Assembly: GCF_001984175.1 (NCBI RefSeq)
Contig: NZ_MTQP01000069.1
Span: 806,001 to 870,000, forward strand
Length of the DNA stretch: 64,000 nt
From: Saccharothrix sp. ALI-22-I
GTDB taxonomy: Bacteria > Actinomycetota > Actinomycetes > Mycobacteriales > Pseudonocardiaceae
Direction: 5' to 3'
Of the stretch, positions 1-64,000 are shown piece after piece. The position numbers and the translations under genes were made by a program. Numbering within the stretch: the stretch's first letter is position 1; each line of letters starts with the position of its first letter. Below the pieces are notes generated by a model. The model did not search any database. It saw only the letters and a program-made list of their open reading frames with translations, and was not told the origin of the DNA.

Positions 1-29
1 GCGGATTCCCCAACCGGAGCGGGGAAAAC
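1..29. CRISPR. possible single edge repeat of a type I-E-like CRISPR array
   Basis: The first 29 bases end in GCGGGGAAAAC, the 3' end common in actinobacterial type I-E repeats, and carry CCCC before it that could pair with GGGG. The length fits a 28-29 nt repeat. Only one copy is visible and its 5' half is not a clean partner of the 3' half, so it could be a degenerate terminal repeat of an array lying to the left. It could equally be the terminator hairpin (TTCCCC at 6-11 with GGGGAA at 21-26) of the binding-protein gene. The sequence beyond the window decides. Confidence 0.25.
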
Positions 30-41
30 TACCCGCAAGGG

Positions 42-1268
42 CTACTTGGCACGCGTGCCCTTGAGCTTGACCAGGTCGGATTCGAACAGGTTGGCGACCA
101 CGGCCAGCCCGCCGGGCGTCGCCGGGTCCGGCTTGGCGATGTAGGACTGCGTGCTGGACGGCCGACCGACCAGCGAGAACCGCAGCTGCCCGGTGAGGCT
201 GTTCGTCTCGACCTTGTTCGTCTCCTGGAACGCCCGCAGCACGCCGTCACGGGTCAGGTCACGCGCCGCGCACGCCTTCTCCAGGATCGCGGCGAACGCC
301 ATGCCGATCACGTAACCGTGGTCGACCGACCCGGTCGGCTTCAGGTCCGGGTACTTGCGCGTGAACGCCTCGGCGACCGCACGCGGCCCCGGCAGGTCGG
401 TGGCGAACGGCGCGATCGGCGACACCACCTGCACCCGCTTCACCACCGCGGCCGCGGCCGGCGAGTCCAGGATCAGCGGGTCGTACCCGACCGCGTTGAC
501 CAGGAACGGCACGTCCCAGCCGATCCGCTCCGCGGTGGCGACGGCGGTCGCGGTCTGCTGCGGCGACGTGCTCAGGAACACCGCCCGCGCACCCGCCGCC
601 TTGAGCTCGGCGACCTGGGCGACCACGTCGGTGGTCTCCGGCACGGCCTTGGACACCAGCGTCATGCCCCACTTCTCGGCGGCGAACGCACTGCCTTCGA
701 GCGCGTTGCGCCCGTAGTCGCTGTCGACGTGGATGTGCCCGATCGTGTCGCCCTCGCCGATCAGCCCCGCCCGCTTGACGTGGTCCAGCCCGTTGATCAC
801 GTCGAGGTCGTAGGTGGTGCCGACGATGACCATGTGCGGGTTGCCCAGCAGGCTCGCCGACCAGGACGCGGGCGCGGCGATGGCGCGGGTCTGCATCAGG
901 TCCGGCTCGATGGCCTCGGTCATCGGCGTGCCGGTGACGTCCATGAACCCGAGCACCTGCGGCTCCAGGTCGAAGTACGCCTCCAACGCCCGGTCGACGT
1001 CGTAGCCGTGGTCGGCCTGCTTGAGCTCGACCTTGCGCCCGCAGATGCCGCCGCGTTCGTTGAGCTCGCCCAGGAACAGCTCGTAGCCCTTGATCCGGAT
1101 GAGCGACGTGGGCGAGAACGGACCGGTCATGTCGGTGAGCACGCCGAGGGAGATGGTGTCGGCGGTGACGCCCGGCCCCGCCTTGATCGGCTTCTCGTCC
1201 TCGGCGCCGCAACCGGCGGCGGCGAGCAGGGCGAGCACGGCTGATCCGACGACGAGGTTGCGCACCAC
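42..1268 (-). CDS. ABC transporter substrate-binding lipoprotein (Peripla_BP_6 type)
   Basis: This is a predicted extracytoplasmic receptor of the branched-chain amino acid / amide type. A lipoprotein signal with lipobox LAAAGC puts the acylated Cys near residue 20. The mature part shows the family pattern: a strand with GVLTDMTGPFS, then a TSLIRIKGYELFLGELN segment near residues 58-75 and the paired Cys region at GGICGRK. Two adjacent GTG codons (1268 and 1265) are possible starts; GGGAG lies 3 and 6 bases upstream of them, so the second is slightly favoured. At 408 residues it has the usual length. No permease or ATPase genes are adjacent, so the substrate cannot be assigned and it may be an orphan receptor. 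A stem-loop downstream of the LuxR gene separates the two units. Confidence 0.88.
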   Translation of the reverse strand: MVRNLVVGSAVLALLAAAGCGAEDEKPIKAGPGVTADTISLGVLTDMTGPFSPTSLIRIKGYELFLGELNERGGICGRKVELKQADHGYDVDRALEAYFDLEPQVLGFMDVTGTPMTEAIEPDLMQTRAIAAPASWSASLLGNPHMVIVGTTYDLDVINGLDHVKRAGLIGEGDTIGHIHVDSDYGRNALEGSAFAAEKWGMTLVSKAVPETTDVVAQVAELKAAGARAVFLSTSPQQTATAVATAERIGWDVPFLVNAVGYDPLILDSPAAAAVVKRVQVVSPIAPFATDLPGPRAVAEAFTRKYPDLKPTGSVDHGYVIGMAFAAILEKACAARDLTRDGVLRAFQETNKVETNSLTGQLRFSLVGRPSSTQSYIAKPDPATPGGLAVVANLFESDLVKLKGTRAK

Positions 1269-1418
1269 TGACTCCCGTCACTCACGTTACCGATGGGTAA
1301 GGAGTATTGACAGAAGTCACTCGGATTGCCTAATCGTGTGACATACCGCACGGTCGGTGAACTTTTACCGAGCCGATCCGTACCCAGTGCCACCCGAATA
1401 GATCAACTTAGACAGGAA

Positions 1419-1457
1419 AGCCGCGAGGATCGACGCTCTCCGTCGATCCTCGCGGCT
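1419..1457 (-). terminator. strong stem-loop terminator of the YCII-LuxR gene
   Basis: A perfect 17-bp inverted repeat (1419-1435 with 1441-1457) encloses a 5-base CTCTC loop, 23 bases beyond the stop codon at 1480. It has no clear U-tract on the minus strand, as is usual in high-GC actinomycetes. The stem should end transcription of the regulator before the binding-protein gene. Confidence 0.8.
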
Positions 1458-1479
1458 CACACCCGACCGGTACGTGCGC

Positions 1480-2028
1480 CTACAAGTACGAGCGCTGGCC
1501 CCACGGCATCGCCGCGGCGAGCTGCGCACGCCTGCCGATGTCGAGCTTGCGGTAGATGCGGGTGATGTGGAGTTCGACGGCCCGGGTCGACACCGAGAAG
1601 TGCTCGGCGATCTGCCGGTTCGTCATACCCTCCAACATCATCAGTGCGATCCGGTGTTCGTGTGGCGTCAACGGCTCACGCGAACGCGCCTCGGCGCTCT
1701 GCCCGTCACGCGGCCGGACGATACCCGGCACGCGCTCACCTTCCGGCACACCCAGCAGCACGTGCCACTGGCGTATGCGCACCTCGGCGATCGACTGCGA
1801 CCGCACGTACGGGTCACCGCGCACCAGGTCCCGGGCGGCGGCGTCGTCGGGCACCTGAACGATGAGCAGCACGCCGGAACCATCGGCCCACGGGCCGGTT
1901 CCGACGAGCACACCCTGTTCGGCGAGCGGACGCCAATATTCCCGGTGTGCGAGATGAATGGATCTCCGCACCTGGCGCGCATCACGAAATGTCAACTCAA
2001 CGGCGAAAGCCACTGGACTGATCCCCAT
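1480..2028 (-). CDS. YCII-like domain fused to a LuxR-type DNA-binding domain
   Basis: The 182-residue protein has two parts. Residues about 8-95 resemble a YCII/EthD-like small alpha+beta domain: HREYWRPLAEQGVLVGTGPWAD, then a strand and DDAAARDLVRGDPYV. Residues about 115-175 are a GerE/LuxR helix-turn-helix with the hallmark order LTPHEHRIALMMLEGMTNRQIAEHFSVS, TRAVELHITRIYRKL. No receiver or PAS domain is present, so the YCII part probably senses a small molecule or mediates oligomerisation. The start is ATG at 2028. It lies 53 bases downstream of the co-directional GNAT gene. The target genes are unknown. Family assignment of the C-terminus is secure; that of the N-terminus is likely. Confidence 0.8.
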   Translation of the reverse strand: MGISPVAFAVELTFRDARQVRRSIHLAHREYWRPLAEQGVLVGTGPWADGSGVLLIVQVPDDAAARDLVRGDPYVRSQSIAEVRIRQWHVLLGVPEGERVPGIVRPRDGQSAEARSREPLTPHEHRIALMMLEGMTNRQIAEHFSVSTRAVELHITRIYRKLDIGRRAQLAAAMPWGQRSYL

Positions 2029-2081
2029 TTCATTCCGCGGCCGACTTTCGACCCATACTCAACTGGGGCGATTATTCACTG

Positions 2082-2594
2082 TCAAGTGAGAGACCTCACA
2101 CCTGTGATTTGGGAACCGAATGACCCCGATAGCCGCTTTTCGAACCAGTGCTCCGCATAGCGGTCGTCGTTGAACGCGGGCACCTCGCGGTAGTCGTGCC
2201 TGGCGTACAGCGCGCGGGCTTCGACCAGGTCAGCCCGGGTGTCCAGGCGAATGGCCGCAGCACCAAGTGAGACGGCGGCCCGCTCCGCCGCCGCGAGGAG
2301 CACCGCTCCCCCGCCCGTGCCGCGGGCCCCGGGGTCCACGAACATGCGCTTCAACTCGGCCGTTTCCGGACCGACCATGCGAAACCCGACGCACCCTCGT
2401 ACCACCCCGTCCCGGCGTCCCACGAAGAACCTCGCCAGGTCGTCGGTCGGGTCGTCGGCGATCGCCTGGTCGACCTCGGCGGGCGTGGCCGGGCGGCCGT
2501 AGTACCGGCCGATGATGTCGGTCAAGTAGGCGCGGATCACCGCCACCGCGGTCGGGCTGTCGACCGGCTCCGGCCGAACGGTCCAGGAAGTCAT
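2082..2594 (-). CDS. GNAT-family N-acetyltransferase
   Basis: A 170-residue acetyltransferase. The acetyl-CoA binding motif A is visible as LKRMFVDPGARGTGGGAVLL (about residues 84-103), preceded by CVGFRMVGPETAE and followed by the helix ALYARHDYREV typical of the GNAT C-terminus. The start is ATG at 2594. The frame stays open far upstream because it is antisense to the hydratase gene, but that stretch is not coding. It is divergent from the hydratase gene, with about 75 bases between the two starts. The substrate cannot be inferred. It may share a transcript with the downstream YCII-LuxR gene. Confidence 0.82.
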   Translation of the reverse strand: MTSWTVRPEPVDSPTAVAVIRAYLTDIIGRYYGRPATPAEVDQAIADDPTDDLARFFVGRRDGVVRGCVGFRMVGPETAELKRMFVDPGARGTGGGAVLLAAAERAAVSLGAAAIRLDTRADLVEARALYARHDYREVPAFNDDRYAEHWFEKRLSGSFGSQITGVRSLT

Positions 2595-2669
2595 TGGCGG
2601 ATTCTCACCCCGGCTGGGCCATTCGGACACGTGGTTTTCGGCATTCCGACGCGTGTAAAGTCCAGGCCC

Positions 2670-3455
2670 GTGGCAGCGCAACAGGTCCGCCTTGAGCGGG
2701 ACGCGGTCGGGCTGGCCGTGCTCACCGTGGACGCTCCCCCGCTGAACCTCTACTCCGCCGAGTTGCAGGACCTGCTGGAAGCGGCGGTCGACGACTTGGA
2801 GGACCGGCCCGCGCGGGCGTTGCTGATCCGCTTCGAGGGCAAGGTCGTCAGCGGCGGTGTCGACGTCGGGCTGTTCGCCGCGCAGAAGACGTCCGCGCAG
2901 GCCAAAGCCCTGTTCGAGCAGATGCTGGAGCTGCCGGAACGGGTGGCCGCGCTGCCGTTCCCGACCGTGTTCGCCGCGCACGGGCTGTGTCTCACGTGGG
3001 CGTTCGAGGTCGCGGTGGCGTGCGACATCCTGCTGGCCGCCGAACGGGCGCGGTTCGGCCTGGTGGAGAAGGTCGTCGGGCTGACCCCGACCATGGGCGG
3101 CACGCAGCGGCTGGCCGCGCGGGCGGGCGTGGGCCGGGCCAAGGAGTTCGTGATGACCGGCGACCGGTACGACGCCGCCACGCTGGAACGGTGGGGCGTG
3201 GTCAACCGGGTGCTGCCGGACGAGGGTTTCGAGGACGCGGCGCTGGAGTTCACCCACACGTTGGCGACCGGGCCGACGTTGGCGCACGCGGCCACCAAGC
3301 GGGTGTTGGCGCACTTCGAGAGCGGTGGCGTGGCCGAGGCGAACGAGCACGTCGCGGCGATCGCGGCCGAGCTGTTCGACACCGAGGACCTGCGCGGCGC
3401 GGTGCGGTCGTTCCTGGCCGAGGGGCCGGGGAAGGCGACGTTCAGCGGTCGCTGA
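2670..3455 (+). CDS. enoyl-CoA hydratase/isomerase family protein
   Basis: A crotonase-fold protein of 261 residues starting at GTG 2670, with TAAAGT at 2655-2660 close upstream. The fold is seen in LTVDAPPLNLYS, the first oxyanion-hole strand IRFEGKVVSGGVDVGLF (usual SAGADL replaced by SGGVDV) and the second oxyanion segment AAHGLCLTWAFEVAVACDILLA. The usual catalytic Glu positions fall in FGLVEKVVGLTPTMGGTQRLA; here Glu is present in VEK and a GGTQRL motif follows. It probably acts on an acyl-CoA in fatty- or amino-acid degradation, but no partner genes are adjacent. Confidence 0.85.
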   Translation: MAAQQVRLERDAVGLAVLTVDAPPLNLYSAELQDLLEAAVDDLEDRPARALLIRFEGKVVSGGVDVGLFAAQKTSAQAKALFEQMLELPERVAALPFPTVFAAHGLCLTWAFEVAVACDILLAAERARFGLVEKVVGLTPTMGGTQRLAARAGVGRAKEFVMTGDRYDAATLERWGVVNRVLPDEGFEDAALEFTHTLATGPTLAHAATKRVLAHFESGGVAEANEHVAAIAAELFDTEDLRGAVRSFLAEGPGKATFSGR

Positions 3456-3467
3456 TCCGCGGCGGAA

Positions 3468-3493
3468 CCCTGTAGATCAGCCGTGTAGATCAG
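3468..3493. repeat. 13-bp tandem duplication at convergent gene ends
   Basis: CCCTGTAGATCAG (3468-3480) is followed directly by CCGTGTAGATCAG (3481-3493), one mismatch apart. The second copy contains the stop codon of the kinase gene read on the minus strand. This looks like a small replication-slippage duplication between two convergent genes. Confidence 0.7.
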
Positions 3494-4995
3494 CGGGGGT
3501 CGTAGGCGGCCGATCCGTACCAGGCCAGGGCGGAGCGCAGCTCGACCACGTCGCGGTCGCGGCGCTTGCGGTAGCGCTCGTGCGAGATGGGGTAGACGCG
3601 CAGGCCGCCCTTGTGCCGGGTGAAGCTGCCGCGCCCCAGCGTGTCCGGGGCCTTGGCGGCGCTGACCAGCCAGACCACGAGCCACGGGCGGGCGTGGTGT
3701 GCCTCGACCTTGACGCGGGCGATCGCGTACCACGGGAGGCGGCGCGACTCGGCTCCGTTGGACAGCGTGATGCCGTCCGGGCCGACGTCCAGGGTGAGCG
3801 GTGCGCGGGCCACGCCGACCACGAGCCGGATCGCGGCCACGGCGAAGGCCAGGAACGCGAGGATCGCGGCCAGCCGCACCGCGTCGGGCGCGCCGAGGTT
3901 CGGGTCGGCGATGGAGCCGGTGACGATGGCGGCCAGCACGTTCGCCCCGGCCCAGCTCAGGCCCACCACGCGGGAGGTCTTGAACCGGACGCCGGTGGGG
4001 CGGACCTCCTTGCGTCCGGGGTCGGTGCGGACGGGGACCAGTGCCGCCGGTGCCGGGGTGGCGATCGTCGGAGGTTTGGGCGGTGGGTCGTCCACCATGA
4101 CGCGGGTGGGCGGTTTGGCGGGCAGCATGCTCAGCTCGGTGTGCCGCTGCTCGACCATGGTGCGGATGCGTGCGGGCAGCCAGGACGGTTCGGCGGACGG
4201 TGGGCCGATCAGCTCCAGCAGGCGGGCGGGCGTCGGGCGGTGCGCGGGGTCGCGGACCAGGCACGGCACGATCAGCGGGACCAGGTTCGACGGCACGTTG
4301 GACAGGTCCGGTTCCTGGTGGACCACGCGGTAGACCAGCGCGGACGTGGCGCCTTCGCCGAACGGACCGCCGCCGGTCGCGGCGTAGACCAGGACCGAGC
4401 CGAGCGCGAACACGTCGCTCTGGGTGGTGATCTTCTGGCCGACCACCTGTTCGGGTGACAGGTAGCCGGGGGTGCCGAAGACGATGCCCGCTTCGGTGAG
4501 CGCCGAGTGCTCCAGGGCGCGGGCGATGCCGAAGTCGATGACGCGCGGGCCGTCGTTGGCCAGCAGGACGTTGGACGGCTTGAGGTCGCGGTGGACGAGG
4601 CCCGCTCCGTGGATCGCGACCAGCGCTTCGGCCAGGCCTCCGGCGAGGCGGCGCACGGCGCGTTCGGGCAGCGGGCCGTGGTCCTGGACGGCCTGCTGGA
4701 GGCTCAGGCCGGGGATGTACTCGGTGGCCATCCACGGCCGCTCGGCGTCCGGGTCGGCGTCGACGACGGTGGCGGTCCAGAAGCCGCCGACCGCGCGTGC
4801 CATCTCGACCTCGCGGCGGAAGCGCTCCCGGAACTCCGGGTTGTCGGCCAGCTCGGCCTTCGCGACCTTGACCGCGATCGGCCGCCCGCCGCGCGAGCGG
4901 GCCAGGTAGACCGACCCCATCGCACCGCGGCCGAGCGCGGCGAGCAGCGTGTAGTCGCCGATCCGCGATGGGGCGTTCGGGGGCAGTGGCTGCAC
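3490..4995 (-). CDS. eukaryotic-type Ser/Thr protein kinase with C-terminal membrane/PH-like part
   Basis: A Hanks-type kinase of about 501 residues. Visible motifs are the Gly loop GRGAMGSVYLA (near residue 22), the ATP Lys in IAVKVAK (43), HRDLKPSN with catalytic Asp (137), DFGIA (154-158) and GTPGYLSPEQ in the activation segment. A Pro-rich linker (residues about 290-330) leads to two hydrophobic segments (about 343-360 and 374-396) and a C-terminal beta-rich region with LPWYAIARVKVEA that resembles a PH-like domain. So the kinase probably lies at the membrane face without a PASTA sensor. I chose GTG 4995, which gives the common kinase N-terminus VQPLPP; the frame is open to 5088. TAGTGT just upstream could be a -10 box of a leaderless message. 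Confidence 0.88.
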   Translation of the reverse strand: MQPLPPNAPSRIGDYTLLAALGRGAMGSVYLARSRGGRPIAVKVAKAELADNPEFRERFRREVEMARAVGGFWTATVVDADPDAERPWMATEYIPGLSLQQAVQDHGPLPERAVRRLAGGLAEALVAIHGAGLVHRDLKPSNVLLANDGPRVIDFGIARALEHSALTEAGIVFGTPGYLSPEQVVGQKITTQSDVFALGSVLVYAATGGGPFGEGATSALVYRVVHQEPDLSNVPSNLVPLIVPCLVRDPAHRPTPARLLELIGPPSAEPSWLPARIRTMVEQRHTELSMLPAKPPTRVMVDDPPPKPPTIATPAPAALVPVRTDPGRKEVRPTGVRFKTSRVVGLSWAGANVLAAIVTGSIADPNLGAPDAVRLAAILAFLAFAVAAIRLVVGVARAPLTLDVGPDGITLSNGAESRRLPWYAIARVKVEAHHARPWLVVWLVSAAKAPDTLGRGSFTRHKGGLRVYPISHERYRKRRDRDVVELRSALAWYGSAAYDPR

Positions 4996-5121
4996 GACAC
5001 CCACACTAGATGTGCCGGCCACCCAGCCTGGGCCAGACGGCGAGGTTCGCGGCGCAAGCCACAACGACGCAACCTCAGGGGTGGTCACGGAGTCGAGGAC
5101 GCCTCAGGACCCGCTCAGCGT

Positions 5122-5209
5122 GTTCTGAGCGTTGAATTCAGGAGTCCTGAACGTTGGACACGCCTGTTCTGAGCGTTGGACACGCGCGTTCTGGGGGTTG
5201 GACACGCGC
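5122..5209. repeat. four tandem 22-bp repeats (family A, left copy)
   Basis: GTTC/GTCC occurs at 5122, 5144, 5166 and 5188 in exact 22-bp register. The unit begins GTTCTGAACG and ends TTGGACACGCGC; the first unit is the most diverged (TTGAATTC). The array lies between the kinase gene and the 3' end of the bifunctional glycosyltransferase gene. A related array of six units is at 21119-21250, at the 3' end of the polymerase gene. The 22-bp period shifts reading frame at every unit, which argues against coding. Confidence 0.9.
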
Positions 5210-5214
5210 GGGGG

Positions 5215-7257
5215 TCAGGGGGTGGTGAGGGTCAGGAGGTCTTGGGTGCGGGCGTGCCAGGAGTGGGGTTGGACGGAGGTGCGGAGGGTGTGGGCGGGGA
5301 GCAGGGGGCCGGTGGCGAGGGTCTGGCGGATGGCCTCGATGAAGGCGGTGGGGGTCCGGGCGACGCGGACCCGGTCGGTGTAGGCGGCCAGTTCGGCGAA
5401 GTCGGTGCTGACGACGGGGAGGCCGAGGGCCAGGTACTCCTTGAGCTTGATCGGGTTCGAGCGCTTGATCCAGTCGTTGTCCTGCCACGGCATGATCGCC
5501 ACGTCGAACGCCGACCCGTAGGCCGGGATCAGGCTGTACGGGCGGAAGCCCAGCCAGTGCACGTTCGGGTACTTGTCGAACCGCTCCATCGGGTGGGTGG
5601 CGTCACCGATCAGCACCAGTGAGGCCTCCGGCAGCTCGGCGGCCACCTGTTCCAGCAGGTCGAAGTCGACTACGAAGTCGTCGAGCGCCCCGAAGAACCC
5701 GATCCGGGGACCGTCGATCGAGCGCACGTCGTCCGGCCACTCGAACTCCGGCCGCGCGGTGAAGTGGTCAACGTCCACACCGTGGTCGAGGAAGTGGGCA
5801 CGGGTACCGGTCCGCGGCAGCTCCTCGTCCATCAGGGCGTGGCTGACGTACACGACGTGGTCGGCGTGGGCCAGGAGCTGGTTCTCCAGCGCCTCGATGG
5901 AGGCGCGGTCGGCCTCGGGGAAGTCCGAGTGCCGGTCCGACCGGTTGAACACCAGGCTCTGCCGGCGCATCGGGGCGACCACGTCCCACGCGGTGGGGAT
6001 GGTCACCATGATCACCGGCGTCCGCAGGCCGAGCGCACGCGCGACGAGGCGGACCTGGGTGCGGACCAGCACGGCGTTGACCTTGCGCAGGAACGGCGAG
6101 CCGTAGAACGGCAGCGGCAACGGCGACATCACGTAGAAGTCCGGCATCGGCTTGCGCACGAACTTGGCCACGCTGCGCAGCTTGCGCAGGATGCGCCGGG
6201 ACACGTGCGTGCTGTTGCCCCGCGTGGGCATCCGCATGCCGATGCTGTTGACCACCAGCACCTTCCGGTGCGCCGACATCGACCGCATCAGCTGGAAGTC
6301 CGAGTGCGCCCGGTTGTGGTACCACCAGTCCTGCGCGGAGAAGCACACCCAACCGGGCTCGGCGGCCTGTCCGGGACGCGCGGGCCAACGGCGCCACCGC
6401 AGCAGGTCGCCGATGGCCTTGCGGTGCTTGACGCCACGCGGCACGCGCACCAGCTCGTTGAGCAGCACCGCCCACCACATCACGAACGCGGCCAGGCGTC
6501 CGCTGCGCTCCCGGACCATCCGGACCCGGTTCGTCGTGGCCATCGACCACAGCACCGGCGACGTCGACTGCTCACCACCGAAGTGCACGGCGTGCGCACG
6601 CGGCTCGTAGCGGACGGCGTACCCCCGCTTGCCCGCACGCAACATGTACTCGGTCTCCTCCGAGTACAGGAAGTACCGCTCCTCCAGCACGCCGGTCGCC
6701 TCACGCGCCTCACGCGAAATCAGCCACGCCGCACCCGTCGCCCAGTCCGACGTCCCGGCCGTCTCGTACCGGAGGGGATCGACCACCAGCTCACCCAGCG
6801 CGTCGAACCGACCCGCCCGCGTGCCGCCGAGGAGCGCTTCGCCCACCGCGCGCAACGGGTTGGGCGCACGGCGCAACGACAGCTGCGGCGCGCCGTCCGC
6901 CCCGGCCAGCCGGGGCACCGCGATGCCGGTGCCGGGCAACGCCAACGCGGCCCGCAGCAGCGTGATGGCGTCCGGATCGAGCCGGACGTCCGGGTTGAGC
7001 ACCAGCACGTCGCAGTCCGGCGCGGCGGCGAACCCGGCGTTGACGCCCGCGCCGAACCCGTCGTTGGTCGGCCGCGCCACGATCTGCGCGTCCGGCGCGA
7101 CCTGGGCGACGATGTCGAGGGTGTCGTCCGCGGAGGCGTTGTCCACGACCACGATCCGACCGTCCGGGATGGACTGCAACGCGACGGCGATCGACTTCAG
7201 GCAGTCTTCGACGACCTCGGCGCTGTGGTAGGTCACGACGACGACGGCAAGCGGCAC
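5215..7257 (-). CDS. two-domain glycosyltransferase (GT2 fused to GT4-like)
   Basis: A 680-residue protein joining two transferases. Residues 1 to about 270 are a WbbL-like GT2 domain: VVVVTYHSAEVVEDCL, VVVDNASADDT, FGAGVNAGF and the DXD-like region VLVLNPDVRL, then GAAWLISREA. Residues about 320-680 are a GT-B-like domain with the donor-side motif PIKLKEYLALGLPVVSTDFAEL and IGFFGALDDFVVDFDLL. The usual families are about 300 and 370 residues, so this is a true fusion. It probably adds two successive sugars of a surface glycan at the cytoplasmic membrane. The WecG-type gene lies 3 bases upstream in the same operon. The 22-bp repeat array follows the stop codon closely. Confidence 0.85.
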   Translation of the reverse strand: MPLAVVVVTYHSAEVVEDCLKSIAVALQSIPDGRIVVVDNASADDTLDIVAQVAPDAQIVARPTNDGFGAGVNAGFAAAPDCDVLVLNPDVRLDPDAITLLRAALALPGTGIAVPRLAGADGAPQLSLRRAPNPLRAVGEALLGGTRAGRFDALGELVVDPLRYETAGTSDWATGAAWLISREAREATGVLEERYFLYSEETEYMLRAGKRGYAVRYEPRAHAVHFGGEQSTSPVLWSMATTNRVRMVRERSGRLAAFVMWWAVLLNELVRVPRGVKHRKAIGDLLRWRRWPARPGQAAEPGWVCFSAQDWWYHNRAHSDFQLMRSMSAHRKVLVVNSIGMRMPTRGNSTHVSRRILRKLRSVAKFVRKPMPDFYVMSPLPLPFYGSPFLRKVNAVLVRTQVRLVARALGLRTPVIMVTIPTAWDVVAPMRRQSLVFNRSDRHSDFPEADRASIEALENQLLAHADHVVYVSHALMDEELPRTGTRAHFLDHGVDVDHFTARPEFEWPDDVRSIDGPRIGFFGALDDFVVDFDLLEQVAAELPEASLVLIGDATHPMERFDKYPNVHWLGFRPYSLIPAYGSAFDVAIMPWQDNDWIKRSNPIKLKEYLALGLPVVSTDFAELAAYTDRVRVARTPTAFIEAIRQTLATGPLLPAHTLRTSVQPHSWHARTQDLLTLTTP

Positions 7258-7260
7258 TAT

Positions 7261-8070
7261 CTACTCCCCGGTCTGATTGCCGACTCCGTCGGCGGTCGAG
7301 CGACGGAACCGGGTGCGCAGCGCGCCCCCGAGCAGGCGGAACGCGAACGGCAGGTCGTCACGCAGGTAGCGCTTGGCCAGGCGGCGCGGTTCGAGCGCGA
7401 GGCGGTGCAGCCACTCCGCACCCAGCTTCTGCACCGCGCCCGGGGCCCGCCGGAACTCGCCCGCGGCCATCGGGATGCCCGCGCCGCAGCCGAGGAACCA
7501 GGCCTGCGGCAGCTCCGCGCGCAGCAACCCGATCAGGCGTTCCTGCTTGGGGAAACCGAGGCCGACCAGGACCAGGTCCGGTTTGGCCTGCACCACCTTG
7601 GCCACCGCGTCGGCGGTGGCGTCGGCGGAGGAGTCGAAGCCGAACGGCGGCGAGTCCGTGCCCGCGATCCGCAGTCCGGGGTACTTGTCGCGCAGCACGT
7701 CGGCGGCCCTCTCCGGCACGCCGAGGTCACCACCGAGCAGGTAGACCGAGCGGTCTTCGCGCGCGGCGGCTTCGGCGAGGGTGAACACCAGCGACGCGCC
7801 GGTGACCCGTTCGGGCACCGGGACGCCCGCGAGCCTGCCCGCCCACACCACCGGCATGCCGTCGGCGACGACCATTTCGGACTTGGCGACCAGCTCGGCC
7901 AGTTCAGGACGGCGGGTCGCGGCGCGCACGATGTCGACGTTGGCCGTGACGATCGCGCCACCCTCGGCCCGTCGCCAGGCTTCGGTGACGTGCTCGGCGA
8001 CGCCGGACTCGCGGACGGCCCACACATCGACGGCGCCCACGCGGACGCGGGCCAGGGAGATGTCCGGCAT
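7261..8070 (-). CDS. WecG/TagA/CpsF-family glycosyltransferase
   Basis: A 269-residue GT26 enzyme. Family signatures are VTANVDIVRAATRRPEL, VVADGMPVVWAGRLAG, VYLLGG near residue 95, PDLVLVGLGFPKQE and the C-terminal GAEWLHRLALEPRRLAKRYL. Members transfer N-acetylmannosamine or a related uronic/amino sugar to a polyprenyl-linked acceptor, as in teichoic acid linkage-unit or ECA synthesis. The start is taken as ATG 8070, since the frame upstream runs into the divergent promoter. It is followed after 3 bases by the two-domain glycosyltransferase, so both are one operon. Its presence suggests a lipid-linked oligosaccharide with an early ManNAc-type residue. Confidence 0.88.
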   Translation of the reverse strand: MPDISLARVRVGAVDVWAVRESGVAEHVTEAWRRAEGGAIVTANVDIVRAATRRPELAELVAKSEMVVADGMPVVWAGRLAGVPVPERVTGASLVFTLAEAAAREDRSVYLLGGDLGVPERAADVLRDKYPGLRIAGTDSPPFGFDSSADATADAVAKVVQAKPDLVLVGLGFPKQERLIGLLRAELPQAWFLGCGAGIPMAAGEFRRAPGAVQKLGAEWLHRLALEPRRLAKRYLRDDLPFAFRLLGGALRTRFRRSTADGVGNQTGE

Positions 8071-8119
8071 ACCCGCGTCATCGGGTTCGGACCGGTCCCC
8101 GTTACGACGCCCCCGGAAC

Positions 8120-8134
8120 CGGTAACGGTTACCG
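8120..8134. promoter_or_regulatory. operator-like palindrome CGGTAAC-G-GTTACCG
   Basis: A perfect 7+1+7 inverted repeat lies between the divergent WecG-type gene and the MFS gene. A related element with the same CGGTAA/TTACCG half sites is at 9441-9456 before the SnoaL-HxlR unit. A repressor shared by the exporter and the HxlR unit is a reasonable inference. Confidence 0.5.
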
Positions 8135-8155
8135 CACGTGACCGATATCGGGAGC

Positions 8156-9382
8156 ATGTACGTTGCGTCCGTCCGGCCCAGTGAGCGGGTCAGGGGCAGG
8201 GTTCCCGGCACGGTGTTCGCGCTGGGCGCAGTGAGCCTGCTGACCGATGTCTCGGCCGAGATGGTCACCGCGTTCATGCCGGTCTACCTGCTGTTCACGC
8301 TGCACATGGGTTACGCGCAGTTCGGTGTGCTGGACGGTCTGTACACGGGTGCGACGGCGGTGCTGCGACTGGTCGGCGGAGCCGTCTCCGATCGGACGCA
8401 CCGGCACAAGGCCGTCGCCGCGGTCGGTTACGGACTGTCGACGGTGACCAAGTTCATCTTCCCGGTCGTGGGCGCGTCGGCGTTCGGCATCGGCGCGACG
8501 ATGGCGGCCGACCGTGCGGGCAAGGGCCTGCGCACCGCGCCGCGTGACGCGTTGATCTCCCTGGCCACCCCGCCGGACCGGTTGGGCGCGGCGTTCGGCG
8601 TGCACCGGACCATGGACACGGTCGGCGCGCTGCTCGGGCCGTTGGTGACTTTCGTGCTGCTGTACGAGATCGGCATCGTCGCGGGCCCGGTGTTCGTGGT
8701 CAGCGCGTGCTTCGCCGTGGTGGGGCTGATCGTGCTGGTGGCGTTCGTCCGGGAGAATCCGAGGCCGGTGCTGACGGGCCCGCGACCGTCCGTGAAGGCC
8801 GGGTTGGCGTTGCTGCGGCAGGCCGGGTACCGGAGGGTGACGATCGCGTCGGCGGTGCTGGGGTTGGCGACGTTGTCGGACGCGTTCGTGTTCATCCTGG
8901 TGCAGAAGGCGACTGACGCCCCGCTGCACCTGTTGCCTTTGTTGCCGTTGGGCACGGCGTTGGTGTTCCTCGTCGCCGCCACGCCGATCGGACGGCTGGC
9001 CGACCGTGTCGGCCGTTGGCCGGTGTTCCTCGGCGGCCATGTGCTGCTGTTGGCCGTGTACGTGCTGTTCCTAGCCCCCGGCACCGGCTACGTCGGCGTT
9101 GGTTCGGCCCTGTTGCTGCACGGCCTCTTCTACGCCGCGACGGACGGTGTCCTGTCCGCACGGGTGAGCGCCCTGGTGCCGGAGTCGCTGCGCGCGTCGG
9201 GTCTGTCGGTGGTGCAGACGGGCCAGGCACTGGCCCGGCTCGTGTCGTCCGTGGCGTTCGGCTTCCTCCTCCAGTTCGCCGCTTTCGGCACCGCCGTCTA
9301 CGCCGCGATCGCCTCCCTGCTGGTGGCCGTGCTCGTGGCCTGGCGCCTCAACGCACTCGCGGACACCGCTGCCACTGAGTGA
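8156..9382 (+). CDS. major facilitator superfamily transporter
   Basis: A 408-residue MFS protein with about 12 hydrophobic segments. Motif A-like loops are seen in GGAVSDRTHRHK (between TM2 and TM3 of the N-half) and PIGRLADRVGRWP (C-half). The segment GKGLRTAPRDALIS is characteristic of a drug/metabolite exporter subfamily. ATG 8156 is preferred over the in-frame GTG at 8138 because GGGA precedes it and 8138 lies next to the palindrome. It is transcribed away from the glycan genes. The substrate is unknown. The neighbouring HxlR regulator and shared palindromes suggest induction by a toxic small molecule. Confidence 0.85.
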   Translation: MYVASVRPSERVRGRVPGTVFALGAVSLLTDVSAEMVTAFMPVYLLFTLHMGYAQFGVLDGLYTGATAVLRLVGGAVSDRTHRHKAVAAVGYGLSTVTKFIFPVVGASAFGIGATMAADRAGKGLRTAPRDALISLATPPDRLGAAFGVHRTMDTVGALLGPLVTFVLLYEIGIVAGPVFVVSACFAVVGLIVLVAFVRENPRPVLTGPRPSVKAGLALLRQAGYRRVTIASAVLGLATLSDAFVFILVQKATDAPLHLLPLLPLGTALVFLVAATPIGRLADRVGRWPVFLGGHVLLLAVYVLFLAPGTGYVGVGSALLLHGLFYAATDGVLSARVSALVPESLRASGLSVVQTGQALARLVSSVAFGFLLQFAAFGTAVYAAIASLLVAVLVAWRLNALADTAATE

Positions 9383-9431
9383 CCCACGGCCACAGTTCGA
9401 CAGATGTGACATGGGCCACATATGCACGTTA

Positions 9432-9456
9432 GTTACGTTGCGGTAAATGGTTACCG
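9432..9456. promoter_or_regulatory. overlapping inverted repeats before the SnoaL-HxlR unit
   Basis: TTAC-n6-GTAA (9433-9446) overlaps CGGTAA-ATGG-TTACCG (9441-9456). Both are arms of the type often bound by HxlR-family dimers, and the second shares its half sites with the palindrome at 8120-8134. The likely role is autoregulation by the HxlR protein encoded downstream. Confidence 0.45.
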
Positions 9457-9507
9457 ATGGTGAGTATCGGGTTCCACCAGCACGAACTCACCAAGGAGAT
9501 GTTCACA

Positions 9508-9908
9508 GTGGACTCGACCACCACGCTCGCCGTTGCCCGCGAGTACCTCGACGCGGTGTCCGCGAAGGACTTCGCCACGGTCGCCGGCCTGTTCGCCGAG
9601 GGCATCGTGTGGCACCAGCCCGGCGACAACCGGCTCTCCGGCACTCATCGGGGCCGCGCCGCCGTCGAAGGCGTGCTCGGCGCGACGATGACCATCAGCG
9701 CGGGCACGTTCGAGCTCGCGGTGACCGGCGCGCCCATGGTCAACGGTGACGTGGTCGCGGTTCCCGTCCACTTCTCGGCACGGCGCGACGACGTCGAACT
9801 CGCGCAGGACGGCATCGACGTGATGCGGATCGAGGGCGACCGGATCGCGGAGGTCTGGCTCTTCTCCAGCGCCCAGGACGCCGAGGACGCCTTTGGGGCA
9901 CCGACTGA
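9508..9908 (+). CDS. SnoaL/NTF2-like protein with an apparent frameshift near its end
   Basis: A small NTF2-fold protein beginning at GTG 9508 (AAGGAG 9 bases upstream; ATG 9499 is also possible). It reads AREYLDAVSAKDFATVAGLFAEGIVWHQPGDN and ends IAEVWLFSSAQDAEDAF, typical of stress-type SnoaL-like proteins of about 130 residues. In the given sequence no stop follows DAF in frame and the reading continues for over 600 bases through the next gene. Adding one T to the TTT at 9892-9894 would give DAFWGTD and a TGA at 9906-9908, overlapping the next ribosome binding site. So I place the natural end at 9908 and call a one-base lesion or sequencing error. The HxlR gene follows directly. Confidence 0.7.
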
Positions 9909-9913
9909 GGAGA

Positions 9914-10291
9914 ATGTCGGCCATGTTCCAGCACCCGGCGTTCAACATCCTCACCGCGACCTGCCCGTCCCGCACGTCACTGGCCCGCATCGCCAACAAG
10001 TGGACGGCGATGGTGGTGATCGCACTCAGCGACGGCCCGATGCGCTTCGGCGACCTGCGCACCGTGGTCGACGGGATCAGCGGGAAAGTCCTCACCGAGA
10101 CGCTGCGGGATCTGGAACGCGACGGACTCGTCACACGGCACGCGTACGGCGAAATGCCACCCAGGGTCGAATACGAACTGACCACCCTGGGACGCACGCT
10201 GCACACGCCCCTGCAGGCGCTGGGCCACTGGGCCGAGAAACACATCGAAGAGGTGCTCGCAGCACGCGAGACCTACGACGCCCGCGGTTGA
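9914..10291 (+). CDS. HxlR-family winged-helix regulator
   Basis: A 125-residue HxlR protein starting at ATG 9914 (GAGGAG immediately upstream; ATG 9923 has better spacing). It contains the family core: KWTAMVVIALSDGPMRFGDLRTVVDGISGKVLTETLRDLERDGLVTRHAYGEMPPRVEYELTTLG split over the recognition helix and wing. A Cys in TATCPSR near the N-terminus sits where many HxlR members carry a redox-active Cys. It is co-transcribed with the SnoaL gene, whose natural stop would overlap its ribosome binding site, and may bind the repeats at 9432-9456 and 8120-8134. Confidence 0.88.
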   Translation: MSAMFQHPAFNILTATCPSRTSLARIANKWTAMVVIALSDGPMRFGDLRTVVDGISGKVLTETLRDLERDGLVTRHAYGEMPPRVEYELTTLGRTLHTPLQALGHWAEKHIEEVLAARETYDARG

Positions 10292-10303
10292 CCGCGGGCG
10301 TGA

Positions 10304-10341
10304 CCGCGGCCCGTGCACCCCCGAAGGTGCACGGGCCGCGG
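10304..10341. terminator. bidirectional stem-loop terminator
   Basis: A perfect 16-bp inverted repeat (10304-10319 with 10326-10341) has a CCCGAA loop. It lies between the convergent HxlR and YVTN genes and can serve both. Confidence 0.85.
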
Positions 10342-10360
10342 GTTCCGCAGGGGTGCGGGT

Positions 10361-11677
10361 TCAGAGGAGGTGGATCTGACCGTGTGCGGCGGACGGGCCG
10401 TGGGTCTGGTCGCCCGCGTGGCCGGCCGTGTAGCCCAGGAGCAGGGTGGCGGTGCCCACCAGTAGCGGGACGTTGGCGTTGCACTCGGCCTTGCCCGCGG
10501 AGTTCGTGGTGGCGGTGCAGAGGGGGTGGCCCTTGACGGTGCGGAACGAGACCAGCTTGCCCACCACCGGTTTGCCGGTGTGCGATTCGGTGAGCGTGGC
10601 GTCCAGGCCTCGCAGGGTGAAGCCCAGCAGGCGCAACTGGAGTTGGCCGGAGCCGGCGGCCAGCTTGGTCGGGGCGGGCGGGACGGCGTGGATCGCGATG
10701 CCCACCGGGTCCACGCCCACCGGGACCGAACCGACGGTCGACAGCGTTGCGGTGTCCACAATCGACAGTGTTCCGCTGTTGAAGTTCGTCACGTACGCCT
10801 TGGAGCCGTCCGGTGTCAGTGCCACGTTGATCGGCCTGCTGCCGACCGGGATCTGGGCCACGTGGGTCAGTGCGGCGATGTCCACCACGGACAAGGTGTG
10901 GTTCTCGCTGTTGGTGACGTACGCACGCGCGCCGTCCGGCGAGATCGCCACACCGTGCGGGATGAAGCTCACCGGCACCGTGCCGATCACGGTGTTCGAC
11001 GCGGTGGCGACCACGGCCACGTTGTTGGAGAACTTGTTGACCACGACCAGCTTCGCGCCGTCCGGGGTCACCGCCACGGCGGTCGGGGTGTTGCCGGTGG
11101 GGATGTCGGCGATCTTGGTGTTCGTCGTGGTGTCCACCACGGACACCGTGCCGGGGCCGACCACGTCGTGCGCCACGTAGAGCCGCTTGCCGTCCGGCCT
11201 CATCGCGACACCGTCGGCGTTCGCACCGACCGGGATGGTCTCGGTCGTGGTCAACGTCGCCGTGTCGACCACGGACACCGTGCCCGCCAGGTAGTTCGAC
11301 ACGTACACGTGCCCACCCGAGGGCGAGACCGCGACACCGGCGGGTCCGTCGCCGACCGGCACGGCCGCGTCCACGGTGTTGGTCGGCGTGTCGATGATCG
11401 TGAGGGTGTCATCGCGAACGTTCGTCACGTAACCGCGCGTGCCGTCGAACGCGACACCGACCCCGTAGGGCGAGTCACCGTTCGAGTCGATGAGCGTGTT
11501 GGTGACGGCGTTCGTGGCCGTGTCGAGCACCGACACCCCACCGCCGTTGTTCGCGATGTAGCCGAGCACGCGGTCGGGTTGGGCGCCCGCCGCCCCGGAC
11601 GGCACGAGCAGCAGCGCCGCGCCCAACACCACCGCACTGCACACGGCGGGCGCTTTGCGGATCTGTCTGAGCAACAC
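10361..11677 (-). CDS. secreted YVTN beta-propeller repeat protein
   Basis: A 438-residue exported protein. GTG 11677 with GGAGG 6 bases upstream sets the start. A signal peptide (CSAVVLGAALLLVPSGAAGA) is followed by about seven repeats of some 42 residues built on VSVVDTAT..V, IPVG..P.GVA.SPDG..AYVTN, the YVTN/40-residue propeller. The last about 100 residues form a separate beta domain (LQLRLLGFTLRGLDATLTE, LVGTATLLLGYTAGH) resembling an Ig-like fold. Such propellers serve as surface or extracellular scaffolds; no catalytic residues are evident. It ends near the strong bidirectional terminator and appears monocistronic. Confidence 0.82.
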   Translation of the reverse strand: MLLRQIRKAPAVCSAVVLGAALLLVPSGAAGAQPDRVLGYIANNGGGVSVLDTATNAVTNTLIDSNGDSPYGVGVAFDGTRGYVTNVRDDTLTIIDTPTNTVDAAVPVGDGPAGVAVSPSGGHVYVSNYLAGTVSVVDTATLTTTETIPVGANADGVAMRPDGKRLYVAHDVVGPGTVSVVDTTTNTKIADIPTGNTPTAVAVTPDGAKLVVVNKFSNNVAVVATASNTVIGTVPVSFIPHGVAISPDGARAYVTNSENHTLSVVDIAALTHVAQIPVGSRPINVALTPDGSKAYVTNFNSGTLSIVDTATLSTVGSVPVGVDPVGIAIHAVPPAPTKLAAGSGQLQLRLLGFTLRGLDATLTESHTGKPVVGKLVSFRTVKGHPLCTATTNSAGKAECNANVPLLVGTATLLLGYTAGHAGDQTHGPSAAHGQIHLL

Positions 11678-11782
11678 GATCGGCCTCCGGTGGGTTCGAG
11701 TCCCGCACTGGCCCAATCGCCGTACACCGCCCAGCTGTTAGCAGTCGTGGGGGCGGAAAGCCGTAGCCGGCCGCGAAACCGC

Positions 11783-13072
11783 TCAGAACCGGTAGACGTG
11801 CACCTGGTACGGACCGAAGTCGTCCACGATCTTGCCGTCCACGATCGGCACGGTCCGGTTCTCGTCCACCACCGTCGCCGTGCCCGACTCCACCGGCACG
11901 CTCAGCGTCACCTTCGCGGCGCGGCTGCGCGGGTCCTGCTTGGTGCCGTCGGTCTGCGCCAGCACCCACCGGTCCCCGCCGATCTCCTTGTGCAACACGG
12001 ACACCGGGATGCCGTTGTCGCTCACCGCCGGCGCACCCGGCTGGTTGGGCGCGTTGAGCACCCGCGCGAGGCTCTTCAGCCGCGCGTTGACCGCGGTGAC
12101 GCGAGCCATGATCTCGGGCCGGGTAAGCACGCTGGAGTACTCGCCCTTGCCCTCGGTGTAGAAGCTGTGCGCGAAGTAGTTGATGCCGGTCGCGCCGTGC
12201 AGGATGGTGTTCCACACCGCCGATTCGAGCTGGTCGGCGTTGATGATCTCGCCGTGCGTGTGCGGGTGCCCGGTCTCCACGAACCCGTACAGCGGCTTGT
12301 CCGGCCCGCACCACTTGCGCATGGTGTCGATGACCTGGCCGTAGCTGTACGCGCCGACCGTGTCGCCCCGGTCCGGGTGCGTCCAGGCGTAGTAGTCGGC
12401 CGACGCGATGTCCGCGGCCGAGCAGTACTTGCGCATGTCCTTTTCGTAGGACTCCTCGATGTAGCCGTACCCGATCTCACCGGTCGGCGTGCCCATCCAC
12501 GGGCTGAAGTTGAGGTACGTGGGCCGGGACGGGTCCTTGGCGCGCACCGCGTCGGAGGCCTTCAGGATCGCCGACGGCTGCATGTCGGGGTTGAACACGT
12601 CGCCGTAGACCTTGTTCATGTCCGGCTCGTCGGCGATCAGGTAGCCGACGTAGTTGCGGGCGTGCGCGGTGTCCGCCAAGACCGTGTCGACCCGCGTCCC
12701 GTCCGCGTAGACCCGCCAGTCGGTCTCGTAGAGGCCCTCCTGGCGGAGGTACCACCACTGGTCCTCCCACAGCCCGATGCCGAAGTCGACGCCGATCTTC
12801 GGGTAGGCCCGGCCCAGCTTCTCGCCGTTCTCCACGCCGGACGGGTCCTGCATCCAGACGTTGACCGGGAAGACGCTCGGGTCACCGGTGGGATTGGGGC
12901 CGTTGGCCCACTTCTTGTAGTAGTCCACGGACGGTCCGGCGAGCGCCGGCGCCACCACCCGGTCCGGTTCCGGATCCGGTTGCGGGTGGGACACGGCCGT
13001 GGCCGTACAAGCGGTCAGGGTGAGTCCGAGTACTGCCAAAAGTGCACGAACCATGGTCGTGCTCCTGTTCAC
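11783..13072 (-). CDS. glycoside-hydrolase-like lipoprotein (TIM-barrel type)
   Basis: A 429-residue lipoprotein: the N-terminal signal ends LGLTLTAC (Cys near 22) and a Pro-rich spacer follows. The body looks like a (beta/alpha)8 hydrolase: GVDFGIGLWEDQWWYLRQEGLYE, YLIADEPDMNKVYG with an acid pair near residue 150, NFSPWM, GFVETGHPH with a second Glu, and a C-terminal beta domain (VPVESGTATVVDENRT) usual after GH barrels. I cannot assign the GH family. ATG 13072 overlaps by 4 bases the stop of the upstream rhamnosyltransferase-like gene, so the two are translationally coupled. The likely role is trimming or remodelling the polymer outside the membrane. Confidence 0.7.
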   Translation of the reverse strand: MNRSTTMVRALLAVLGLTLTACTATAVSHPQPDPEPDRVVAPALAGPSVDYYKKWANGPNPTGDPSVFPVNVWMQDPSGVENGEKLGRAYPKIGVDFGIGLWEDQWWYLRQEGLYETDWRVYADGTRVDTVLADTAHARNYVGYLIADEPDMNKVYGDVFNPDMQPSAILKASDAVRAKDPSRPTYLNFSPWMGTPTGEIGYGYIEESYEKDMRKYCSAADIASADYYAWTHPDRGDTVGAYSYGQVIDTMRKWCGPDKPLYGFVETGHPHTHGEIINADQLESAVWNTILHGATGINYFAHSFYTEGKGEYSSVLTRPEIMARVTAVNARLKSLARVLNAPNQPGAPAVSDNGIPVSVLHKEIGGDRWVLAQTDGTKQDPRSRAAKVTLSVPVESGTATVVDENRTVPIVDGKIVDDFGPYQVHVYRF

Positions 13073-13932
13073 CTCGGCGGGGTGCGGACGCGCCCACGCG
13101 CGGCCAGCACCTGTTTTGCTTTCTCGAAGCCGCCGGGTCCGAGCAGCCGCAGCGCCGTCGTCTTGGCCAAGTATCTGGCCCCGTCCCGGGCCACCCGCAA
13201 GGGATGTCCCACGAATCGGTCACGCGCCAACACCCCACCGGCGGGCTCCGGCACGTCGTCCAGCGCGGTGCCGAACAGCGGCCGGTACGGCGCGGGCGCG
13301 ACCAGCCTGCCGCGAGTGCGATTGCTCACGTTCCCGCCGTGCACGACCTGCAGCCAGCCGGGCGCGCCGCCCAGCGACACCACCTCGGCGTGCCGGTGCA
13401 GCCGGTTGTGCCAGTCCGCCCAGCACGTCACCGGGGCGTCCCAGCTCTCCCGCATCGACGCGAACGCGTTGTCCCGGTCGTGGTGGGCGAACAGCCCCTC
13501 CGGGCTCTTGACCAGCCCGTTCGCCAGGTACAGCGCGGTGCGGCGGCCGGTGGAGCGCTCCGCCTGGAGCCGGGCGATGAAGTTCGCCGCCAGGCCGTCG
13601 TCGTTGTCGAGGTTGGTGGTGATCAGCTCGTCGCCCTTGGTCGGGAACAGCTTGGAGATGTCCTCGATCAGCTCCTCGCGGCTCACCTGAGTGCGGAACA
13701 CCGGGGTGTAGGCGTCGCCGTGGGCTTCGATGCGGTCCTTGAGCCACTGAGGGCTCTCCGGGTCGAAGTAGATCAGCCACCGGAAGTTCGACGAGGTCTG
13801 GGCCGCCACTGAGGGCAGGCAGTACCGCTCGAACAGCCCGACGCGTTCGGTCAGCCACCCGTCACGCGCCCGCACGACGCTTTCCGCGCCGACGGACGGC
13901 AGGTTGAAACGCGTCAGCACGACGTGGTCCAT
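13069..13932 (-). CDS. putative rhamnosyl transferase-like glycosyltransferase
   Basis: A 287-residue protein starting at ATG 13932. It has the features of the family named putative rhamnosyl transferase: an N-terminal VVLTRFNLPSVG, then FERYCLPSVAAQTSSNFRWLIYFDPESP and the acidic ITTNLDNDDGLAANFI acting as DXD-like motif, followed by PGWLQVVHGGNVSNRTRG. It is predicted to be a cytosolic GT-A-like enzyme. It is coupled to the GH-like lipoprotein and divergent, across about 80 bases, from the GT2-flippase-GT4 operon, so the two units may share regulation. Confidence 0.75.
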   Translation of the reverse strand: MDHVVLTRFNLPSVGAESVVRARDGWLTERVGLFERYCLPSVAAQTSSNFRWLIYFDPESPQWLKDRIEAHGDAYTPVFRTQVSREELIEDISKLFPTKGDELITTNLDNDDGLAANFIARLQAERSTGRRTALYLANGLVKSPEGLFAHHDRDNAFASMRESWDAPVTCWADWHNRLHRHAEVVSLGGAPGWLQVVHGGNVSNRTRGRLVAPAPYRPLFGTALDDVPEPAGGVLARDRFVGHPLRVARDGARYLAKTTALRLLGPGGFEKAKQVLAARGRVRTPPR

Positions 13933-14013
13933 GGAACCCCTTCCCGTATGTCCCGTACATCGGGATCGGAGCCTTGCCGTTAACGATCCGCGTTCGCGCA
14001 CGATGTGTAGAGA

Positions 14014-15063
14014 GTGACTGAGCCTCCGGCACGACCAACGGTCGACGTCGTCATCCCCTGCTACAACTACGCCCGGTTCCTGCGCGCTTGCGTGCGGAGC
14101 GTGCTCGACCAGCCCGGCGTCGACGTGCGGGTGCTGATCATCGACGACACGTCGAGTGACGAGACGCCCGAGGTCATGGCCGAACTGGTCGAGGACCCGC
14201 GGGTCGAGGGCCGCAGGCACGAGGTCAACCAGGGCCACATCGCCACCTACAACGAGGGCCTGCTGGAGTGGGCCAAGGCCGACTACACCGTACTGCTGTC
14301 CGCGGACGACCTGTTGGCGCCGGGCGCGCTCGCCCGTGCGGCCGAGGTGTTCGAGGCTCATCCGGGTGTCGGCATGGTCTACGGACGTGTTGTTTATTAC
14401 ACCGATCACGACAATTTGCCGTCCGTGATCACTCCCCCGCCCGGCCGCACGGTGTGGTCCGGTGTGGACTGGATCGAGGCGCGCTGCCGCACCGGGCAGA
14501 ACGTGCTGTCCTCGCCCGAGGCCGTGGTGCGCACGTCCGTGCAGCAGCAAGTGGGCGGCTACCGGCCGGACCTGCCGCACGCGGGCGATCTGGAGATGTG
14601 GATGCGCATCGCCGCGGTGTCCGACATCGGCTACGTGCGCGGCAAGCCCGCCGCGTACTACCGGGTGCACCAGCAGAGCATGATGCGCACCCGGTTCTCG
14701 TCGTTGTTCGCCGATCTGGAACAGCGCCACGCCGTGTTCGAGCGGTTCTTCGCCGAGCACCCCGACCTGCCGCCGGGGCTGCGGGCGCTGGCCGACCGGT
14801 CGATCGCCAAGGACGCGTTGTGGCGGGCGGTGCGCGCCTACGACCGGGACAAGCTGGCCGAGATCCCGGTGGACGAGCTGGTGACCTTCGCCCGGCGCGT
14901 CTACCCCGGCACCGAGCGACTGCCCGAGTACCGGGCGCTGCGGCGGCGGCGGGCGTTGGGCCCGAAGGTGTGCAGCCGCACGCAGCTGTTCGTCGGCAGC
15001 CACCTGGCCAAGCGCGGCGCCGGCCTGGTGGGCAAGCAGGTCTGGAAGTGGCGCGGCCAGTGA
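14014..15063 (+). CDS. GT2-family glycosyltransferase
   Basis: A 349-residue family 2 enzyme. The GT-A fold is visible: VDVVIPCYNYARFLRACVRSVL, LIIDDTSSDETPEV, NQGHIATYNEGLLEW and the nucleotide/metal site VLLSADDLLAPGAL (about 91-104), then GDLEMWMRIA as the acceptor-side acid motif near residue 192. Start GTG 14014. Its TGA overlaps the GTG of the flippase gene (GTGA), so it leads a three-gene coupled operon: GT2, flippase, GT4-like. The sugar specificity is not predictable from sequence alone. Confidence 0.88.
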   Translation: MTEPPARPTVDVVIPCYNYARFLRACVRSVLDQPGVDVRVLIIDDTSSDETPEVMAELVEDPRVEGRRHEVNQGHIATYNEGLLEWAKADYTVLLSADDLLAPGALARAAEVFEAHPGVGMVYGRVVYYTDHDNLPSVITPPPGRTVWSGVDWIEARCRTGQNVLSSPEAVVRTSVQQQVGGYRPDLPHAGDLEMWMRIAAVSDIGYVRGKPAAYYRVHQQSMMRTRFSSLFADLEQRHAVFERFFAEHPDLPPGLRALADRSIAKDALWRAVRAYDRDKLAEIPVDELVTFARRVYPGTERLPEYRALRRRRALGPKVCSRTQLFVGSHLAKRGAGLVGKQVWKWRGQ

Positions 15064-16523
15064 CCGCCGAGGTCGAGCAGCCCGAATCCGCGCGCCCCGG
15101 ACTGGAGCGCAAGGTCACCTCGGCGATCCGCTGGAGTGCGGTCAACAGCCTGGTGCAGCGGCTGAGCCAGGTGGGTGTGGGCGTCCTGCTCGCCTGGCTC
15201 ATCGCGCCCGAGCAGTTCGGCGTGTTCGCGGTCGCGCTCGTGGTGCTCAACATCGTGATGAGCGTCAGCGAGATGGGCGTCAGCGTGGCGCTGGTGCGAA
15301 CCGACAAGCCGGTCGCGGAACTCGCGCCGACGGTGACGACGCTGTCCATCGCGTCCGGTGCCCTGCTCGCGGGGCTTTGCGTGATCGGCGCGCCGTGGTT
15401 CGCGTCGGCGATGGACACGCCGCAGGCCACCGGCGTGATCCAGCTGATGTCGCTGTCGCTGGTGATCGCGGGCGCGTCGGCGGTGCCGGGTGCGCTGTTG
15501 CAGCGGGAGTTCCGGCAGGACCACAAGTTCGTCGCGGACACATCGGCGTTCGTCATCGGCACGTCCGTGGTGGTGGTGCTGGCGGTGCTGGGGTTCGGCG
15601 CGTGGAGCCTGGCGTGGTCGCGGATCGCGACCAACCTGGTGGCCGCCGTGGTGATGTTCGCCTACACCAAGCAGCGCTACCGGCCCGGGTTCGACGCGGT
15701 CCAGGCGCGGGGGCTGCTGGCGTTCGGGCTGCCGTTGGCGGGCGCGAGCCTGCTGGTGTTCGGGGTGCTGAACGTCGACTACATCATCGTCGGCAGTGTG
15801 CTGGGGACCGTGCCGCTGGGGTTCTACCTGCTGGCGTTCAACCTGGCGAACTGGCCCGTAGGTGCTTTCTCGCAGCCGGTGCGCAGCGTGTCGCTGGCAG
15901 CGTTTTCACAGGTCAGGGATGATCCGGAGCTGTTCGCCCGGACGTTCGCGCGTGCGCTGCGGCTACTCGCGCTGGTGACCGTGCCGGCGTGCGTGCTGCT
16001 GGCGGCGTTCGCCGATCCGCTGGTGCGGACCGTCTACGGCGAGCGGTGGGCGCCGGCCGCGGAGGCGTTGGCGTTGCTGGTGCTGCTGGGCGCGCTGCGG
16101 GTGGCGTTGGAGCTGGGGTACGACTACCTGGCCAGCGCCGGGCGGTCGCGGGCCATCCTGGTGATCCACCTGGTGTGGCTGGTCGCGCTTGTGCCGCTGC
16201 TGGCGTTGGGCGCACACGTGGACGGCATCCGGGGTGTGGCGGCGGCGCAGAGCGTGGTCGTGCTCCTGGTGATCGTGCCCGCGTATCTGATCGCGTTCCG
16301 GCCTTACGGGCTTCGGGCGCGGGTGCTCGGTGCGGCTGTCGCACGGCCCGCGTTCGGCGGGTTGGTGATGGTCGCGGTGGCGTTGGGCGTGCAGTCGGTG
16401 ATCGAGGGCGCTCTGTGGCGGCTGCTGGTGGGTGGCGCGTTGGCGTCGCTGACGTACGCGGTCGTCGTGTTCCCCCTGCGCCACGAGGTGCTGGGTCTGC
16501 TGCGTCGAAGGGGTAGCGAGTGA
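15060..16523 (+). CDS. Wzx-like oligosaccharide flippase (MOP superfamily)
   Basis: A 487-residue membrane protein with about 12-14 hydrophobic segments. The N-terminus KVTSAIRWSAVNSLVQRLSQVGVGVLLAWLIAPEQFGVFAVALVV is the classic start of polysaccharide exporters, followed by LQREFRQDHKF and a central VDYIIVGSVLGTVPLGFYLLAFNLANWP. It should flip the undecaprenyl-linked repeat unit across the membrane, ahead of the Wzy-like polymerase at 19.8-21.1 kb. GTG 15060 overlaps the upstream stop, and its own stop overlaps the start of the next glycosyltransferase, both by 4 bases. Confidence 0.88.
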   Translation: MTAEVEQPESARPGLERKVTSAIRWSAVNSLVQRLSQVGVGVLLAWLIAPEQFGVFAVALVVLNIVMSVSEMGVSVALVRTDKPVAELAPTVTTLSIASGALLAGLCVIGAPWFASAMDTPQATGVIQLMSLSLVIAGASAVPGALLQREFRQDHKFVADTSAFVIGTSVVVVLAVLGFGAWSLAWSRIATNLVAAVVMFAYTKQRYRPGFDAVQARGLLAFGLPLAGASLLVFGVLNVDYIIVGSVLGTVPLGFYLLAFNLANWPVGAFSQPVRSVSLAAFSQVRDDPELFARTFARALRLLALVTVPACVLLAAFADPLVRTVYGERWAPAAEALALLVLLGALRVALELGYDYLASAGRSRAILVIHLVWLVALVPLLALGAHVDGIRGVAAAQSVVVLLVIVPAYLIAFRPYGLRARVLGAAVARPAFGGLVMVAVALGVQSVIEGALWRLLVGGALASLTYAVVVFPLRHEVLGLLRRRGSE

Positions 16524-17737
16524 GGGTCGTCCGGCAGTTGCAGCGGCGTGCGCACCAGGTCTCGCGCATCGTGCGCTCGCAGGGTGTGCGGCAGCTCGGG
16601 GCCCGTGCGCTGGGCAGCGCGGCACGGCGGTTCGGGGCGGACGCCGAGGTGTTCCCGGTGCGCCTGGAGGACGTGCGTGCGGCGGACATCGGTGTTCGGC
16701 GGCCGGTCGTCGTGCCGCCTCTTCCGGCCGACGGGCGGCTGACCGTCAACTGGGTCAGCACGCCGCCGTCACCCGGTTCCGGCGGGCACACCACGATGTT
16801 CCGGCTCATCGAGCACCTGCAATCGCTCGGCCACAACTGCCGGCTCTACCTGTACGACGTGTACGGCAGCCGTGCGGCGGATCACGAGCCGGTGATCCGG
16901 TCGGCGTTCCCCGGCTTCCGCGGCTCGGTGCACGATGTGCTGGACGGCATGGCCGACGCGCACGCCGTGTTCGCCACCGCGTGGATGACGGCTTACCCGG
17001 CGTTCAACGACCCGTGCGCGGGCAAGCGGTTCTACCTCGTGCAGGACTACGAGCCGTGGTTCTTCCCGGTCGGCGGGCTGTCCGCGTTGGCGGAGAACAC
17101 CTACCGGATGGGCTTCCACGGCTTCACCGCCGGCCGTTACCTGGCCGAGAAGGTGCGGGCCGACGCGGGCATGGCGGCCGACTTCTTCGACTTCGGCTGC
17201 GACGCCGACCGCTACCACCTGCGCAACGGTGTGCGGCGGGACGGCGTGGTGTTCTACGCGCGCCGGCTGGCGCCGCGCCGGGCGATCGAGATCGGACTGC
17301 TGGCGCTGGAGATCTTCGCCGAACAGCATCCGGACGTCGCCATCCACACGTACGGCGAGAAGATCGGCACCCTGGGCCCCCGGCACATCGACCACGGCCT
17401 GGTCTCCCCCGACCGGCTCAACGACATCTACAACCAGTGCTACGCCGGCCTCACCCTGTCGATGACCAACGTCTCGCTCGTACCGCACGAGATGCTCGCC
17501 GCAGGCTGCCTGCCGGTCGTCAACGACGCCGTGCACAACCGCGTCGTGCTGGACAACGACCACGTCCGCTATGCCCCCGCCACCCCGCACGACCTGGCCC
17601 GTGCACTGTCCGAAGTGGTCACACTGCCGGACTTCGGTGCGGTCGCCCAGGCCGCGTCCGCCTCTGTGTCGAGCCGCTCCTGGGACGCGGCCGGACACGA
17701 GCTGGAGAAGGTGCTCAGGCGGGAACTGCTGGTGTGA
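16520..17737 (+). CDS. GT4/WsaF-like glycosyltransferase
   Basis: A 405-residue GT-B-type transferase starting at GTG 16520. The N-terminal domain has VNWVSTPPSPGSGGHTTMFRLIEHL, and FYLVQDYEPWFFPVG is a signature also seen in WsaF-like rhamnosyltransferases. The C-terminal donor domain has VVFYARRLAPRRAIEIGLLALE, HGLVSPDRLNDIYNQCYAGLTLSMTNVSLVPHEMLAAGCLPVVND, the equivalent of the GT4 EX7E region. Rhamnose transfer is suggested but not proven. It is the last gene of the GT2-flippase-GT4 operon and converges with the membrane-anchored propeller gene over 20 bases. Confidence 0.85.
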   Translation: MRVVRQLQRRAHQVSRIVRSQGVRQLGARALGSAARRFGADAEVFPVRLEDVRAADIGVRRPVVVPPLPADGRLTVNWVSTPPSPGSGGHTTMFRLIEHLQSLGHNCRLYLYDVYGSRAADHEPVIRSAFPGFRGSVHDVLDGMADAHAVFATAWMTAYPAFNDPCAGKRFYLVQDYEPWFFPVGGLSALAENTYRMGFHGFTAGRYLAEKVRADAGMAADFFDFGCDADRYHLRNGVRRDGVVFYARRLAPRRAIEIGLLALEIFAEQHPDVAIHTYGEKIGTLGPRHIDHGLVSPDRLNDIYNQCYAGLTLSMTNVSLVPHEMLAAGCLPVVNDAVHNRVVLDNDHVRYAPATPHDLARALSEVVTLPDFGAVAQAASASVSSRSWDAAGHELEKVLRRELLV

Positions 17738-17757
17738 TCGGGCGGTGCGGGGACCGC

Positions 17758-18717
17758 TCAGATCGGGGACGGCGAGTCGGCGTCGGGGATGAGGATCACG
17801 GCGGCGGACGAGCCGTCGGCGGGGACGACGTGGATCGAGGCGAGCTTGGCGTCCTTGGGCACGGCGGCGAACGCGAGTCGTTCGTCGTCCAGCCAGGTGG
17901 CCTGGTCGTCCACGCCCGCGGTGCCGGGGAGCCGGCGTTCCTCGCCGGTCTTCAGGTCCAGCACGGCCAGCTCCCACGGGCCGAGCCGTCCGATGCGCTT
18001 CTTGTAGGCGACCTTCGTGCCGTCCGGCGACAACGACGGGCACTCGGCGTCACGGCGCAGCGACTCCAGGCGACGGTCCACCAGATCGCCCTTCACCAGC
18101 CAGGTGTAGCCGCCCGAGGCGAGGGTCGCGTAGAACGTGCGGTCGTCGTCGGCCACGGTCAGGCCCCAGTAGTTCATGTCCTGAGCGGTGTGGAGCTTGC
18201 CCTCCACCATCGCGGTGAAGCCCTCCAGGGACTCCACGGCCTCGCCGGTCCGCACGTCCAGGAACCCGGTGCGGGTGGAGAACCCGCCGGGCACCAGGTA
18301 GGAATCGCCGCTGACGAAGGACGTCCAGCTGACCACCTGCCCCGAGGCCGACACCTTCGCCCGGCTGGGCACACCGGGCAGCGGCACGGTCCGCACCGCG
18401 GCGCCGTCCCGGGACACCTCGGCGGCGTACGTCGGGCCCGGCCCGGCCAACCGCAGGCACACCGTCGTCCCGCCGGCCCGGTACACCCGCTGGCACGTCA
18501 TCGGGGTGGCGCTGCGGGCGCCGGGATCGGCCAGGCGCACCTGCTCCACCCGGCCGCGACCGTCGGCCAGGGCCACGAACATCAGGTCCCCGTCGACCGT
18601 GGTCACCGCCACGGGTGAGGTCTCGCGCACGACCGACGTCACATACACCACCGCGGCCGCGACGACCAGTACGATGGCCGCGACGGCGAGCGTGACGCGC
18701 CGGGAGCCCAAGTCCAT
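17758..18717 (-). CDS. membrane-anchored TolB/WD40-like propeller protein
   Basis: A 319-residue protein with one N-terminal hydrophobic anchor (VTLAVAAIVLVVAAAVVYVTSVV) and an extracytoplasmic part built of beta-propeller-like repeats such as LSPDGTKVAYKKRIGRLGPWELAVLDLKTGEERRLPGTAG, which contains TolB-type SPDG motifs. ATG 18717 is preceded by AGGTGG; GTG 18732 is also possible. It lies inside the polysaccharide locus, divergent from the Wzz-like gene over about 95 bases. A scaffold or sensor role in polymer assembly is possible but unsupported by catalytic motifs. Confidence 0.75.
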   Translation of the reverse strand: MDLGSRRVTLAVAAIVLVVAAAVVYVTSVVRETSPVAVTTVDGDLMFVALADGRGRVEQVRLADPGARSATPMTCQRVYRAGGTTVCLRLAGPGPTYAAEVSRDGAAVRTVPLPGVPSRAKVSASGQVVSWTSFVSGDSYLVPGGFSTRTGFLDVRTGEAVESLEGFTAMVEGKLHTAQDMNYWGLTVADDDRTFYATLASGGYTWLVKGDLVDRRLESLRRDAECPSLSPDGTKVAYKKRIGRLGPWELAVLDLKTGEERRLPGTAGVDDQATWLDDERLAFAAVPKDAKLASIHVVPADGSSAAVILIPDADSPSPI

Positions 18718-18811
18718 CACCACCTGTAACACCTAGGCGCGAGTCGGCCGATTTCAAGAGTAACAACAGCTAGTGCGCCCGCATGCAGGGTGAACGTGGA
18801 TCGGGGAGCGG

Positions 18812-19765
18812 ATGGACTTCTGGGGCGCCGTGCGGACGCTGCGCAGGCGGTGGTACATCGCCCTGCCGTCGGCGATCCTGGCTGTCGCCGTGGCCGCCGG
18901 TGTGTTCCTCTCGATCCCGACGCGCTACCAGTCCTCGGGGGTCATGGTGCTCACCTCCCCCGCGGCCGGTGGCACGTTCTCGGAGAACGTCTCGCCGGAC
19001 GAGGCGGTGCGGGTCAACCCGCTGCTGGCGTTCGACGGCAGCCTGTCGACCACCTCGCAGATCCTGGCGCAGATCCTGGCCGATCCGAAGACCCGCAAGG
19101 AGTCGCTGGGCATCGTCAAGGACTCACCGGACAACTTCACCGCGGCCGGCGGCGGCCAGGCCGGCCCGTTCCTGTTCGTGACGGGCGACAGCAACACGCC
19201 GGAAGCGGCCGAGCGGATGGTCTCCACGGTGATGGAGTTCGCCGCCAAGGAGCTGGACAAGCAGCAGACCACGCTGAAGGCGCCGGCGTCGACGTTCATC
19301 ACCTCGCAGGTGATCGTGAACCCGACCGCGGCCGAGGCGCAGATCGGCGGCAAGGTCCGGTACGCGGGCGCGGCGTTCGTGCTGCTGATGTTGTTGACGA
19401 CGGCGGCCACGTTCGGCGGCGACAGCATCCTGAACCACCTGCGCCGCCGCCGTGAGGCGCGGGAGCGCCAGGCCGCGGAGGCCGCGGACCACCCGGATGA
19501 CGCCGCCGTGACGCCGCCACAGGCCGCCGCGGGCACTCCGGTGAAGCCCGAGGCTCCGAAACCACCGCCACAGGCCGCTCCACACCCTCCGACACACGTT
19601 TCGCCGCAGTCCAACGGCATGCCGCGCCGCCCGCCCGGCCCGCCGGTGCGCCGCCCGCAGCCGACGGCCAGCGAGCAGACGGTCAAGATCGCCGCTCCCG
19701 GGGCGCGCAACGCCCCCGGTAAACCGGGGGCTCCGGCGTGGCCGACCAACGAAGACAAACCCTGA
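18812..19765 (+). CDS. Wzz-like chain-length/co-polymerase protein
   Basis: A 317-residue protein with the Wzz topology. TM1 (ALPSAILAVAVAAGVFLSIP) follows a short cytosolic N-terminus MDFWGAVRTLRRRWY. A periplasmic-equivalent domain includes TRYQSSGVMVLTSP, and TM2 is at about 187-210 (RYAGAAFVLLMLLTTAATF). The last about 100 residues are Pro/Ala-rich and have neither a Walker A site nor a Tyr cluster, so it is a co-polymerase without its own BY-kinase. Next comes the Wzy-like gene, starting 3 bases or less away, which fits joint control of polymer length. A 9-bp stem-loop lies in its last codons. Confidence 0.85.
   Translation: MDFWGAVRTLRRRWYIALPSAILAVAVAAGVFLSIPTRYQSSGVMVLTSPAAGGTFSENVSPDEAVRVNPLLAFDGSLSTTSQILAQILADPKTRKESLGIVKDSPDNFTAAGGGQAGPFLFVTGDSNTPEAAERMVSTVMEFAAKELDKQQTTLKAPASTFITSQVIVNPTAAEAQIGGKVRYAGAAFVLLMLLTTAATFGGDSILNHLRRRREARERQAAEAADHPDDAAVTPPQAAAGTPVKPEAPKPPPQAAPHPPTHVSPQSNGMPRRPPGPPVRRPQPTASEQTVKIAAPGARNAPGKPGAPAWPTNEDKP
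19712..19731 (+). promoter_or_regulatory. perfect 9-bp hairpin inside the 3' end of the Wzz-like gene
   Basis: GCCCCCGGT (19712-19720) and ACCGGGGGC (19723-19731) form a near-closed palindrome just before the possible starts of the polymerase gene (19738 and 19768). It could lower expression of the polymerase relative to the co-polymerase. It also encodes APGKPGA, so codon choice alone may explain it. Confidence 0.3.
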
Positions 19766-19767
19766 CC

Positions 19768-21102
19768 GTGTCCGAGCAGTTCCTGCAGGACAGCCCCGTG
19801 CGCCAACGGACGGACGGCGCCACTCTCGTGTGCCTGTTACTGCTGGCACTGCTGATCATCCCGGCCCGGCTGGTGCTGTCGTTCGTGCCCATGACGCTGC
19901 CGCCCGCGTTGGTGGTGGCGCTGCTGCTGGGGGTGCTGTGGCTGTCCGGGCAGATGGTGGACACGGTCGGGATGAGCAAGGGGCGCAACGTCGTGCGCAC
20001 CGCCGTGGCGCTGTACCTGGCGTCGCAGCTGGCGACCTACGGCGTGGCGACGCGGCGTTGGCTGCCGACCGATGAGCTGACCGTGGCGGACAGCAGCATC
20101 ATCCGGATCATGTCGATGATCGCGGTCGCGGTGTTCGCGTGCGACGCCATCCGCAGCAAGGAACGGCTGGACCGGGTGCTCAAGCTGCTCTTGGGCTGTT
20201 CGGCGGTGATCGCGTTCGTGGGGCTGGTGCAGTTCGGGCTCGGCGTCGACCTGGCCGGTTACGTGTCGCTGCCGGGGCTGCGCACGCAGGACAACGGGTA
20301 CTCGGCGATGGAGGCCCGGTCGATCTTCCGCCGGCCGACCGGGACCACGAACCACCCCATCGAGTTCGGCCTGGTGTGCGCGATGGCCGTGCCGCTGGGG
20401 GCGCACTACGTGTTCAAGGCGCGGGACGACGGCACGCCGTACGTGCGCTGGCTGGTGTGCCTGGCGCTGGTCGGCCTGGGCTCGATGACCGCGTTGTCGC
20501 GGACCGCGCTGGTCGGTGTGGCGGTGGCGGCGGTGATCATGGTGGTCACGTTGCCGAAGCGGCGCAAGATCACCACTCTGGGGGTGGGCGGCGGGTTCTT
20601 CCTGGGCGCGAGCCTGGTGGTGCCCGGTCTGTTCGGCACCATTCGCGGCATGTTCTCCAACATCGAGGACGACCCGAGCGTGAAGGCGCGTACGGCGGAC
20701 TACGAGGCGGCGGCGGAGCAGATCGACCTGAACCCGTTGCTGGGTCGCGGCTTCGGCACCTACCTGCCGACGAAGTACACGATCCTGGACAACCAGTTCC
20801 TGCTCACCCTGATCGAGAACGGCTACCTCGGCCTGTTCGCGTTGATCGGCATGTTCCTCGCGGCCGCGTTCGCGACGATCCGAGTGCGGATGATCAGCCA
20901 GGACGAGCAACTGCGCAGCCTGGCAAGCGCCCTGCTCGCGGCCGTCCTGGCGGGCGGCATCGGCTCGATCACCTTCGACCTGCTCGGCTTCAGCGTAGCC
21001 ACCGGCCTGGTGTTCATCATGATCGGCATGAGCGGCGCCCTACTACGCGCCGCCCAACAGGAACGCAAGACCACACCCACACCCGAGGTCCAGGGCGCCT
21101 GA
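19768..21102 (+). CDS. O-antigen polymerase/ligase-like membrane protein (Wzy/WaaL type)
   Basis: A 444-residue polytopic protein with about 11 hydrophobic segments. The Wzy_C-like part is visible as TGTTNHPIEFGLVCAMAVPLG, ALSRTALVGVAVAAVIMV and, in the large outer loop, NPLLGRGFGTYLP with DNQFLLTLIENGYLGLFALIGMFLA, which is typical of O-antigen ligases/polymerases. It should polymerise flipped repeat units or join them to an acceptor outside the membrane. I chose GTG 19768, directly after the Wzz-like stop; GTG 19738 overlapping that gene is possible. Its stop lies at the start of the 22-bp repeat array. Confidence 0.85.
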   Translation: MSEQFLQDSPVRQRTDGATLVCLLLLALLIIPARLVLSFVPMTLPPALVVALLLGVLWLSGQMVDTVGMSKGRNVVRTAVALYLASQLATYGVATRRWLPTDELTVADSSIIRIMSMIAVAVFACDAIRSKERLDRVLKLLLGCSAVIAFVGLVQFGLGVDLAGYVSLPGLRTQDNGYSAMEARSIFRRPTGTTNHPIEFGLVCAMAVPLGAHYVFKARDDGTPYVRWLVCLALVGLGSMTALSRTALVGVAVAAVIMVVTLPKRRKITTLGVGGGFFLGASLVVPGLFGTIRGMFSNIEDDPSVKARTADYEAAAEQIDLNPLLGRGFGTYLPTKYTILDNQFLLTLIENGYLGLFALIGMFLAAAFATIRVRMISQDEQLRSLASALLAAVLAGGIGSITFDLLGFSVATGLVFIMIGMSGALLRAAQQERKTTPTPEVQGA

Positions 21103-21118
21103 ACGGCCCTGGTCGCAC

Positions 21119-21250
21119 GTTCCGAGCGTTGAACTCACGGGTCCTGGACGTTCGACTCTCGCGTTCTGAAGGTTCAACTCTCGCGTTCTGAACGTTGGAC
21201 ACGCCTGTTCTGAACGTTGGACACGCGCGTTCTGAACGTTGGACACGCGA
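21119..21250. repeat. six tandem 22-bp repeats (family A, right copy)
   Basis: Units start at 21119, 21141, 21163, 21185, 21207 and 21229 in exact 22-bp register. The last three are nearly identical (begin GTTCTGAACG, end TTGGACACGC plus one variable base and a C or T). The first two or three are diverged (TTGAACTC, TTCGACTC), which suggests growth or homogenisation from the right. A weaker trace (TGAACG at 21100) covers the polymerase stop codon. Each unit holds the self-complementary AACGTT. The same family is at 5122-5209. Confidence 0.92.
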
Positions 21251-21256
21251 GGGCGC

Positions 21257-21278
21257 CCCGTCCGCAGAGGCGGACGGG
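21257..21278. terminator. bidirectional stem-loop terminator
   Basis: CCCGTCCGC (21257-21265) and GCGGACGGG (21270-21278) form a perfect 9-bp stem with loop AGAG. It lies between the convergent polymerase and acetyltransferase genes, just after the 22-bp repeat array. Confidence 0.75.
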
Positions 21279-21295
21279 ACGCGGGTGGGGTGGGG

Positions 21296-21859
21296 TTAGG
21301 GGGCTGGGGAGAGGCCTTTGTCGCCTTCTACGTAGCGGTTGTGGCAGTCGCGGCAGACCAGGCCGGCGTCCAGGCGTTGGCCGCAGTCGCAGACCCAGCC
21401 TTTGTGGGTGGCCGGGTTGCCGGCTACGAAGGCGTGTGCGGCCACGTCCTTGGTGACGACGGAACCCGCGGCGGCGAAGGCGTGTTCGCCGATTTCCACG
21501 CCGCAGACGACTACGACGCCGGCGCCCAGGGTGGCGCCGCGGCGGACCACTGTGGACAGGAGGGCATCGCCGGTCTTGCGGATCGCCGCACGGGGACGCA
21601 GGTCGTTGGTGAACAGGACGTTCGGGCCGAGGAAGACTTCGTCCTCGCAGACCACGCCGTCGAACACCAGGGTGCCGTTCTTCACGGTCACCCGGTCGCC
21701 CAGCACGGCCCGGCTCTCGACGAACGCGCCGTCGCAGATGTTGCAGTCGCGGCCGATTCTGGCCCCCGGCAACACGTGTGCGAACGCCCACACGCGGGTG
21801 CCGGAGCCGACGTCCGAACTCTCGCACAGGCCCTTGGGGTGAACGAACACCTCACTCAT
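21296..21859 (-). CDS. WlbB/WbpD-like sugar N-acetyltransferase
   Basis: A 187-residue left-handed beta-helix acetyltransferase. Hexapeptide turns run through VGSGTRVWAFAHVLPGARIGRDCNICDGAFVE and VGPNVLF-like LGPNVLFTND, and the catalytic region FTNDLRPRAA matches WlbB/WbpD, which acetylate the 3-amino group of UDP-2-acetamido-3-amino-uronic acid. The C-terminus carries CDCGQRLDAGLVCRDC, a small zinc-ribbon-like tail. ATG 21859 overlaps by 4 bases the stop of the aminotransferase gene upstream, so acetylation follows amination in order. With the WlbA-like gene at 30.8-31.9 kb this suggests synthesis of a 2,3-diacetamido-uronate. Confidence 0.82.
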   Translation of the reverse strand: MSEVFVHPKGLCESSDVGSGTRVWAFAHVLPGARIGRDCNICDGAFVESRAVLGDRVTVKNGTLVFDGVVCEDEVFLGPNVLFTNDLRPRAAIRKTGDALLSTVVRRGATLGAGVVVVCGVEIGEHAFAAAGSVVTKDVAAHAFVAGNPATHKGWVCDCGQRLDAGLVCRDCHNRYVEGDKGLSPAP

Positions 21860-22950
21860 CGCACCGCCTCCGCCAACGCCGCCACGACGCGCTCCTGCTG
21901 CGCCACCGTGATCTCCGGGAACAGCGGCAGGGACAGGATCTCCCCCGCCACGGCCTCGCTCACCGGGAAGTCCCCCGGCGCGTGCCCCAGGTACTCGTAC
22001 GCGCCCGCCAGGTGCACCGGCGTCGGGTAGTGGATGCCCGCACCGATCCCGGCCTCGTGCAGCGACGCCAGCACCCGTTCCCGCGACGCCACGCGCACCA
22101 CGTACAGGTGCCACACCGGCACGTTGCCGTCCAGCACCACGGGCAGCGTCACGCCGGGAACATCGGCCAACAAAGACGAGTAACGATCCGCAGCGGCCCG
22201 GCGCAGTTCGTTCCACGCCTCCAGCCGGCGCAGCTTCGCGGACAGCACCACGGCCTGGAGGGTGTCGAGCCGGCTGTTGAAGCCGACCACCGAGTGCTCG
22301 TACTTGCGCGGCGACCCGTGCTCACGCAGCAGACGCACCGCGGAAGCCAACTCAGCCGACGCCGTCAGCACGGCACCACCATCGCCGTAAGCGCCGAGGT
22401 TCTTGCCGGGGTAGAAGCTGGTCGCGGCGATGTCGCCGAGCCCGCCCACCGGCACACCGTGCCGCCGCGCGCCCTGGGCCTGCGCCGCGTCCTCGACGAT
22501 CGGCACACCAAGGGCGAGCAACTCCTCCACGGGCGCGGCCTGCCCATAAAGGTGCACGGGTAGCAGCGCCTTCGTCCGTGGCGACAGCACATCAGCCACC
22601 TGCGACACGTCGATCAAACCCGTGTCGGCCACGCAGTCCACCAGCACCGGCGTGGCACCGGTCCGGGCCACCGCCCCAGCCGTGGCGATGAAGGTGTTGG
22701 CGGGCAGCACGCACTCGTCACCCGGCCCGACCCCCAGCGCCCGCAACGCCAACTCGATGGCGTCGGTGCCGTTACCGACCGCCACGCAGTGCGGGACCTC
22801 TTGGTACGAGGCGAACTCCGCCTCGAACTCGGCGACCTGGCGCCCACCGACGAAGGCGGTGTTCTTGAGCACTTCCGCCCAGCCGTCGGCTACCTCGTCG
22901 GCCACCTGCTCGTGCTGGGCACGCAGGTCCACCAGCGGGATGTCGATCAC
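21856..22950 (-). CDS. DegT/DnrJ/EryC1/StrS aminotransferase (WlbC/WbpE-like)
   Basis: A 364-residue PLP sugar aminotransferase. The N-terminus IPLVDLRAQHEQV is typical of the WlbC/WbpE group. The PLP Lys is K183 in SFYPGKNLGAYGDGG; VEDAAQAQGARRHG gives the Asp/Gln that contact the cofactor ring. It should transfer an amino group to C3 of a UDP-3-keto-hexuronic acid, using glutamate. It is coupled by 4-base overlaps to the PglD/NeuD-like gene upstream and the WlbB-like gene downstream, giving one operon of at least three sugar genes. Confidence 0.88.
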   Translation of the reverse strand: MIDIPLVDLRAQHEQVADEVADGWAEVLKNTAFVGGRQVAEFEAEFASYQEVPHCVAVGNGTDAIELALRALGVGPGDECVLPANTFIATAGAVARTGATPVLVDCVADTGLIDVSQVADVLSPRTKALLPVHLYGQAAPVEELLALGVPIVEDAAQAQGARRHGVPVGGLGDIAATSFYPGKNLGAYGDGGAVLTASAELASAVRLLREHGSPRKYEHSVVGFNSRLDTLQAVVLSAKLRRLEAWNELRRAAADRYSSLLADVPGVTLPVVLDGNVPVWHLYVVRVASRERVLASLHEAGIGAGIHYPTPVHLAGAYEYLGHAPGDFPVSEAVAGEILSLPLFPEITVAQQERVVAALAEAVR

Positions 22951-23618
22951 GAACCGTTCCCCTCTCGCAGTCGTCGGGCGGGGATGCCCGCCCAGACCTC
23001 ACCCGCGGGGACGTCGGCGAGCACCACCGAGCCCATGCCCACCACCGCTCCCGCACCGATCGACACGCCTTCCCGGACCGAACTGCCCTGTCCGAGGTAG
23101 GCGCTCTCCCCCACCCGCACCGACCCGCCCAGCGACGCGCGCCCGGCGAACGTGACGCCGTCGCCGATCTCGTCGTCGTGGGTGATCAGCACGTGCGGCA
23201 TGGCGACGACGTGCGCTCCCAAGCGCAACGGCGTCGTCACCACCGCTCCGGCGAGCAGGACCGTGCCCGGCCCCACCACCGCTCCGACGGCCACCGAGGC
23301 CGCCGGGTGCACCACCGTCGCCCACCGGTCCTCCGGCAGGCCGAGTCGGGCGACGACGCCCAGCCTGCCGCGCGGCCGGTGCGCGTTGGCCACGCACACC
23401 AGCACCGCCGCGTCGGTCATCTCGTGCACCAGATCGGTCCCGCCCAGCACGGGCAGGCCGTCGAGGTGCGTGCCGTGCCGCGCCGGGTCGTCGTCCAGCG
23501 CGCCGACGGGTCGCCACGCGCCGGGGGTGAGGCGGACGGCCGCGAGGACTTCGCGGGCCAGTCCGCCGCCACCCACCAGCAGCAGTGGGCGGGGCCTTTT
23601 CATTTGGGGGGCGCTCAT
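22947..23618 (-). CDS. PglD/NeuD-family sugar O/N-acetyltransferase
   Basis: A 223-residue protein with the two-part PglD layout: an N-terminal Rossmann-like nucleotide-sugar domain (PLLLVGGGGLAREVLAAVR) and a C-terminal hexapeptide helix (PGTVLLAGAVVTTPLRLGAHVVAMPHVLITHDDEIGDGVTFAG). The His of THDD corresponds to the catalytic base region of the family. ATG 23618 overlaps the stop of the giant DUF4082 gene; ATG 23603 would remove five residues. It is probably the second acetyltransferase for the amino sugar, or acts on a different sugar of the repeat unit. Confidence 0.85.
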   Translation of the reverse strand: MSAPQMKRPRPLLLVGGGGLAREVLAAVRLTPGAWRPVGALDDDPARHGTHLDGLPVLGGTDLVHEMTDAAVLVCVANAHRPRGRLGVVARLGLPEDRWATVVHPAASVAVGAVVGPGTVLLAGAVVTTPLRLGAHVVAMPHVLITHDDEIGDGVTFAGRASLGGSVRVGESAYLGQGSSVREGVSIGAGAVVGMGSVVLADVPAGEVWAGIPARRLREGNGS

Positions 23619-26600
23619 CCGGTGGTGAACACGACGTCGATCCAGTAGTTGCTGCCCGCGTAAGACGACTCCGGGAACCCGGGGCCTGCCTTGTAGACGC
23701 CGTTCGCGGTGCCTTCACCGGTGGCCGGCGCGCTCAGCGGCGGGCTGGTCACCGCGTTGCCCATGAAGTACCCGGTGTCCACCGAGTACCGGCCGTTGGG
23801 CGCGGTGTAGGACGCCACGTAGCTCGCCCCGGCGGAGACCGACACCGGTGCCGCGAAGGTCAGCGTCTGCCAGCCGGTGGCCGTCTCGTTCGAGAACGTG
23901 CCGGTGGCCAGTTGCTGGCCGCTCGCCGACCACAGCGAGCCGGTGTGCGTGCCGGTGTTGCCGGTGCCCTTGTAGAACTTCACCCCGGTGATGGAGCCGT
24001 TCACCGAAGGCACGAACCGGACGCCGAGCTCGTACGAGCCGCTGTCGTCGGCCGACTGCACCGTGGGCACGGTCGCCGAGCTGAACAGCGAACACGGGCA
24101 GTCCCCGTCGGTGGTCGTGGTGAACGACCAGGTCGTCGGCGTGGTCATCAGGTTGCCGTAGACGTCGGCGATGCGCAGGCTGGCGGTGTAGGTCATGCCG
24201 CCGCCCAACGCCGCCGCCGGCGTCCACGTCACCTGCTGCTGGTTGGCCGACAGCGACAGCGTGCCCGCGAGTTTCGCGCCACCGGAGTCAGCGAGCGTGA
24301 ACTGGGCCGTGGTCAGGTCGACCGGCTCGTCGAACGACGCGGTCAGCGGTGAGGTGCGGGACACCTCGCCGGCGCCGGCCAGCGGGGTGCGCCCGTTGAC
24401 GACCGGCGGGACGTTGTCGTCGTTGGGCAGGTAGACCACGTCGACCCAGTAGTTGCCGCCAGAGTAGGAGTTCGTCGGGTAGCCCGTGCCCGCGCGGTAG
24501 ACGCCGTTGCCGCCGTCACCGGCCGCGGGCGCGCCCAGCGGTCCGCCGGCCACCGCGTAGCCGCTGAAGTACCCGCCGTCCACGGAGTAGCGGCCCGTGG
24601 TCGTGGTGTACGAGGCGGTGTAGGTGGTCCCCGCCGAGACGAACACCGGGTTGGCGAAGGTCAGCGTCTGCCAGCCGTTCGCGGTCTCGCCGGTGAACGT
24701 GCCAGTGGCCAGTTGCTGGCCGCTCGCCGACCACAGCGAGCCGGTGTGCGTGCCGGTGTTGGCCGCGCCCTTGTAGAACTTGACGCCGGTGATCTTGCCG
24801 CCCGCGGTCGGGGTGAACCGGACGCCCAGTTCGTAGGCGCCGCTGTCGTCGGCCGACTGCACCGTGGGCACGGTCGCCGAGCTGAACAGCGTGCACGGGC
24901 AGATCACGGCCGCGCTGGTGGTGAACGACCACGTCACCGGGTCCGGCATCGGGTTGCCGTTGACGTCGGCGATCAGCACGCTCGCGGTGTAGCGCGTGTT
25001 CGGCATGAGCTTGCCGGTCGGTGTCCAGGTGACCGTCTTCTGGTCGCCGGACAGCGACAGCGAGCCGGTCAGCTGGGCGCCGCGCGGGTCGGACAGCCAG
25101 ATCTGCGTGCTGGCCGGGTCGACCGCCTCGCTGAACGTCGCGGTCACCGGGGTGGTGGCGACGACGTCCGTGGCGTCCACGGCCGGGGAGCGGTTCGTGA
25201 TCGTCGGCGGCGTGGTGTCGCCGTTGAGGCCGTTGCGGTAGACGACGTCGACCCAGTAGTTCGTCGCGTTGTACGACGAAGTCGGGAAGCCGCCGCCGCT
25301 GCCGTAGCGGTACAGGCCGTTGGCGCCGTCGACGCCGTCGGCCAACGCCCGGATGCCCGCGTAGCTCGGGCTCTGGCCGGCGAAGTAGCCGCCGGTGACC
25401 GCGTAACGCCCGTTGGGCGCGTAGTAGGACACGATGTAGGTGGTGTTGGCCTGCACGACCACCGGTGAGGCGAAGGTCAGCTTCTGCCAGCCGCTGGACG
25501 TCTCGTTGGTGAACGTGCCGGTGGCCAGGAGCAGGCCGGTGGACGACCACAGCGAGCCGGTGTGCGTGCCGGTGTTGCCGGTGCCCTTGAAGAACCGGAC
25601 GCCCAGCACCTCACCCTTGCCGTTGAAGCGCACCTTGGTGCCGACCTCGATGGCCGTGGTGTCGTTCGCGGCGTACACCGCGGGCCGGGCGAAGTCGTCC
25701 CAGACCGTGCACGGGCAGGCAGCGGGCCGGGTCGCGCCGGTGGTGAACGACCAGGACGACTGCACCGTCTGGTTGCCCGCCGCGTCCGACACGCGCAGCG
25801 CCGCGGTGTAGGCGGTATTCGGCGTGAGGGCCTGGCTCGGGGTGAAGGTGACCGTCTTGTTCTCGTTGGACAGCGCCGACGAGCCGGACACCGCGCCGGC
25901 CGGGCCGGTCACCGTGAACTGGATGGAACCAGGTGAGGCGGCCTCGTCGTAGGTGCCGGAGACGACCGGGTTGAGCGCGACGGTGCCCTCGCCGTCGACC
26001 GGCGTGGTCGACACGAGCAGCGGCGCGCGCTGGTCGGGGCCGGGGTCCGACGCCCACACCACGTCCACCCAGTAGTTGCTGCCCCAGTGGGACTGGGTCG
26101 GGAAGCCGGTGCCGCCGAACTTGAACAGGCCGTTGGTGCCGTCCGCGCCGTTCTTCAGGCCGGTGAGCGGTTCCAGGTAGCGCTGCTGCTGGAAGAAGTA
26201 CTCCAGGTCGTACGAGTAGTGCCCGTTGGGCGCGAAGTACGACACGACGTAGGTCGTGCCCGCCGCCACCTGCACGGGCATCGCGAAGGTCAGCGTCTGC
26301 CAACCGCCTGAGGTCTCGTTGGTGAACGTGCCGGTGGCCAGCTGCTGGCCGGTGGACGACCACAGCGAACCGGTGTGGGTGCCGGTGTTGCCCGGTCCTT
26401 TGTAGAACTTCACGCCGCGCACGTAGCCGGCGCTGTTCGCGGTCCACTTGACACCCAGCTCCAGCGGTGACGCGTCACCGCTGTCGGGCACGTCCGGGAC
26501 GTCCGCGTTGGTCCACAGGCCGCACGGGCAGGTGCGCGGGTTCACGCCGGGCGTGGCCACGACGGGGTTGGACAGGTTGGCCGAGTCGTCCACCGCGCGC

Positions 26601-28456
26601 ACGCGCAGGCTCGCCGGGCCGGACTGGGTCGGGACGTAGGTGTAGCTCCACCCCGTCGCGCCGGCCTGCCAGACCGCCGGGTGCCAGCGGGTGCCGCCGT
26701 CGGTGGAGACCTCGACGCCGCCGACCTGGCCGCCGGTGTCGGACACCGAGCCGGAGAACGTGTACGAGACGCCCACGCTGGACACCGGCGGCACGTTGGC
26801 GAACGCCACGGTCGGCGCCTGGCTGTCGGTGCTCGCGGTCGCCTGCACCAGACCGGACATCAACGTCGTCGCCTGCACGCCCATGTCGGCCAGGAAGTTG
26901 ACCGTGGCCTGCTGCATCCGCACGTCGGAGGTCGGGGTGTTGGTGAGGAACGCGTGCTCGTCGTCCACGCCCCAGGCCCACTGGACCGTGCCCGCGCCGA
27001 ACACCAGCGACCCGCTCGGGTGCCGGTAGTAGGTGATGGCGTGGGTCTTGGTGTCCGGGGTGTAGAGGTCGCCGTGGTTCTGCAGCACGTACGCGCCCTC
27101 GGGGATGGTCACCGTGGTGCGGGACAGCTGCGCGACGCCGGGCGGCTGGAAGCCGTTGTCCTCCACCGTGTTCCACTCGTAACCCAGCGTGCCGGGCTGG
27201 AACGTGTAGGTGGAGCCGGCGGCCTGGCTCTGCAACGACGTGTGACGCCACAACCGCATCTTGCCGTACGCGGCGGGCACCTGGAGGGAGTCGTCCCGTC
27301 GGCCGTTGACGGTGAAGATGTTGCCCAGCAGCGCGTTCTCCGGCTTTCCGCCGTCCTGGTCCGGGTAGCGCGGGTCGCGCCAGGTGCCGGTCCAGTCGCT
27401 CAGGCCGTCGTTCTGGGTGCCCTTGGTCTCCTTGTAGCAGGCGATGGTGCGCCAGTCGGTCTGGGAGGAGTCGATGCTCTTCTCCCAGCGGTGCTTCCAG
27501 AAGACCTCGTTACCGGTGAGGAACGCCAGGTGCACGCCCGCGTCACGGGCGGCCTCCACGTTGTTGCGCTGCTCCTCCGACCAGTACTCGTCGTGGCCGA
27601 TGGCCATGAACACCTTGTGGTTCTTGATCAGGTGGCCGCGCCGGGCCGAGTCGGCGTCGGTGGTGTAGCTCATGTCGTACCCGTTGCGCTCCAGGAAGCG
27701 CAGCATCGGGTACTCGGCGTTGAAGATGAAGTTGTCGTCGCCGTCGCCGCCGGTGTACGGGCGGTTGTAGCTGACCTTGTACGCCTGGCCGCCCTGGCCG
27801 GGGCCGTCACCGAAGTAGAGGCTGTTGCCGCCGTACCGGTTGTAGGCCACCCAGGTCGAGTCGGAGGCCTGGAACAGGATCTTCGAGGTGCTGGCGTCGT
27901 CGCGGACGACGAACACGATCTCGTTCTCCGCGCCGTTGTCGTTGCGGTGCGTGCGGGCGTAGTAGATGCCGGAGACCGCGGTGGAGGGCACGTTCCAGCC
28001 CAGCGACACCGCCCAGTTGCCGCAGTCGATGAGCGCGCTGCCGTCCGTGCCGCGCAGGCACGGCGGCTGGTTCTGCGCCCCGCTGCGGGTGATCCGCTCC
28101 TGGAACCGCGCACCGATGCCGCCGTACCACCCGAGCCGGTAGATGTCGATGTAGTAGGACGACGCGCTGGTGAGCATCTTGAAGTCGACCCGGCCGCCGG
28201 GGTTGACGCTGATGTCCGTGGTGAACCCGAGGATGCCGTCGTCCCGGTAGTTCACCTGCCAGTCGGGCGTGCCCGGTTTGGTGTTCTCGCAAGCCACTTT
28301 GTTGACCACGGGCGCGTCGCACGGCGCCGCGGCTGCCTCTGGGGCCCGCAGCAGACCGACGACCACGATGGTCGACGCCGCGAGGGCGATCACCACCAGC
28401 AGACGCAGTAGTAGTACCGCGAGAACGGGTCTGGCCCGCTTCGGGTCGGCGGTCAT
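23615..28456 (-). CDS. giant secreted protein: dimethylformamidase-like head, four DUF4082 and Big_5-like modules
   Basis: A 1,613-residue exported protein. A signal anchor (LLLRLLVVIALAASTIVVVGLL) precedes an N-terminal domain of about 530 residues like the N,N-dimethylformamidase beta-subunit family (SYYIDIYRLGWYGGIGARFQ, FMAIGHDEYWSEEQRNNVEAARDAG). Then come a beta domain with DSQAPTVAFA and four DUF4082 modules starting near residues 643, 913, 1185 and 1457, each with CPC, FYKG.GNTGTHTGSLWS, ATGTF, GWQTLTFA. Three Big_5/SbsA-like Ig modules (PNT.YTA.L.V.D..GN) separate them, giving a 272-residue period. It is probably a wall- or polymer-bound surface protein. Its stop overlaps the PglD-like start. 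A structured leader lies upstream. Confidence 0.85.
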   Translation of the reverse strand: MTADPKRARPVLAVLLLRLLVVIALAASTIVVVGLLRAPEAAAAPCDAPVVNKVACENTKPGTPDWQVNYRDDGILGFTTDISVNPGGRVDFKMLTSASSYYIDIYRLGWYGGIGARFQERITRSGAQNQPPCLRGTDGSALIDCGNWAVSLGWNVPSTAVSGIYYARTHRNDNGAENEIVFVVRDDASTSKILFQASDSTWVAYNRYGGNSLYFGDGPGQGGQAYKVSYNRPYTGGDGDDNFIFNAEYPMLRFLERNGYDMSYTTDADSARRGHLIKNHKVFMAIGHDEYWSEEQRNNVEAARDAGVHLAFLTGNEVFWKHRWEKSIDSSQTDWRTIACYKETKGTQNDGLSDWTGTWRDPRYPDQDGGKPENALLGNIFTVNGRRDDSLQVPAAYGKMRLWRHTSLQSQAAGSTYTFQPGTLGYEWNTVEDNGFQPPGVAQLSRTTVTIPEGAYVLQNHGDLYTPDTKTHAITYYRHPSGSLVFGAGTVQWAWGVDDEHAFLTNTPTSDVRMQQATVNFLADMGVQATTLMSGLVQATASTDSQAPTVAFANVPPVSSVGVSYTFSGSVSDTGGQVGGVEVSTDGGTRWHPAVWQAGATGWSYTYVPTQSGPASLRVRAVDDSANLSNPVVATPGVNPRTCPCGLWTNADVPDVPDSGDASPLELGVKWTANSAGYVRGVKFYKGPGNTGTHTGSLWSSTGQQLATGTFTNETSGGWQTLTFAMPVQVAAGTTYVVSYFAPNGHYSYDLEYFFQQQRYLEPLTGLKNGADGTNGLFKFGGTGFPTQSHWGSNYWVDVVWASDPGPDQRAPLLVSTTPVDGEGTVALNPVVSGTYDEAASPGSIQFTVTGPAGAVSGSSALSNENKTVTFTPSQALTPNTAYTAALRVSDAAGNQTVQSSWSFTTGATRPAACPCTVWDDFARPAVYAANDTTAIEVGTKVRFNGKGEVLGVRFFKGTGNTGTHTGSLWSSTGLLLATGTFTNETSSGWQKLTFASPVVVQANTTYIVSYYAPNGRYAVTGGYFAGQSPSYAGIRALADGVDGANGLYRYGSGGGFPTSSYNATNYWVDVVYRNGLNGDTTPPTITNRSPAVDATDVVATTPVTATFSEAVDPASTQIWLSDPRGAQLTGSLSLSGDQKTVTWTPTGKLMPNTRYTASVLIADVNGNPMPDPVTWSFTTSAAVICPCTLFSSATVPTVQSADDSGAYELGVRFTPTAGGKITGVKFYKGAANTGTHTGSLWSASGQQLATGTFTGETANGWQTLTFANPVFVSAGTTYTASYTTTTGRYSVDGGYFSGYAVAGGPLGAPAAGDGGNGVYRAGTGYPTNSYSGGNYWVDVVYLPNDDNVPPVVNGRTPLAGAGEVSRTSPLTASFDEPVDLTTAQFTLADSGGAKLAGTLSLSANQQQVTWTPAAALGGGMTYTASLRIADVYGNLMTTPTTWSFTTTTDGDCPCSLFSSATVPTVQSADDSGSYELGVRFVPSVNGSITGVKFYKGTGNTGTHTGSLWSASGQQLATGTFSNETATGWQTLTFAAPVSVSAGASYVASYTAPNGRYSVDTGYFMGNAVTSPPLSAPATGEGTANGVYKAGPGFPESSYAGSNYWIDVVFTTG

Positions 28457-28489
28457 GGCGGTTCACCTTTCGAGCAAAAGCGGCCGTAA

Positions 28490-28601
28490 CTGCGGGTGGT
28501 CGAGTGCGCACTCCGTCAATCAGCGGAGTGCTGTTGCTCCGGTCGTCGCCGGAACCGCACCTTGCGTTACACCACAACGGAAAAAGGTGTACCACCCGCA
28601 G
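28490..28601 (-). ncRNA. candidate structured leader RNA of the giant gene
   Basis: An 11-bp closing stem (28490-28500 with 28591-28601) encloses four smaller hairpins: 28508-28515/28524-28531 (8 bp), 28538-28542/28549-28553 (5 bp), 28556-28559/28563-28566 (4 bp) and 28569-28573/28586-28590 (5 bp). The whole lies 34 bases upstream of ATG 28456, between that gene and the aminotransferase stop. I do not recognise it as a known riboswitch. A 112-bp inverted-repeat element is the alternative. Confidence 0.4.
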
Positions 28602-28608
28602 CGCCGGG

Positions 28609-29766
28609 CTAGCGTGCAGCCAGCGGCACGTGGAGCGCCGCCTTCAACTCCTCGACCACGGTGTCCTGCTCCGCGGTCGTCAGATCGTGGTACAGCGGCA
28701 GGATCAGCGACCGCTTGGTGAACGACTCCGTCACCGGCAGGTCGCCGTGCGGGTGGCCCGCGTACGCGGGCTCCAGGTGCGCGGCCATGATCCCCCGGCG
28801 CGCCGACACCCCGCGTTCGGCGAGCCTGGCCAGCACGTCGTTGCGCTCCAACGACGTGTCCTCCGGCAGCATGACCCAATAGGACTGGTAGTTCGTCGTG
28901 CCGTGCTCCGGGTCGCGCACCGGGCGCAGGCCCGGCCCATCGGTTTCGAACACAGTGGCGAGCAGCTCGTGGTAGCGGGCCGCCAGCTCACGCCGACGCC
29001 GCACGATCGCATCCAGTTTGGACAGCTGCACCAGGCCGACGGCGGCCTGGATGTCGGTCATCCGGTAGTTGAACGCCGTCTCCAGGTAGCTCTCGACGAC
29101 CGCGCCGCCGCCGCTGTGCCGCTCGGCCGCGCTGACGCTCATGCCGTGCTCTCGCAGCCGCCGGCCGCGCACCGCCCACTGTTCGCGGTTCGTGGTGAGC
29201 ATCCCGCCCTCACCGGTGGTGATCAGCTTGCGCGGGTGGAACGACCAGGCCGCCAGCTCGGCGTCCGCGCCGACCGGCACGCCCCGGTAGGTGGAGCCCG
29301 CCGCACAGGCGGCGTCCTCCACCACCGTCACACCGCGCGGCCCGCACAACGCGCGCAACGCGTCGACGTCGGCGGGCACACCGGCCTGGTGCACCACGAT
29401 CACCGCGCGGGTGCGCTCGGTGAGCACCGCTTCGACGGTGGCCGCGGACAGGTTTCCGGTCTCCACCTCCACGTCGGCGAACACCGGCGTGGCGCCGCAG
29501 TAGCGCACCGCGTTGGCGGTGGCGATGAACGACAGCGACGGCACCACGACCTCGTCACCGGGCCGCACGTCGAGCAGGTGCAGCGCGACGTGCAACGCGG
29601 TCGTGCACGACGACACCGCGACCGCGTGCAGCGCGGCGACGCGGCGGGCGAAGGCGTCCTCGAACGCGGCGACCTTCGGCCCCTGGGCCACCCAGCCGGA
29701 CAGCACGGCCGCGGCGGCCGCCTCGGCCTCCTCCGCGCCCAGCCACGGCTTCATGACCGGGATCAT
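28609..29766 (-). CDS. DegT/DnrJ/EryC1/StrS aminotransferase
   Basis: A second PLP sugar aminotransferase, 385 residues from ATG 29766. The N-terminus MIPVMKPWLGAEEAEA and SGWVAQGPKV resemble PglE/ArnB-like 4-aminotransferases more than WlbC. The Schiff-base Lys is K180 in AAWSFHPRKLITTGEGGM; VVEDAACAAGSTYRG holds the ring-contact Asp. It is coupled by a 4-base overlap to the epimerase gene upstream. With the PglD-like acetyltransferase it could make an N-acetylated 4-amino sugar, separate from the WlbABC-type sugar; no UDP-GlcNAc 4,6-dehydratase gene is visible here. Confidence 0.87.
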   Translation of the reverse strand: MIPVMKPWLGAEEAEAAAAAVLSGWVAQGPKVAAFEDAFARRVAALHAVAVSSCTTALHVALHLLDVRPGDEVVVPSLSFIATANAVRYCGATPVFADVEVETGNLSAATVEAVLTERTRAVIVVHQAGVPADVDALRALCGPRGVTVVEDAACAAGSTYRGVPVGADAELAAWSFHPRKLITTGEGGMLTTNREQWAVRGRRLREHGMSVSAAERHSGGGAVVESYLETAFNYRMTDIQAAVGLVQLSKLDAIVRRRRELAARYHELLATVFETDGPGLRPVRDPEHGTTNYQSYWVMLPEDTSLERNDVLARLAERGVSARRGIMAAHLEPAYAGHPHGDLPVTESFTKRSLILPLYHDLTTAEQDTVVEELKAALHVPLAAR

Positions 29767-30767
29767 CGGAGCGCCTCGGCGCCCGAGGCCGCCACGGCCG
29801 CCTGCCACCACGACACCAGGCCGCGCAACCCGTCCACCAGACCGATCTCGGGCTTCCAGCCGAGGTCGCGGGCGGCGTTGGAGATGTCGGCGAGCCGGCG
29901 GGTGACGCCGTTGACCGCGCGCTCCGGGCCGTGCTCCAGCGGCAGGTCGGAGTCCATTGCGGACAGCAGCGCGTGCGCCAGGTCCTTGAGGCTGGTCTCG
30001 TGGGCGCTGGCGATGTTGTAGACCTCGTCGGTGACGGGCGCCTTCGCGGCCAGGATGTTGGCGCGGGCGATGTCGTGCACGTGCACGAAGTCCATGGTCT
30101 GCGCGCCGTCGCCGAAGATCAGCGGCGGCTTGCCGTCGGCGATGCGCTCCATCCAGCGGATCAGCACCTCGGTGTACTTGCCGTGCGCGTCCATCCGCGG
30201 TCCGTAGACGTTGAAGTAGCGCAGCGCCACGTAGTCCAGCCCGTACATGGCGTGGAAGCTGCGCAGCATGCCCTCGTTGAACGCCTTGGCCGCGCCGTAG
30301 AACGTGTCGTTGTTGTACGGGTGGTGCCGCTCGGTGGTCGGGAAGACCTCGGCCAGGCCGTAGACCGACGCCGACGACGAGGCGATGACCTTCTTCACGC
30401 CCGCCGCGGCGGCCGCCTCGACGACCGTGAACGTGCCGTCGACCAGGCACTCCAGCGCGAGCCGGGGTTCCTCGGCGCACTGGGTGATCCGGATGGCCGC
30501 GAGGTGGAACACCAGATCGGTGCCCTGGCTGAGTTCTGCCAGCAGCGCCCGGTCGTTGATATCGCCCTCGACCACGGTGAGCCGGTCGCCCGCCGACGCG
30601 GCGGCCTCGGCCAGGTTCTCCCGACGGCCCCGGACGAAGTTGTCCAGCACGACCACCTCGGCGGCTCCGGTGGCGAGCAACTGGTCCACCACCGCGGAGC
30701 CGATGGTGCCCGCTCCTCCGGTGACGAGGGCCCGCTGGCCGGTGATCGGCTGAGCCGCTTCCGACAT
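29763..30767 (-). CDS. NAD-dependent nucleotide-sugar epimerase/dehydratase (extended SDR)
   Basis: A 334-residue extended SDR. The NAD site TGGAGTIG is at 16-23, Ser of ASSSASVYG near 130-134 and the Tyr/Lys pair in YGAAK at Y157 and K161. RYFNVYGPRMD and FGDGAQTMDFVHVHDIARANILA are sugar-substrate motifs shared with UDP-glucose/UDP-GlcNAc 4-epimerases. ATG 30767 with GGAAGGA 10 bases upstream sets the start. It follows the WlbA-like gene after 37 bases and is coupled to the aminotransferase gene. The function is likely a 4-epimerase; WbpP-like activity is possible. Confidence 0.87.
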   Translation of the reverse strand: MSEAAQPITGQRALVTGGAGTIGSAVVDQLLATGAAEVVVLDNFVRGRRENLAEAAASAGDRLTVVEGDINDRALLAELSQGTDLVFHLAAIRITQCAEEPRLALECLVDGTFTVVEAAAAAGVKKVIASSSASVYGLAEVFPTTERHHPYNNDTFYGAAKAFNEGMLRSFHAMYGLDYVALRYFNVYGPRMDAHGKYTEVLIRWMERIADGKPPLIFGDGAQTMDFVHVHDIARANILAAKAPVTDEVYNIASAHETSLKDLAHALLSAMDSDLPLEHGPERAVNGVTRRLADISNAARDLGWKPEIGLVDGLRGLVSWWQAAVAASGAEALR

Positions 30768-30804
30768 GGTGCTTGTTCCTTCCTTGCGGGCGTGCAAGTG
30801 GTTG

Positions 30805-31887
30805 TTACGCGGTGGCGAGCTGGACGTCGTCGAGCTCGTCGAGCGGGTCGGGCTGGTCGAGTTGCGCCACGGTGACGAACTCGCCGCCCGCGGCGAGGCT
30901 GGCTGACGCGGCCTCCAGGGTGGCCAGCACCCGCAGGCCGGACCAGCCGTCGGTGAGCGGCGCCCGCTTCTCGGTGATCGAGGCGGCGAACTCCGCCATC
31001 ATCCCGCGCAGCGCCTCCTTCTCCGGCAGCGCCGGGGCCACGGTGTCGCCGCGCCGGTAGGAGATGATCGCCTGGCGGCGGTCCTCGTCGTCCTCGATGC
31101 GGTCCGCGCCCCGGTCGTGCACGGACAGGCGCTGCACGGCGTTCAGGTCGTCCCACACCACCGTGCGGCGGGAGCCGCCGACGATCATGGTGCGGATCTT
31201 GGTCGGCGACAACCAGTTCACGTGCACGTGGGCCATCACGCCGTCGGACAGCTCCAGCGTCAGGTGGCCGACGCACGCGCGGCCCGCGCCGATCGGGTCC
31301 GAGCCGTGCGCGGCGACCCGCGTCACGCGCACCCCGTCGGGCAGGATCGCGTCGAAGATCGACAGGTCGTGCGGCGCGAGGTCCCAGAACACGTCCACGT
31401 CCGGCTGCACCAGGCCGAGGTTGACCCGCACCGAGTCGAGGTACTGCACGGTGCCGATCTCGCCACTGCGCACCAGGTGCCGCAGGTGCTGCACGGTCGG
31501 CGTGTAGACGAAGGTGTGGTCGAGCATCAACGTCAGGCCGCGGCTGTCGGCCTCGCCGACCAGCTTCAAGCCGTCCTCGTAGTTCGCCGCCAGCGGCTTC
31601 TCCACCAGCACGTGCTTGCCCGCCCGCAACGCCGCCAGCGCGACCGGCAGGTGGGTGGCGGCCGGGGTGGCGATGGCGACCGCGTCGACCGCCGGGTCGG
31701 CGAGCACGTCGTCCAGCGAGCCCGACACCCGGACGGTCGAGTAGTCGCCCAACACACGGCGGGCCCGCTCCACGTCCAGGTCGCACAGGTAGCGCAGCTT
31801 CAGCCCGGGGGTGGCCTGGACGTTGCGCACCAGGTTCGGCCCCCAGTAGCCGGCACCGATCACCGCGATGCCGATCGGCTGATCCAT
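30805..31887 (-). CDS. Gfo/Idh/MocA oxidoreductase (WlbA/WbpB-like UDP-GlcNAcA 3-dehydrogenase)
   Basis: A 360-residue protein from ATG 31887. The Rossmann motif is IGIAVIGAGYWGPNLVRN (residues 5-22), and the family catalytic Lys is K97 in VEKPLA. DLAPHDLSIFD carries the active-site His region. GAGYWGPNLVRN and the length fit WlbA/WbpB, which oxidises C3 of UDP-N-acetylglucosaminuronate. WlbB- and WlbC-like genes 9 kb away on the same strand support this. No UDP-GlcNAc 6-dehydrogenase (WbpA) and no WbpI-type epimerase is in the window, so the first step must be supplied elsewhere. An inositol dehydrogenase is the less likely alternative. Confidence 0.83.
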   Translation of the reverse strand: MDQPIGIAVIGAGYWGPNLVRNVQATPGLKLRYLCDLDVERARRVLGDYSTVRVSGSLDDVLADPAVDAVAIATPAATHLPVALAALRAGKHVLVEKPLAANYEDGLKLVGEADSRGLTLMLDHTFVYTPTVQHLRHLVRSGEIGTVQYLDSVRVNLGLVQPDVDVFWDLAPHDLSIFDAILPDGVRVTRVAAHGSDPIGAGRACVGHLTLELSDGVMAHVHVNWLSPTKIRTMIVGGSRRTVVWDDLNAVQRLSVHDRGADRIEDDEDRRQAIISYRRGDTVAPALPEKEALRGMMAEFAASITEKRAPLTDGWSGLRVLATLEAASASLAAGGEFVTVAQLDQPDPLDELDDVQLATA

Positions 31888-31940
31888 CTCGTTCTCCTTG
31901 TCGCCGCCTCCGCTGGGAGACGTACGTCGGCGGGTCATAG

Positions 31941-33422
31941 TCAGTACGCCCCCTGCCCGCCGAACACGGCGCGGAAGGTCTTCCACAAGATCAACGCGTC
32001 GAGCGCGAGCGACCAGTCCTCCACGTACCGGAGGTCGAGCCGCACGGACTCCTCCCACGACAGGTCGCTGCGCCCGGAGACCTGCCACAACCCGGTCAGG
32101 CCGGGCTTGACCAGCAGCCGGCGGCGCATGTCCGGCCCGTACTTCGCGCTCTCCTCCGGCAGCGGCGGCCGTGGGCCGACCAGCGACATGGCGCCGGTGA
32201 GGACGTTGAACAGCTGCGGCAGCTCGTCGAGCGAGTAGCGCCGCAGGAACCGGCCGACGGCGGTGATGCGGGGGTCGCGGCGCATCTTGAACAGCACGCC
32301 CGCGCCCTCGTTCACCGACTGGAGCTTGGCGCGCAGCGCGTCGGCGTTGGTGACCATGGTGCGGAACTTCAGGATGGTGAACGGCACGCCGTCCTTGCCG
32401 ACCCGGCGCTGCTTGTAGAGCACGGGGCCCTTGGTGTCGACCATGATCGCCACCGCCACGGCCAGCAGCACCGGGCTCAGCAGCGCGACCAGCAGTGCCG
32501 AACCGACCTTGTCCACGGTCGCCTTGACCACGCGGCGGAAACCGGTGAACGCCGGCTCGGTGACGCGCAGCAGCGGCATGCCCAACACGCCGGTGACGTG
32601 CAGCCGAGGTCCGGCGAAGTCCATCAGGGCGGGCGCGACGACCATCTCGGTGCCGGTGCCCTCCAGGTCCCAGGCGAGCCGCTGGAGCCGGCGCGGCGTC
32701 CAGTAGGCGTCGGCGGTGACCGCGACGATCCGGTAGCCGCCGCGGCGGACCTGCTCGCCCAGCTCGCCGAACCGGCCGACGACCGGGACGCCTTCCAGCT
32801 CGACGCCGATCTCGGCGCGGCCGTCCACGGTGCACACGGCGTCCACGCGCCAGCCCAGGTGGGGCGCGCGGCGGGTGCGGCTGATCAGGTCGGTGACGGT
32901 CTCGACGTTGCCCGCCGCGAGCACCGGCAGCAGGCAGCGGCCCTCACCGCGGGCGCGGTGCAGCGGGCGGCGGAGCAGGTAGCGGACCGGGAAGGCGACC
33001 AGCGCGACGGCGGGTCCGACCACGAACACCCACAGGCGGGCGCCGGGCAGGTTGGCCGCCAGCGCGCCCAGACCCAGCGCGACGACGGAGCCGAACACGC
33101 CGCGGCCCAGGCGGCGGAACTCCTCGGCGCCCTGGCCCAGCACGGTCGGGTTCCACACCCGGTTGAGGACCAGCGATCCGATGACCACCGCGACGGTGAC
33201 CGCTTCCAGGGCGATCAGGGGCAGTGGGGTGAACGAGGCGACGCGGGACGACAGGACGACACCGGCGAGCAGGACGACCACGACGGTGCACAAGACGTCG
33301 GCGGCGATCACGCCGTAGCGGTAGGCGGGTTCCCAACTGTCGACCGTGGGGCTGGTCGTGCGGTTGGCTGCGCCGACTCCCGCGACCTGTCTGTGTCGCG
33401 TCGGCTGGACCTGGTTGCTCAT
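31941..33422 (-). CDS. polyprenyl-phosphate sugar-1-phosphate transferase (initiating enzyme)
   Basis: A 493-residue initiating transferase of the exopolysaccharide (WbaP/CpsE) type. Four to five N-terminal hydrophobic segments and a CoA-binding-like domain (CLLPVLAAGNVETVTDLI) are followed by a last TM (GSALLVALLSPVLLAVAVAIMVDTKGP) and the catalytic bacterial sugar transferase domain VLYKQRRVGKDGVPFTILKFRTM, then RRYSLDELPQLFNVLTGAMSLVGPRPPLP. It should transfer hexose-1-phosphate to undecaprenyl phosphate and so starts the repeat unit. ATG 33422 with a GGGGGGAG site is chosen over in-frame TTG 33536. A 540-base untranslated region lies upstream. Confidence 0.9.
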   Translation of the reverse strand: MSNQVQPTRHRQVAGVGAANRTTSPTVDSWEPAYRYGVIAADVLCTVVVVLLAGVVLSSRVASFTPLPLIALEAVTVAVVIGSLVLNRVWNPTVLGQGAEEFRRLGRGVFGSVVALGLGALAANLPGARLWVFVVGPAVALVAFPVRYLLRRPLHRARGEGRCLLPVLAAGNVETVTDLISRTRRAPHLGWRVDAVCTVDGRAEIGVELEGVPVVGRFGELGEQVRRGGYRIVAVTADAYWTPRRLQRLAWDLEGTGTEMVVAPALMDFAGPRLHVTGVLGMPLLRVTEPAFTGFRRVVKATVDKVGSALLVALLSPVLLAVAVAIMVDTKGPVLYKQRRVGKDGVPFTILKFRTMVTNADALRAKLQSVNEGAGVLFKMRRDPRITAVGRFLRRYSLDELPQLFNVLTGAMSLVGPRPPLPEESAKYGPDMRRRLLVKPGLTGLWQVSGRSDLSWEESVRLDLRYVEDWSLALDALILWKTFRAVFGGQGAY

Positions 33423-33963
33423 CGTGGTACTCCCCCCGGGTTGGGTCGGTTCGGACGTGCTCGTTCGCAGGGCATCCCCGACGGACCCGCGTGTGGTGTA
33501 CGGCAAATGTGCGGCGACGATTTTTTGCTTCGCCAACGGTCATTCGTCACGTCGAGGGCGCGCGTTACACGGACAGTGAAAGCCGGGCCGGTCGGACATT
33601 CCTCGGTACGCCTCTCACACACACCCAGGTGGGCCACCAGGTGACTTCGGGTCACCGCACCGGTTCAGGGAAAGGCTTGCCGCCGGTCGGGATGCGGCGA
33701 TCCACAGTGGCCGGCGCGAGGCCGCACAGGCACGCGGACACGTCCATCGAATCTGGGACGGTTTCCGTTACAGGGAGTTTTCGACAGAGGTCCGAACTGG
33801 GCCGGAATGAGCCCGAAAAGGGTCTAAAGACCCTAGGGCGACACCGCATCACGGCGGGCTTGCGGTCACCCATTCACAGCGCGGGAGCAGCTATTCGGAG
33901 CAACGGCCCGGCCACTTCAAGTGACCGGGCCGAACCAATTTCCACCGGCCCGGAGGATCAAGA
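33423..33963. other. 540-base intergenic region with several stable hairpins
   Basis: No convincing gene of standard size is seen; an open frame through 33491-33967 has no family resemblance. The region should hold the promoter and leader of the initiating transferase (minus strand) and, on the plus strand, three hairpins: 33640-33656 (GGTGAC, TTCGG, GTCACC), 33819-33834 (AGGGTC, TAAA, GACCCT) and 33904-33932 (CGGCCCGG ... CCGGGCCG). The last is terminator-like and could end a short plus-strand RNA. I recognise no known riboswitch. Confidence 0.5.
33904..33932 (+). terminator. terminator-like stem-loop
   Basis: CGGCCCGG (33904-33911) pairs with CCGGGCCG (33925-33932). Inside, CACTT and AAGTG continue the stem after one C/A mismatch, and AACCAATTT follows. 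No gene ends just upstream, so it may terminate a non-coding transcript of the intergenic region or act in the leader of the membrane-protein gene. Confidence 0.45.
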
Positions 33964-34017
33964 GTGACCGCCGCCACTTTTCCGACCACAATGGGCCGGT
34001 GGTCGTCGTGCTGGTGA
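33964..34017 (+). CDS. possible 17-residue leader peptide
   Basis: GTG 33964 follows the region's best ribosome binding site, GGAGG at 33951-33955, at a spacing of 8. It would encode VTAATFPTTMGRWSSCW before TGA 34015-34017. It overlaps, in another frame, the start of the membrane-protein gene at 33999. It may be a coupling or regulatory leader. Alternatively a one-base indel near 33995 separates a good start from the main frame. Confidence 0.3.
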   Translation: MTAATFPTTMGRWSSCW

Positions 34018-34526
34018 TCGGCGGACTGCTGGGCGCGTTCCACGGCGTGTGGGCGTGGCGGACCCGGCTGTACCCGCGCGGCCGGCGTGGGTGGGTGCTC
34101 GGTGTGGTGGACGCCACGTGGAGCCTGCCGAACACGGTGGCGGGCGCGGTGTTCCTGGCGTACGCGCTGGCGCGGGGCAATCGGGTGGATCCGGCGTTCA
34201 GCCGGCACCGGGGCACGCTCGGGCTGCGCGACGGCGTGATCAAGGGCTTCGCGACCACCATCGGACCGGTGCAGGCCGGGATCGCGATGGGCGTGGACGA
34301 CCACGAGGCCGTGCACGTGTTCCAGGCGCGGCTGTTCGGGCCGCTGTACCTGCCGCTGGTGGCGGCGAACTGGGTCGTGGCGACCGTGCTGCCGTACTGG
34401 CTGCTCTACCACGACCGGGCGGCGGCCCCGATCGACGGCGTGCCGGCCTACTTCCGCCGCGGCGTCTACCCGCACTGCTGGCACGAGGAGTGGGCCTACC
34501 GCCGCCAGGGCGCGCCGCCCTCATGA
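33999..34526 (+). CDS. small membrane protein with HEAVHVFQARLFGP motif, function unknown
   Basis: About 175 residues. A hydrophobic N-terminus (VVVVLVIGGLLGAFHGVWAW) precedes LGVVDATWSLPNTVAGAVFLAYALARG. The most distinct part is VDDHEAVHVFQARLFGPLYLPLVAANWVV, followed by a hydrophobic stretch and PAYFRRGVYPHCWHEEWAYR near the C-terminus. HEAVH recalls a zinc-peptidase HExxH-like arrangement but is not that motif (it reads HEAVH with Gln four residues on). GTG 33999 is a weak start choice; the better ribosome binding site serves a different frame (see 33964-34017). I do not recognise the family with certainty. Confidence 0.6.
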   Translation: MVVVLVIGGLLGAFHGVWAWRTRLYPRGRRGWVLGVVDATWSLPNTVAGAVFLAYALARGNRVDPAFSRHRGTLGLRDGVIKGFATTIGPVQAGIAMGVDDHEAVHVFQARLFGPLYLPLVAANWVVATVLPYWLLYHDRAAAPIDGVPAYFRRGVYPHCWHEEWAYRRQGAPPS

Positions 34527-34539
34527 GCCTTCGCGAGGG

Positions 34540-34761
34540 CTAGCGACCGGCCACCAGACGGGCCTTCTCGTCGCCCACGGCGACCACGTCGCCGTGGTGC
34601 AGCTGCGCGCCGCGCCGCGTCTCCAGCCGGCCGTTCACCGTCACCTCGTCGGATTCGACCAGCTCACGGGCGTGCGCGCCGTTGTCCGCCAGACCCGCCA
34701 GCTTGAGGAACTGGCCCAACCTGATCATGTCGTCGGAGATCTCGACCTCACGGATGCGCAT
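34540..34761 (-). CDS. S4-domain RNA-binding protein
   Basis: A 73-residue single-domain protein, close to the size of the YbcJ/Hsp15-type S4 proteins. The S4 alpha-L RNA-binding motif is IRLGQFLKLAGLADNGAHARELVESDEVTVNGRLETRRGAQLHHGD in pieces: RLGQFLKLAGL, then ARELV and VTVNG. ATG 34761 is preceded by GAGGG. The frame is open to 34824 but the longer form lacks a ribosome binding site. It converges with the membrane-protein gene across 13 bases. It probably binds rRNA or tRNA-like structure. Confidence 0.85.
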   Translation of the reverse strand: MRIREVEISDDMIRLGQFLKLAGLADNGAHARELVESDEVTVNGRLETRRGAQLHHGDVVAVGDEKARLVAGR

Positions 34762-34881
34762 CGCAACATCATCCCTCAGGGCCTCACATGCGTCCTCACG
34801 TGCAGCCGTTAACGAGGATTGCACGGACTCGAAACATGTTTGACATCAGCCGAACGTGGTTCGGTCTACGGTTCCCGGGAT

Positions 34882-35595
34882 GTGAGCACAGCGAGCTCAG
34901 ACCCGGAGTTTGCCGACGGTGGAGATCGCAGACGCCGACGGTCCATGCGTGGCGAGGTGGGTACGACCGGTGCCCGGTTCGGCTCGCCCTCACTGCGCCG
35001 CAGCATCGACGAGGAGCCGGCGGAGCCACCCAAGCCGCCCCGGCGGCGGCGGTCGTTACGCGGCGAGGTCGGGGCCACCGGCGCCCGGTTCGGCTCGTCC
35101 AGACTCCGCCGCAGCCTGGACGAACAGCCCGACGACGACCGGCAGGACGACCCGCTGGAGGAGACCGCGCCGTTCGACGGGCCCTACGACTACGTCGCGC
35201 CGCCGACCGTGCCGTCCGGCCGCGAGCCGGAACCCGAGCCGACCGTGGAGGAGTTCTCCGGCCCCCTGGTCCGCCCCTACGCGTGGACCGGCGGCCGCAC
35301 GTCCGCCAGCTACGACCTGCGGCTGGAGACGCTGGTCTCGCTGGAGCAGAACGGCATCGCGATCGCCATGCGCGACACCACCGCCGAGCAGCGGTCGATC
35401 GTGGAGATGTGCGCCAACCCCCGGTCCGTCGCCGAGGTCTCCGCACTCCTCTCGGTGCCACTAGGCGTGGCCCGGGTCCTGCTCAGCGACCTGATCACCA
35501 TGGGCATCGTCGCCGTCCACCACAACGCCGCCGCCCCCGGCGGCCCCGACCTGACCCTGCTGGAACGCGTCCTAGCCGGCCTCAAGAACCTGTAA
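34882..35595 (+). CDS. orphan DUF742 (CvnC-like) protein with duplicated N-terminal motif
   Basis: A 237-residue protein. The last about 110 residues are DUF742: LVRPYAWTGGRTSASYDLRLETLVSL, QRSIVEMCANPRSVAEVSALLSVPLGVARVLLSDLITMGIVAVH, a winged-helix-like fold seen in the conservon (cvn) systems. No sensor kinase, roadblock or GTPase gene of a conservon is next to it. The N-terminal half is charged and disordered and holds two copies of a 28-residue motif (RRRRS, RGEVG, TGARFGS, LRRS, DE) at about residues 15-45 and 53-81. GTG 34882 is the chosen start. It stands alone between an S4 gene and the DNA glycosylase gene. Confidence 0.85.
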   Translation: MSTASSDPEFADGGDRRRRRSMRGEVGTTGARFGSPSLRRSIDEEPAEPPKPPRRRRSLRGEVGATGARFGSSRLRRSLDEQPDDDRQDDPLEETAPFDGPYDYVAPPTVPSGREPEPEPTVEEFSGPLVRPYAWTGGRTSASYDLRLETLVSLEQNGIAIAMRDTTAEQRSIVEMCANPRSVAEVSALLSVPLGVARVLLSDLITMGIVAVHHNAAAPGGPDLTLLERVLAGLKNL

Positions 35596-35644
35596 CTGTG
35601 TTGGATTGCCGCTGCTCCGCAGACGGCGGCTCGGTCGCCTGGAA

Positions 35645-35715
35645 GTCGGTCGTTCGCGCCTCATTTTCCGACGATCGAAAGCGTGATCGCCGGAAAATGA
35701 GTCACGAACGATTGA
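35645..35715. repeat. large imperfect palindrome at convergent gene ends
   Basis: Arms of about 33 bases are separated by AAAGC. The arms share GTC, TCGTTCG, CTCATTTTCCG (35660-35670 with 35691-35701) and CGATC, with about six mismatches. It is much richer in A/T than its surroundings. The right arm runs into the last codons and stop of the Mug-type gene. It may be a bidirectional terminator or a REP/MITE-like element. Confidence 0.75.
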
Positions 35716-36229
35716 CGCGACCTCGCGCGGCCGACCTCAGCCGCCCGAACAGCTCGACCAGGTCGGGCAGCTGGTAGTGCGCGTTGAGCCCGCTGGGGTT
35801 GGGCAGCACCCACAGCCGCGAGGAGGCGATCAGTCCGTCCTGCGGGCCGATCCGGGCCGCCTTGCGCTCGAACGCGGTCCGGTACGCCGTCACGCCGACG
35901 ACCGCCACCACCTTGGGCCGGTAGAGCCGGGCCAGCTCGGTCAACCTGACCCCGCCGGCCCGCAGCTCCTCGCGGGACAGCTCGTCGGCCTTCGCGGTCG
36001 GTCTGGCCACCAGGTTCGTGATGCCCAGCCGGTACTCCAGCAGCTCCTCCTGCTCGGCGGGCGTCAGCAGGCGCGGCGTGAACCCGGACAGGTGCAGCGC
36101 GGGCCAGAACCGGTTGCCCGGCCGGGCGAAGTGCTGCCCCTTGGCCGCGGACAACAGGCCGGGGTTGATGCCGCAGAACAGCACGTCCAACCCCGGCCCC
36201 ACGATGTCCGGCAACACCGGCGACGTCAT
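35702..36229 (-). CDS. mug: Mug-type G/U mismatch-specific DNA glycosylase
   Basis: A 175-residue uracil-DNA-glycosylase superfamily enzyme from ATG 36229. Motif 1 is VLFCGINPGLLSAAKGQHFARPGNRFWPAL (GINPG at 20-24, where the Mug family has its catalytic Asn), and motif 2 is LPNPSGLNAHY near residue 145. It should excise uracil or ethenocytosine opposite guanine. It is coupled by a 4-base overlap to the 120-residue protein gene upstream. Its 3' end is part of the 35645-35715 palindrome. Confidence 0.88.
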   Translation of the reverse strand: MTSPVLPDIVGPGLDVLFCGINPGLLSAAKGQHFARPGNRFWPALHLSGFTPRLLTPAEQEELLEYRLGITNLVARPTAKADELSREELRAGGVRLTELARLYRPKVVAVVGVTAYRTAFERKAARIGPQDGLIASSRLWVLPNPSGLNAHYQLPDLVELFGRLRSAARGRVNRS

Positions 36230-36588
36230 CCGACGACCACCGGCGTGCCGTCGACGACCAGGCGCCAGTCGGTGCGGTGAAACGCGGCCGGGTCGATCTC
36301 GCCGCGCTCCTGCACCCACTCGATGATCAGCTGGCGGATCTCCAGCTGCCGGTTGTGCAGCACCGGCGCGGCGGCGATGTGCGGGAAGTTGCCGCCGCCG
36401 GACTGCCGGTAGTTGTTGAACGGCGAGGCCGGCGACAGCACCGGCAGCGCCTCGGTCAGGTTCGCCTTGAGCGTCTCGCCCTGCACCTGGTTGACGAAGT
36501 CCAGCGCGGCGGTGTCCTCGTAGCGGGCGAGCACACCCGCGGCGCCGCCCGCGAGCAGGGCGCGGCGGTGCAGAGGAGATCCGGTCAT
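36226..36588 (-). CDS. small protein with Tat-like N-terminus, function unknown
   Basis: A 120-residue protein. The N-terminus SPLHRRALLAGGAAGVLA resembles a short twin-arginine signal, and the rest (QVQGETLKANLTEALPVLSP, NNYRQSGGGNFPHIAAAPVLHNRQLEIRQLIIEWVQERGE) has no motif I recognise. It is the middle gene between the CopC-like gene (27 bases upstream) and the Mug gene (4-base overlap). Its function is unknown and its export uncertain. Confidence 0.6.
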   Translation of the reverse strand: MTGSPLHRRALLAGGAAGVLARYEDTAALDFVNQVQGETLKANLTEALPVLSPASPFNNYRQSGGGNFPHIAAAPVLHNRQLEIRQLIIEWVQERGEIDPAAFHRTDWRLVVDGTPVVVG

Positions 36589-36615
36589 GGCGGGACCGTA
36601 ACCGTTGACCGTTGA

Positions 36616-37254
36616 CTACTCGGCGGGCTTTCCGCGCCTGTTCAGGCCGACGCCGACCGCGATGCCGATCACGGCCAGCACCGCCGCGACCAGGATCCAC
36701 ACCCACAGCGGCACGCCACCGTCGTCGTCCGCGCTCCCCGCGACGGCCGGGACGGACGTCCCGGTGATCACGGCCGTGAGCGTCGTCGCGGAGGCGGTGC
36801 TCGATGCGGTGGTGGGGGCCGCGTCCGCGGACGTCACGGCCGGCGCGGTGGGCGTCGGCGTGGCGGCCGGTGGCTGCTGGGCCGCGGGCGGCGCGGTCAG
36901 CGTGAACGCGAACGTGCCGTCGACGAAGTCGCCGTCCAGCGCCTGGACCATCCAGGTCACGGTGTACTGGCCGGCCGGCGACCCGGTCTCCCGCATCGGG
37001 ATGGTCAACGTCGCCGCCTGGGCCGTGACCTCGCCCAACGGCCAGGCGGCGCCGTCGGGGCCCATGACCGTGACCGTGGCGCTCTCGGCGGGCACCGGTT
37101 CGGTGAACGTCAGCGTGAGCTGCGTGGGACGCTGCGGCGGCGTGCCGCCGTTCGCCGGGTCGCTCGACACCAACTCGGTGTGGGCCAGCGCCTGGGGCGC
37201 CGCCCCGAACAGGGCCAGGGTTGCCAGCAGTGCCGAGAGCGCCAGTCTGGTCAT
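36616..37254 (-). CDS. CopC-domain secreted/membrane-anchored protein
   Basis: A 212-residue protein with a signal peptide ending QALA before HTELVSSDPANGGTPPQRPTQLTLTFTEPV, the CopC fold. The mature N-terminal His is a Cu(II) ligand in CopC; the usual second ligands Asp and His are not obvious (VQALDGDFVDGTFAF gives Asp). A Thr/Ala/Pro-rich linker leads to a C-terminal TM (VPLWVWILVAAVLAVIGIAVGVGL) and a short basic tail. So it is an anchored CopC without a CopD domain. It lies 10 bases after the small membrane-anchored protein gene, in one operon with it. Confidence 0.87.
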   Translation of the reverse strand: MTRLALSALLATLALFGAAPQALAHTELVSSDPANGGTPPQRPTQLTLTFTEPVPAESATVTVMGPDGAAWPLGEVTAQAATLTIPMRETGSPAGQYTVTWMVQALDGDFVDGTFAFTLTAPPAAQQPPAATPTPTAPAVTSADAAPTTASSTASATTLTAVITGTSVPAVAGSADDDGGVPLWVWILVAAVLAVIGIAVGVGLNRRGKPAE

Positions 37255-37264
37255 ACCGGTAGTT

Positions 37265-37822
37265 CTACCGGGTCGGTGGTGTTCCCTGCTGGTTGGCCGG
37301 CGGCTGGCCGTTGCCCATCTGCGGCCCGCCGCGCTGCGCGTTGCCTTCCATGATCGTCTCGACGGTGGCTTCGCCGCCGTCTTCGGCCGCGGCGGCGATG
37401 ATGGTCACGGTGTCGCCCTTGGCGATGTCGTCCAGGGCGCCCTGTCCGCCGTTGACCTGCGTGTCGCCGTCGATCTTGTAGGTCTCGCTGAACCCGTCGC
37501 TGCTCTGCACCGTGATGGAGGCGTCGCCGACCTCGGTGACCTCGCCGTTCTGGAACTCGCCGTGCGTGGTCTCGCCGAACGGACTGCCCATGATCATCAT
37601 GCCGGGGCCGCCCCGCATGCCGTAGCCGCCGGGGCCTCCCATGCTGTTCTGGGCGGCCTCGGAGTTGCTCGCGGCGTAGATGACACCACCGCCGACGGCG
37701 GCGATGCCCACGGCGATGGCGACCGCGGCAAGGGTCTTGCGACCGTTCCAGCCGGATCCGGGAGCGGCGGCCTGCGGCGGCTCTTCACCCCAGGTCGGGT
37801 GCTGCTCGGTTTCGGTAGTCAT
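37265..37822 (-). CDS. membrane-anchored protein with DUF5666-like beta domain
   Basis: About 185 residues. A cytosolic Pro/Glu-rich N-terminus, one TM (TLAAVAIAVGIAAVGGGVIYAAS) and a Met/Gly-rich stretch (SMGGPGGYGMRGGPGMMIMGS) precede an OB-like domain GEFQNGEVTEVGDASITVQSSDGFSETYKI with TVTIIAAA, like the DUF5666 fold. The tail is Gln/Gly/Pro-rich. The Met-rich segment could bind copper, and a CopC-like gene follows. It is divergent from the response-regulator gene; the three 11-bp boxes between them may control both. Confidence 0.75.
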   Translation of the reverse strand: MTTETEQHPTWGEEPPQAAAPGSGWNGRKTLAAVAIAVGIAAVGGGVIYAASNSEAAQNSMGGPGGYGMRGGPGMMIMGSPFGETTHGEFQNGEVTEVGDASITVQSSDGFSETYKIDGDTQVNGGQGALDDIAKGDTVTIIAAAAEDGGEATVETIMEGNAQRGGPQMGNGQPPANQQGTPPTR

Positions 37823-37874
37823 GGCGACCACGGTCTCGGGGAAGTCTGTGTGTGGGCTGTGCGGCCCTTGGGCG

Positions 37875-37915
37875 GTGCCTGTGCGTGTGCCTGAGCGTGT
37901 GCCTGAGCGTGTGCC
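37875..37915. repeat. 12-bp tandem repeat, 3.4 copies
   Basis: GTGCCTGTGCGT at 37875-37886 is followed by GTGCCTGAGCGT twice and a partial GTGCC ending at 37915. It lies between the divergent promoters of the small membrane protein gene and the response regulator gene. It may be slippage only; its copy number could affect promoter spacing. Confidence 0.85.
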
Positions 37916-37934
37916 GCCACCGGTCGCGTCGGTT

Positions 37935-37962
37935 CACAGGTGGTACACAGGATCGGCACAGG
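37935..37962 (+). promoter_or_regulatory. three CACAGG boxes at 11-bp spacing
   Basis: CACAGG occurs at 37935, 37946 and 37957, exactly one helical turn apart, 33 bases before the response regulator start. OmpR-family regulators bind such direct repeats. The same arrangement precedes the glycosyltransferase operon at 40186-40213. Confidence 0.7.
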
Positions 37963-37994
37963 AGGTGCTCAAGGGCCCGACCGACGATGGGAGC

Positions 37995-38735
37995 ATGCAC
38001 CAAGTGTCTGCATCGGGGGCTTCCCCTGAACTCCGCCGCCCGGATGGCAGTCCGGTGCGGGTCCTCGTGGTCGACGACGAGTCCACGTTGGCCGAACTGA
38101 TGTCCATGGCGTTGCGGATGGAACGCTGGGAGGTCCGCACCGCGCTGGACGGCACGTCCGCCGTGCGGACCGCGCGCGAGTTCCGGCCGGACGTTGTGGT
38201 GCTGGACATCATGCTGCCCGATTTCGACGGGCTGGAGGTGCTGCGCCGGATGCGGGCGGACCTGCCCGGCCTGCCGGTGCTGTTCCTGACCGCGAAGGAC
38301 GCGGTGGAGGACCGGATCGCCGGGCTCACCGCGGGCGGCGACGACTACGTGACCAAGCCGTTCAGCCTGGAGGAGGTCGTGCTGCGGCTGCGCGGTCTGC
38401 TGCGCCGCACCGGCGTCACGGAGGCGACCGCGGGCACCGAACTCGTGGTGGGCGACCTGGTGCTGGACGAGGAGACGCGCGAAGTCCGCCGCGGCGGCAC
38501 CGCGATCGACCTCACCGCGACCGAGTTCGAGCTGCTGCGGTTCCTGATGCGCAACCCCAAGCGGGTGCTGTCCAAGGCGCAGATCCTGGACCGGGTGTGG
38601 AGCTACGACTTCGGCGGCCAGGCCAACATCGTCGAGCTCTACATCTCCTACTTGCGCAAGAAGATCGATGCCGGCCGCGCACCGATGATCCACACGATGC
38701 GAGGCGCCGGTTATGTCCTCAAGCCTTCGTCCTGA
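37995..38735 (+). CDS. OmpR-family response regulator
   Basis: A 246-residue two-domain regulator from ATG 37995. The receiver domain has the acidic pair in VRVLVVDDEST, phospho-acceptor D71 in VVVLDIMLPDFDGL, Thr in FLTAK and K121 in YVTKPFS. The winged-helix domain has IDLTATEFELLRFLMRNPKRVLSKAQILDRVW and the wing IHTMRGAGYVLKP. It overlaps the kinase gene by 23 bases, so both form a pair. It probably binds the CACAGG boxes ahead of its own gene and ahead of the glycosyltransferase genes. Confidence 0.93.
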   Translation: MHQVSASGASPELRRPDGSPVRVLVVDDESTLAELMSMALRMERWEVRTALDGTSAVRTAREFRPDVVVLDIMLPDFDGLEVLRRMRADLPGLPVLFLTAKDAVEDRIAGLTAGGDDYVTKPFSLEEVVLRLRGLLRRTGVTEATAGTELVVGDLVLDEETREVRRGGTAIDLTATEFELLRFLMRNPKRVLSKAQILDRVWSYDFGGQANIVELYISYLRKKIDAGRAPMIHTMRGAGYVLKPSS

Positions 38736-40179
38736 GCACTGGTCCGCGCGGACGAAGCGCTGGCCGCTGCGCACCCGGCTCGTCGCCGCGCAGGTGGTCC
38801 TGCTCGCGGTGGTGTGCGCGATCATCGGCGTGGCGACCGGGTTCGCGTTGCGGGACTTCCTGGTCCGGCAGTTGGACGGCGAGCTGCGGGAATCGACGTT
38901 CAAGGCCGGCCGGGGACTGTCCATGCCGATGCCCGGCGGTATGCCGCCCAGTCCGCTGGACGGCCCCGGGTTCCGGCCGGGGACGCTGGTGCTGATCAGG
39001 CTCGACGACGGCGTGGTGGACGGCCGGCGGCTGCCCCCGGACTTCAGCGACAGCGTGAGGCTGTCGGGTGACGTGACCGAGCAGATCCAAAACGTGCCCG
39101 CCGACGGCATCGCGCGGACGGTGACGTTGGACGGCGAACTGGGCGACTACCGGGTTCTCTCCCTCACCACGCCGTCCGGGGCGGTGGTGACCACCGGGCT
39201 GCCGATGGCCGACATCGACAGCATCGTGTGGCAGATGGGCTGGATTCTCGGCGGGGTCGCGTTGGCCGGCCTGATCGCGACGAGCCTGGCGGGTGTGCTG
39301 ATAGTCCGCCGCACGCTGCGCCCGCTGGAACGGGTGGCCGCGACCGCCGGCCGGGTGGCGGAGCTGCCGTTGCACGAGGGCGAGGTGGCGCTGGCCGAAC
39401 GGGTGTCCGAACAGGACGCCAACCCCGACACCGAGGTGGGGCAGGTCGGTCTGGCGCTGAACCGGATGCTCGGGCACATCGGCGGCGCGTTGCAGGCCCG
39501 GCACGACAGCGAGACCAGGGTCCGGCAGTTCGTCGCCGACGCCAGCCACGAGCTGCGCACCCCGCTGGCCGCCATCCGCGGCTACGCGGAGCTGACCCGG
39601 CGCACACCCGACGAGGTGCCGCCGCAGATCGCCCACGCCATGCGGCGGGTGGAGTCCGAGGCGGTGCGGATGACGTCACTGGTCGAGGACCTGCTGCTGT
39701 TGGCACGGCTGGACGCCGGGCGTCCGCTGGGGCGTGAGCCGGTGGACCTGTCCCGGCTGGTGGTCGACACGGTCAGCGACGCCCGGATCGCCGGGTCGGA
39801 CCACGAGTGGCGGTTGGAGCTGCCGCCCGAGGCGGTCCAGGTGACCGGTGACACGCACAAGCTGCACCAGGTTCTGGCGAACCTGTTGTCCAACGCGCGC
39901 ACGCACACACCGCCGGGCACCAAGGTCACCACCTCGCTGTCCATTGTGGACGGCGCGGTGGAGGTGGCGGTGACCGACGACGGTCCCGGCATCCCGGAGG
40001 AGTTGCAGGCCGACGTCTTCGAGCGGTTCAGCCGGGGTGACACGTCGCGGTCCCGTGCGGCCGGGAGCACCGGGCTGGGCCTGTCGATCGTGGCCGCCGT
40101 CGTCGCCTCGCACGAGGGCTCGGTGCGGCTGGACAGCAGGCCGGGCCGGACCACGTTCACCGTGCGCCTGCCGCGCTGA
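38713..40179 (+). CDS. sensor histidine kinase
   Basis: A 488-residue kinase. TM1 (about 23-46) and TM2 (about 174-197) enclose a 125-residue sensor domain with a Met/Pro-rich part (LSMPMPGGMPPSP). HAMP follows (IVRRTLRPLERVAATAGRVAELPL), then HisKA with H279 in FVADASHELRTPLAAIRGYAEL, and HATPase with NLLSNARTH (N box), VTDDGPGIPEE (G1), FERFSRG (F) and GSTGLGLSIV (G2). The Met-rich sensor segment could contact a metal or lipid, though this is speculation. It is the partner of the regulator above. Confidence 0.93.
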   Translation: MSSSLRPEHWSARTKRWPLRTRLVAAQVVLLAVVCAIIGVATGFALRDFLVRQLDGELRESTFKAGRGLSMPMPGGMPPSPLDGPGFRPGTLVLIRLDDGVVDGRRLPPDFSDSVRLSGDVTEQIQNVPADGIARTVTLDGELGDYRVLSLTTPSGAVVTTGLPMADIDSIVWQMGWILGGVALAGLIATSLAGVLIVRRTLRPLERVAATAGRVAELPLHEGEVALAERVSEQDANPDTEVGQVGLALNRMLGHIGGALQARHDSETRVRQFVADASHELRTPLAAIRGYAELTRRTPDEVPPQIAHAMRRVESEAVRMTSLVEDLLLLARLDAGRPLGREPVDLSRLVVDTVSDARIAGSDHEWRLELPPEAVQVTGDTHKLHQVLANLLSNARTHTPPGTKVTTSLSIVDGAVEVAVTDDGPGIPEELQADVFERFSRGDTSRSRAAGSTGLGLSIVAAVVASHEGSVRLDSRPGRTTFTVRLPR

Positions 40180-40185
40180 TCCGCA

Positions 40186-40213
40186 CACAGCCGGCTCACA
40201 GGCAGGGCACAAG
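40186..40213 (+). promoter_or_regulatory. three CACAGG-like boxes at 11-bp spacing
   Basis: CACAGC (40186), CACAGG (40197) and CACAAG (40208) repeat at exactly 11 bp, 34 bases before ATG 40247. The arrangement and distance copy those ahead of the response regulator gene (37935-37962, 33 bases). The likely ligand is the regulator encoded at 37995-38735. Confidence 0.68.
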
Positions 40214-40246
40214 GACCGCCCAGGGTCCGCCGACAGGCTCGACCCC

Positions 40247-42043
40247 ATGCGAGCGCGACTACCACTGTTGCTGTTGTTGGCCGGGACGGCGGTGTTGTAC
40301 CTCTGGCGGTTGGGCGACTCCGGTTGGGCCAACGCCTACTACTCCGCCGCCGCCCAGGCCGGTGCCGAGAGCTGGCACGCGTGGTTCTTCGGCGCGACCG
40401 ACTCGGCGGGCGCCATCACCGTCGACAAGACACCCGCGGCGACCTGGGTCATGGGGTTGTCCGCCCGACTGTTCGGGGTCAACGCCTGGAGCATCCTGGT
40501 GCCACAGGCGCTCATGGGCGTGGCCAGTGTGTGGCTGCTGTACGCCACGGTGCGCCGGACGGCCGGTGAGGCCGCCGGTCTGATCGCGGGCGCCGTGCTG
40601 GCGTTGACGCCGGTCGCGGTGCTGATGTTCCGGTTCAACAACCCGGACGCGCTGATGGTGCTGCTGCTCGTGGCGGGCGCCTACTGCACGGTCCGGGCCA
40701 CCGAGAAGGCCTCGGTGCGGTGGCTGGTACTCGCGGGGGTGGCGGTCGGTTTCGCGTTCCTGGCGAAGATGCTCCAGGCGTTCCTGGTGCTGCCCGCGTT
40801 CGGGCTGGTGTACCTGGTGTCCGCGCCCGCCGCGGTGTTGCGCAAGGTGTGGCACCTGGGCGCGGCGCTGGGCGCGATGATCGTCGCCGGTGGCTGGTGG
40901 GTGCTGGCGGTGGAGTTGGTGCCCGCCGGCTCACGGCCCTACATCGGCGGATCGCAGTCCAACAGCGTGCTGGAGTTGGCGCTCGGCTACAACGGGCTCG
41001 GCCGGCTGACCGGTGAGGAGGTCGGCAGCGTCGGCGGCGGACGCGGGTGGGGTTCCACCGGGTGGGCCCGGCTGCTGGGCAGCGAGATGGGCAGTCAGAT
41101 CGCCTGGCTGCTGCCGACCGCGCTGGTGCTGCTGGCCGCCGGGTGGTGGGCCGGGCGCAAGGGCGAACGGGTCGGGATCGCGCTGTGGGGCGGCTGGCTC
41201 GTGGTGACCGCCCTGGTGTTCAGCTTCATGAACGGCATCATCCACGCCTACTACACGGTGGCGTTGGCCCCGGCGATCGGGGCGTTGATCGGCATCGGCG
41301 CGGTCGCGTTGTGGCGCAGACGCCGGGAACCGGCCGCGGCGGCGGCGCTGTCCGGCGCGTTGGCCGTGACGGCGCTGCAGTGCTACCTGCTGCTGTTGGA
41401 CTGGTCGACCGCGCTGGCCGCCGTCGTGCTGATCCTCGGTCTGCCGGCCGCGGTCGGGCTGTTCCTGTCCACGGTCGCGCCCGCCGTCGTGGTCGTGCCG
41501 ATCGCGCTCGTCGCCGCCCTGCTCGGGCCGGGCGCGTACTCCGTGGCCACCGCCGCGACACCGCACTCCGGCGCGATTCCCAGCGCCGGGCCCGCGCGGG
41601 CCAACCGCCCCGGCGGTGGGCTGGTCCTCATGGGCCCCGGCGGTGGGACGGCCAACGTCGGTGGCATGGGCGGGATGGGTGGCCTGCTGAGCGCGCCCAC
41701 ACCCGGCGCGGAACTGGTGGAGCTGTTGCGGGACAACGACGGGTTCACCTGGGCGGCGGCGGCCGTCGGGTCGAACAACGCGGCCGGGTACCAGCTCGGC
41801 AGCGGTGAGCCGGTGATGGCCGTCGGCGGGTTCAACGGCACCGATCCCGCGCCCACGCTGGAGGAGTTCCAGGAATTGGTCCGAAATGGACGGATGCACT
41901 ACTTCCTCGGCGGCGCGGGGATGCCGGCCGAGACCGGCAGCGACGCCGCGCAGCGGATCGCCGAATGGGTCGCGGAGACGTTCACGGTGACGGAGGTGGA
42001 CGGCGTGGCCGTTTACGATCTCACAGCGGACGTACAGCCATGA
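40247..42043 (+). CDS. ArnT/PMT-like membrane glycosyltransferase (first paralogue)
   Basis: A 598-residue GT-C transferase with about 12 hydrophobic segments. The first outer loop carries the acidic site YLWRLGDSGWANAYYSAAAQAG and ITVDKTPAATWVMGLSARLFG, typical of the ArnT/PMT_2 family. A Gly-rich loop and a C-terminal soluble domain (GAELVELLRDNDGFTWAAAAVGSNNAAGYQL, PAPTLEEFQELVRNGRMHYFLG) follow. It should use a polyprenyl-phosphate sugar as donor outside the membrane. Its stop overlaps the GT2-GtrA gene by 4 bases. The third gene is its close paralogue. Confidence 0.87.
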   Translation: MRARLPLLLLLAGTAVLYLWRLGDSGWANAYYSAAAQAGAESWHAWFFGATDSAGAITVDKTPAATWVMGLSARLFGVNAWSILVPQALMGVASVWLLYATVRRTAGEAAGLIAGAVLALTPVAVLMFRFNNPDALMVLLLVAGAYCTVRATEKASVRWLVLAGVAVGFAFLAKMLQAFLVLPAFGLVYLVSAPAAVLRKVWHLGAALGAMIVAGGWWVLAVELVPAGSRPYIGGSQSNSVLELALGYNGLGRLTGEEVGSVGGGRGWGSTGWARLLGSEMGSQIAWLLPTALVLLAAGWWAGRKGERVGIALWGGWLVVTALVFSFMNGIIHAYYTVALAPAIGALIGIGAVALWRRRREPAAAAALSGALAVTALQCYLLLLDWSTALAAVVLILGLPAAVGLFLSTVAPAVVVVPIALVAALLGPGAYSVATAATPHSGAIPSAGPARANRPGGGLVLMGPGGGTANVGGMGGMGGLLSAPTPGAELVELLRDNDGFTWAAAAVGSNNAAGYQLGSGEPVMAVGGFNGTDPAPTLEEFQELVRNGRMHYFLGGAGMPAETGSDAAQRIAEWVAETFTVTEVDGVAVYDLTADVQP

Positions 42044-43296
42044 CACACGAGCCACCCAGCCAAGCGCCCGAGGGTGAGCTCATGACCTTCGCGACGCTCA
42101 CGACGACCACCGTGCTCGACGTGGTGGTGCCGGTGTACAACGAGGAGCGCGACCTCGCGCCCTGCGTGCGCAAGCTGCACGCCGACCTGACCCGGACGTT
42201 CCCCTACACGTTCCGGATCACCATCGCGAACAACGCGAGCACCGACGGGACGCGTGCCGTCGCCGACGAGTTGGCCCGCGAGCTGCCCAACGTGACCGCC
42301 GTGCACCTGGAGGAGAAGGGGCGGGGCCGGGCGCTGAAGGCGGTGTGGACCGCGTCGGACGCGGCCGTGCTGGCGTACATGGACGTGGACCTGTCCACCG
42401 ACCTGGCCGCCCTCGCACCGCTCGTGGCGTCGCTGACCTCCGGGCACTCCGACCTGGCCATCGGCAGCAGACTCGCGCGCGGTGCGCGGGTGGTGCGCGG
42501 CCCGAAGCGCGAGTTCATCTCCCGCTGCTACAACCTGATCCTGCGCGGCACGCTCGCCACCCGGTTCACCGACGCGCAGTGCGGGTTCAAGGCGATCCGG
42601 GCCGACGTGGCCCGCCGGTTGCTGCCGCACGTCGAGGACACCGGCTGGTTCTTCGACACCGAACTGCTGGTGCTCGCCGAACGTGCCGGCGCACGCATCC
42701 ACGAAGTGCCGGTGGACTGGGTGGACGACCCGGACAGCCGGGTGGACATCGTGTCCACCGCCGTGGCCGATCTGAAAGGCGTCGCACGGGTGGGGCGCGG
42801 TCTGGTGACCGGGCGCATCCCCGTCGGCGAACTCCGCGCCCAGCTGGGGAGAGAACCGTTGGAGCCGGAAACGCCGGGTGTGCCCGCGGGGTTGTTCAAG
42901 CAGCTCGTCCGCTTCGCCGCGGTCGGGGTGATCAGCACGTTGGCCTACCTGCTGCTGTTCGTGCTGTTGCGCGGCGGGTTGGGGGCGCAGGGCGCGAACC
43001 TGGTGGCCCTGCTGGTGACCGCGATCGCGAACACCGCGGCCAACCGCCGGTTCACCTTCGGGGTGCGCGGTCGGCGGGGCGCGGGGCGGCACCAGTTCGA
43101 GGGCCTGATCGTCTTCGGCCTGGGCCTGGCGCTGACCAGCGGCTCACTGGCACTGCTGCACCTGTTCTCCGAACCCGGCGGCCCGGCCGAACTGGCCGCG
43201 GTCGTCGGCGCCAACCTCCTGGCCACCGTGCTGCGCTTCCTGTTGCTGCGCAACTGGGTCTTCCGCCCCCGCCGCGCCGTGGAGGCCACCGGATGA
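42040..43296 (+). CDS. GT2 polyprenyl-phosphate glycosyltransferase fused to GtrA-like domain
   Basis: A 418-residue fusion from ATG 42040. Residues about 25-270 are a dolichol-phosphate-mannose-synthase-like GT2: VVVPVYNEERDLAPCV, ITIANNASTDGTRAV and the DXD-like VLAYMDVDLSTD, then FTDAQCGFKAIRADVA and GWFFDTELLVLAERAG. Residues about 290-415 form a GtrA-like four-helix membrane domain (LVRFAAVGVISTLAYLLLFVLLRGG). It should make the polyprenyl-phosphate sugar, and the GtrA part may help it cross the membrane, to feed the flanking ArnT/PMT-like enzymes. It overlaps both neighbours by 4 bases. Confidence 0.9.
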   Translation: MTHEPPSQAPEGELMTFATLTTTTVLDVVVPVYNEERDLAPCVRKLHADLTRTFPYTFRITIANNASTDGTRAVADELARELPNVTAVHLEEKGRGRALKAVWTASDAAVLAYMDVDLSTDLAALAPLVASLTSGHSDLAIGSRLARGARVVRGPKREFISRCYNLILRGTLATRFTDAQCGFKAIRADVARRLLPHVEDTGWFFDTELLVLAERAGARIHEVPVDWVDDPDSRVDIVSTAVADLKGVARVGRGLVTGRIPVGELRAQLGREPLEPETPGVPAGLFKQLVRFAAVGVISTLAYLLLFVLLRGGLGAQGANLVALLVTAIANTAANRRFTFGVRGRRGAGRHQFEGLIVFGLGLALTSGSLALLHLFSEPGGPAELAAVVGANLLATVLRFLLLRNWVFRPRRAVEATG

Positions 43297-45152
43297 CCAC
43301 GCCAACCTCGACTCCAGGGACCTCTTCCATGACCACCGCCACCCTGACGGCACCCGCCACCGCCCCGGCCGCGGCCCGGCCGGGCCGGAACTGGACCACG
43401 CCCGCGCTGGTCGTGCTGCTGGCCGGCACCGCGGCCCTCTACCTGTGGAACCTCACCGACTCCGGCTGGGGCAACAGCTACTACGCCGCCGCCACCCAGG
43501 CCGGGTCGCAGAGCTGGACCGCGTGGCTGTTCGGCGCGTCGGACGCCGGCGGCGTGATCACCGTGGACAAGCCGCCCGCCGCCTTGTGGGTGAGCGGGCT
43601 GTTCGCCCGGATCTTCGGGTTCTCCAGCTGGGCCGTGCTGGCGCCACAGGCCATCGAGGGCGTGCTGGCCGTGTGGTTGTTGTACGCCACGGTGAAGCGC
43701 ACCTCCGGCGCGGCGGCCGGGTTGATGGCCGGCGCGGCTCTCGCGGTGACGCCGGTCGCCGTGCTGATGTTCCGGTTCAACCTCCCCGACGCGTTGCTGG
43801 TGCTGCTGATGGTGGCCGGCGCCTACTGCACGGTGCGGGCGCTGGATAAGGCGTCCGGCTGGTGGCTGGCGTTGGCGGGCGTGGCCATCGGGTTCGCGTT
43901 CCTGGCCAAGATGGGGCAGGCGCTGCTGGTGCTGCCCGCGTTCACCGCCGTCTACCTGCTCGCCGCGCCCGCCTCGCTGCTCAAGCGGTTCGCGCACCTG
44001 CTCGGCGCGGGACTCGCACTGGTCGTCTCCGCCGGTTGGTTCATCGCCCTGGTGGCGCTGTGGCCGACGGACTCCCGCCCGTACATCGGCGGTTCGTCGA
44101 ACGACTCCCTCTGGGAACTGGCCATCGGCTACAACGGCCTCGGCCGGATCTTCGGCGGCGGCGGAGGTGGCGGCGGTGTCGGTGTCGTGGCCGGTGGCAA
44201 CAACGCCAACCTCGGCTTCGGCGGCGCCACCGGCATCGGGCGGCTGTTCGGGGCGAGCATGGGCGCCGAGATCTCGTGGCTGCTGCCGGCGGCGCTCATC
44301 GGCATGGTGGCCGGGCTGTGGTTCACCCGCCGCCTGCCGCGCACCGACCGGACCCGCGCGGCCCTGGTGATGTGGGGCCTCTGGGTGCTGGGCAACGGGA
44401 TCGTGTTCAGCTTCATGAGCGGTATCACCCACCCGTACTACACGGTCGCCGTCGCGCCGGGCATCGCCGCGCTCGTCGCCATCTCCGGCCGGGAGATGTG
44501 GCGTGGCCGCAAGAACGTCCAGGTGCGCGTGGCTCTCGCGCTGATGGTCGCCGCCGCCGGCTTCTGGAGCTTCGCCCTGCTCCAGCGGTTCGGTGACTGG
44601 ATGCCCGCGATCCGCTGGACCGTCGCGGCGGTGACCGTGCTGGTGGCCACCGCGATCGTGATGGGCGCACGCCGGGTCGCCGCGCTGGCCCTGATCACCG
44701 CCGTGTTCTCCACCGCCGCCTTCGGCGTGGCCACCGCCGCCACTCCGCACGGCGGTTCCATCCCGATGTCCGGCCCGGCCGGCTACACCAGCCAGATGGG
44801 CGGCGGCATGGGCGGCGATCCGGCGGGCCAGACCTCCGCGGAGCTGATCGACCTGCTCAAGAACACCACCGGCACCTGGGCGGCGGCGACGGTGAGCGCG
44901 CAGAGCGCGGCGAGCCTGTCACTGGCCTCGGGCAAGGCCGTGATCGGGATCGGCGGCTGGAGCGGCGGTGACCCTGCGCCGACGCTGGAGGAGTTCAAGC
45001 AGTACGTGGCGGACGGCCGGGTCGGCTACTTCGTCACGGGCGGTACCGGCATGGGCGGCGGGCGCGGCGGCAACAGCGAGATCACCGAGTGGGTCGCCGC
45101 GAACTACGAGGCCACCACGATCGGTGAATCGACGGTGTACGAGCTCGACTAG
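43293..45152 (+). CDS. ArnT/PMT-like membrane glycosyltransferase (second paralogue)
   Basis: A 619-residue paralogue of the gene at 40.2 kb. It has the same opening ALYLWNLTDSGWGNSYYAAATQAGSQSW and ITVDKPPAALWVSGLFARIFG, the same VTPVAVLMFRFN.PDAL segment, and a C-terminal soluble domain with PAPTLEEFKQYVADGRVGYFVTGG. A longer disordered N-terminus and a very Gly-rich loop (GGGGGGGGVG near residue 300) set it apart. The two copies may act on different acceptors with the same lipid-linked donor. It ends convergently with, and 4 bases into, the decayed SGNH hydrolase. Confidence 0.87.
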   Translation: MTTPTSTPGTSSMTTATLTAPATAPAAARPGRNWTTPALVVLLAGTAALYLWNLTDSGWGNSYYAAATQAGSQSWTAWLFGASDAGGVITVDKPPAALWVSGLFARIFGFSSWAVLAPQAIEGVLAVWLLYATVKRTSGAAAGLMAGAALAVTPVAVLMFRFNLPDALLVLLMVAGAYCTVRALDKASGWWLALAGVAIGFAFLAKMGQALLVLPAFTAVYLLAAPASLLKRFAHLLGAGLALVVSAGWFIALVALWPTDSRPYIGGSSNDSLWELAIGYNGLGRIFGGGGGGGGVGVVAGGNNANLGFGGATGIGRLFGASMGAEISWLLPAALIGMVAGLWFTRRLPRTDRTRAALVMWGLWVLGNGIVFSFMSGITHPYYTVAVAPGIAALVAISGREMWRGRKNVQVRVALALMVAAAGFWSFALLQRFGDWMPAIRWTVAAVTVLVATAIVMGARRVAALALITAVFSTAAFGVATAATPHGGSIPMSGPAGYTSQMGGGMGGDPAGQTSAELIDLLKNTTGTWAAATVSAQSAASLSLASGKAVIGIGGWSGGDPAPTLEEFKQYVADGRVGYFVTGGTGMGGGRGGNSEITEWVAANYEATTIGESTVYELD

Positions 45153-45727
45153 CACTCCCCGGAAGAGGCGGTGGTCGTTGCGCTCAACTGCGCGGCCACC
45201 GCCTCGGTCGCGATCGGGCGGATGACGTAGCGGGGTGGTTCCGGGTGACCCGCCCACGAGCAGTACACAATCGTTGCGGCGTAAGGGACCAGATCGCGAC
45301 CTCGGCGCCACAGCCACGGAATCCCCTTCACCACCAACCAGCCCACGGTGCAGAGGCGTCACCTTCAACCCGCCCGTGCACACCAGCGGCACCCGTGACG
45401 ACGACCGAACCCACCGACACCAACGCGCCCACGATCGCGTCCAGGTCCAGGTGCAGCTGCCGCGCGTCGAAGTCGGACCGCAACGTGTCGTTCATCCCCA
45501 CCAGCAGCACGGCCGCGTCCGGCCGCACCGGCAGCGCCTTCGGCAGCTGCGCGTGCCGCACCGACGCCACCCGCGCCCCGGTGAACGAGACCGTTCAGGT
45601 ACCGCGCGTCCGGGAAGGCCGCCGCGAGCAGCGGACCGACGCCCCGCCACCCACCGGGCACGGGATCGCCCACGCCCACCGTCGTCGAGTCGCCCAGGAC
45701 CACCAGACTGTGCACCGGCTTGGCCAC
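45149..45727 (-). pseudogene. decayed SGNH/GDSL hydrolase
   Basis: Three pieces in different frames belong to one hydrolase. Frame 1 from ATG 45727 reads LVVLGDSTTVGVGDPVPGGWRGVGPLL (GDS block I) to RYLN. An extra G near 45588 shifts to frame 2, which continues as TGARVASVRHAQLPKAL and VLLVGMNDTLRSDFDARQLHLDLDAIVGALVSVG (block III GMND). Near 45355-45390 a third frame takes over with GWLVVKGIPWLWRRGRDLVPYAA, the usual C-terminus. About 100 residues, including the C-terminal catalytic DxxH block, are missing between the last two pieces. So the gene is broken by a frameshift and an internal deletion. Confidence 0.78.
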
Positions 45728-45778
45728 ACCGAAACCATCGCGCAGCCACGTGACGCGCCGGGGACGAACAGCGGAACG

Positions 45779-46978
45779 CTACCGGAATGCCGGGTACAGC
45801 GGCAGTTCCGCGGCCTTCGCCCCGTACCGCGACACCAGCGCCGTGATGACGTCCTCGGCGTGCGCCGCGATGTGCTTGGCGCCCGACGCCAGCGCGTCGG
45901 ACCGCAGCCGCACCCACCGCGAGAGCAGCACCACCAGGCGCGGCGGCGAGTCCAGCGGGCGGTGCCCGGACGGCAGCGCCGAGTCCAACCCGGGCAGCCC
46001 GCGCCACGTGCCCAGCCACACCCACATCAGCTGCGACTCCAGCAGCCGGGGCAGGAACACCGAGTCGTCGTCCAGGTCCGGCCACACCGACGACACCTCG
46101 GCCCGCCACGCCGCGACCATCGCCTCCGACATGCCGGCGGGCAGCCCGTAGGCGCACCAGCACGACGGGAACGGCACCCGCAGGCACGCCGCGTCGAACA
46201 CGATGTCCCGCACGCAGCCGCCCTCGAAGTCGAGGAACCGGACGCCCTTGCTGGTCACCAGGTGGTTGTCCGGGCAGGACGTGGACGGGCTGAACGCGCG
46301 CCGGCGGGAGGTGACGAACCCTCGCACGGCCTGTTCGGCGTACGCCCGCACCGCGTCCGGTGTGTCGACTTCCAACGATTCGAACAGTAACGCCGGCATC
46401 CCGGCCAACGCCGTGTGCACGTCCACCACGATCGGATCGGCGCAGCACTGGCTGCCCTGGCGGCGCATCAACGCGTCGAAATCGGCGTCACGCCCGGCGG
46501 TCGTCGCGTGCAGCCGTCCCATGGCGTGCGCCCAGGACAGCAGCCCCCGTTCGGCAGCACGCGCGTCGGAGCCCAGCAGCTTCTCCGCCAGCCGAGGGGC
46601 CTTGCCCAGGTCTTCGAGCACCACGAGCCGCTTGGCGTTGTCCTGCGCCACCAGCTCGGGCGTGAGGCGTTCCTCCGACGGCAGCGCGGTGAGCAGCTTG
46701 TGGCTCACCACCTCGTGCGCGAACGGGTCGCGGTCGTTCACCGGCGACGGGTAGCGCTTGACCACCAGCGTGCGGGGCAGCGAGAACGGGGTGTGCGCCA
46801 CCCGGACGCGGGCGACCACCGACCGGCCCGCTCCCCCGAGGTCCTCGGGGTCGGCCAGTCGAACCGGTGCGCCGAACCTGCTGCTCAACACGGACTCGGC
46901 CGCCGCCACCGCCGCGTCCAGCTCGGAAGGGGCAGCGTCGTCGATGTCCTGCGGGCCGGCGGTGATCTCCACGCTCAT
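45779..46978 (-). CDS. APH-like phosphotransferase family protein with altered catalytic loop
   Basis: About 399 residues from ATG 46978 or GTG 46972 (GGAGG is better spaced for the latter). The kinase-like N-lobe shows LPRTLVVKRYPSPVNDRDPFAHEVVSHKLL with a Lys, and the C-lobe has RLVVLEDLGKAPRLAEKLLG, WAHAMGRLHATTAG and FLDFEGGCVRDIVFDAACLRVPF, the DFE metal site. The catalytic loop reads SPSTSCPDNHLV: the Asp expected five residues before the Asn is Thr. So it may be inactive or act differently. The gene lies downstream of the DUF389 gene and upstream of the decayed hydrolase, all on the minus strand. Confidence 0.75.
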   Translation of the reverse strand: MSVEITAGPQDIDDAAPSELDAAVAAAESVLSSRFGAPVRLADPEDLGGAGRSVVARVRVAHTPFSLPRTLVVKRYPSPVNDRDPFAHEVVSHKLLTALPSEERLTPELVAQDNAKRLVVLEDLGKAPRLAEKLLGSDARAAERGLLSWAHAMGRLHATTAGRDADFDALMRRQGSQCCADPIVVDVHTALAGMPALLFESLEVDTPDAVRAYAEQAVRGFVTSRRRAFSPSTSCPDNHLVTSKGVRFLDFEGGCVRDIVFDAACLRVPFPSCWCAYGLPAGMSEAMVAAWRAEVSSVWPDLDDDSVFLPRLLESQLMWVWLGTWRGLPGLDSALPSGHRPLDSPPRLVVLLSRWVRLRSDALASGAKHIAAHAEDVITALVSRYGAKAAELPLYPAFR

Positions 46979-47090
46979 CCCCTCCGACCCTACTCCCGGT
47001 GGCCACCGATCTGACAGAACCCGTCCGGGCACCGTGACGGTAATGCTCACGCCCCGGAGGGTTCCAGTGTTTGTCGAAATCGGCACCCGG

Positions 47091-48032
47091 TCAGCCGCTC
47101 GTGAGGGGTCGTCCCAGCTCACGGGCGCGGCCGCGACGCGTGCGCAGCCCCAGTACCAGCGTCGCCGCCGCCACGATGCCGACCAGGTTCACCGCCAACT
47201 GCGCAATCGACTGGAGGCATATGTCCCACTCACCGAGAACCGCGGCCACCGCGGCGTAGCCTGCGGCGGGCACGGTGGTGACCGAAATGAACACCCCGAC
47301 GAGCGCCGCGGACTTCGCGGACGTCATCGACAGCATCCCGGCCGCGCCCGCGAGCAGCGCCACGATCAACGAGAACGGCCCGACCTGGAACACGAAGTCG
47401 ACCTCGTGCGCGGCGAGCACCATGTCCCGGCTGAACAGGTCGGTGAACGAGCCCGCGAACGCGGCCACCGCGGTGATCGCCATGGCCAGCGGGAACCCGA
47501 CCGCGAGCGCCGCCGCGGCCCTGCGCACCAGGTCCCAGCGCCGCAGCACCATGCCGGCCGCGATCGCGGCGAGCGGGCCGAACTCCGGCCCGACGACCAT
47601 CGCGCCGACGATGGTGATCGGCGAGTTCGTCACCACGCCGACCGCCGCGAGCAGGCACGCGATGATCAGGAACGACAGGAACGTGACGTTGAGCCGGGAC
47701 TCCTCGCCGGTGCGGGACAGCAGCTCCTCCCACACCACCGCGTCCGCGCCTTCACCGGGCGCGGCCTCCTCGGCGCGGTCGGCGGCGTCGGACAGGGCGG
47801 TGTCGATCTGCTCCAGCGTGACGCCGCCGTTGCGGTCGACGCCCAATGCGCACAGGGAGGCCACCACCACATCGGTGGCCTCCCTGGCGACGTCGGCTTC
47901 CACCAAGTCACCCGCGGGCTCGATCGCCGCGCCGCGCAGCAGCACGACGTGCGTGACGCCGGGGTGCTGCTTCAGCGCCACCAACACTTCATCGGTGTGC
48001 TCGACCGGGCAGATGGCCCGCAGGTGCAGCAC
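47091..48032 (-). CDS. DUF389-family membrane protein
   Basis: A 313-residue DUF389 protein. A soluble N-terminal domain (LRAICPVEHTDEVLVALKQHPGVTHVVLLRGAA) precedes about six TM segments with the family signature VVTNSPITIVGAMVVGPEFGPLAAIAAGM and a second AKSAALVGVFISVTTVPAAGYAAVA. Function is not established for the family; a transport role is possible. It starts 3 bases after the aspS stop, so it is likely co-transcribed with aspS, which is not an obvious functional pairing. Confidence 0.88.
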   Translation of the reverse strand: MLHLRAICPVEHTDEVLVALKQHPGVTHVVLLRGAAIEPAGDLVEADVAREATDVVVASLCALGVDRNGGVTLEQIDTALSDAADRAEEAAPGEGADAVVWEELLSRTGEESRLNVTFLSFLIIACLLAAVGVVTNSPITIVGAMVVGPEFGPLAAIAAGMVLRRWDLVRRAAAALAVGFPLAMAITAVAAFAGSFTDLFSRDMVLAAHEVDFVFQVGPFSLIVALLAGAAGMLSMTSAKSAALVGVFISVTTVPAAGYAAVAAVLGEWDICLQSIAQLAVNLVGIVAAATLVLGLRTRRGRARELGRPLTSG

Positions 48033-48035
48033 TGG

Positions 48036-49856
48036 TTACTGCTTCTCGGTGCTGGTCTTCTCGGGCGCGGTCTTCTCGTGCGCGGTCTTCTCGGGAGCGG
48101 GCTTGAAGTCGACGCCCGCCTCCTTGCGCTGCTGCGGGGTGATCGGCGCGGGCGCCGCGGTCAGCGGGTCGTAGCCGCCGCCGCTCTTCGGGAACGCGAT
48201 GACCTCGCGGATCGAGTCGAACCCGCCGAGCAGCATGGTGATCCGGTCCCAGCCGAACGCGATGCCGCCGTGCGGCGGCGCGCCGTACTTGAACGCGTCG
48301 AGCAGGAAGCCGAACTTCTCCTGCGCCTCCTCCGCGCCGATGCCCATGATCTCGAAAACGCGCTGCTGGACGTCGGCGCGGTGGATACGGATGGACCCGC
48401 CGCCGATCTCGTTGCCGTTGCAGACGATGTCGTAGGCGTAGGCCAGCGCGTTGCCCGGGTCTGTGCCGAACTTGTCGATCCACTCGGAGTTCGGCGAGGT
48501 GAACGCGTGGTGCAGCGCGGTCCACTGGCCGCTGCCGACCGCGATGTCGTCGCCGATCTTGTCCACGGCCTCGAACATCGGCGCGTCCACGACCCACACG
48601 AACGACCAGGAGCCCTCTTCGATCAGGCCGATCCGGGACGCGATCTCCACCCGGGCCGCACCGAGCAGGGCCCGCGCGCCGTCCGGCTCGCCCGCGCCGA
48701 AGAACACGCAGTCACCGGGGTTGGCGCCGACGGCCTTGGCCAGGCCGTCGCGCTCGGCGTCGGAGAGGTTCTTGGCGACCGGGCCACCGAGCGTGCCGTC
48801 CTCGTTGACCAGCACGTACGCCAGACCGCGGGCGCCGCGCTGCTTGGCCCAGTCCTGCCACGCGTCGAGCGTGCGGCGAGGCTGCGACGCGCCGCCTGGC
48901 ATGACGACCGCGCCCACGTACGCCGCCTGGAACACCCGGAACGGCGTGTCCTTGAAGTACTCGGTCAGCTCGGTGAGCTCCAGGCCGAAGCGCAGGTCAG
49001 GCTTGTCCGTGCCGTACTTGGCCATCGCCTCGGCGTAGGTCATCCGGCGGATCGGCGTGGCGATCTCGTAGCCCGCCAGGTCCTTCCACAGGCTCGCCAG
49101 GATCTTCTCGGACAGGGCGATCACGTCGTCCTGGTCGACGAAGCTCATCTCGATGTCGAGCTGGGTGAACTCGGGCTGCCGGTCGGCGCGGAAGTCCTCG
49201 TCCCGGTAGCAGCGGGCGATCTGGTAGTACCGCTCCAGGCCGCCGACCATCAGCAGCTGCTTGAACAGCTGCGGCGACTGCGGCAGGGCGTACCAGGAGC
49301 CGGGGCGCAGCCGGGCCGGCACCAGGAAGTCGCGCGCGCCCTCGGGGGTGGAGCGGGTCAGGGTCGGGGTCTCGACCTCGACGAAGTCCTCCGCGTGCAG
49401 AACCTCGCGGGCGATCCGGTTGGCCTCGCTGCGCAGCCGCATGGCCTTGGCCGGGCCGCTGCGGCGCAGGTCCAGGTAGCGGTGGCGCAGCCGCGCCTCC
49501 TCGCCGACCTGGAGGTGCTCGTCGAGCTGGAACGGCAGCGGCGCGGCCTCGTTGAGCACTTCCAGCTCGGAGGCGTAGACCTCGATGGCCCCGGTGGGCA
49601 GGTCGGGGTTCTCGCTGCCCTCGGGGCGGCGGGCGACCTCACCGACGACCTTGACCACGAACTCGGAGCGCAGCTTGTGCGCCCGCTCGGCCATCTCGCC
49701 CTCGCGGAAGACGACCTGCGCCACGCCGGAGGCGTCCCGGAAGTCGATGAAGATCACGCCGCCGTGATCGCGCGTGCGGGCCACCCACCCGGTCAGGGTG
49801 ACGGACTGCCCGGCGTGCTCGGCGCGGAGCGTCCCGGCCTGGTGCGTGCGCATCAC
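48036..49856 (-). CDS. aspS: aspartyl-tRNA synthetase with repetitive charged tail
   Basis: A 606-residue bacterial-type AspRS. The OB domain ([21 protein letters not shown]) is followed by class II motif 1 ([23 protein letters not shown]), motif 2 ([28 protein letters not shown]) and motif 3 ([16 protein letters not shown]), with a GAD insertion between motifs 2 and 3. It charges tRNA-Asp, and perhaps tRNA-Asn if GatCAB is present. The last about 20 residues ([18 protein letters not shown]) are a tandem five-residue repeat. ATG 49856 directly precedes a second ATG. Its leader can form two hairpins. Confidence 0.97.
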
Positions 49857-49892
49857 GGGTACTGCTCTCCTCGGGTTGGCTCGAAAACTGGG

Positions 49893-49957
49893 GGCTAGCT
49901 CAACTGACTACTGGTCGTCAAGGCTAGCCAACGACCTGGTGGGTGGCGCCACCAGGT
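49893..49957 (-). promoter_or_regulatory. two hairpins in the aspS leader
   Basis: GGCTAGC (49893-49899) pairs with GCTAGCC (49923-49929), and ACCTGGTGG (49934-49942) pairs with CCACCAGGT (49949-49957). Both lie within 101 bases upstream of ATG 49856. They may be an attenuator or a terminator for upstream transcription; I see no T-box specifier or antiterminator sequence. Confidence 0.35.
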
Positions 49958-50139
49958 TTCCCCTCCGTGTTTCCTCCGCGTCCGAGCGCGGCGGTCCGCC
50001 CCCAGGGGTGCCCTTCCCCCTGCTCTACCGATCAGGGCTCCCTGTCGGACCGCCGCGGAACCCAGTGTGCCCAGCCGGTGCTGAACGATCGTTGAGCAAA
50101 CCTTTAATCCGCAGGTGGGAGAGGTTCTACGATCACCCG

Positions 50140-50820
<681 letters not shown>

Positions 50821-50841
50821 CGCGACCGGGGCCTGACGCGG

Positions 50842-50873
50842 CTGGGGCCGCCCTCGTGAGAGGACGGCCCCAG
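50842..50873. terminator. bidirectional terminator
   Basis: CTGGGGCCG (50842-50850) pairs with CGGCCCCAG (50865-50873), with CCTC/GAGG extending the stem inside; TTCGTTC follows. It sits between the convergent cyclophilin and subtilase genes. Confidence 0.8.
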
Positions 50874-50889
50874 TTCGTTCGGTCGTGGA

Positions 50890-52077
<1,188 letters not shown>

Positions 52078-52207
52078 GCGGATTCCGTTCTTCGAACGGT
52101 GGCTCGACTCACCCCGAGGAGCTTTGCAGGGCTCGGGGGTGACATTGGGCCACCTTGCCCTCGCTGACAGTCACAAACGTAGGCAACCGATGGGTTCCCT
52201 CGGAAGG

Positions 52208-52243
52208 GTGAACAATTGCCAGTTATCCCTGAGCGTGAACAAT
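52208..52243. promoter_or_regulatory. direct repeat GTGAACAAT x2
   Basis: GTGAACAAT occurs at 52208-52216 and 52235-52243, 27 bp apart, between the divergent subtilase and GNAT genes. It could be an operator. A third copy, as part of the palindrome GTGAA-CAA-TTCAC, lies inside the helix-turn-helix gene at 55235. Confidence 0.4.
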
Positions 52244-52308
52244 CGGTCCGACCAGGGGGTTCCCAAAATCCGGGAGCGGTGGTGTCACGGCGGCGCTACG
52301 GTCCGGAC

Positions 52309-52800
52309 ATGCGTTTGGAACCCGTGACCGCGGACAACTACCGGGCCGTGATCGGCCTGGAGGTCCACGAAGACCAGCGGACGTTCGTCGCGACGAACCT
52401 CAAGTCGATCGCGGACGCCTGGATCCACCGCCCGAAGTTGCAGCCGCTTGCCCTGTTCAGCGGAGCGGAGCTGGTGGGCTTCACCCTCCTCGAACGGGAC
52501 AGACCCGACGAGCTGCACATCGTCCGGTTCATGATCGACCGGCGCGCCCAGGGCCGCGGGCTCGGCCGCAAGGGCCTGGCCGCGATCGCCGACGTGGCAC
52601 GTGCCGAGGGCCGTACCGAGCTGGTGCTGAGCGTCGTGCCGGGCAACGCGGTGGCCCGCGGCCTGTACGCGGCGTTCGGTTTCGCCGACACCGGCGAGGT
52701 GGACGAGGGCGAGCTGGTGATGCGCCACCACCTCGCCCCGTCGACTCACCTCGCCGACCAGCACGTCACCGGTTCAGTTCACCGGGTCGGCGACCAGTAG
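52309..52800 (+). CDS. GNAT-family N-acetyltransferase
   Basis: A 163-residue spermidine/polyamine-acetyltransferase-like GNAT starting at ATG 52309. MRLEPVTADNYRAVIGLEV and HEDQRTFVATNLKSIADAW resemble the SpeG/PaiA-like group. The acetyl-CoA loop is VRFMIDRRAQGRGLGRKGLAAIAD, and the C-terminal motif B is LVLSVVPGNAVARGLYAAFGFADTGEV. The last codons overlap by 22 bases the 3' end of the convergent second subtilase gene. The substrate is a guess; a polyamine or amino acid is likely. Confidence 0.88.
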   Translation: MRLEPVTADNYRAVIGLEVHEDQRTFVATNLKSIADAWIHRPKLQPLALFSGAELVGFTLLERDRPDELHIVRFMIDRRAQGRGLGRKGLAAIADVARAEGRTELVLSVVPGNAVARGLYAAFGFADTGEVDEGELVMRHHLAPSTHLADQHVTGSVHRVGDQ

Positions 52801-53906
52801 AGGAGCCCTCCGCCCCACGGCAGTGGTGTCGCCTCGCGCAGGAGCTCGGCGTGCACCTGGGCCGGGGTGGCCGTGGTGTTGTTCTGGAGGTACCGGACGG
52901 CGACGCCGCTGACGAAGCCGGTCGCCATGGACGTGCCGCTGAGCGTGTTGGTGGCGGTGTCACTGGTGTGCCACGCCGAGGTGATGCCGACGCCCGGCGC
53001 GTACAGGTCCACGCCGGTGCCGTAGTTGGAGAACGACGCCCTGGCGTCGGTCTGGGTGGTCGCGCCGGAGGTGACGGCCTCGACGACCCGAGCCGGCGAG
53101 ACGTTGGCGACGCTGCCGTTGCTGCCGCCGGCGGTGACCGACGCGGTGATGCCCGCGGCGATCAACCGGCGCACCGCGTCGTCCAGCGCGACGGACGCCG
53201 AGCCGCCGAGGCTGAAGTTGGCCACGGCGGGACGGCGCGCGTTCACCCGCACCCAGTCCACGCCCGCGATGACACCGGAGGTGGTGCCGCTGCCGGAGCC
53301 GTTGAGCACGCGCACCCCGACCACCCGCACGCCCTTGGCCACGCCGTACGTGGTGCCGGCGATGATGCCGGCGACGTGGGTGCCGTGCCCGTTGTCGTCC
53401 TGGGCGACGGAGTCGTTGTCGACGGCGTCGTAGCCGTGGACGGCACGTCCGCTGAACTGGGTGTGCGTGGTCCGGATGCCGGTGTCGATCACGTACGCGG
53501 TGACGCCGGTGCCGAGGGAGGTGTAGTTGTAGGTGGTGCTCAGCGGCAGGGCGCGCTGGTCGATCCGGTCCAGGCCCCAGGGCGCGTTGGGCTGGCTGGC
53601 GTTGGCGTGCACGACCTGGTCCTGCTCGACGTACTCGACGGCCGGGTCGGCGGCGAGCCGGCGGGCCTGCTGCGGGGTGAGCGACGCGGTGAAGCCGCCG
53701 AACGCGGCGAATCTCCGCGTCACCTGACCTTGGAGCCGGCTTTCGACGGCACCGGCTGTGGTGAGGTCCTTGAGCTTGACGATGTAGCTGCCGGGCACGG
53801 CGGTGGGCGAGCCCGCGTGCAGGACGGCGCCCTCGGCGTGGGCGGGCGCGGCGAGCAGGGTGACGGTCAGGGCGGTGGCGGCGAGGCCCGGTAAGAGCTT
53901 GCGCAT
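52779..53906 (-). CDS. S8 subtilase paralogue, probable pseudoprotease
   Basis: A 375-residue tandem paralogue with Sec signal (ending APAHA) and I9 propeptide. D141 (YVIDTG), H174 (NGHGTHVAG) and S326 (SGTSMATG) are kept, but the oxyanion-hole Asn is Gly (TAGGSN at 259-263 against AAGNSN in the first copy), and the normal MATPHVAG reads MATGFVSG. The C-terminus differs (LLREATPLPWGGGLLYWSPTR), without the LAPTA end. Loss of the oxyanion Asn should cut activity strongly, so it may be a propeptide/inhibitor carrier or a decoy. Behind its 5' end lies a scar of a third copy. Confidence 0.9.
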   Translation of the reverse strand: MRKLLPGLAATALTVTLLAAPAHAEGAVLHAGSPTAVPGSYIVKLKDLTTAGAVESRLQGQVTRRFAAFGGFTASLTPQQARRLAADPAVEYVEQDQVVHANASQPNAPWGLDRIDQRALPLSTTYNYTSLGTGVTAYVIDTGIRTTHTQFSGRAVHGYDAVDNDSVAQDDNGHGTHVAGIIAGTTYGVAKGVRVVGVRVLNGSGSGTTSGVIAGVDWVRVNARRPAVANFSLGGSASVALDDAVRRLIAAGITASVTAGGSNGSVANVSPARVVEAVTSGATTQTDARASFSNYGTGVDLYAPGVGITSAWHTSDTATNTLSGTSMATGFVSGVAVRYLQNNTTATPAQVHAELLREATPLPWGGGLLYWSPTR

Positions 53907-54411
53907 ACGGCTTTCCTTTGCAGGGGAAGGGAACCCGGGCGCGGATCACGCGCCGGGGTTGCCAGTGTGCCGAACTCCGGTCGGGCCGTGGGCGCCGGAC
54001 GGAGCAGTCGGTTCGGGGAACCACCCGCCAGGGGCACCGGCCCGCCCGCCCGCGACAACGTGATTGAGAAGTGATTCAACGCTGTGGATAAATGCTTTCG
54101 CCGGGGCCGTCGAAACGAGAAGCGATGACGCCCGCTTCGGCGGTAGATGTGTTCCACGTCACTGACCGCCTTGAGCCTATGGGCTGCTTCGACTACCGGA
54201 AAGGGACCAGATGTCCCAGCGTGGTGCGGTGATCGTGTGGTAGCCGACTCTTCACACCACTGCTGTTGATGAGAATTCAAACATTCCACAGCCCGCAGGA
54301 TTTGCCGTCCGATTCGGTTAAATTCACGCCGGGAAACCCGATCGGCTGTACCGTCCTGGTGATTTCGCGCGATAACGTCGCTCGCCTTGTCCACCGGAGA
54401 ACGGAGCGAAG
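53907..54411. other. 505-base intergenic region, lower GC, with a gene scar
   Basis: No complete gene is seen. It holds the promoter of the second subtilase, the subtilase 3' scar at 53988-54022, and from about 54060 an A/T-richer stretch (GAGAATTCAAACATTCC; GGTTAAATTCAC) leading to the helix-turn-helix gene, whose start has GGAG upstream. The composition differs from the flanks and marks an insertion/deletion point or a promoter. Confidence 0.5.
53988..54022 (-). pseudogene. 3' scar of a third subtilase
   Basis: The 35 bases match positions 50897-50931 of the first subtilase at 30 of 35. Read on the minus strand they encode GSPNRLLRPAPTA against GSPNRLLYLAPTA at the end of the first protease, but no stop follows. 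It is likely the remnant of a duplicate lost by recombination between tandem copies. Confidence 0.65.
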
Positions 54412-55374
54412 ATGCCTACGCCAGTCGTCGGACCGGAATCGCGGGTACGCGATCCCCGACGGATCGACGCGGGGTCCGACCCCTTCGCGGACGCATTGCG
54501 TGCGGCGATCCGAGCGAAAGGGCTCAGCCTGGAACGCATCCAGCACAAGCTGCGAGGGCGGGGCGTGGCGGTCAGCATCGCCGCGCTGAGCTACTGGCAG
54601 TCGGGCAGGCGGCGACCCGAGCGACCGGATTCGCTCACCGCTGTCAGCCACCTGGAGGAGATCCTGGACGTCGGCCCCGGCGGGCTCAGCACGCTGCTCG
54701 GACCGCCCCGGCCCCGAGGCAAGGCCCGTCCCCGGTCACGCGTGTCCGGCCCGGAGGGCTGGGTCGGCGAGAACGACTACGCGACCATCGCGGAGCTGCT
54801 GGCCGACGTCGACACCAGCACCGACCAGGACCTCACCCGGCTCAGCCTGCGCGACCAGGTGGAGCTGGCGATGGACGGCAGCACCCGCCGGGTGCGGTCG
54901 CGGCAGGTGCTGCGCGCCGAGCGGTCGGGCGTGGACCGGGTGCTGCTGGGCTACGACACCCGGCTGCCCGGTGACCCGCTGCCGGTCATCGGCACGCTGC
55001 GCTCGTGCAGACTGGGGAGGGTTTCCGCCGACCCGCGCAACGGATTGATGGTCGCCGAACTGCTGCTCGACCGCCCGTTGCGCCGAGGTGAGCGGACCGC
55101 CGTCGAGTACGAGCTGATCCACGTGGCACCGCACCACCCCACGTTCGACAACACGCACTCGCGGCGCTTCCGCCACCCCGTTCGCGAGTACGTCCTGGAG
55201 GTCCGCTACGACTCGCGGTGCCGACCCGCGCGTTGTGAACAATTCACGACCGGTTTGACCGGTGGAGAACCAACCGACGTACGCGAGACCCCGGTGGACA
55301 CTTGGGGCTACGCGTACGCGGTCGCGCTCGACTTCGGTCCCGGCGTGGTCGGCCTGCGCTGGGAATGGACCTGA
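54412..55374 (+). CDS. helix-turn-helix (XRE-like) protein with unknown C-terminal domain
   Basis: A 320-residue protein from ATG 54412. Residues about 24-95 look like an XRE-type domain: DPFADALRAAIRAKGLSLERIQHKLRGRGVAVSIAALSYWQSGRRRPERPDSLTAVSHLEEILDVGPGGL in pieces, with the helix-turn-helix around LSLERIQ..VSIAALSYWQSGRRRP. The remaining 220 residues form a beta-rich domain (VDRVLLGYDTRLPGDPLPVIGTLRSCRLGRVSADPRNGLMVAELLLDRPLRRGE) with no family I recognise. It converges with the acyl-CoA dehydrogenase gene with 1 base between. A GTGAACAATTCAC palindrome lies inside at 55235. Confidence 0.75.
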   Translation: MPTPVVGPESRVRDPRRIDAGSDPFADALRAAIRAKGLSLERIQHKLRGRGVAVSIAALSYWQSGRRRPERPDSLTAVSHLEEILDVGPGGLSTLLGPPRPRGKARPRSRVSGPEGWVGENDYATIAELLADVDTSTDQDLTRLSLRDQVELAMDGSTRRVRSRQVLRAERSGVDRVLLGYDTRLPGDPLPVIGTLRSCRLGRVSADPRNGLMVAELLLDRPLRRGERTAVEYELIHVAPHHPTFDNTHSRRFRHPVREYVLEVRYDSRCRPARCEQFTTGLTGGEPTDVRETPVDTWGYAYAVALDFGPGVVGLRWEWT

Positions 55375-55375
55375 T

Positions 55376-56539
55376 TCAATAGGAGCGCGGCAACTTCAAC
55401 GTGTGCTGCGCCACGTAGTTCAGGATCATTTCCCGGCTGACCGGGGCGATTCGGGACAACCGGGACGCGGCCAGCATGGCGCCCAGTCCGTACTCGGACG
55501 ACAGCCCGTTGCCACCGTGCACCTGGATGGCCTGGTCCACCGCCGCCGCCACCGCCTCCCCCGCCGCGTACTTGGCCATGTTGGCCGCTTCCCCGGCAGC
55601 CCGGTCCTCCCCAGCGTCGTAGAGAGCCGCGGCTTTCTGGGTCATCAGCCTCGCCAACTCGACCTGGATCGCGCACTGCGCCAACGGGTGCGCGAGGCCT
55701 TGGTGCGCGCCGATCGGCGTATCCCAGACGGTCCTGGTGCGGGCGTACTCGGCCGCCAGGTCGAGTGCGCGGCGGGCCATGCCGGTGGCGAAGGACGCCG
55801 CCATGATCCGCTCCGGGTTGAGTCCGGCGAACAGCTGGGCCAGGCCCGCGTCCTCGGTGCCGACCAGCGCGTCCAGTGGCAGGCGCACGTCGTCGAAGAA
55901 GCAGGTGAACTGCTTCTCCGGCGACAGCACTTCCATCGGGATGTGCCGGTAGGTGAAGCCGGGCGCGTTCGTCGGCACGATCATCAACGACGGCAGCAGC
56001 CGTTGGCCCGTCGCGTCGACATGCCGGGCCACCACAAGAACGGCCTCGACTTCGTCCACACCGGAGATGTAGTACTTGCCGCCGTTGAGGACCCACTCGT
56101 CGCCGTCGCGGTGGATGGCGGTGGTGAGCTTGTGCGAGTTGGAGCCCGCGTCCGGCTCGGTGATGGCGAACCCCATCTTGGTGGTGCCGTCGGCGAACCC
56201 CGGCAGCCACCGCTGCTTCTGCTCGTCGGTGCCGAAGCGGGCGATCACCGTGGCGCAGATGGCGGGCGAGACGACGGTCAGCAATAACGGGCAGCCGGCC
56301 GTCGCCAACTCCTCGCACACGGCGGCCAGGTCACCGATCCCACCGCCACCACCGCCGTACTCCTCGGGCACGGCCACGCCGAGGTAGCCCAGCTTGCCCG
56401 CCTCGGCCCACAGCTCGTCGGTCTTCTCCCCCGCCCGCGCCTTGGCGGTGAAGTACTCGTGGCCGTACTTGCGGGCCATGTCGGCGACGGCCTTGCGCAG
56501 CGCCCGCCGCTCCTCACTCTCGGTGAAGTTGATCATCAC
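55376..56539 (-). CDS. acyl-CoA dehydrogenase (last gene of the operon)
   Basis: A 387-residue FAD-dependent dehydrogenase. The N-terminal helical domain starts FTESEERRALRKAVADMARKYG; FAITEPDAGSNSHKLTT is the FAD/substrate strand, and DEWVLNGGKYYISGVDEVEAVLVVA follows. The C-terminal helix has ILNYVAQHTLKLPRSY, and QVHGGNGLSSEYGLGAML replaces the usual region around the base. It should oxidise a branched or long acyl-CoA using ETF. ATG 56539 overlaps the carboxylase gene by 4 bases. Confidence 0.9.
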   Translation of the reverse strand: MMINFTESEERRALRKAVADMARKYGHEYFTAKARAGEKTDELWAEAGKLGYLGVAVPEEYGGGGGGIGDLAAVCEELATAGCPLLLTVVSPAICATVIARFGTDEQKQRWLPGFADGTTKMGFAITEPDAGSNSHKLTTAIHRDGDEWVLNGGKYYISGVDEVEAVLVVARHVDATGQRLLPSLMIVPTNAPGFTYRHIPMEVLSPEKQFTCFFDDVRLPLDALVGTEDAGLAQLFAGLNPERIMAASFATGMARRALDLAAEYARTRTVWDTPIGAHQGLAHPLAQCAIQVELARLMTQKAAALYDAGEDRAAGEAANMAKYAAGEAVAAAVDQAIQVHGGNGLSSEYGLGAMLAASRLSRIAPVSREMILNYVAQHTLKLPRSY

Positions 56540-58449
56540 ACCGCAGCCCCTTCACTCGACCCCGCAAGCGGGTCTTCGGCTACTACCGCGAGCACATCGC
56601 CCGCATCCACCTGCTGACCCGCCTGCACGAGCACTTCCACCACCGTGCCGCCGGCCGCCGACGGCACCCGGTGCTCCATCTTCATCGCTTCCAGCACGAA
56701 CAGTTCCGCCCTCGGCTCCACGCGCTGCCCCGGCTCGACCGCGACCCGGACCACGGTGCCGGGCATCGGTGCGACGGTGGCGCCCTCGGCGACCTTGGCC
56801 GCAGGCTCCGGGAACCGCGGCCGGAGCTTGAGCGACACCGCGCCCACCTCCACCCGGTCTCCGTACACCGCGACCGGGAACGTGGTGCGCACCCCGCCCC
56901 GCTCCACCGTCACCTCTGTCGGCGACGCCGCCACGACCGTCAGGTCCAGGCTCGTCTCCACGCCCGCGCGGGTGTGGCGGTAGTCGACCTCCACCGTGTC
57001 GCCGCCGTGCTCGAACACGGTCTTCTGCGGCTGGGACGGGAGGTTCCGCCAGCCCAGCGGGAGGGAGGCCAGTGGGAGTGAGCCGCGGCGGCGTTCGGCC
57101 AACGCGAGCGCGGCGGCCAACGCGGCGGGCCGCACGTCTGCGTCGGGCGGGGTTGTCAGCGCGTGTTCGTCGAGGAACCCGGTGTGGGTGTTGCCCGCGC
57201 CGAACTCCGGGTGCCGCAGCGTGCGCACCAGCAGGTCCCGGTTGGTGACCAGACCGTGCAGTTCGGTGCGCTCCAGCGCGGCGGCGAGCTTGCGGATCGC
57301 CGCGTGCCGGGTCGGCGCCCACGCGATGACCTTGGCCAGCATGGGGTCGTAGTGCACCCCGACTTCGGTGCCGTCCTCCACACCGCTGTCCACGCGCACC
57401 CCGTCCGGCACGGCGAACCGGTGCACGGTGCCGCTCGCCGGCCGCCAGTCGTGCGCCGGGTCTTCGGCGTACAGCCGGGCTTCGATCGCGTGGCCGTTCG
57501 GTGTCGGCGGTTCCCCGTGGAGCCGCGCGCCTTCGGCGATCGCGAGCTGCCAGGCCACCAGGTCGACGCCGAACACCTCCTCGGTGACCGGGTGCTCGAC
57601 CTGGAGCCGGGTGTTGACCTCCAGGAAGTGGAACGAGCCGTCGTCGGTGAACAGGAACTCCACCGTGCCGGCCCCGACGTACCCGATCGCCTCGGCGGCC
57701 TTGGTCGCCGCGTCGAACAGCCGCGCACGCGCCTGCGGCGTGACGGCCGGGCTGGGCGTCTCCTCGATGATCTTCTGGTGCCGGCGCTGGATGGAGCACT
57801 CCCGCTCCCCCAACGCCCACACCGTGCCGTGCGCGTCGGCCAGGACCTGCACCTCGACGTGCCGTGCGTGCTCCAGCAACGGCTCGCAGAACACCGTGCC
57901 GTCGCCGAACGCCGACTCGGCCTCGCGACGGGCCGCCGCGACCTGCCCGGCCAACTCGGCCGCGGACCGCACCACCCGCATCCCCCGGCCACCGCCACCC
58001 GCGGATGCCTTGACCAGCAGCGGGAACTCCCGGGCCGACTCCGGGTCAAATTCCGGCAGCACCGGCACGCCGGCGGCGGCCATCCGCTTCTTGGCCGCGA
58101 CCTTGGAGCCCATCGCATCGATGACCTCCGGGTCCGGCCCGACCCACGTCAACCCGGCGGCCTGCACGGCACGCGCGAAGGAGGCGTTCTCGGACAGGAA
58201 CCCGTAGCCCGGGTGCACCGCATCCGCACCGGCCGCGAGCGCCGCCGCCACCAACGCGTCACCACGCAGGTAGGTCCCGCTCGGCGCGTCCCCCGGCAGC
58301 CGCACCGCCGCGTCGGCCTCCCGGACGTGCGGCGCGTGCTCGTCGGGGTCGGAGAACACCGCCACCGGCGAGACCCCGACCTCCCGGCACGTCCGGATCA
58401 CCCGACGCGCGATCTCGCCCCGGTTGGCGATCAACAGCTTGCGGATCAT
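56536..58449 (-). CDS. acyl-CoA carboxylase alpha subunit (biotin carboxylase + BCCP)
   Basis: A 637-residue fusion from ATG 58449. The biotin carboxylase core has KLLIANRGEIARRVIRTCREVG, HPGYGFLSENASFA, KASAGGGGRGMRVV (ATP-grasp Gly loop), EVNTRLQVEHPVTEEVFGVDLV and the RLYAEDPAHDWRPASG segment. A BT-like linker leads to the biotinyl domain with K590 in VLEAMKMEH. The gene is 7 bases after the beta subunit gene. Together they resemble methylcrotonyl- or geranyl-CoA carboxylases. It has the length of MccA/AtuF-type subunits. Confidence 0.93.
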   Translation of the reverse strand: MIRKLLIANRGEIARRVIRTCREVGVSPVAVFSDPDEHAPHVREADAAVRLPGDAPSGTYLRGDALVAAALAAGADAVHPGYGFLSENASFARAVQAAGLTWVGPDPEVIDAMGSKVAAKKRMAAAGVPVLPEFDPESAREFPLLVKASAGGGGRGMRVVRSAAELAGQVAAARREAESAFGDGTVFCEPLLEHARHVEVQVLADAHGTVWALGERECSIQRRHQKIIEETPSPAVTPQARARLFDAATKAAEAIGYVGAGTVEFLFTDDGSFHFLEVNTRLQVEHPVTEEVFGVDLVAWQLAIAEGARLHGEPPTPNGHAIEARLYAEDPAHDWRPASGTVHRFAVPDGVRVDSGVEDGTEVGVHYDPMLAKVIAWAPTRHAAIRKLAAALERTELHGLVTNRDLLVRTLRHPEFGAGNTHTGFLDEHALTTPPDADVRPAALAAALALAERRRGSLPLASLPLGWRNLPSQPQKTVFEHGGDTVEVDYRHTRAGVETSLDLTVVAASPTEVTVERGGVRTTFPVAVYGDRVEVGAVSLKLRPRFPEPAAKVAEGATVAPMPGTVVRVAVEPGQRVEPRAELFVLEAMKMEHRVPSAAGGTVVEVLVQAGQQVDAGDVLAVVAEDPLAGSSEGAAV

Positions 58450-58456
58450 CGCGTCC

Positions 58457-60052
58457 TCACATCCGGAAGACGCCGTAGCCCTCGGCGCCCTTGATCGGTC
58501 CACTGTGGATCGCCGACAGGCAGAGCCCGAGCACGGTTCTGGTGTCGCGCGGGTCGATCACGCCGTCGTCGTAGAGCCTGCCGGACAGGAAGGCGGCCAA
58601 CGACTGCTGCTCGATCTGCCCCTCCACCATCTGCCGCATGGCCGCGTCGTGCTCCTCGTCGTAGTCCTGCCCCTTCGCGGCGGCGGCCTGCCGCGCCACG
58701 ATCGACAGCACGCCGGCGAGCTGTTTGGGCCCCATCACCGCCGATTTGGCGTTGGGCCAGGTGAACAGGAACCTCGGGTCGTACGCCCGGCCGCACATGC
58801 CGTAGTTGCCCGCGCCGTAGGACGCGCCCATCACCACGGTCAGGTGCGGCACCCGGCTGTTGGCCACCGCGTTGATCATCATCGCGCCGTGCTTGATGAT
58901 GCCGCCCTGCTCGTACTGCGCGCCGACCATGTACCCGGTGGTGTTCTGGAGGAACAGCAACGGCGTGTCACTGGCGTTGGCCAGCTGGATGAACTGCGTG
59001 GCCTTCTGCGCCTCCGCGCTGAACAGCACACCGCGCGCGTTGGCCAGCACGCCGATCGGATAGCCGTGCAGGTCGGCCCACCCGGTGACCAGACTGGTGC
59101 CGTAGTCCGGCTTGAACTCGTCGAACCGGGAGCCGTCCACGATCCGGGCGATCACCTCGCGCGGGTCGAACGGCACGCGCAGGTCCGTCGGCACCAGACC
59201 CAGCAGGCCGTCCTCGTCGTACAACGGCGGCTCCACCGGCTTGGGCGCGGGACCGAGCTTGCGCCGGTTGAGCCGGGCGACCACCCGCCGGGTGAGCCGG
59301 ATCGCGTCCACCTCGTCCTCCGCCACGAAATCGGCCAGCCCGGACGTGGTGCCGTGCATCCGCGCGCCGCCCAGCGACTCGTCGTCGGACTCCTCACCGG
59401 TGGCCATCTTCACCAGCGGCGGACCACCGAGGAACACCTTCGACCGTTCCTCGATCATCACCACGTAGTCCGACATGCCGGGCACGTACGCGCCGCCCGC
59501 GGTGGCGTTGCCGAACACCGTGCTGATGGTCGGGACACCGGCCGCGGACAGCCGGGTCAGGTCGCGGAACGCCCGGCCGCCGGGGATGAAGATCTCGCTC
59601 TGGCTCGGCAGGTCCGCACCACCGGACTCGACCAGCCCGATCAACGGCAGCCGGTTCTGCAACGCGATGTCGTTGGCGCGGAACGTCTTTCTCAGCGTCC
59701 ACGGATTGCTCGCCCCACCGCGCACGGTCGGGTCGTTGGCGACGATCACGCACTCGACGCCCTCCACCACCCCGATCCCGGTGACCACACTCGCGCCCAC
59801 CGGGTAGTCGGTGCCCCACGCCGCCAACGGCGACAGCTCCAGGAACGGGCTGTCCTGGTCGACCAGCAGCTCTATCCGCTCCCGCACCAGCAGCTTGCCG
59901 CGCTTGTGGTGCCGCTCGGCGTACTTCGCGCCGCCGCCCGCCAGTGCCTTGGCCTGCTCGGCGTCCAACTCGGCCAACCTGGCCAGCAACGCCTCCCGGT
60001 TCCCGGCGTACTCGGGCGACCGGCCGTCCACCACCGTCCGCAAGATCGTCAT
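58457..60052 (-). CDS. acyl-CoA carboxylase beta subunit (carboxyltransferase)
   Basis: A 531-residue carboxyltransferase from ATG 60052. It shows the MccB-like layout: RERIELLVDQDSPFLELSPLAAWGTDYPVG, GIGVVEGVECVIVANDPTVRGGASNPWTLRK, GGADLPSQSEIFIPGGRAFRDLT (first oxyanion strand), NATAGGAYVPGMSDYVVMIE and, in the C-half, FLQNTTGYMVGAQYEQGGIIKHGAMMINAVANS and GASYGAGNYGMCGRAYDPRFLFTWPNAK. It is closer to MccB/AtuC than to AccD/PccB. The gene overlaps the upstream dehydrogenase by 4 bases. Confidence 0.93.
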   Translation of the reverse strand: MTILRTVVDGRSPEYAGNREALLARLAELDAEQAKALAGGGAKYAERHHKRGKLLVRERIELLVDQDSPFLELSPLAAWGTDYPVGASVVTGIGVVEGVECVIVANDPTVRGGASNPWTLRKTFRANDIALQNRLPLIGLVESGGADLPSQSEIFIPGGRAFRDLTRLSAAGVPTISTVFGNATAGGAYVPGMSDYVVMIEERSKVFLGGPPLVKMATGEESDDESLGGARMHGTTSGLADFVAEDEVDAIRLTRRVVARLNRRKLGPAPKPVEPPLYDEDGLLGLVPTDLRVPFDPREVIARIVDGSRFDEFKPDYGTSLVTGWADLHGYPIGVLANARGVLFSAEAQKATQFIQLANASDTPLLFLQNTTGYMVGAQYEQGGIIKHGAMMINAVANSRVPHLTVVMGASYGAGNYGMCGRAYDPRFLFTWPNAKSAVMGPKQLAGVLSIVARQAAAAKGQDYDEEHDAAMRQMVEGQIEQQSLAAFLSGRLYDDGVIDPRDTRTVLGLCLSAIHSGPIKGAEGYGVFRM

Positions 60053-61203
60053 CCCGTGTACCTCAATCGCTTCGCCGCCAGCTCGGTCAACACCTCGGTC
60101 GCGCCGCCCCCGATACCGAGGATTCGCGCGTCTCTGTAGTGTCGTTCGACCTCCATAACGCGCGTGTAACCAGCGCCGCCGTGCAGCTGGACCGCAGCGT
60201 CCACAACGAACGAACACGCCTCCACGGCCGCGTTCTTCGCGAAGCAGACCTGAGCGGCGACCTCTAGACCCTGCAACACCTTCACCGCCACCTCGCGCGT
60301 GTACGTGCGGGCGAGGTCGATGCGTTGTGCCATCTCCACCAGCCGGTGACTGACCACCTGCCGCGCGATGAGCGGCTTGCCGAACGTCTCGCGTTGCCGC
60401 GTGTACGCCACCGTCAAGTCCAGACAGCGCTGAGCCGTCGCGTACGCCTCCACGGCCATCGAGATCCGCTCCACCTGGAACTGCCGCATGATCAGCGCGA
60501 ACCCGGTGTTCTCCAGCCCGACCAGGTTGGCCACCGGCACCCGTGCATCTACAAAGGACAGATCGGCCGTGTCCGAGCAGTGCCAGCCCATCTTCTCCAG
60601 TCGACGGTCCACGGTGAACCCGGGCGTGCCCTTCTCGATCACCAGCAGACTCACGCCCCGGTGACCGGGACCACCGGTGCGCACGGCCGTGGTGACGAAG
60701 TCCGCCCGGTCACCCGAGGTGATGAACGTCTTCGACCCGTTCACCACGTAGTGGTCACCTTCACGCCGAGCGGTGGTCCGCAGGGCGGCCACGTCCGAGC
60801 CACCACCGGGTTCCGTGACCGCGAGGGCCCCGATCAGCTCACCGTCCAACGTAGGCCGCACGAACCGGTCGATCAGCCTCTCGTCACCCGAGTCCACGAT
60901 GTGCGGCAATGCGATGCCGTGCGTCATCAACCCGGCGACCAGCCCGGACGAGCCACCGGCCTGGATCAGCTCCTCGGTCACCACGACGGTGTCGAGCAGA
61001 TCGCCCGCGCCGCCGACGGCCTCCGGGAAACCGACGCCAAGCAGCCCGATCTCCGCCGCCTTCCGGTGCAGCTCACGCGGCAGTTCCCCGGCCCGCTCCC
61101 AGTCCGACAGGTGCGGCACGACCTCCTGCTCGGTGAACTTCCGCACGGTGGCCCGGAGGTCCCGCCGCTCCGGCGTCTCGAACAGCTCGGACGTCGTGTT
61201 CAC
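60049..61203 (-). CDS. acyl-CoA dehydrogenase
   Basis: A 384-residue acyl-CoA dehydrogenase from GTG 61203. FAD/acyl motifs are LAVTEPGGGSDVAALRTTARREGDHYVVNGSKTFITSGDRADF; the C-terminal LHGGAGYTRVMEVERHYRDARILGIGGGATEVL carries the usual YRDARI segment. It is homologous to isovaleryl-/citronellyl-type dehydrogenases. GTG 61203 overlaps the AtuA-C-like gene by 4 bases, and the stop overlaps the beta subunit gene, so dehydrogenation and carboxylation are placed next to each other. Confidence 0.9.
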   Translation of the reverse strand: MNTTSELFETPERRDLRATVRKFTEQEVVPHLSDWERAGELPRELHRKAAEIGLLGVGFPEAVGGAGDLLDTVVVTEELIQAGGSSGLVAGLMTHGIALPHIVDSGDERLIDRFVRPTLDGELIGALAVTEPGGGSDVAALRTTARREGDHYVVNGSKTFITSGDRADFVTTAVRTGGPGHRGVSLLVIEKGTPGFTVDRRLEKMGWHCSDTADLSFVDARVPVANLVGLENTGFALIMRQFQVERISMAVEAYATAQRCLDLTVAYTRQRETFGKPLIARQVVSHRLVEMAQRIDLARTYTREVAVKVLQGLEVAAQVCFAKNAAVEACSFVVDAAVQLHGGAGYTRVMEVERHYRDARILGIGGGATEVLTELAAKRLRYTG

Positions 61204-61565
61204 AGCAACGCCTCCGGGATCTCCACGTGACGGGAGCGCAGCCACTCCCCCAGCGCCTTGGCCTGCGGGTCGAAGCGGGTGGACGAAGCCACGCCGTCGC
61301 CGAGCAGGCCGTGCAGCACGAAGTTCAGCGCCTTGAGGTTCGGCAGCTCGTACCGGTCGACCTCGCCCGCCTCGGGCAGCAGTTCCTTCACCCGTTCGAC
61401 GGTGAGTTCGCCACGCAACCACTCGTACTGAGCGTCCGTGCGCACCCACACCCCGAGGTTGGCGTCACCACCCTTGTCCCCCGAGCGCGCGCCCGCGATC
61501 GTGCCCAAAGGGATTCGACGCAGTGGAACCTTTTTCGGGGAAACCCTCTTCGAGACAGGCCTCAT
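61200..61565 (-). CDS. AtuA C-terminal-like small protein
   Basis: A 121-residue protein from ATG 61565. The core IPLGTIAGARSGDKGGDANLGVWVRTD is the signature of the C-terminal AtuA-related domain that usually follows a DUF1446 domain, and LKALNFVLHGLLGDGVASSTRFDPQAKALGEWLRSRHVEIP closes it. In many organisms the two are one protein; here they are split into two coupled genes (overlap 61562-61565). The ancestor may have been one fused gene. Confidence 0.85.
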   Translation of the reverse strand: MRPVSKRVSPKKVPLRRIPLGTIAGARSGDKGGDANLGVWVRTDAQYEWLRGELTVERVKELLPEAGEVDRYELPNLKALNFVLHGLLGDGVASSTRFDPQAKALGEWLRSRHVEIPEALL

Positions 61566-62803
61566 ACCTCGACCACCTCCCCGTCCGGCAGCACGGCCCG
61601 GTGCCGCACCGACGTCCGCGGCACGTACGCGGCCCGGTAGACGCCGAACGGCGTGCCGTCGCCGGGCGGCGCGGTGACGTGGAAGCCCGGGTAGGACGCC
61701 AACGCCAGCTCGATGCCCGCCCGCGAGAACGCCTTGGCCCGCTTGGCGTCCGGCGTCTTGATGGTGACGTGCAGCAGCGCGCTCGCCGTCTCCTCGGTGT
61801 CCGCGTCGGCGTGTTCGGTGCGCGCCAGCGTCCACGTCAGGTCGCCGTCACCGATGGCCTGTTCGAGCTGGTGGCGGACCAGGTCCGCCTTGGCCTCGAT
61901 GTCCAGCCCCGTCAGCACGAACGTCGTCGAGTTGCGAAACCCGCCGAGCGTGTTGAGGCAGACCTTGAGCGTGTCGGGCGGCGGCGAGCCCTTCACCCCG
62001 GAGATCCGGACGCCCCGGTCGTGCGGGTCGAGCCGGATGGTGTCGAAGTGGCTGACCACGTCCGGGCCGAGGTAGGCGGGCGCGCCGATCTCGTAGAGCA
62101 GCTGGGCGGTGACGGTGTCCACGGTGACCGCGCCGCCCGTGCCGTCGTGCTTGGTGATGACCGACGAGCCGTCGGCCTCGATCTCCGCGACGGGGAACCC
62201 GGGCCTGGTCGCGTCGATCTCGGTGAAGAACGAGTAGTTGCCGCCGGTGGCCTGCGTGCCGCACTCCAGCACGTGACCGGCGACCGTCGCGCCGGCCAGG
62301 GCGTCCCAGTCCTCGTGGCCCCAGCCGAAGTGCGCCGCCGCCGGCCCGACGACCAACGACGCGTCGGTGACGCGCCCGGTGACCACGACGTCCGCCCCGG
62401 CGGCGAGGCACTCGGCGATGCCCCACGCGCCGAGGTAGGCGTTGGCGGTCAACGCCTCCGGGAACCGTTCGCGCAGGTCGTCGCCGGTCACGTAGGCGAC
62501 CTTCGCGCCGAGGCCGAGCTTGTCGACCGCCTCGGCCAGCCCTTCCGGGTTCAGCCCGCCTGCGTTGGAGACGATCTTGACACCGCGTTCCAGCGCCTCG
62601 GCCAGGTTCTCTTCGAGCTGGCGCAGGAACGTGCGGGCGTAGCCGAGGTTCGCGTCCTTCATCCGGTCGCGACCCAGGATGAGCATGGTCAGCTCGGCCA
62701 GGTAGTCGCCGGTGAGCACGTCCAGTTCCCCGCCGGCCAGCATCTCGCGGACGGCGGAGAACCGGTCACCGTAGAACCCCGAGGCGTTGCCGATGCGGAT
62801 CAC
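61562..62803 (-). CDS. DUF1446/AtuA-family protein of acyclic terpene-like catabolism
   Basis: A 413-residue AtuA-family protein from GTG 62803. The family N-terminus VIRIGNASGFYGDRFSAVREMLAGGELDVLTGDYLAELTMLILGRDR and the middle GADVVVTGRVTDASLVVGPAAAHFGWG are clear, followed by GHVLECGTQATGGNYSFF. AtuA is needed for citronellol/geraniol-type catabolism, but its reaction is not settled. Here it opens the metabolic part of the operon after the TIGR03084 gene. It is coupled to both neighbours by 4-base overlaps. Confidence 0.88.
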   Translation of the reverse strand: MIRIGNASGFYGDRFSAVREMLAGGELDVLTGDYLAELTMLILGRDRMKDANLGYARTFLRQLEENLAEALERGVKIVSNAGGLNPEGLAEAVDKLGLGAKVAYVTGDDLRERFPEALTANAYLGAWGIAECLAAGADVVVTGRVTDASLVVGPAAAHFGWGHEDWDALAGATVAGHVLECGTQATGGNYSFFTEIDATRPGFPVAEIEADGSSVITKHDGTGGAVTVDTVTAQLLYEIGAPAYLGPDVVSHFDTIRLDPHDRGVRISGVKGSPPPDTLKVCLNTLGGFRNSTTFVLTGLDIEAKADLVRHQLEQAIGDGDLTWTLARTEHADADTEETASALLHVTIKTPDAKRAKAFSRAGIELALASYPGFHVTAPPGDGTPFGVYRAAYVPRTSVRHRAVLPDGEVVEV

Positions 62804-63549
62804 CGCTGCCCTTTCCCGCGCCCCGCGCCGGGAGGACCGGCGAACGCCTGCGCGATGGGCAGCCAGGCGTTGGCGGTGTCCCCGACCGCGGTCACGGTCA
62901 GGTCGTTGCGGTGCCGTCGCTGGGTGGCCAGCAGGCAGAAGTCCAACGCGGGGCCGGTGATGCGGTCCTCGGCGTCCTCCGGGCCCCACGTCCACAGCTC
63001 GCCCTGCGGCCCGGTCAGCTCCACCCGGACCGGCACCTCCGGCACGGCCAGGCCGTTGACCAGGAACGCGTAGCCGAACGCACGAACCGCGATGTGCGCG
63101 ACGTGCTTGAGCCGGTGGGTCGGCTCACGGGTCACCTCGAGCGCGTCGGCGACGTCCTGGCCATGCGCCCACGTCTCCATCAGCCGGGCGGTGGCCATGG
63201 ACGCCGGGCTCATCGGCGGCCCGAACCACGGCACCTTCACGCCGGGCGGCACCTCCTGGAGGGCTTGGGCCAGCTCCGCGCGGCCGGCACGCCAGTCCGA
63301 CAGCCTGACCCGCTCCCGCGCGCCTTCGTCCACCATGTCCGGCGTGGCCTGCTTCAACGCCTCGGCGAACGCGGCCGGGTCGCGGATGGCAAGCGTGGCC
63401 ATGCGGTCGGTCCACCGCAGGTGGCTGATCTGGTTCGCGATCGTCCAGCCCTCGGCGGGCGTGGGGATGGTCCAGTCGAACAGCGGCGAGACCAGATCGT
63501 CCAGTTCCTGGCTCTCGGCGCGCAGGTCGTTCAGGATTTCGGTGATCAC
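62800..63549 (-). CDS. TIGR03084/maleylpyruvate-isomerase-N-like (DinB fold) protein
   Basis: A 249-residue protein. The DinB/mycothiol-dependent helix bundle is seen in TPAEGWTIANQISHLRWTDRMATLAI, with His47-like metal ligand, and in LMETWAHGQDVADALEV, which gives the second His. A C-terminal SCP2-like beta domain (VPVRVELTGPQGELWTWGPEDAEDRITGPALDFCLLATQRRHRNDLTVTAVG) follows, the usual layout of TIGR03084. Mycothiol dependence is inferred from the family. It sits between the regulator and AtuA genes and overlaps both. Confidence 0.87.
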   Translation of the reverse strand: MITEILNDLRAESQELDDLVSPLFDWTIPTPAEGWTIANQISHLRWTDRMATLAIRDPAAFAEALKQATPDMVDEGARERVRLSDWRAGRAELAQALQEVPPGVKVPWFGPPMSPASMATARLMETWAHGQDVADALEVTREPTHRLKHVAHIAVRAFGYAFLVNGLAVPEVPVRVELTGPQGELWTWGPEDAEDRITGPALDFCLLATQRRHRNDLTVTAVGDTANAWLPIAQAFAGPPGAGRGKGQR

Positions 63550-64000
63550 AGCGAGTCCTCCAGCAGTTGAGCCCAGTGCCGGATGATCCTCTTACGCCGT
63601 TTGGTGTCGTCGGTCAGCTGGTTGGCCAGGGCCAAACCGCGCACCAGGTCCATGGTGATCTGCACGGCTTCGCGGACGCCCGGCTTGGTCTCGTCGGCGT
63701 TGAGCAGGTCGACGGCCAAGCGGTGCGTCTCGCGGCCCAGGCGGACCTCCAGCGGCACCACCACGGTCTTCAGGTCGGGATCGGTGCGTGCGGCGACCCA
63801 CAGTTCGAGGGCTGCGGTGAACAGGTCGCTGGCGTAGAAGTCGGCGATCAGCTCGACCACCGCGGTGATCCGATTCTTCGACGAGCTCCCGTTGACCTGC
63901 CGCGCGCGTTCCTTGAGGTGCAGGACGCTCTCCACCCCGAGGTGCTCGACCGCGGCGGCGACGAGTTCACCGCGGGTGCGGAAGTGGTGCAGCTGAGCGC
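63546..64000 (-). CDS. TetR-family regulator, 5' end outside the window
   Basis: The minus-strand frame is open to the right edge, so only the C-terminal part is seen. It reads QLHHFRTRGELVAAAVEHLGVESVLHLKERA at its visible start, the recognition helix and following helix of a TetR domain (about the last third of the HTH), then a helical ligand-binding domain (AVVELIADFYASDLFTAALELWVAARTDPDL). It is coupled by 4 bases to the TIGR03084 gene and likely represses the operon in response to an acyl-CoA or terpenoid. The N-terminus lies beyond 64000. Confidence 0.88.
   Translation of the reverse strand, partial: AQLHHFRTRGELVAAAVEHLGVESVLHLKERARQVNGSSSKNRITAVVELIADFYASDLFTAALELWVAARTDPDLKTVVVPLEVRLGRETHRLAVDLLNADETKPGVREAVQITMDLVRGLALANQLTDDTKRRKRIIRHWAQLLEDSL

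Follow-up and report, generated by a model that had tools for sequence, protein, structure and literature searches.

The window analysed here, a stretch of 64,000 nucleotides from Saccharothrix sp. ALI-22-I, contains two arrays of a 22-bp tandem repeat that lie next to genes of a polysaccharide locus (Table 1). TRF reports a period of 22 for both, at 5118-5210 (4.2 copies, 74% matches, score 95) and at 21114-21249 (6.2 copies, 78% matches, score 139). Scanning with a unit matrix derived from the genome identifies exactly ten units, all on the + strand, starting at 5122, 5144, 5166 and 5188, and at 21119, 21141, 21163, 21185, 21207 and 21229. No other unit is present in the window, and the reversed window, scanned as a control, contains none. 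These are exactly the four plus six units in strict 22-bp register that had been described in the initial annotation, and the distances to the neighbouring stop codons agree with its placement of the arrays behind the 3' ends of genes. The hexamer AACGTT, which it ascribed to every unit, is present in only four of the ten. A common unit start, GTTCTGAACG, and a common end, TTGGACACGC, apply to some units, but the heads and tails are of several discrete types. With at most one mismatch, GTTCTGAACG occurs 13 times in the window on both strands, compared with 3.2 expected. Array 2, which has a single orientation, is followed by an inverted repeat of the ordinary, terminator-like hairpin kind.

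Table 1. Repeat arrays and adjacent features in the window
Feature	Position	Strand	Remarks
Array 1, four 22-bp units	5122..5209	+	Single orientation; unit matrix and TRF; first unit of 'inner' type (GAGCGTTGAATTC), last of 'outer' type (CTGGGGGTTGGACACGCG), adjoining the stop codon
Glycosyltransferase families 2 and 1 gene	5215..7257	-	Stop codon 5 bp from array 1
Wzy_C/O-antigen-ligase type gene	19768..21102	+	Ends 16 bp before array 2; longer reading frame from 19738
Array 2, six 22-bp units	21119..21250	+	Single orientation; unit matrix and TRF; first unit of 'inner' type (GAGCGTTGAACTC), last three of GTTCTGAACGTTGGACACGC type
Terminator-like G+C-rich inverted repeat	21254..21281		11/12 pairs, 4-base loop; by eye
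Hexapeptide transferase repeats gene	21296..22216	-	Stop 45 bp past array 2; shorter called start 21859

A dispersed family at gene ends

A scan of the 10.3-Mb genome returned 109 exact copies of an 18-mer and 230 matches to a degenerate motif, with none in the reversed controls. In 70 stretches of this genome (577 kb in total), picked for containing the motif, we find 596 units, of which 582 are intergenic (reversed control, 0). The family is thus dispersed over the genome at gene ends, which refutes the possibility that only the two window arrays exist. The unit has near-invariant positions G10, T11, A15, C16 and C18. Units are stacked head to tail into arms of 1-10, mostly 3-5, and same-strand neighbours are spaced by exactly 22 bp in 437 of 442 cases. 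Many arms progress from an 'inner' type unit to an 'outer' type unit adjoining the stop codon. Some Saccharothrix stop codons fall inside a repeat unit. A single orientation is seen in 37 of 90 sampled clusters, and both orientations in 53. The junctions between facing arms (n=40) measure 32-34 bp (22 cases), 43-44 bp (7), 54-55 bp (9), 88 bp (1) and 60 bp (1), so that 39 deviate by at most 1 bp from a multiple of 11; back-to-back junctions are 18-20 bp in 21 of 24.

For the 87 clusters with both neighbours called, 46 gaps are convergent, 37 tandem and 4 divergent, as against 72, 149 and 92 among all gaps of at least 60 bp in the same stretches (n=313, array-bearing gaps included). A placement at 3' ends, which the initial annotation had left to be checked, is borne out: most clusters lie in convergent or tandem gaps, and divergent gaps are avoided. 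Of 57 arrays in tandem gaps, 46 start no more than 20 bp past the upstream stop codon, and 9 end no more than 20 bp short of the next start. A lock of array orientation to transcription is not supported (single arrays in tandem gaps, 17 versus 10, p = 0.25).

A plasmid or phage origin was rejected, since a 12-unit array, the one tested, has no match among 72,556 records of plasmids or 50,697 of phages. Separately, one motif copy each was noted on three viral contigs. A likeness of GTTSRAC to the tRNA T-arm or to integron attC, seen by eye, was discounted, since the invariant columns disagree with it. An Rfam search at gathering score, covering the window and loci L065, L076 and L140, gave no match.

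Shared sites, species-specific units and palindromes

The motif is carried by 14 of 25 Saccharothrix genomes. Scanning with the degenerate motif covered Pseudonocardiaceae, and 24 genomes from other families in the order contain no exact copy of the 18-mer. Compared with the copy number in the window's genome, the exact 18-mer is present in only 0-1 copies in each of 24 congeners. The tail TGGACAC is similarly restricted, occurring in 307 of 596 units in the window's genome, in 0 of 160 and 4 of 134 units in genomes G015 and G018, respectively, and in 1 of 127 units in eight stretches from other carriers. Array sites, in contrast, recur across species: 30 of 80 array records from other species, some of them counted twice due to overlapping loci, have a flanking protein that matches the flank of a sampled array in the window's genome. 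For 20 orthologous array pairs, unit likeness is 0.735 between different sites within the window's genome, and across species 0.708 at the same site and 0.700 at different sites (values without formal test). The unit number at one orthologous site differs among species, and some carriers lack an array at single sites, as G003 and G008 do in one gap and G015 and G002 in a second; therefore, no array is indispensable at those sites. Filled and empty orthologous gaps were also viewed for target-site duplications, and diverge too much to display one.

Shared sites that differ in unit number and consensus imply that units are gained and lost in tandem and, in our reading, also exchanged between sites, which supports the recombination proposed in the initial annotation. 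Slippage alone is insufficient to produce a consensus common to many sites in one species; this needs ectopic exchange or selection. Against this shifting consensus, the five near-invariant positions are at 95-100% in three species, a result that is favoured by the choice of units by score on these same positions.

In two close relatives from another genus, the motif is found in palindromes of ~125 bp (21 elements), with a unit period of 21 bp. The arms are paired at 0.990, compared with 0.957 when arms are re-dealt, and show 32 double changes versus 7.1 +/- 2.5 after shuffling; neither value is reached by any of 2000 shuffles. The flanks past the units pair as well (0.825 versus 0.606). Self-templated repair of the inverted repeat, rather than selection, could be the source of these compensatory changes.

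Folding and relation to known repeats

Relative to mononucleotide-shuffled sequence, inverted arrays fold with a mean of -49.0 kcal/mol (49 convergent gaps), single arrays with -12.0 kcal/mol (28 gaps) and array-free gaps with -11.3 kcal/mol (39 gaps). By eye, the internal dyads of the unit consensus are all short (GTTC.GAAC, and AACGTT in 249 of 596 units), and a long stem is out of reach for single-orientation arrays. Regarding the palindromes or cruciforms envisaged for the repeats, the inverted arrays support their formation and the relatives in the other genus do so strongly, whereas both window arrays, being of single orientation, have no self-fold-back. In Saccharothrix, little covariation is seen between the arms of inverted arrays: one of four unit pairs exceeds all 1000 shuffles in the window's genome, none of four in G015, and one of three in a small pooled set (n = 5, one region counted twice), while the innermost pair in the window's genome is slightly less alike than shuffled pairs. 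A conserved hairpin at the inner arm end shows no clear enrichment: in the window's genome a score of at least 20 is obtained on the inner side of 14 of 147 arms and on the outer side of 23 of 147, and for 29 of 420 shuffled 50-mers.

Convergent gaps contain other strong hairpins in 8 of 51 cases if the arrays are inverted, in 16 of 29 if they are single and in 30 of 40 if no array is present; in tandem gaps the counts are 2 of 58 with arrays versus 87 of 278 without. The apparent replacement of terminators by arrays is in convergent gaps largely explained by scarce free space. When free space is matched (40-110 nt), the deficit in convergent gaps is gone (inverted 7/13, single 13/14, none 17/22; arrays versus none p = 1, inverted alone p = 0.26), and in matched tandem gaps it is marginal (1/28 with arrays versus 25/130, p = 0.049).

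REP repeats are the best-known dispersed bacterial gene-end repeats, and the common hypothesis is that a RAYT transposase copies them. As described in the main text of PMC3733652, REP/BIME elements of the GTAG and CGTC families are dispersed and intergenic, mainly in convergent and tandem gaps and in convergent gaps usually no more than 20 bp from a 3' end; they occur as single copies, inverted pairs or clusters, with sub-types that expand species by species, and the CGTC group lacks a dedicated transposase. That text has no mention of Actinosynnema, Frankia, Amycolatopsis or words beginning with Saccharo. As for REP/BIME, the Saccharothrix repeats are dispersed, high-copy and extragenic, avoid divergent gaps and lie near 3' ends. 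Unlike the 20-40 bp REP stem-loop unit, the 22-bp unit does not look like a stem-loop on its own, strong folding requires both orientations, and the units form strict tandem stacks that include inner and outer types. Neither a GTAG nor a CGTC tag is present at the unit end in a position matrix of the 596 units. The Y1 transposase domain PF01797 does not track the family, being found in 3 of 14 carriers (G000, G013, G015) and 2 of 11 non-carriers (G019, G023), and RAYT-driven spread was rejected on this phyletic pattern.

The elements of the other genus, ~125-bp fold-backs near stop codons, resemble the 100-200 bp palindromes ERIC, YPAL/RU-2 and NEMIS/Correia as these are outlined in PMC2229807. 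YPAL targets span or adjoin dyad symmetry according to the same source, which is matched by the complementary flanks of our palindromes. Unlike these fold-backs (PMC2229807), the arms consist of 21-22-bp tandem units in variable number, and the Saccharothrix forms are arrays, of which the window's two and the other single-orientation clusters lack the second arm. A CRISPR array is different in that the Saccharothrix units abut and have no unique spacers. Mycobacterial MIRU/VNTR loci are actinobacterial intergenic tandem arrays of unstable copy number; the Saccharothrix arrays share this form, but the MIRU/VNTR units are longer and without inverted pairs. No paper describing the 22-bp family was found in the open-licence PMC literature. 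We read it as a new family, comparable to REP/BIME but with another unit and without RAYT, and the arrays look like an actinobacterial counterpart of known gene-end repeats.

Interpretation

With the scales close to even, we take the arrays to be dispersed, lineage-specific intergenic repeats of gene ends, REP/BIME-like but RAYT-less, with turnover by slippage and recombination and with inverted arms that probably provide a 3' stem-loop. The family may descend from a fold-back element like the palindromes of the other genus. Two facing arms would form a stem-loop at the 3' end of the transcript, for termination or 3'-end protection of one or both genes, a function that we deduce from sequence. 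Single arms may be half-elements that rely on another terminator or none. Inside Saccharothrix itself, the terminator reading is weak.

A possible, less probable explanation is that the tandem repeats are functionless, and that gene ends are the sole harmless place for insertion and slippage; neutral conversion would then act on the units, and a fold-back ancestor would account for the inverted pairs. Such tolerance predicts the avoidance of promoter-containing divergent gaps, and agrees with the variable unit number, the empty sites and the sparse arm covariation. Unrelated short tandem repeats, seen by eye, also follow the stop codon in the same orthologous gap of non-carriers (G004, G009, G010 and S. 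coeruleofusca), and another follows the pyruvate kinase gene in G067, so tandem repeats are seemingly gained recurrently at gene ends. Neutrality is less easily reconciled with sites kept across species, with the five near-invariant positions (subject to the selection of units noted above), or with a species-specific consensus across sites, as slippage explains likeness within an array only.

We regard it as rather unlikely that the units serve as phased sites bound by a putative sequence-specific protein, which would cap transcription as a roadblock or insulator between adjacent genes, the species consensus tracking the protein. The initial annotation had listed a nucleoid-protein site among its options. 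The strict 22-bp period corresponds to about two helical turns, and the phasing of facing junctions, the near-invariant GT...AC.C core, the consensus common to many sites and the presence of both orientations would all suit such a protein, which is itself hypothetical. However, the 43-44 and 54-55 bp junctions may simply contain a unit that escapes recognition, with or without the usual 11-bp centre. The back-to-back junctions and the 13-bp facing junctions in G015 and G018 are not multiples of 11, and the period in the other genus is 21 bp; a shared consensus is also obtainable by ectopic conversion alone. That the two arrays are recombination or domain borders of the 16-kb polysaccharide block is most improbable, since they bracket it as coordinates and nothing beyond this spacing speaks for the boundary function first proposed, while they are just two among many sites of a genome-wide family (90 clusters in the sampled stretches) and both follow the ordinary gene-end rule.

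For annotators, the repeat family accounts for some odd Saccharothrix gene ends, and its palindromic form in the other genus offers a handle on the ancestry of the arrays. Many sites are fixed between species while the unit sequence has shifted jointly, without a RAYT to explain the shift. Whether this shared drift comes from 100-bp arrays converting one another ectopically or from units that evolve together with a reader protein is a question that can be tested with the species already sequenced. More speculatively, and in our view improbably, the repeats could be a gene-end code of phased 22-bp words, with distinct inner, middle and outer kinds, that a dedicated trans-acting factor reads and whose vocabulary shifts genome-wide as it co-evolves with the factor. 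If true, this would be a sequence-specific gene-end system of bacteria, serving insulation or termination, whose DNA words take the place of hairpin terminators or add to them.

Unit structure and placement at gene ends

The two arrays of a 22-bp unit that the initial annotation placed in the polysaccharide locus are recovered with the same extent and period by TRF and by direct reading (see table), and a matrix derived from the genome picks out these 10 units and no others across the 64-kb window, with 0 when the window is reversed. The motif AACGTT, claimed for every unit, is present in 4 of the 10. A scan of the whole genome, as the annotation proposed, finds many sites and not two arrays only: the 18-mer GTTCTGAACGTTGGACAC occurs 109 times in 10.3 Mb (57 on the + and 52 on the - strand; 0 in the reversed control), and the degenerate core GTYCTGARCGTTSRACWC 230 times. 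From 70 merged stretches (577 kb, picked for holding matches, the window among them), an iterated matrix retrieved 596 units, with none in the reversed sequence at equal score. The spacing is exactly 22 bp in 437 of 442 same-strand neighbour pairs, and 21, 23, 44 or 45 bp in the remainder. G10, T11, A15, C16 and C18 are conserved at 97–100% in the window's genome and at ≥95% in the carrier genomes G015 and G018, while the remaining positions fall into linked types, e.g., with tails GGACACGCGC, CGACTCTCGC, CAACTCGGGT and GAACTCGGGG.

Almost all units are intergenic (582 of 596), the other 14 lying inside genes called by our home-made gene caller. Units are arranged in tandem arms, each of one orientation, and arms also form inverted pairs; of 90 clusters (arrays at one site), 37 hold a single orientation and 53 both. 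The arrays are placed at gene ends: where both neighbours were called (87 clusters), 46 gaps are convergent, 37 tandem and 4 divergent, compared with 72, 149 and 92 among all 313 gaps ≥60 bp of these stretches, those with arrays included. Both window arrays conform to the earlier description of arrays following 3' ends, array 1 adjoining a stop codon and array 2 lying between convergent genes; a terminator-like hairpin of the ordinary kind adjoins array 2. Arrays in tandem gaps (pooled from the window's genome, G015, G018 and eight other stretches) lie at a median of 10 bp from the upstream stop, with 46 of 57 no more than 20 bp away, and at a median of 64 bp from the next start. Inner and outer unit types can be told apart along an arm, and where the inner side is turned toward the gene, the stop codon occupies unit positions 5–7 (cTGAacg) in 19 of 66 cases, so that the stop is supplied by the repeat itself.

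Coordinates of the two window arrays and of further features observed
Feature	Location	Description
Array 1	window 5122-5209	ends 5 bp from stop of glycosyltransferase gene, - strand
Array 2	window 21119-21250	flanked by convergent genes of the Wzy_C and hexapeptide-transferase types
Unit-like segment	window 21097-21118	GCCTGAACGG, holds stop of + gene before array 2; resembles decayed unit, one base off register
Two other tandem repeats	window 37875-37915 and 48041-48104	periods 12 and 15/30; without family units
Two Y1 transposase genes	G000:C52:16101-16466 and G000:C51:107701-108051	IS200/IS605-type; window's genome
Facing arms	L207 12061-12532	S. coeruleofusca; two arms of related unit TACCTGAGCGTTCGACTCGCGG, ~400 bp of other sequence between
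Tandem repeats	L205 17386-17533 and 15187-15276	S. tamanrassetensis, non-carrier; 49-bp tandem triplicate and 15-bp tandem repeat
Palindromic element	L294 4700-4934	genome G080; after it an N and half of the element repeated, probably where scaffolds were joined

Distribution and species-specific units in Saccharothrix

The degenerate core is present in 14 of 25 genomes of the genus (the carriers), at 4 to 230 copies each. In a ten-protein tree of 24 taxa, the 14 carriers all lie on one side of a branch supported at 1.000, with nine non-carriers and S. coeruleofusca on the other; the placement of G021 is weakly supported (0.151). Behind the same gene S. coeruleofusca carries a unit related to that of the family, TACCTGAGCGTTCGACTCGCGG, that would escape the pattern, and a zero pattern count therefore need not equal absence of the family. 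In the orthologous gap (4+,5-) of a synteny block, behind the same stop codon, unrelated short tandem repeats were seen by eye in the non-carrier stretches L274 (G004), L265 (G009), L271 (G010) and L207 (S. coeruleofusca).

Unit number differs between species at one site. Behind the gene of a 685-aa protein, eight carriers have a gap of 89–168 bp holding 3–6 units, with the inner unit close to the upstream stop; at this gap G008 has a split array (1 + 3 units, about 0.9 kb between), in G002 and G015 the stop codons overlap and take the place of an array, and G007, G021 and G024 have no unit. Because G015 sits among array-bearing species in the tree, its empty site is probably a loss. For 30 of 80 array records, drawn from seven other genomes with some overlap, a protein next to the array has its match at the flank of an array sampled in the window's genome. 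The consensus is nevertheless species-specific: of the 596 units in the window's genome, 307 have TGGACAC as their tail, against 0 of 160 in G015, 4 of 134 in G018, and 1 of 127 when eight stretches from other carriers are taken together. Unit likeness, compared without a formal test on 20 array pairs orthologous at both flanks (several sharing an array), is 0.735 between different sites of the window's genome, 0.708 at the same site across two species, hardly less (0.700) at different sites across species, and 0.697 at different sites within other species (pooled). Judged from these values, homogenisation of units is clear within the window's genome, whereas the same measure reveals none in the other species when pooled.

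Three one-contig genomes (G015, G022 and G003) were compared with 100000 uniform draws each. From origin to terminus, the quartiles hold 15/18/8/3 (44 clusters), 22/21/13/4 (60) and 7/4/5/1 (17) sites, and the observed mean was reached by 14, 6 and 5506 draws, respectively; the thinning toward the terminus is thus significant in G015 and G022 and not in the third genome with its 17 clusters. Such thinning fits old core-genome sites, and less a recent arrival in accessory DNA.

Repeats of the family in other genera

Across the family Pseudonocardiaceae, 18 of 390 genomes contain the degenerate core: the 14 Saccharothrix, G080 and G065 of one other genus (76 and 11 copies), G102 of another (44 copies), and G373 with a single match. 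G102 keeps the 22-bp period, and of its eight sampled clusters six have a single orientation. In G067 (stretch L352), a relative from the genus of G080 and G065, the 13-bp repeat GGGCGGCGTGATC forms a long run behind the pyruvate kinase stop codon.

G080 and G065 have a 21-bp period, and their elements are near-perfect palindromes, often ≤25 bp from stop codons, with arms of mostly two units (one or three in some) and a centre of mostly 35–37 nt. For the 21 elements whose two arms are complete and equal, the values for paired cells (0.990 vs 0.957 with arms re-dealt) and for double changes (32 vs 7.1 ± 2.5) were each reached by 0 of 2000 shuffles, and the flanks outside the units also pair (0.825 vs 0.606, 12 columns). 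The two genomes are very close (pyruvate kinase 100%). Since 14 congeners have no unit in the orthologous gap, the family is patchy.

Possible origin, role and relation to known repeats

Units would be exchanged between sites, the family may have originated in a fold-back element, and inverted arrays may act as 3' stem-loops. A stem-loop role at gene ends is the reading we rank first, at about even odds. Inverted arrays have folds far more stable than shuffled sequence, and another strong hairpin is rare in gaps with arrays (tandem gaps, 2 of 58 vs 87 of 278 without; convergent gaps, 8 of 51 where the arrays are inverted vs 30 of 40 without), which argues for such a role. With free space matched, however, the hairpin deficit is absent in convergent gaps and reaches only p = 0.049 in tandem gaps; arm covariation in Saccharothrix is hardly seen, and single-orientation arrays, the window's two included, are unable to fold back.

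A less probable explanation, which we hold as tentative, is that the arrays are neutral repeats arising by slippage at gene ends, in line with the unrelated tandem repeats that non-carriers show, by eye, at the same gene ends. Recognition of the units by a putative protein would account for an invariant core, for facing arms set apart in steps of 11 bp (39 of 40 junctions) and for the shared drift of the consensus, but nothing so far points to such a protein, and we consider it unlikely.

No Rfam family matches the window or the stretches L065, L076 and L140 at the gathering score, and no paper on this repeat family was found among open-licence PMC papers. The likeness to REP/BIME elements lies in the gene-end placement and the species-wise expansion of sub-types, which in REP/BIME also proceeds species by species according to excerpts of PMC3733652. 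Unlike these elements, the Saccharothrix unit forms no stem-loop by itself and carries no REP tags, and the family has no link to Y1 transposase. Palindromes of the YPAL or ERIC type, as described in excerpts of PMC2229807, resemble the form found in the genus of G080 and G065. We place the family among the gene-end repeats as a new form of that kind, outside both REP and ERIC.
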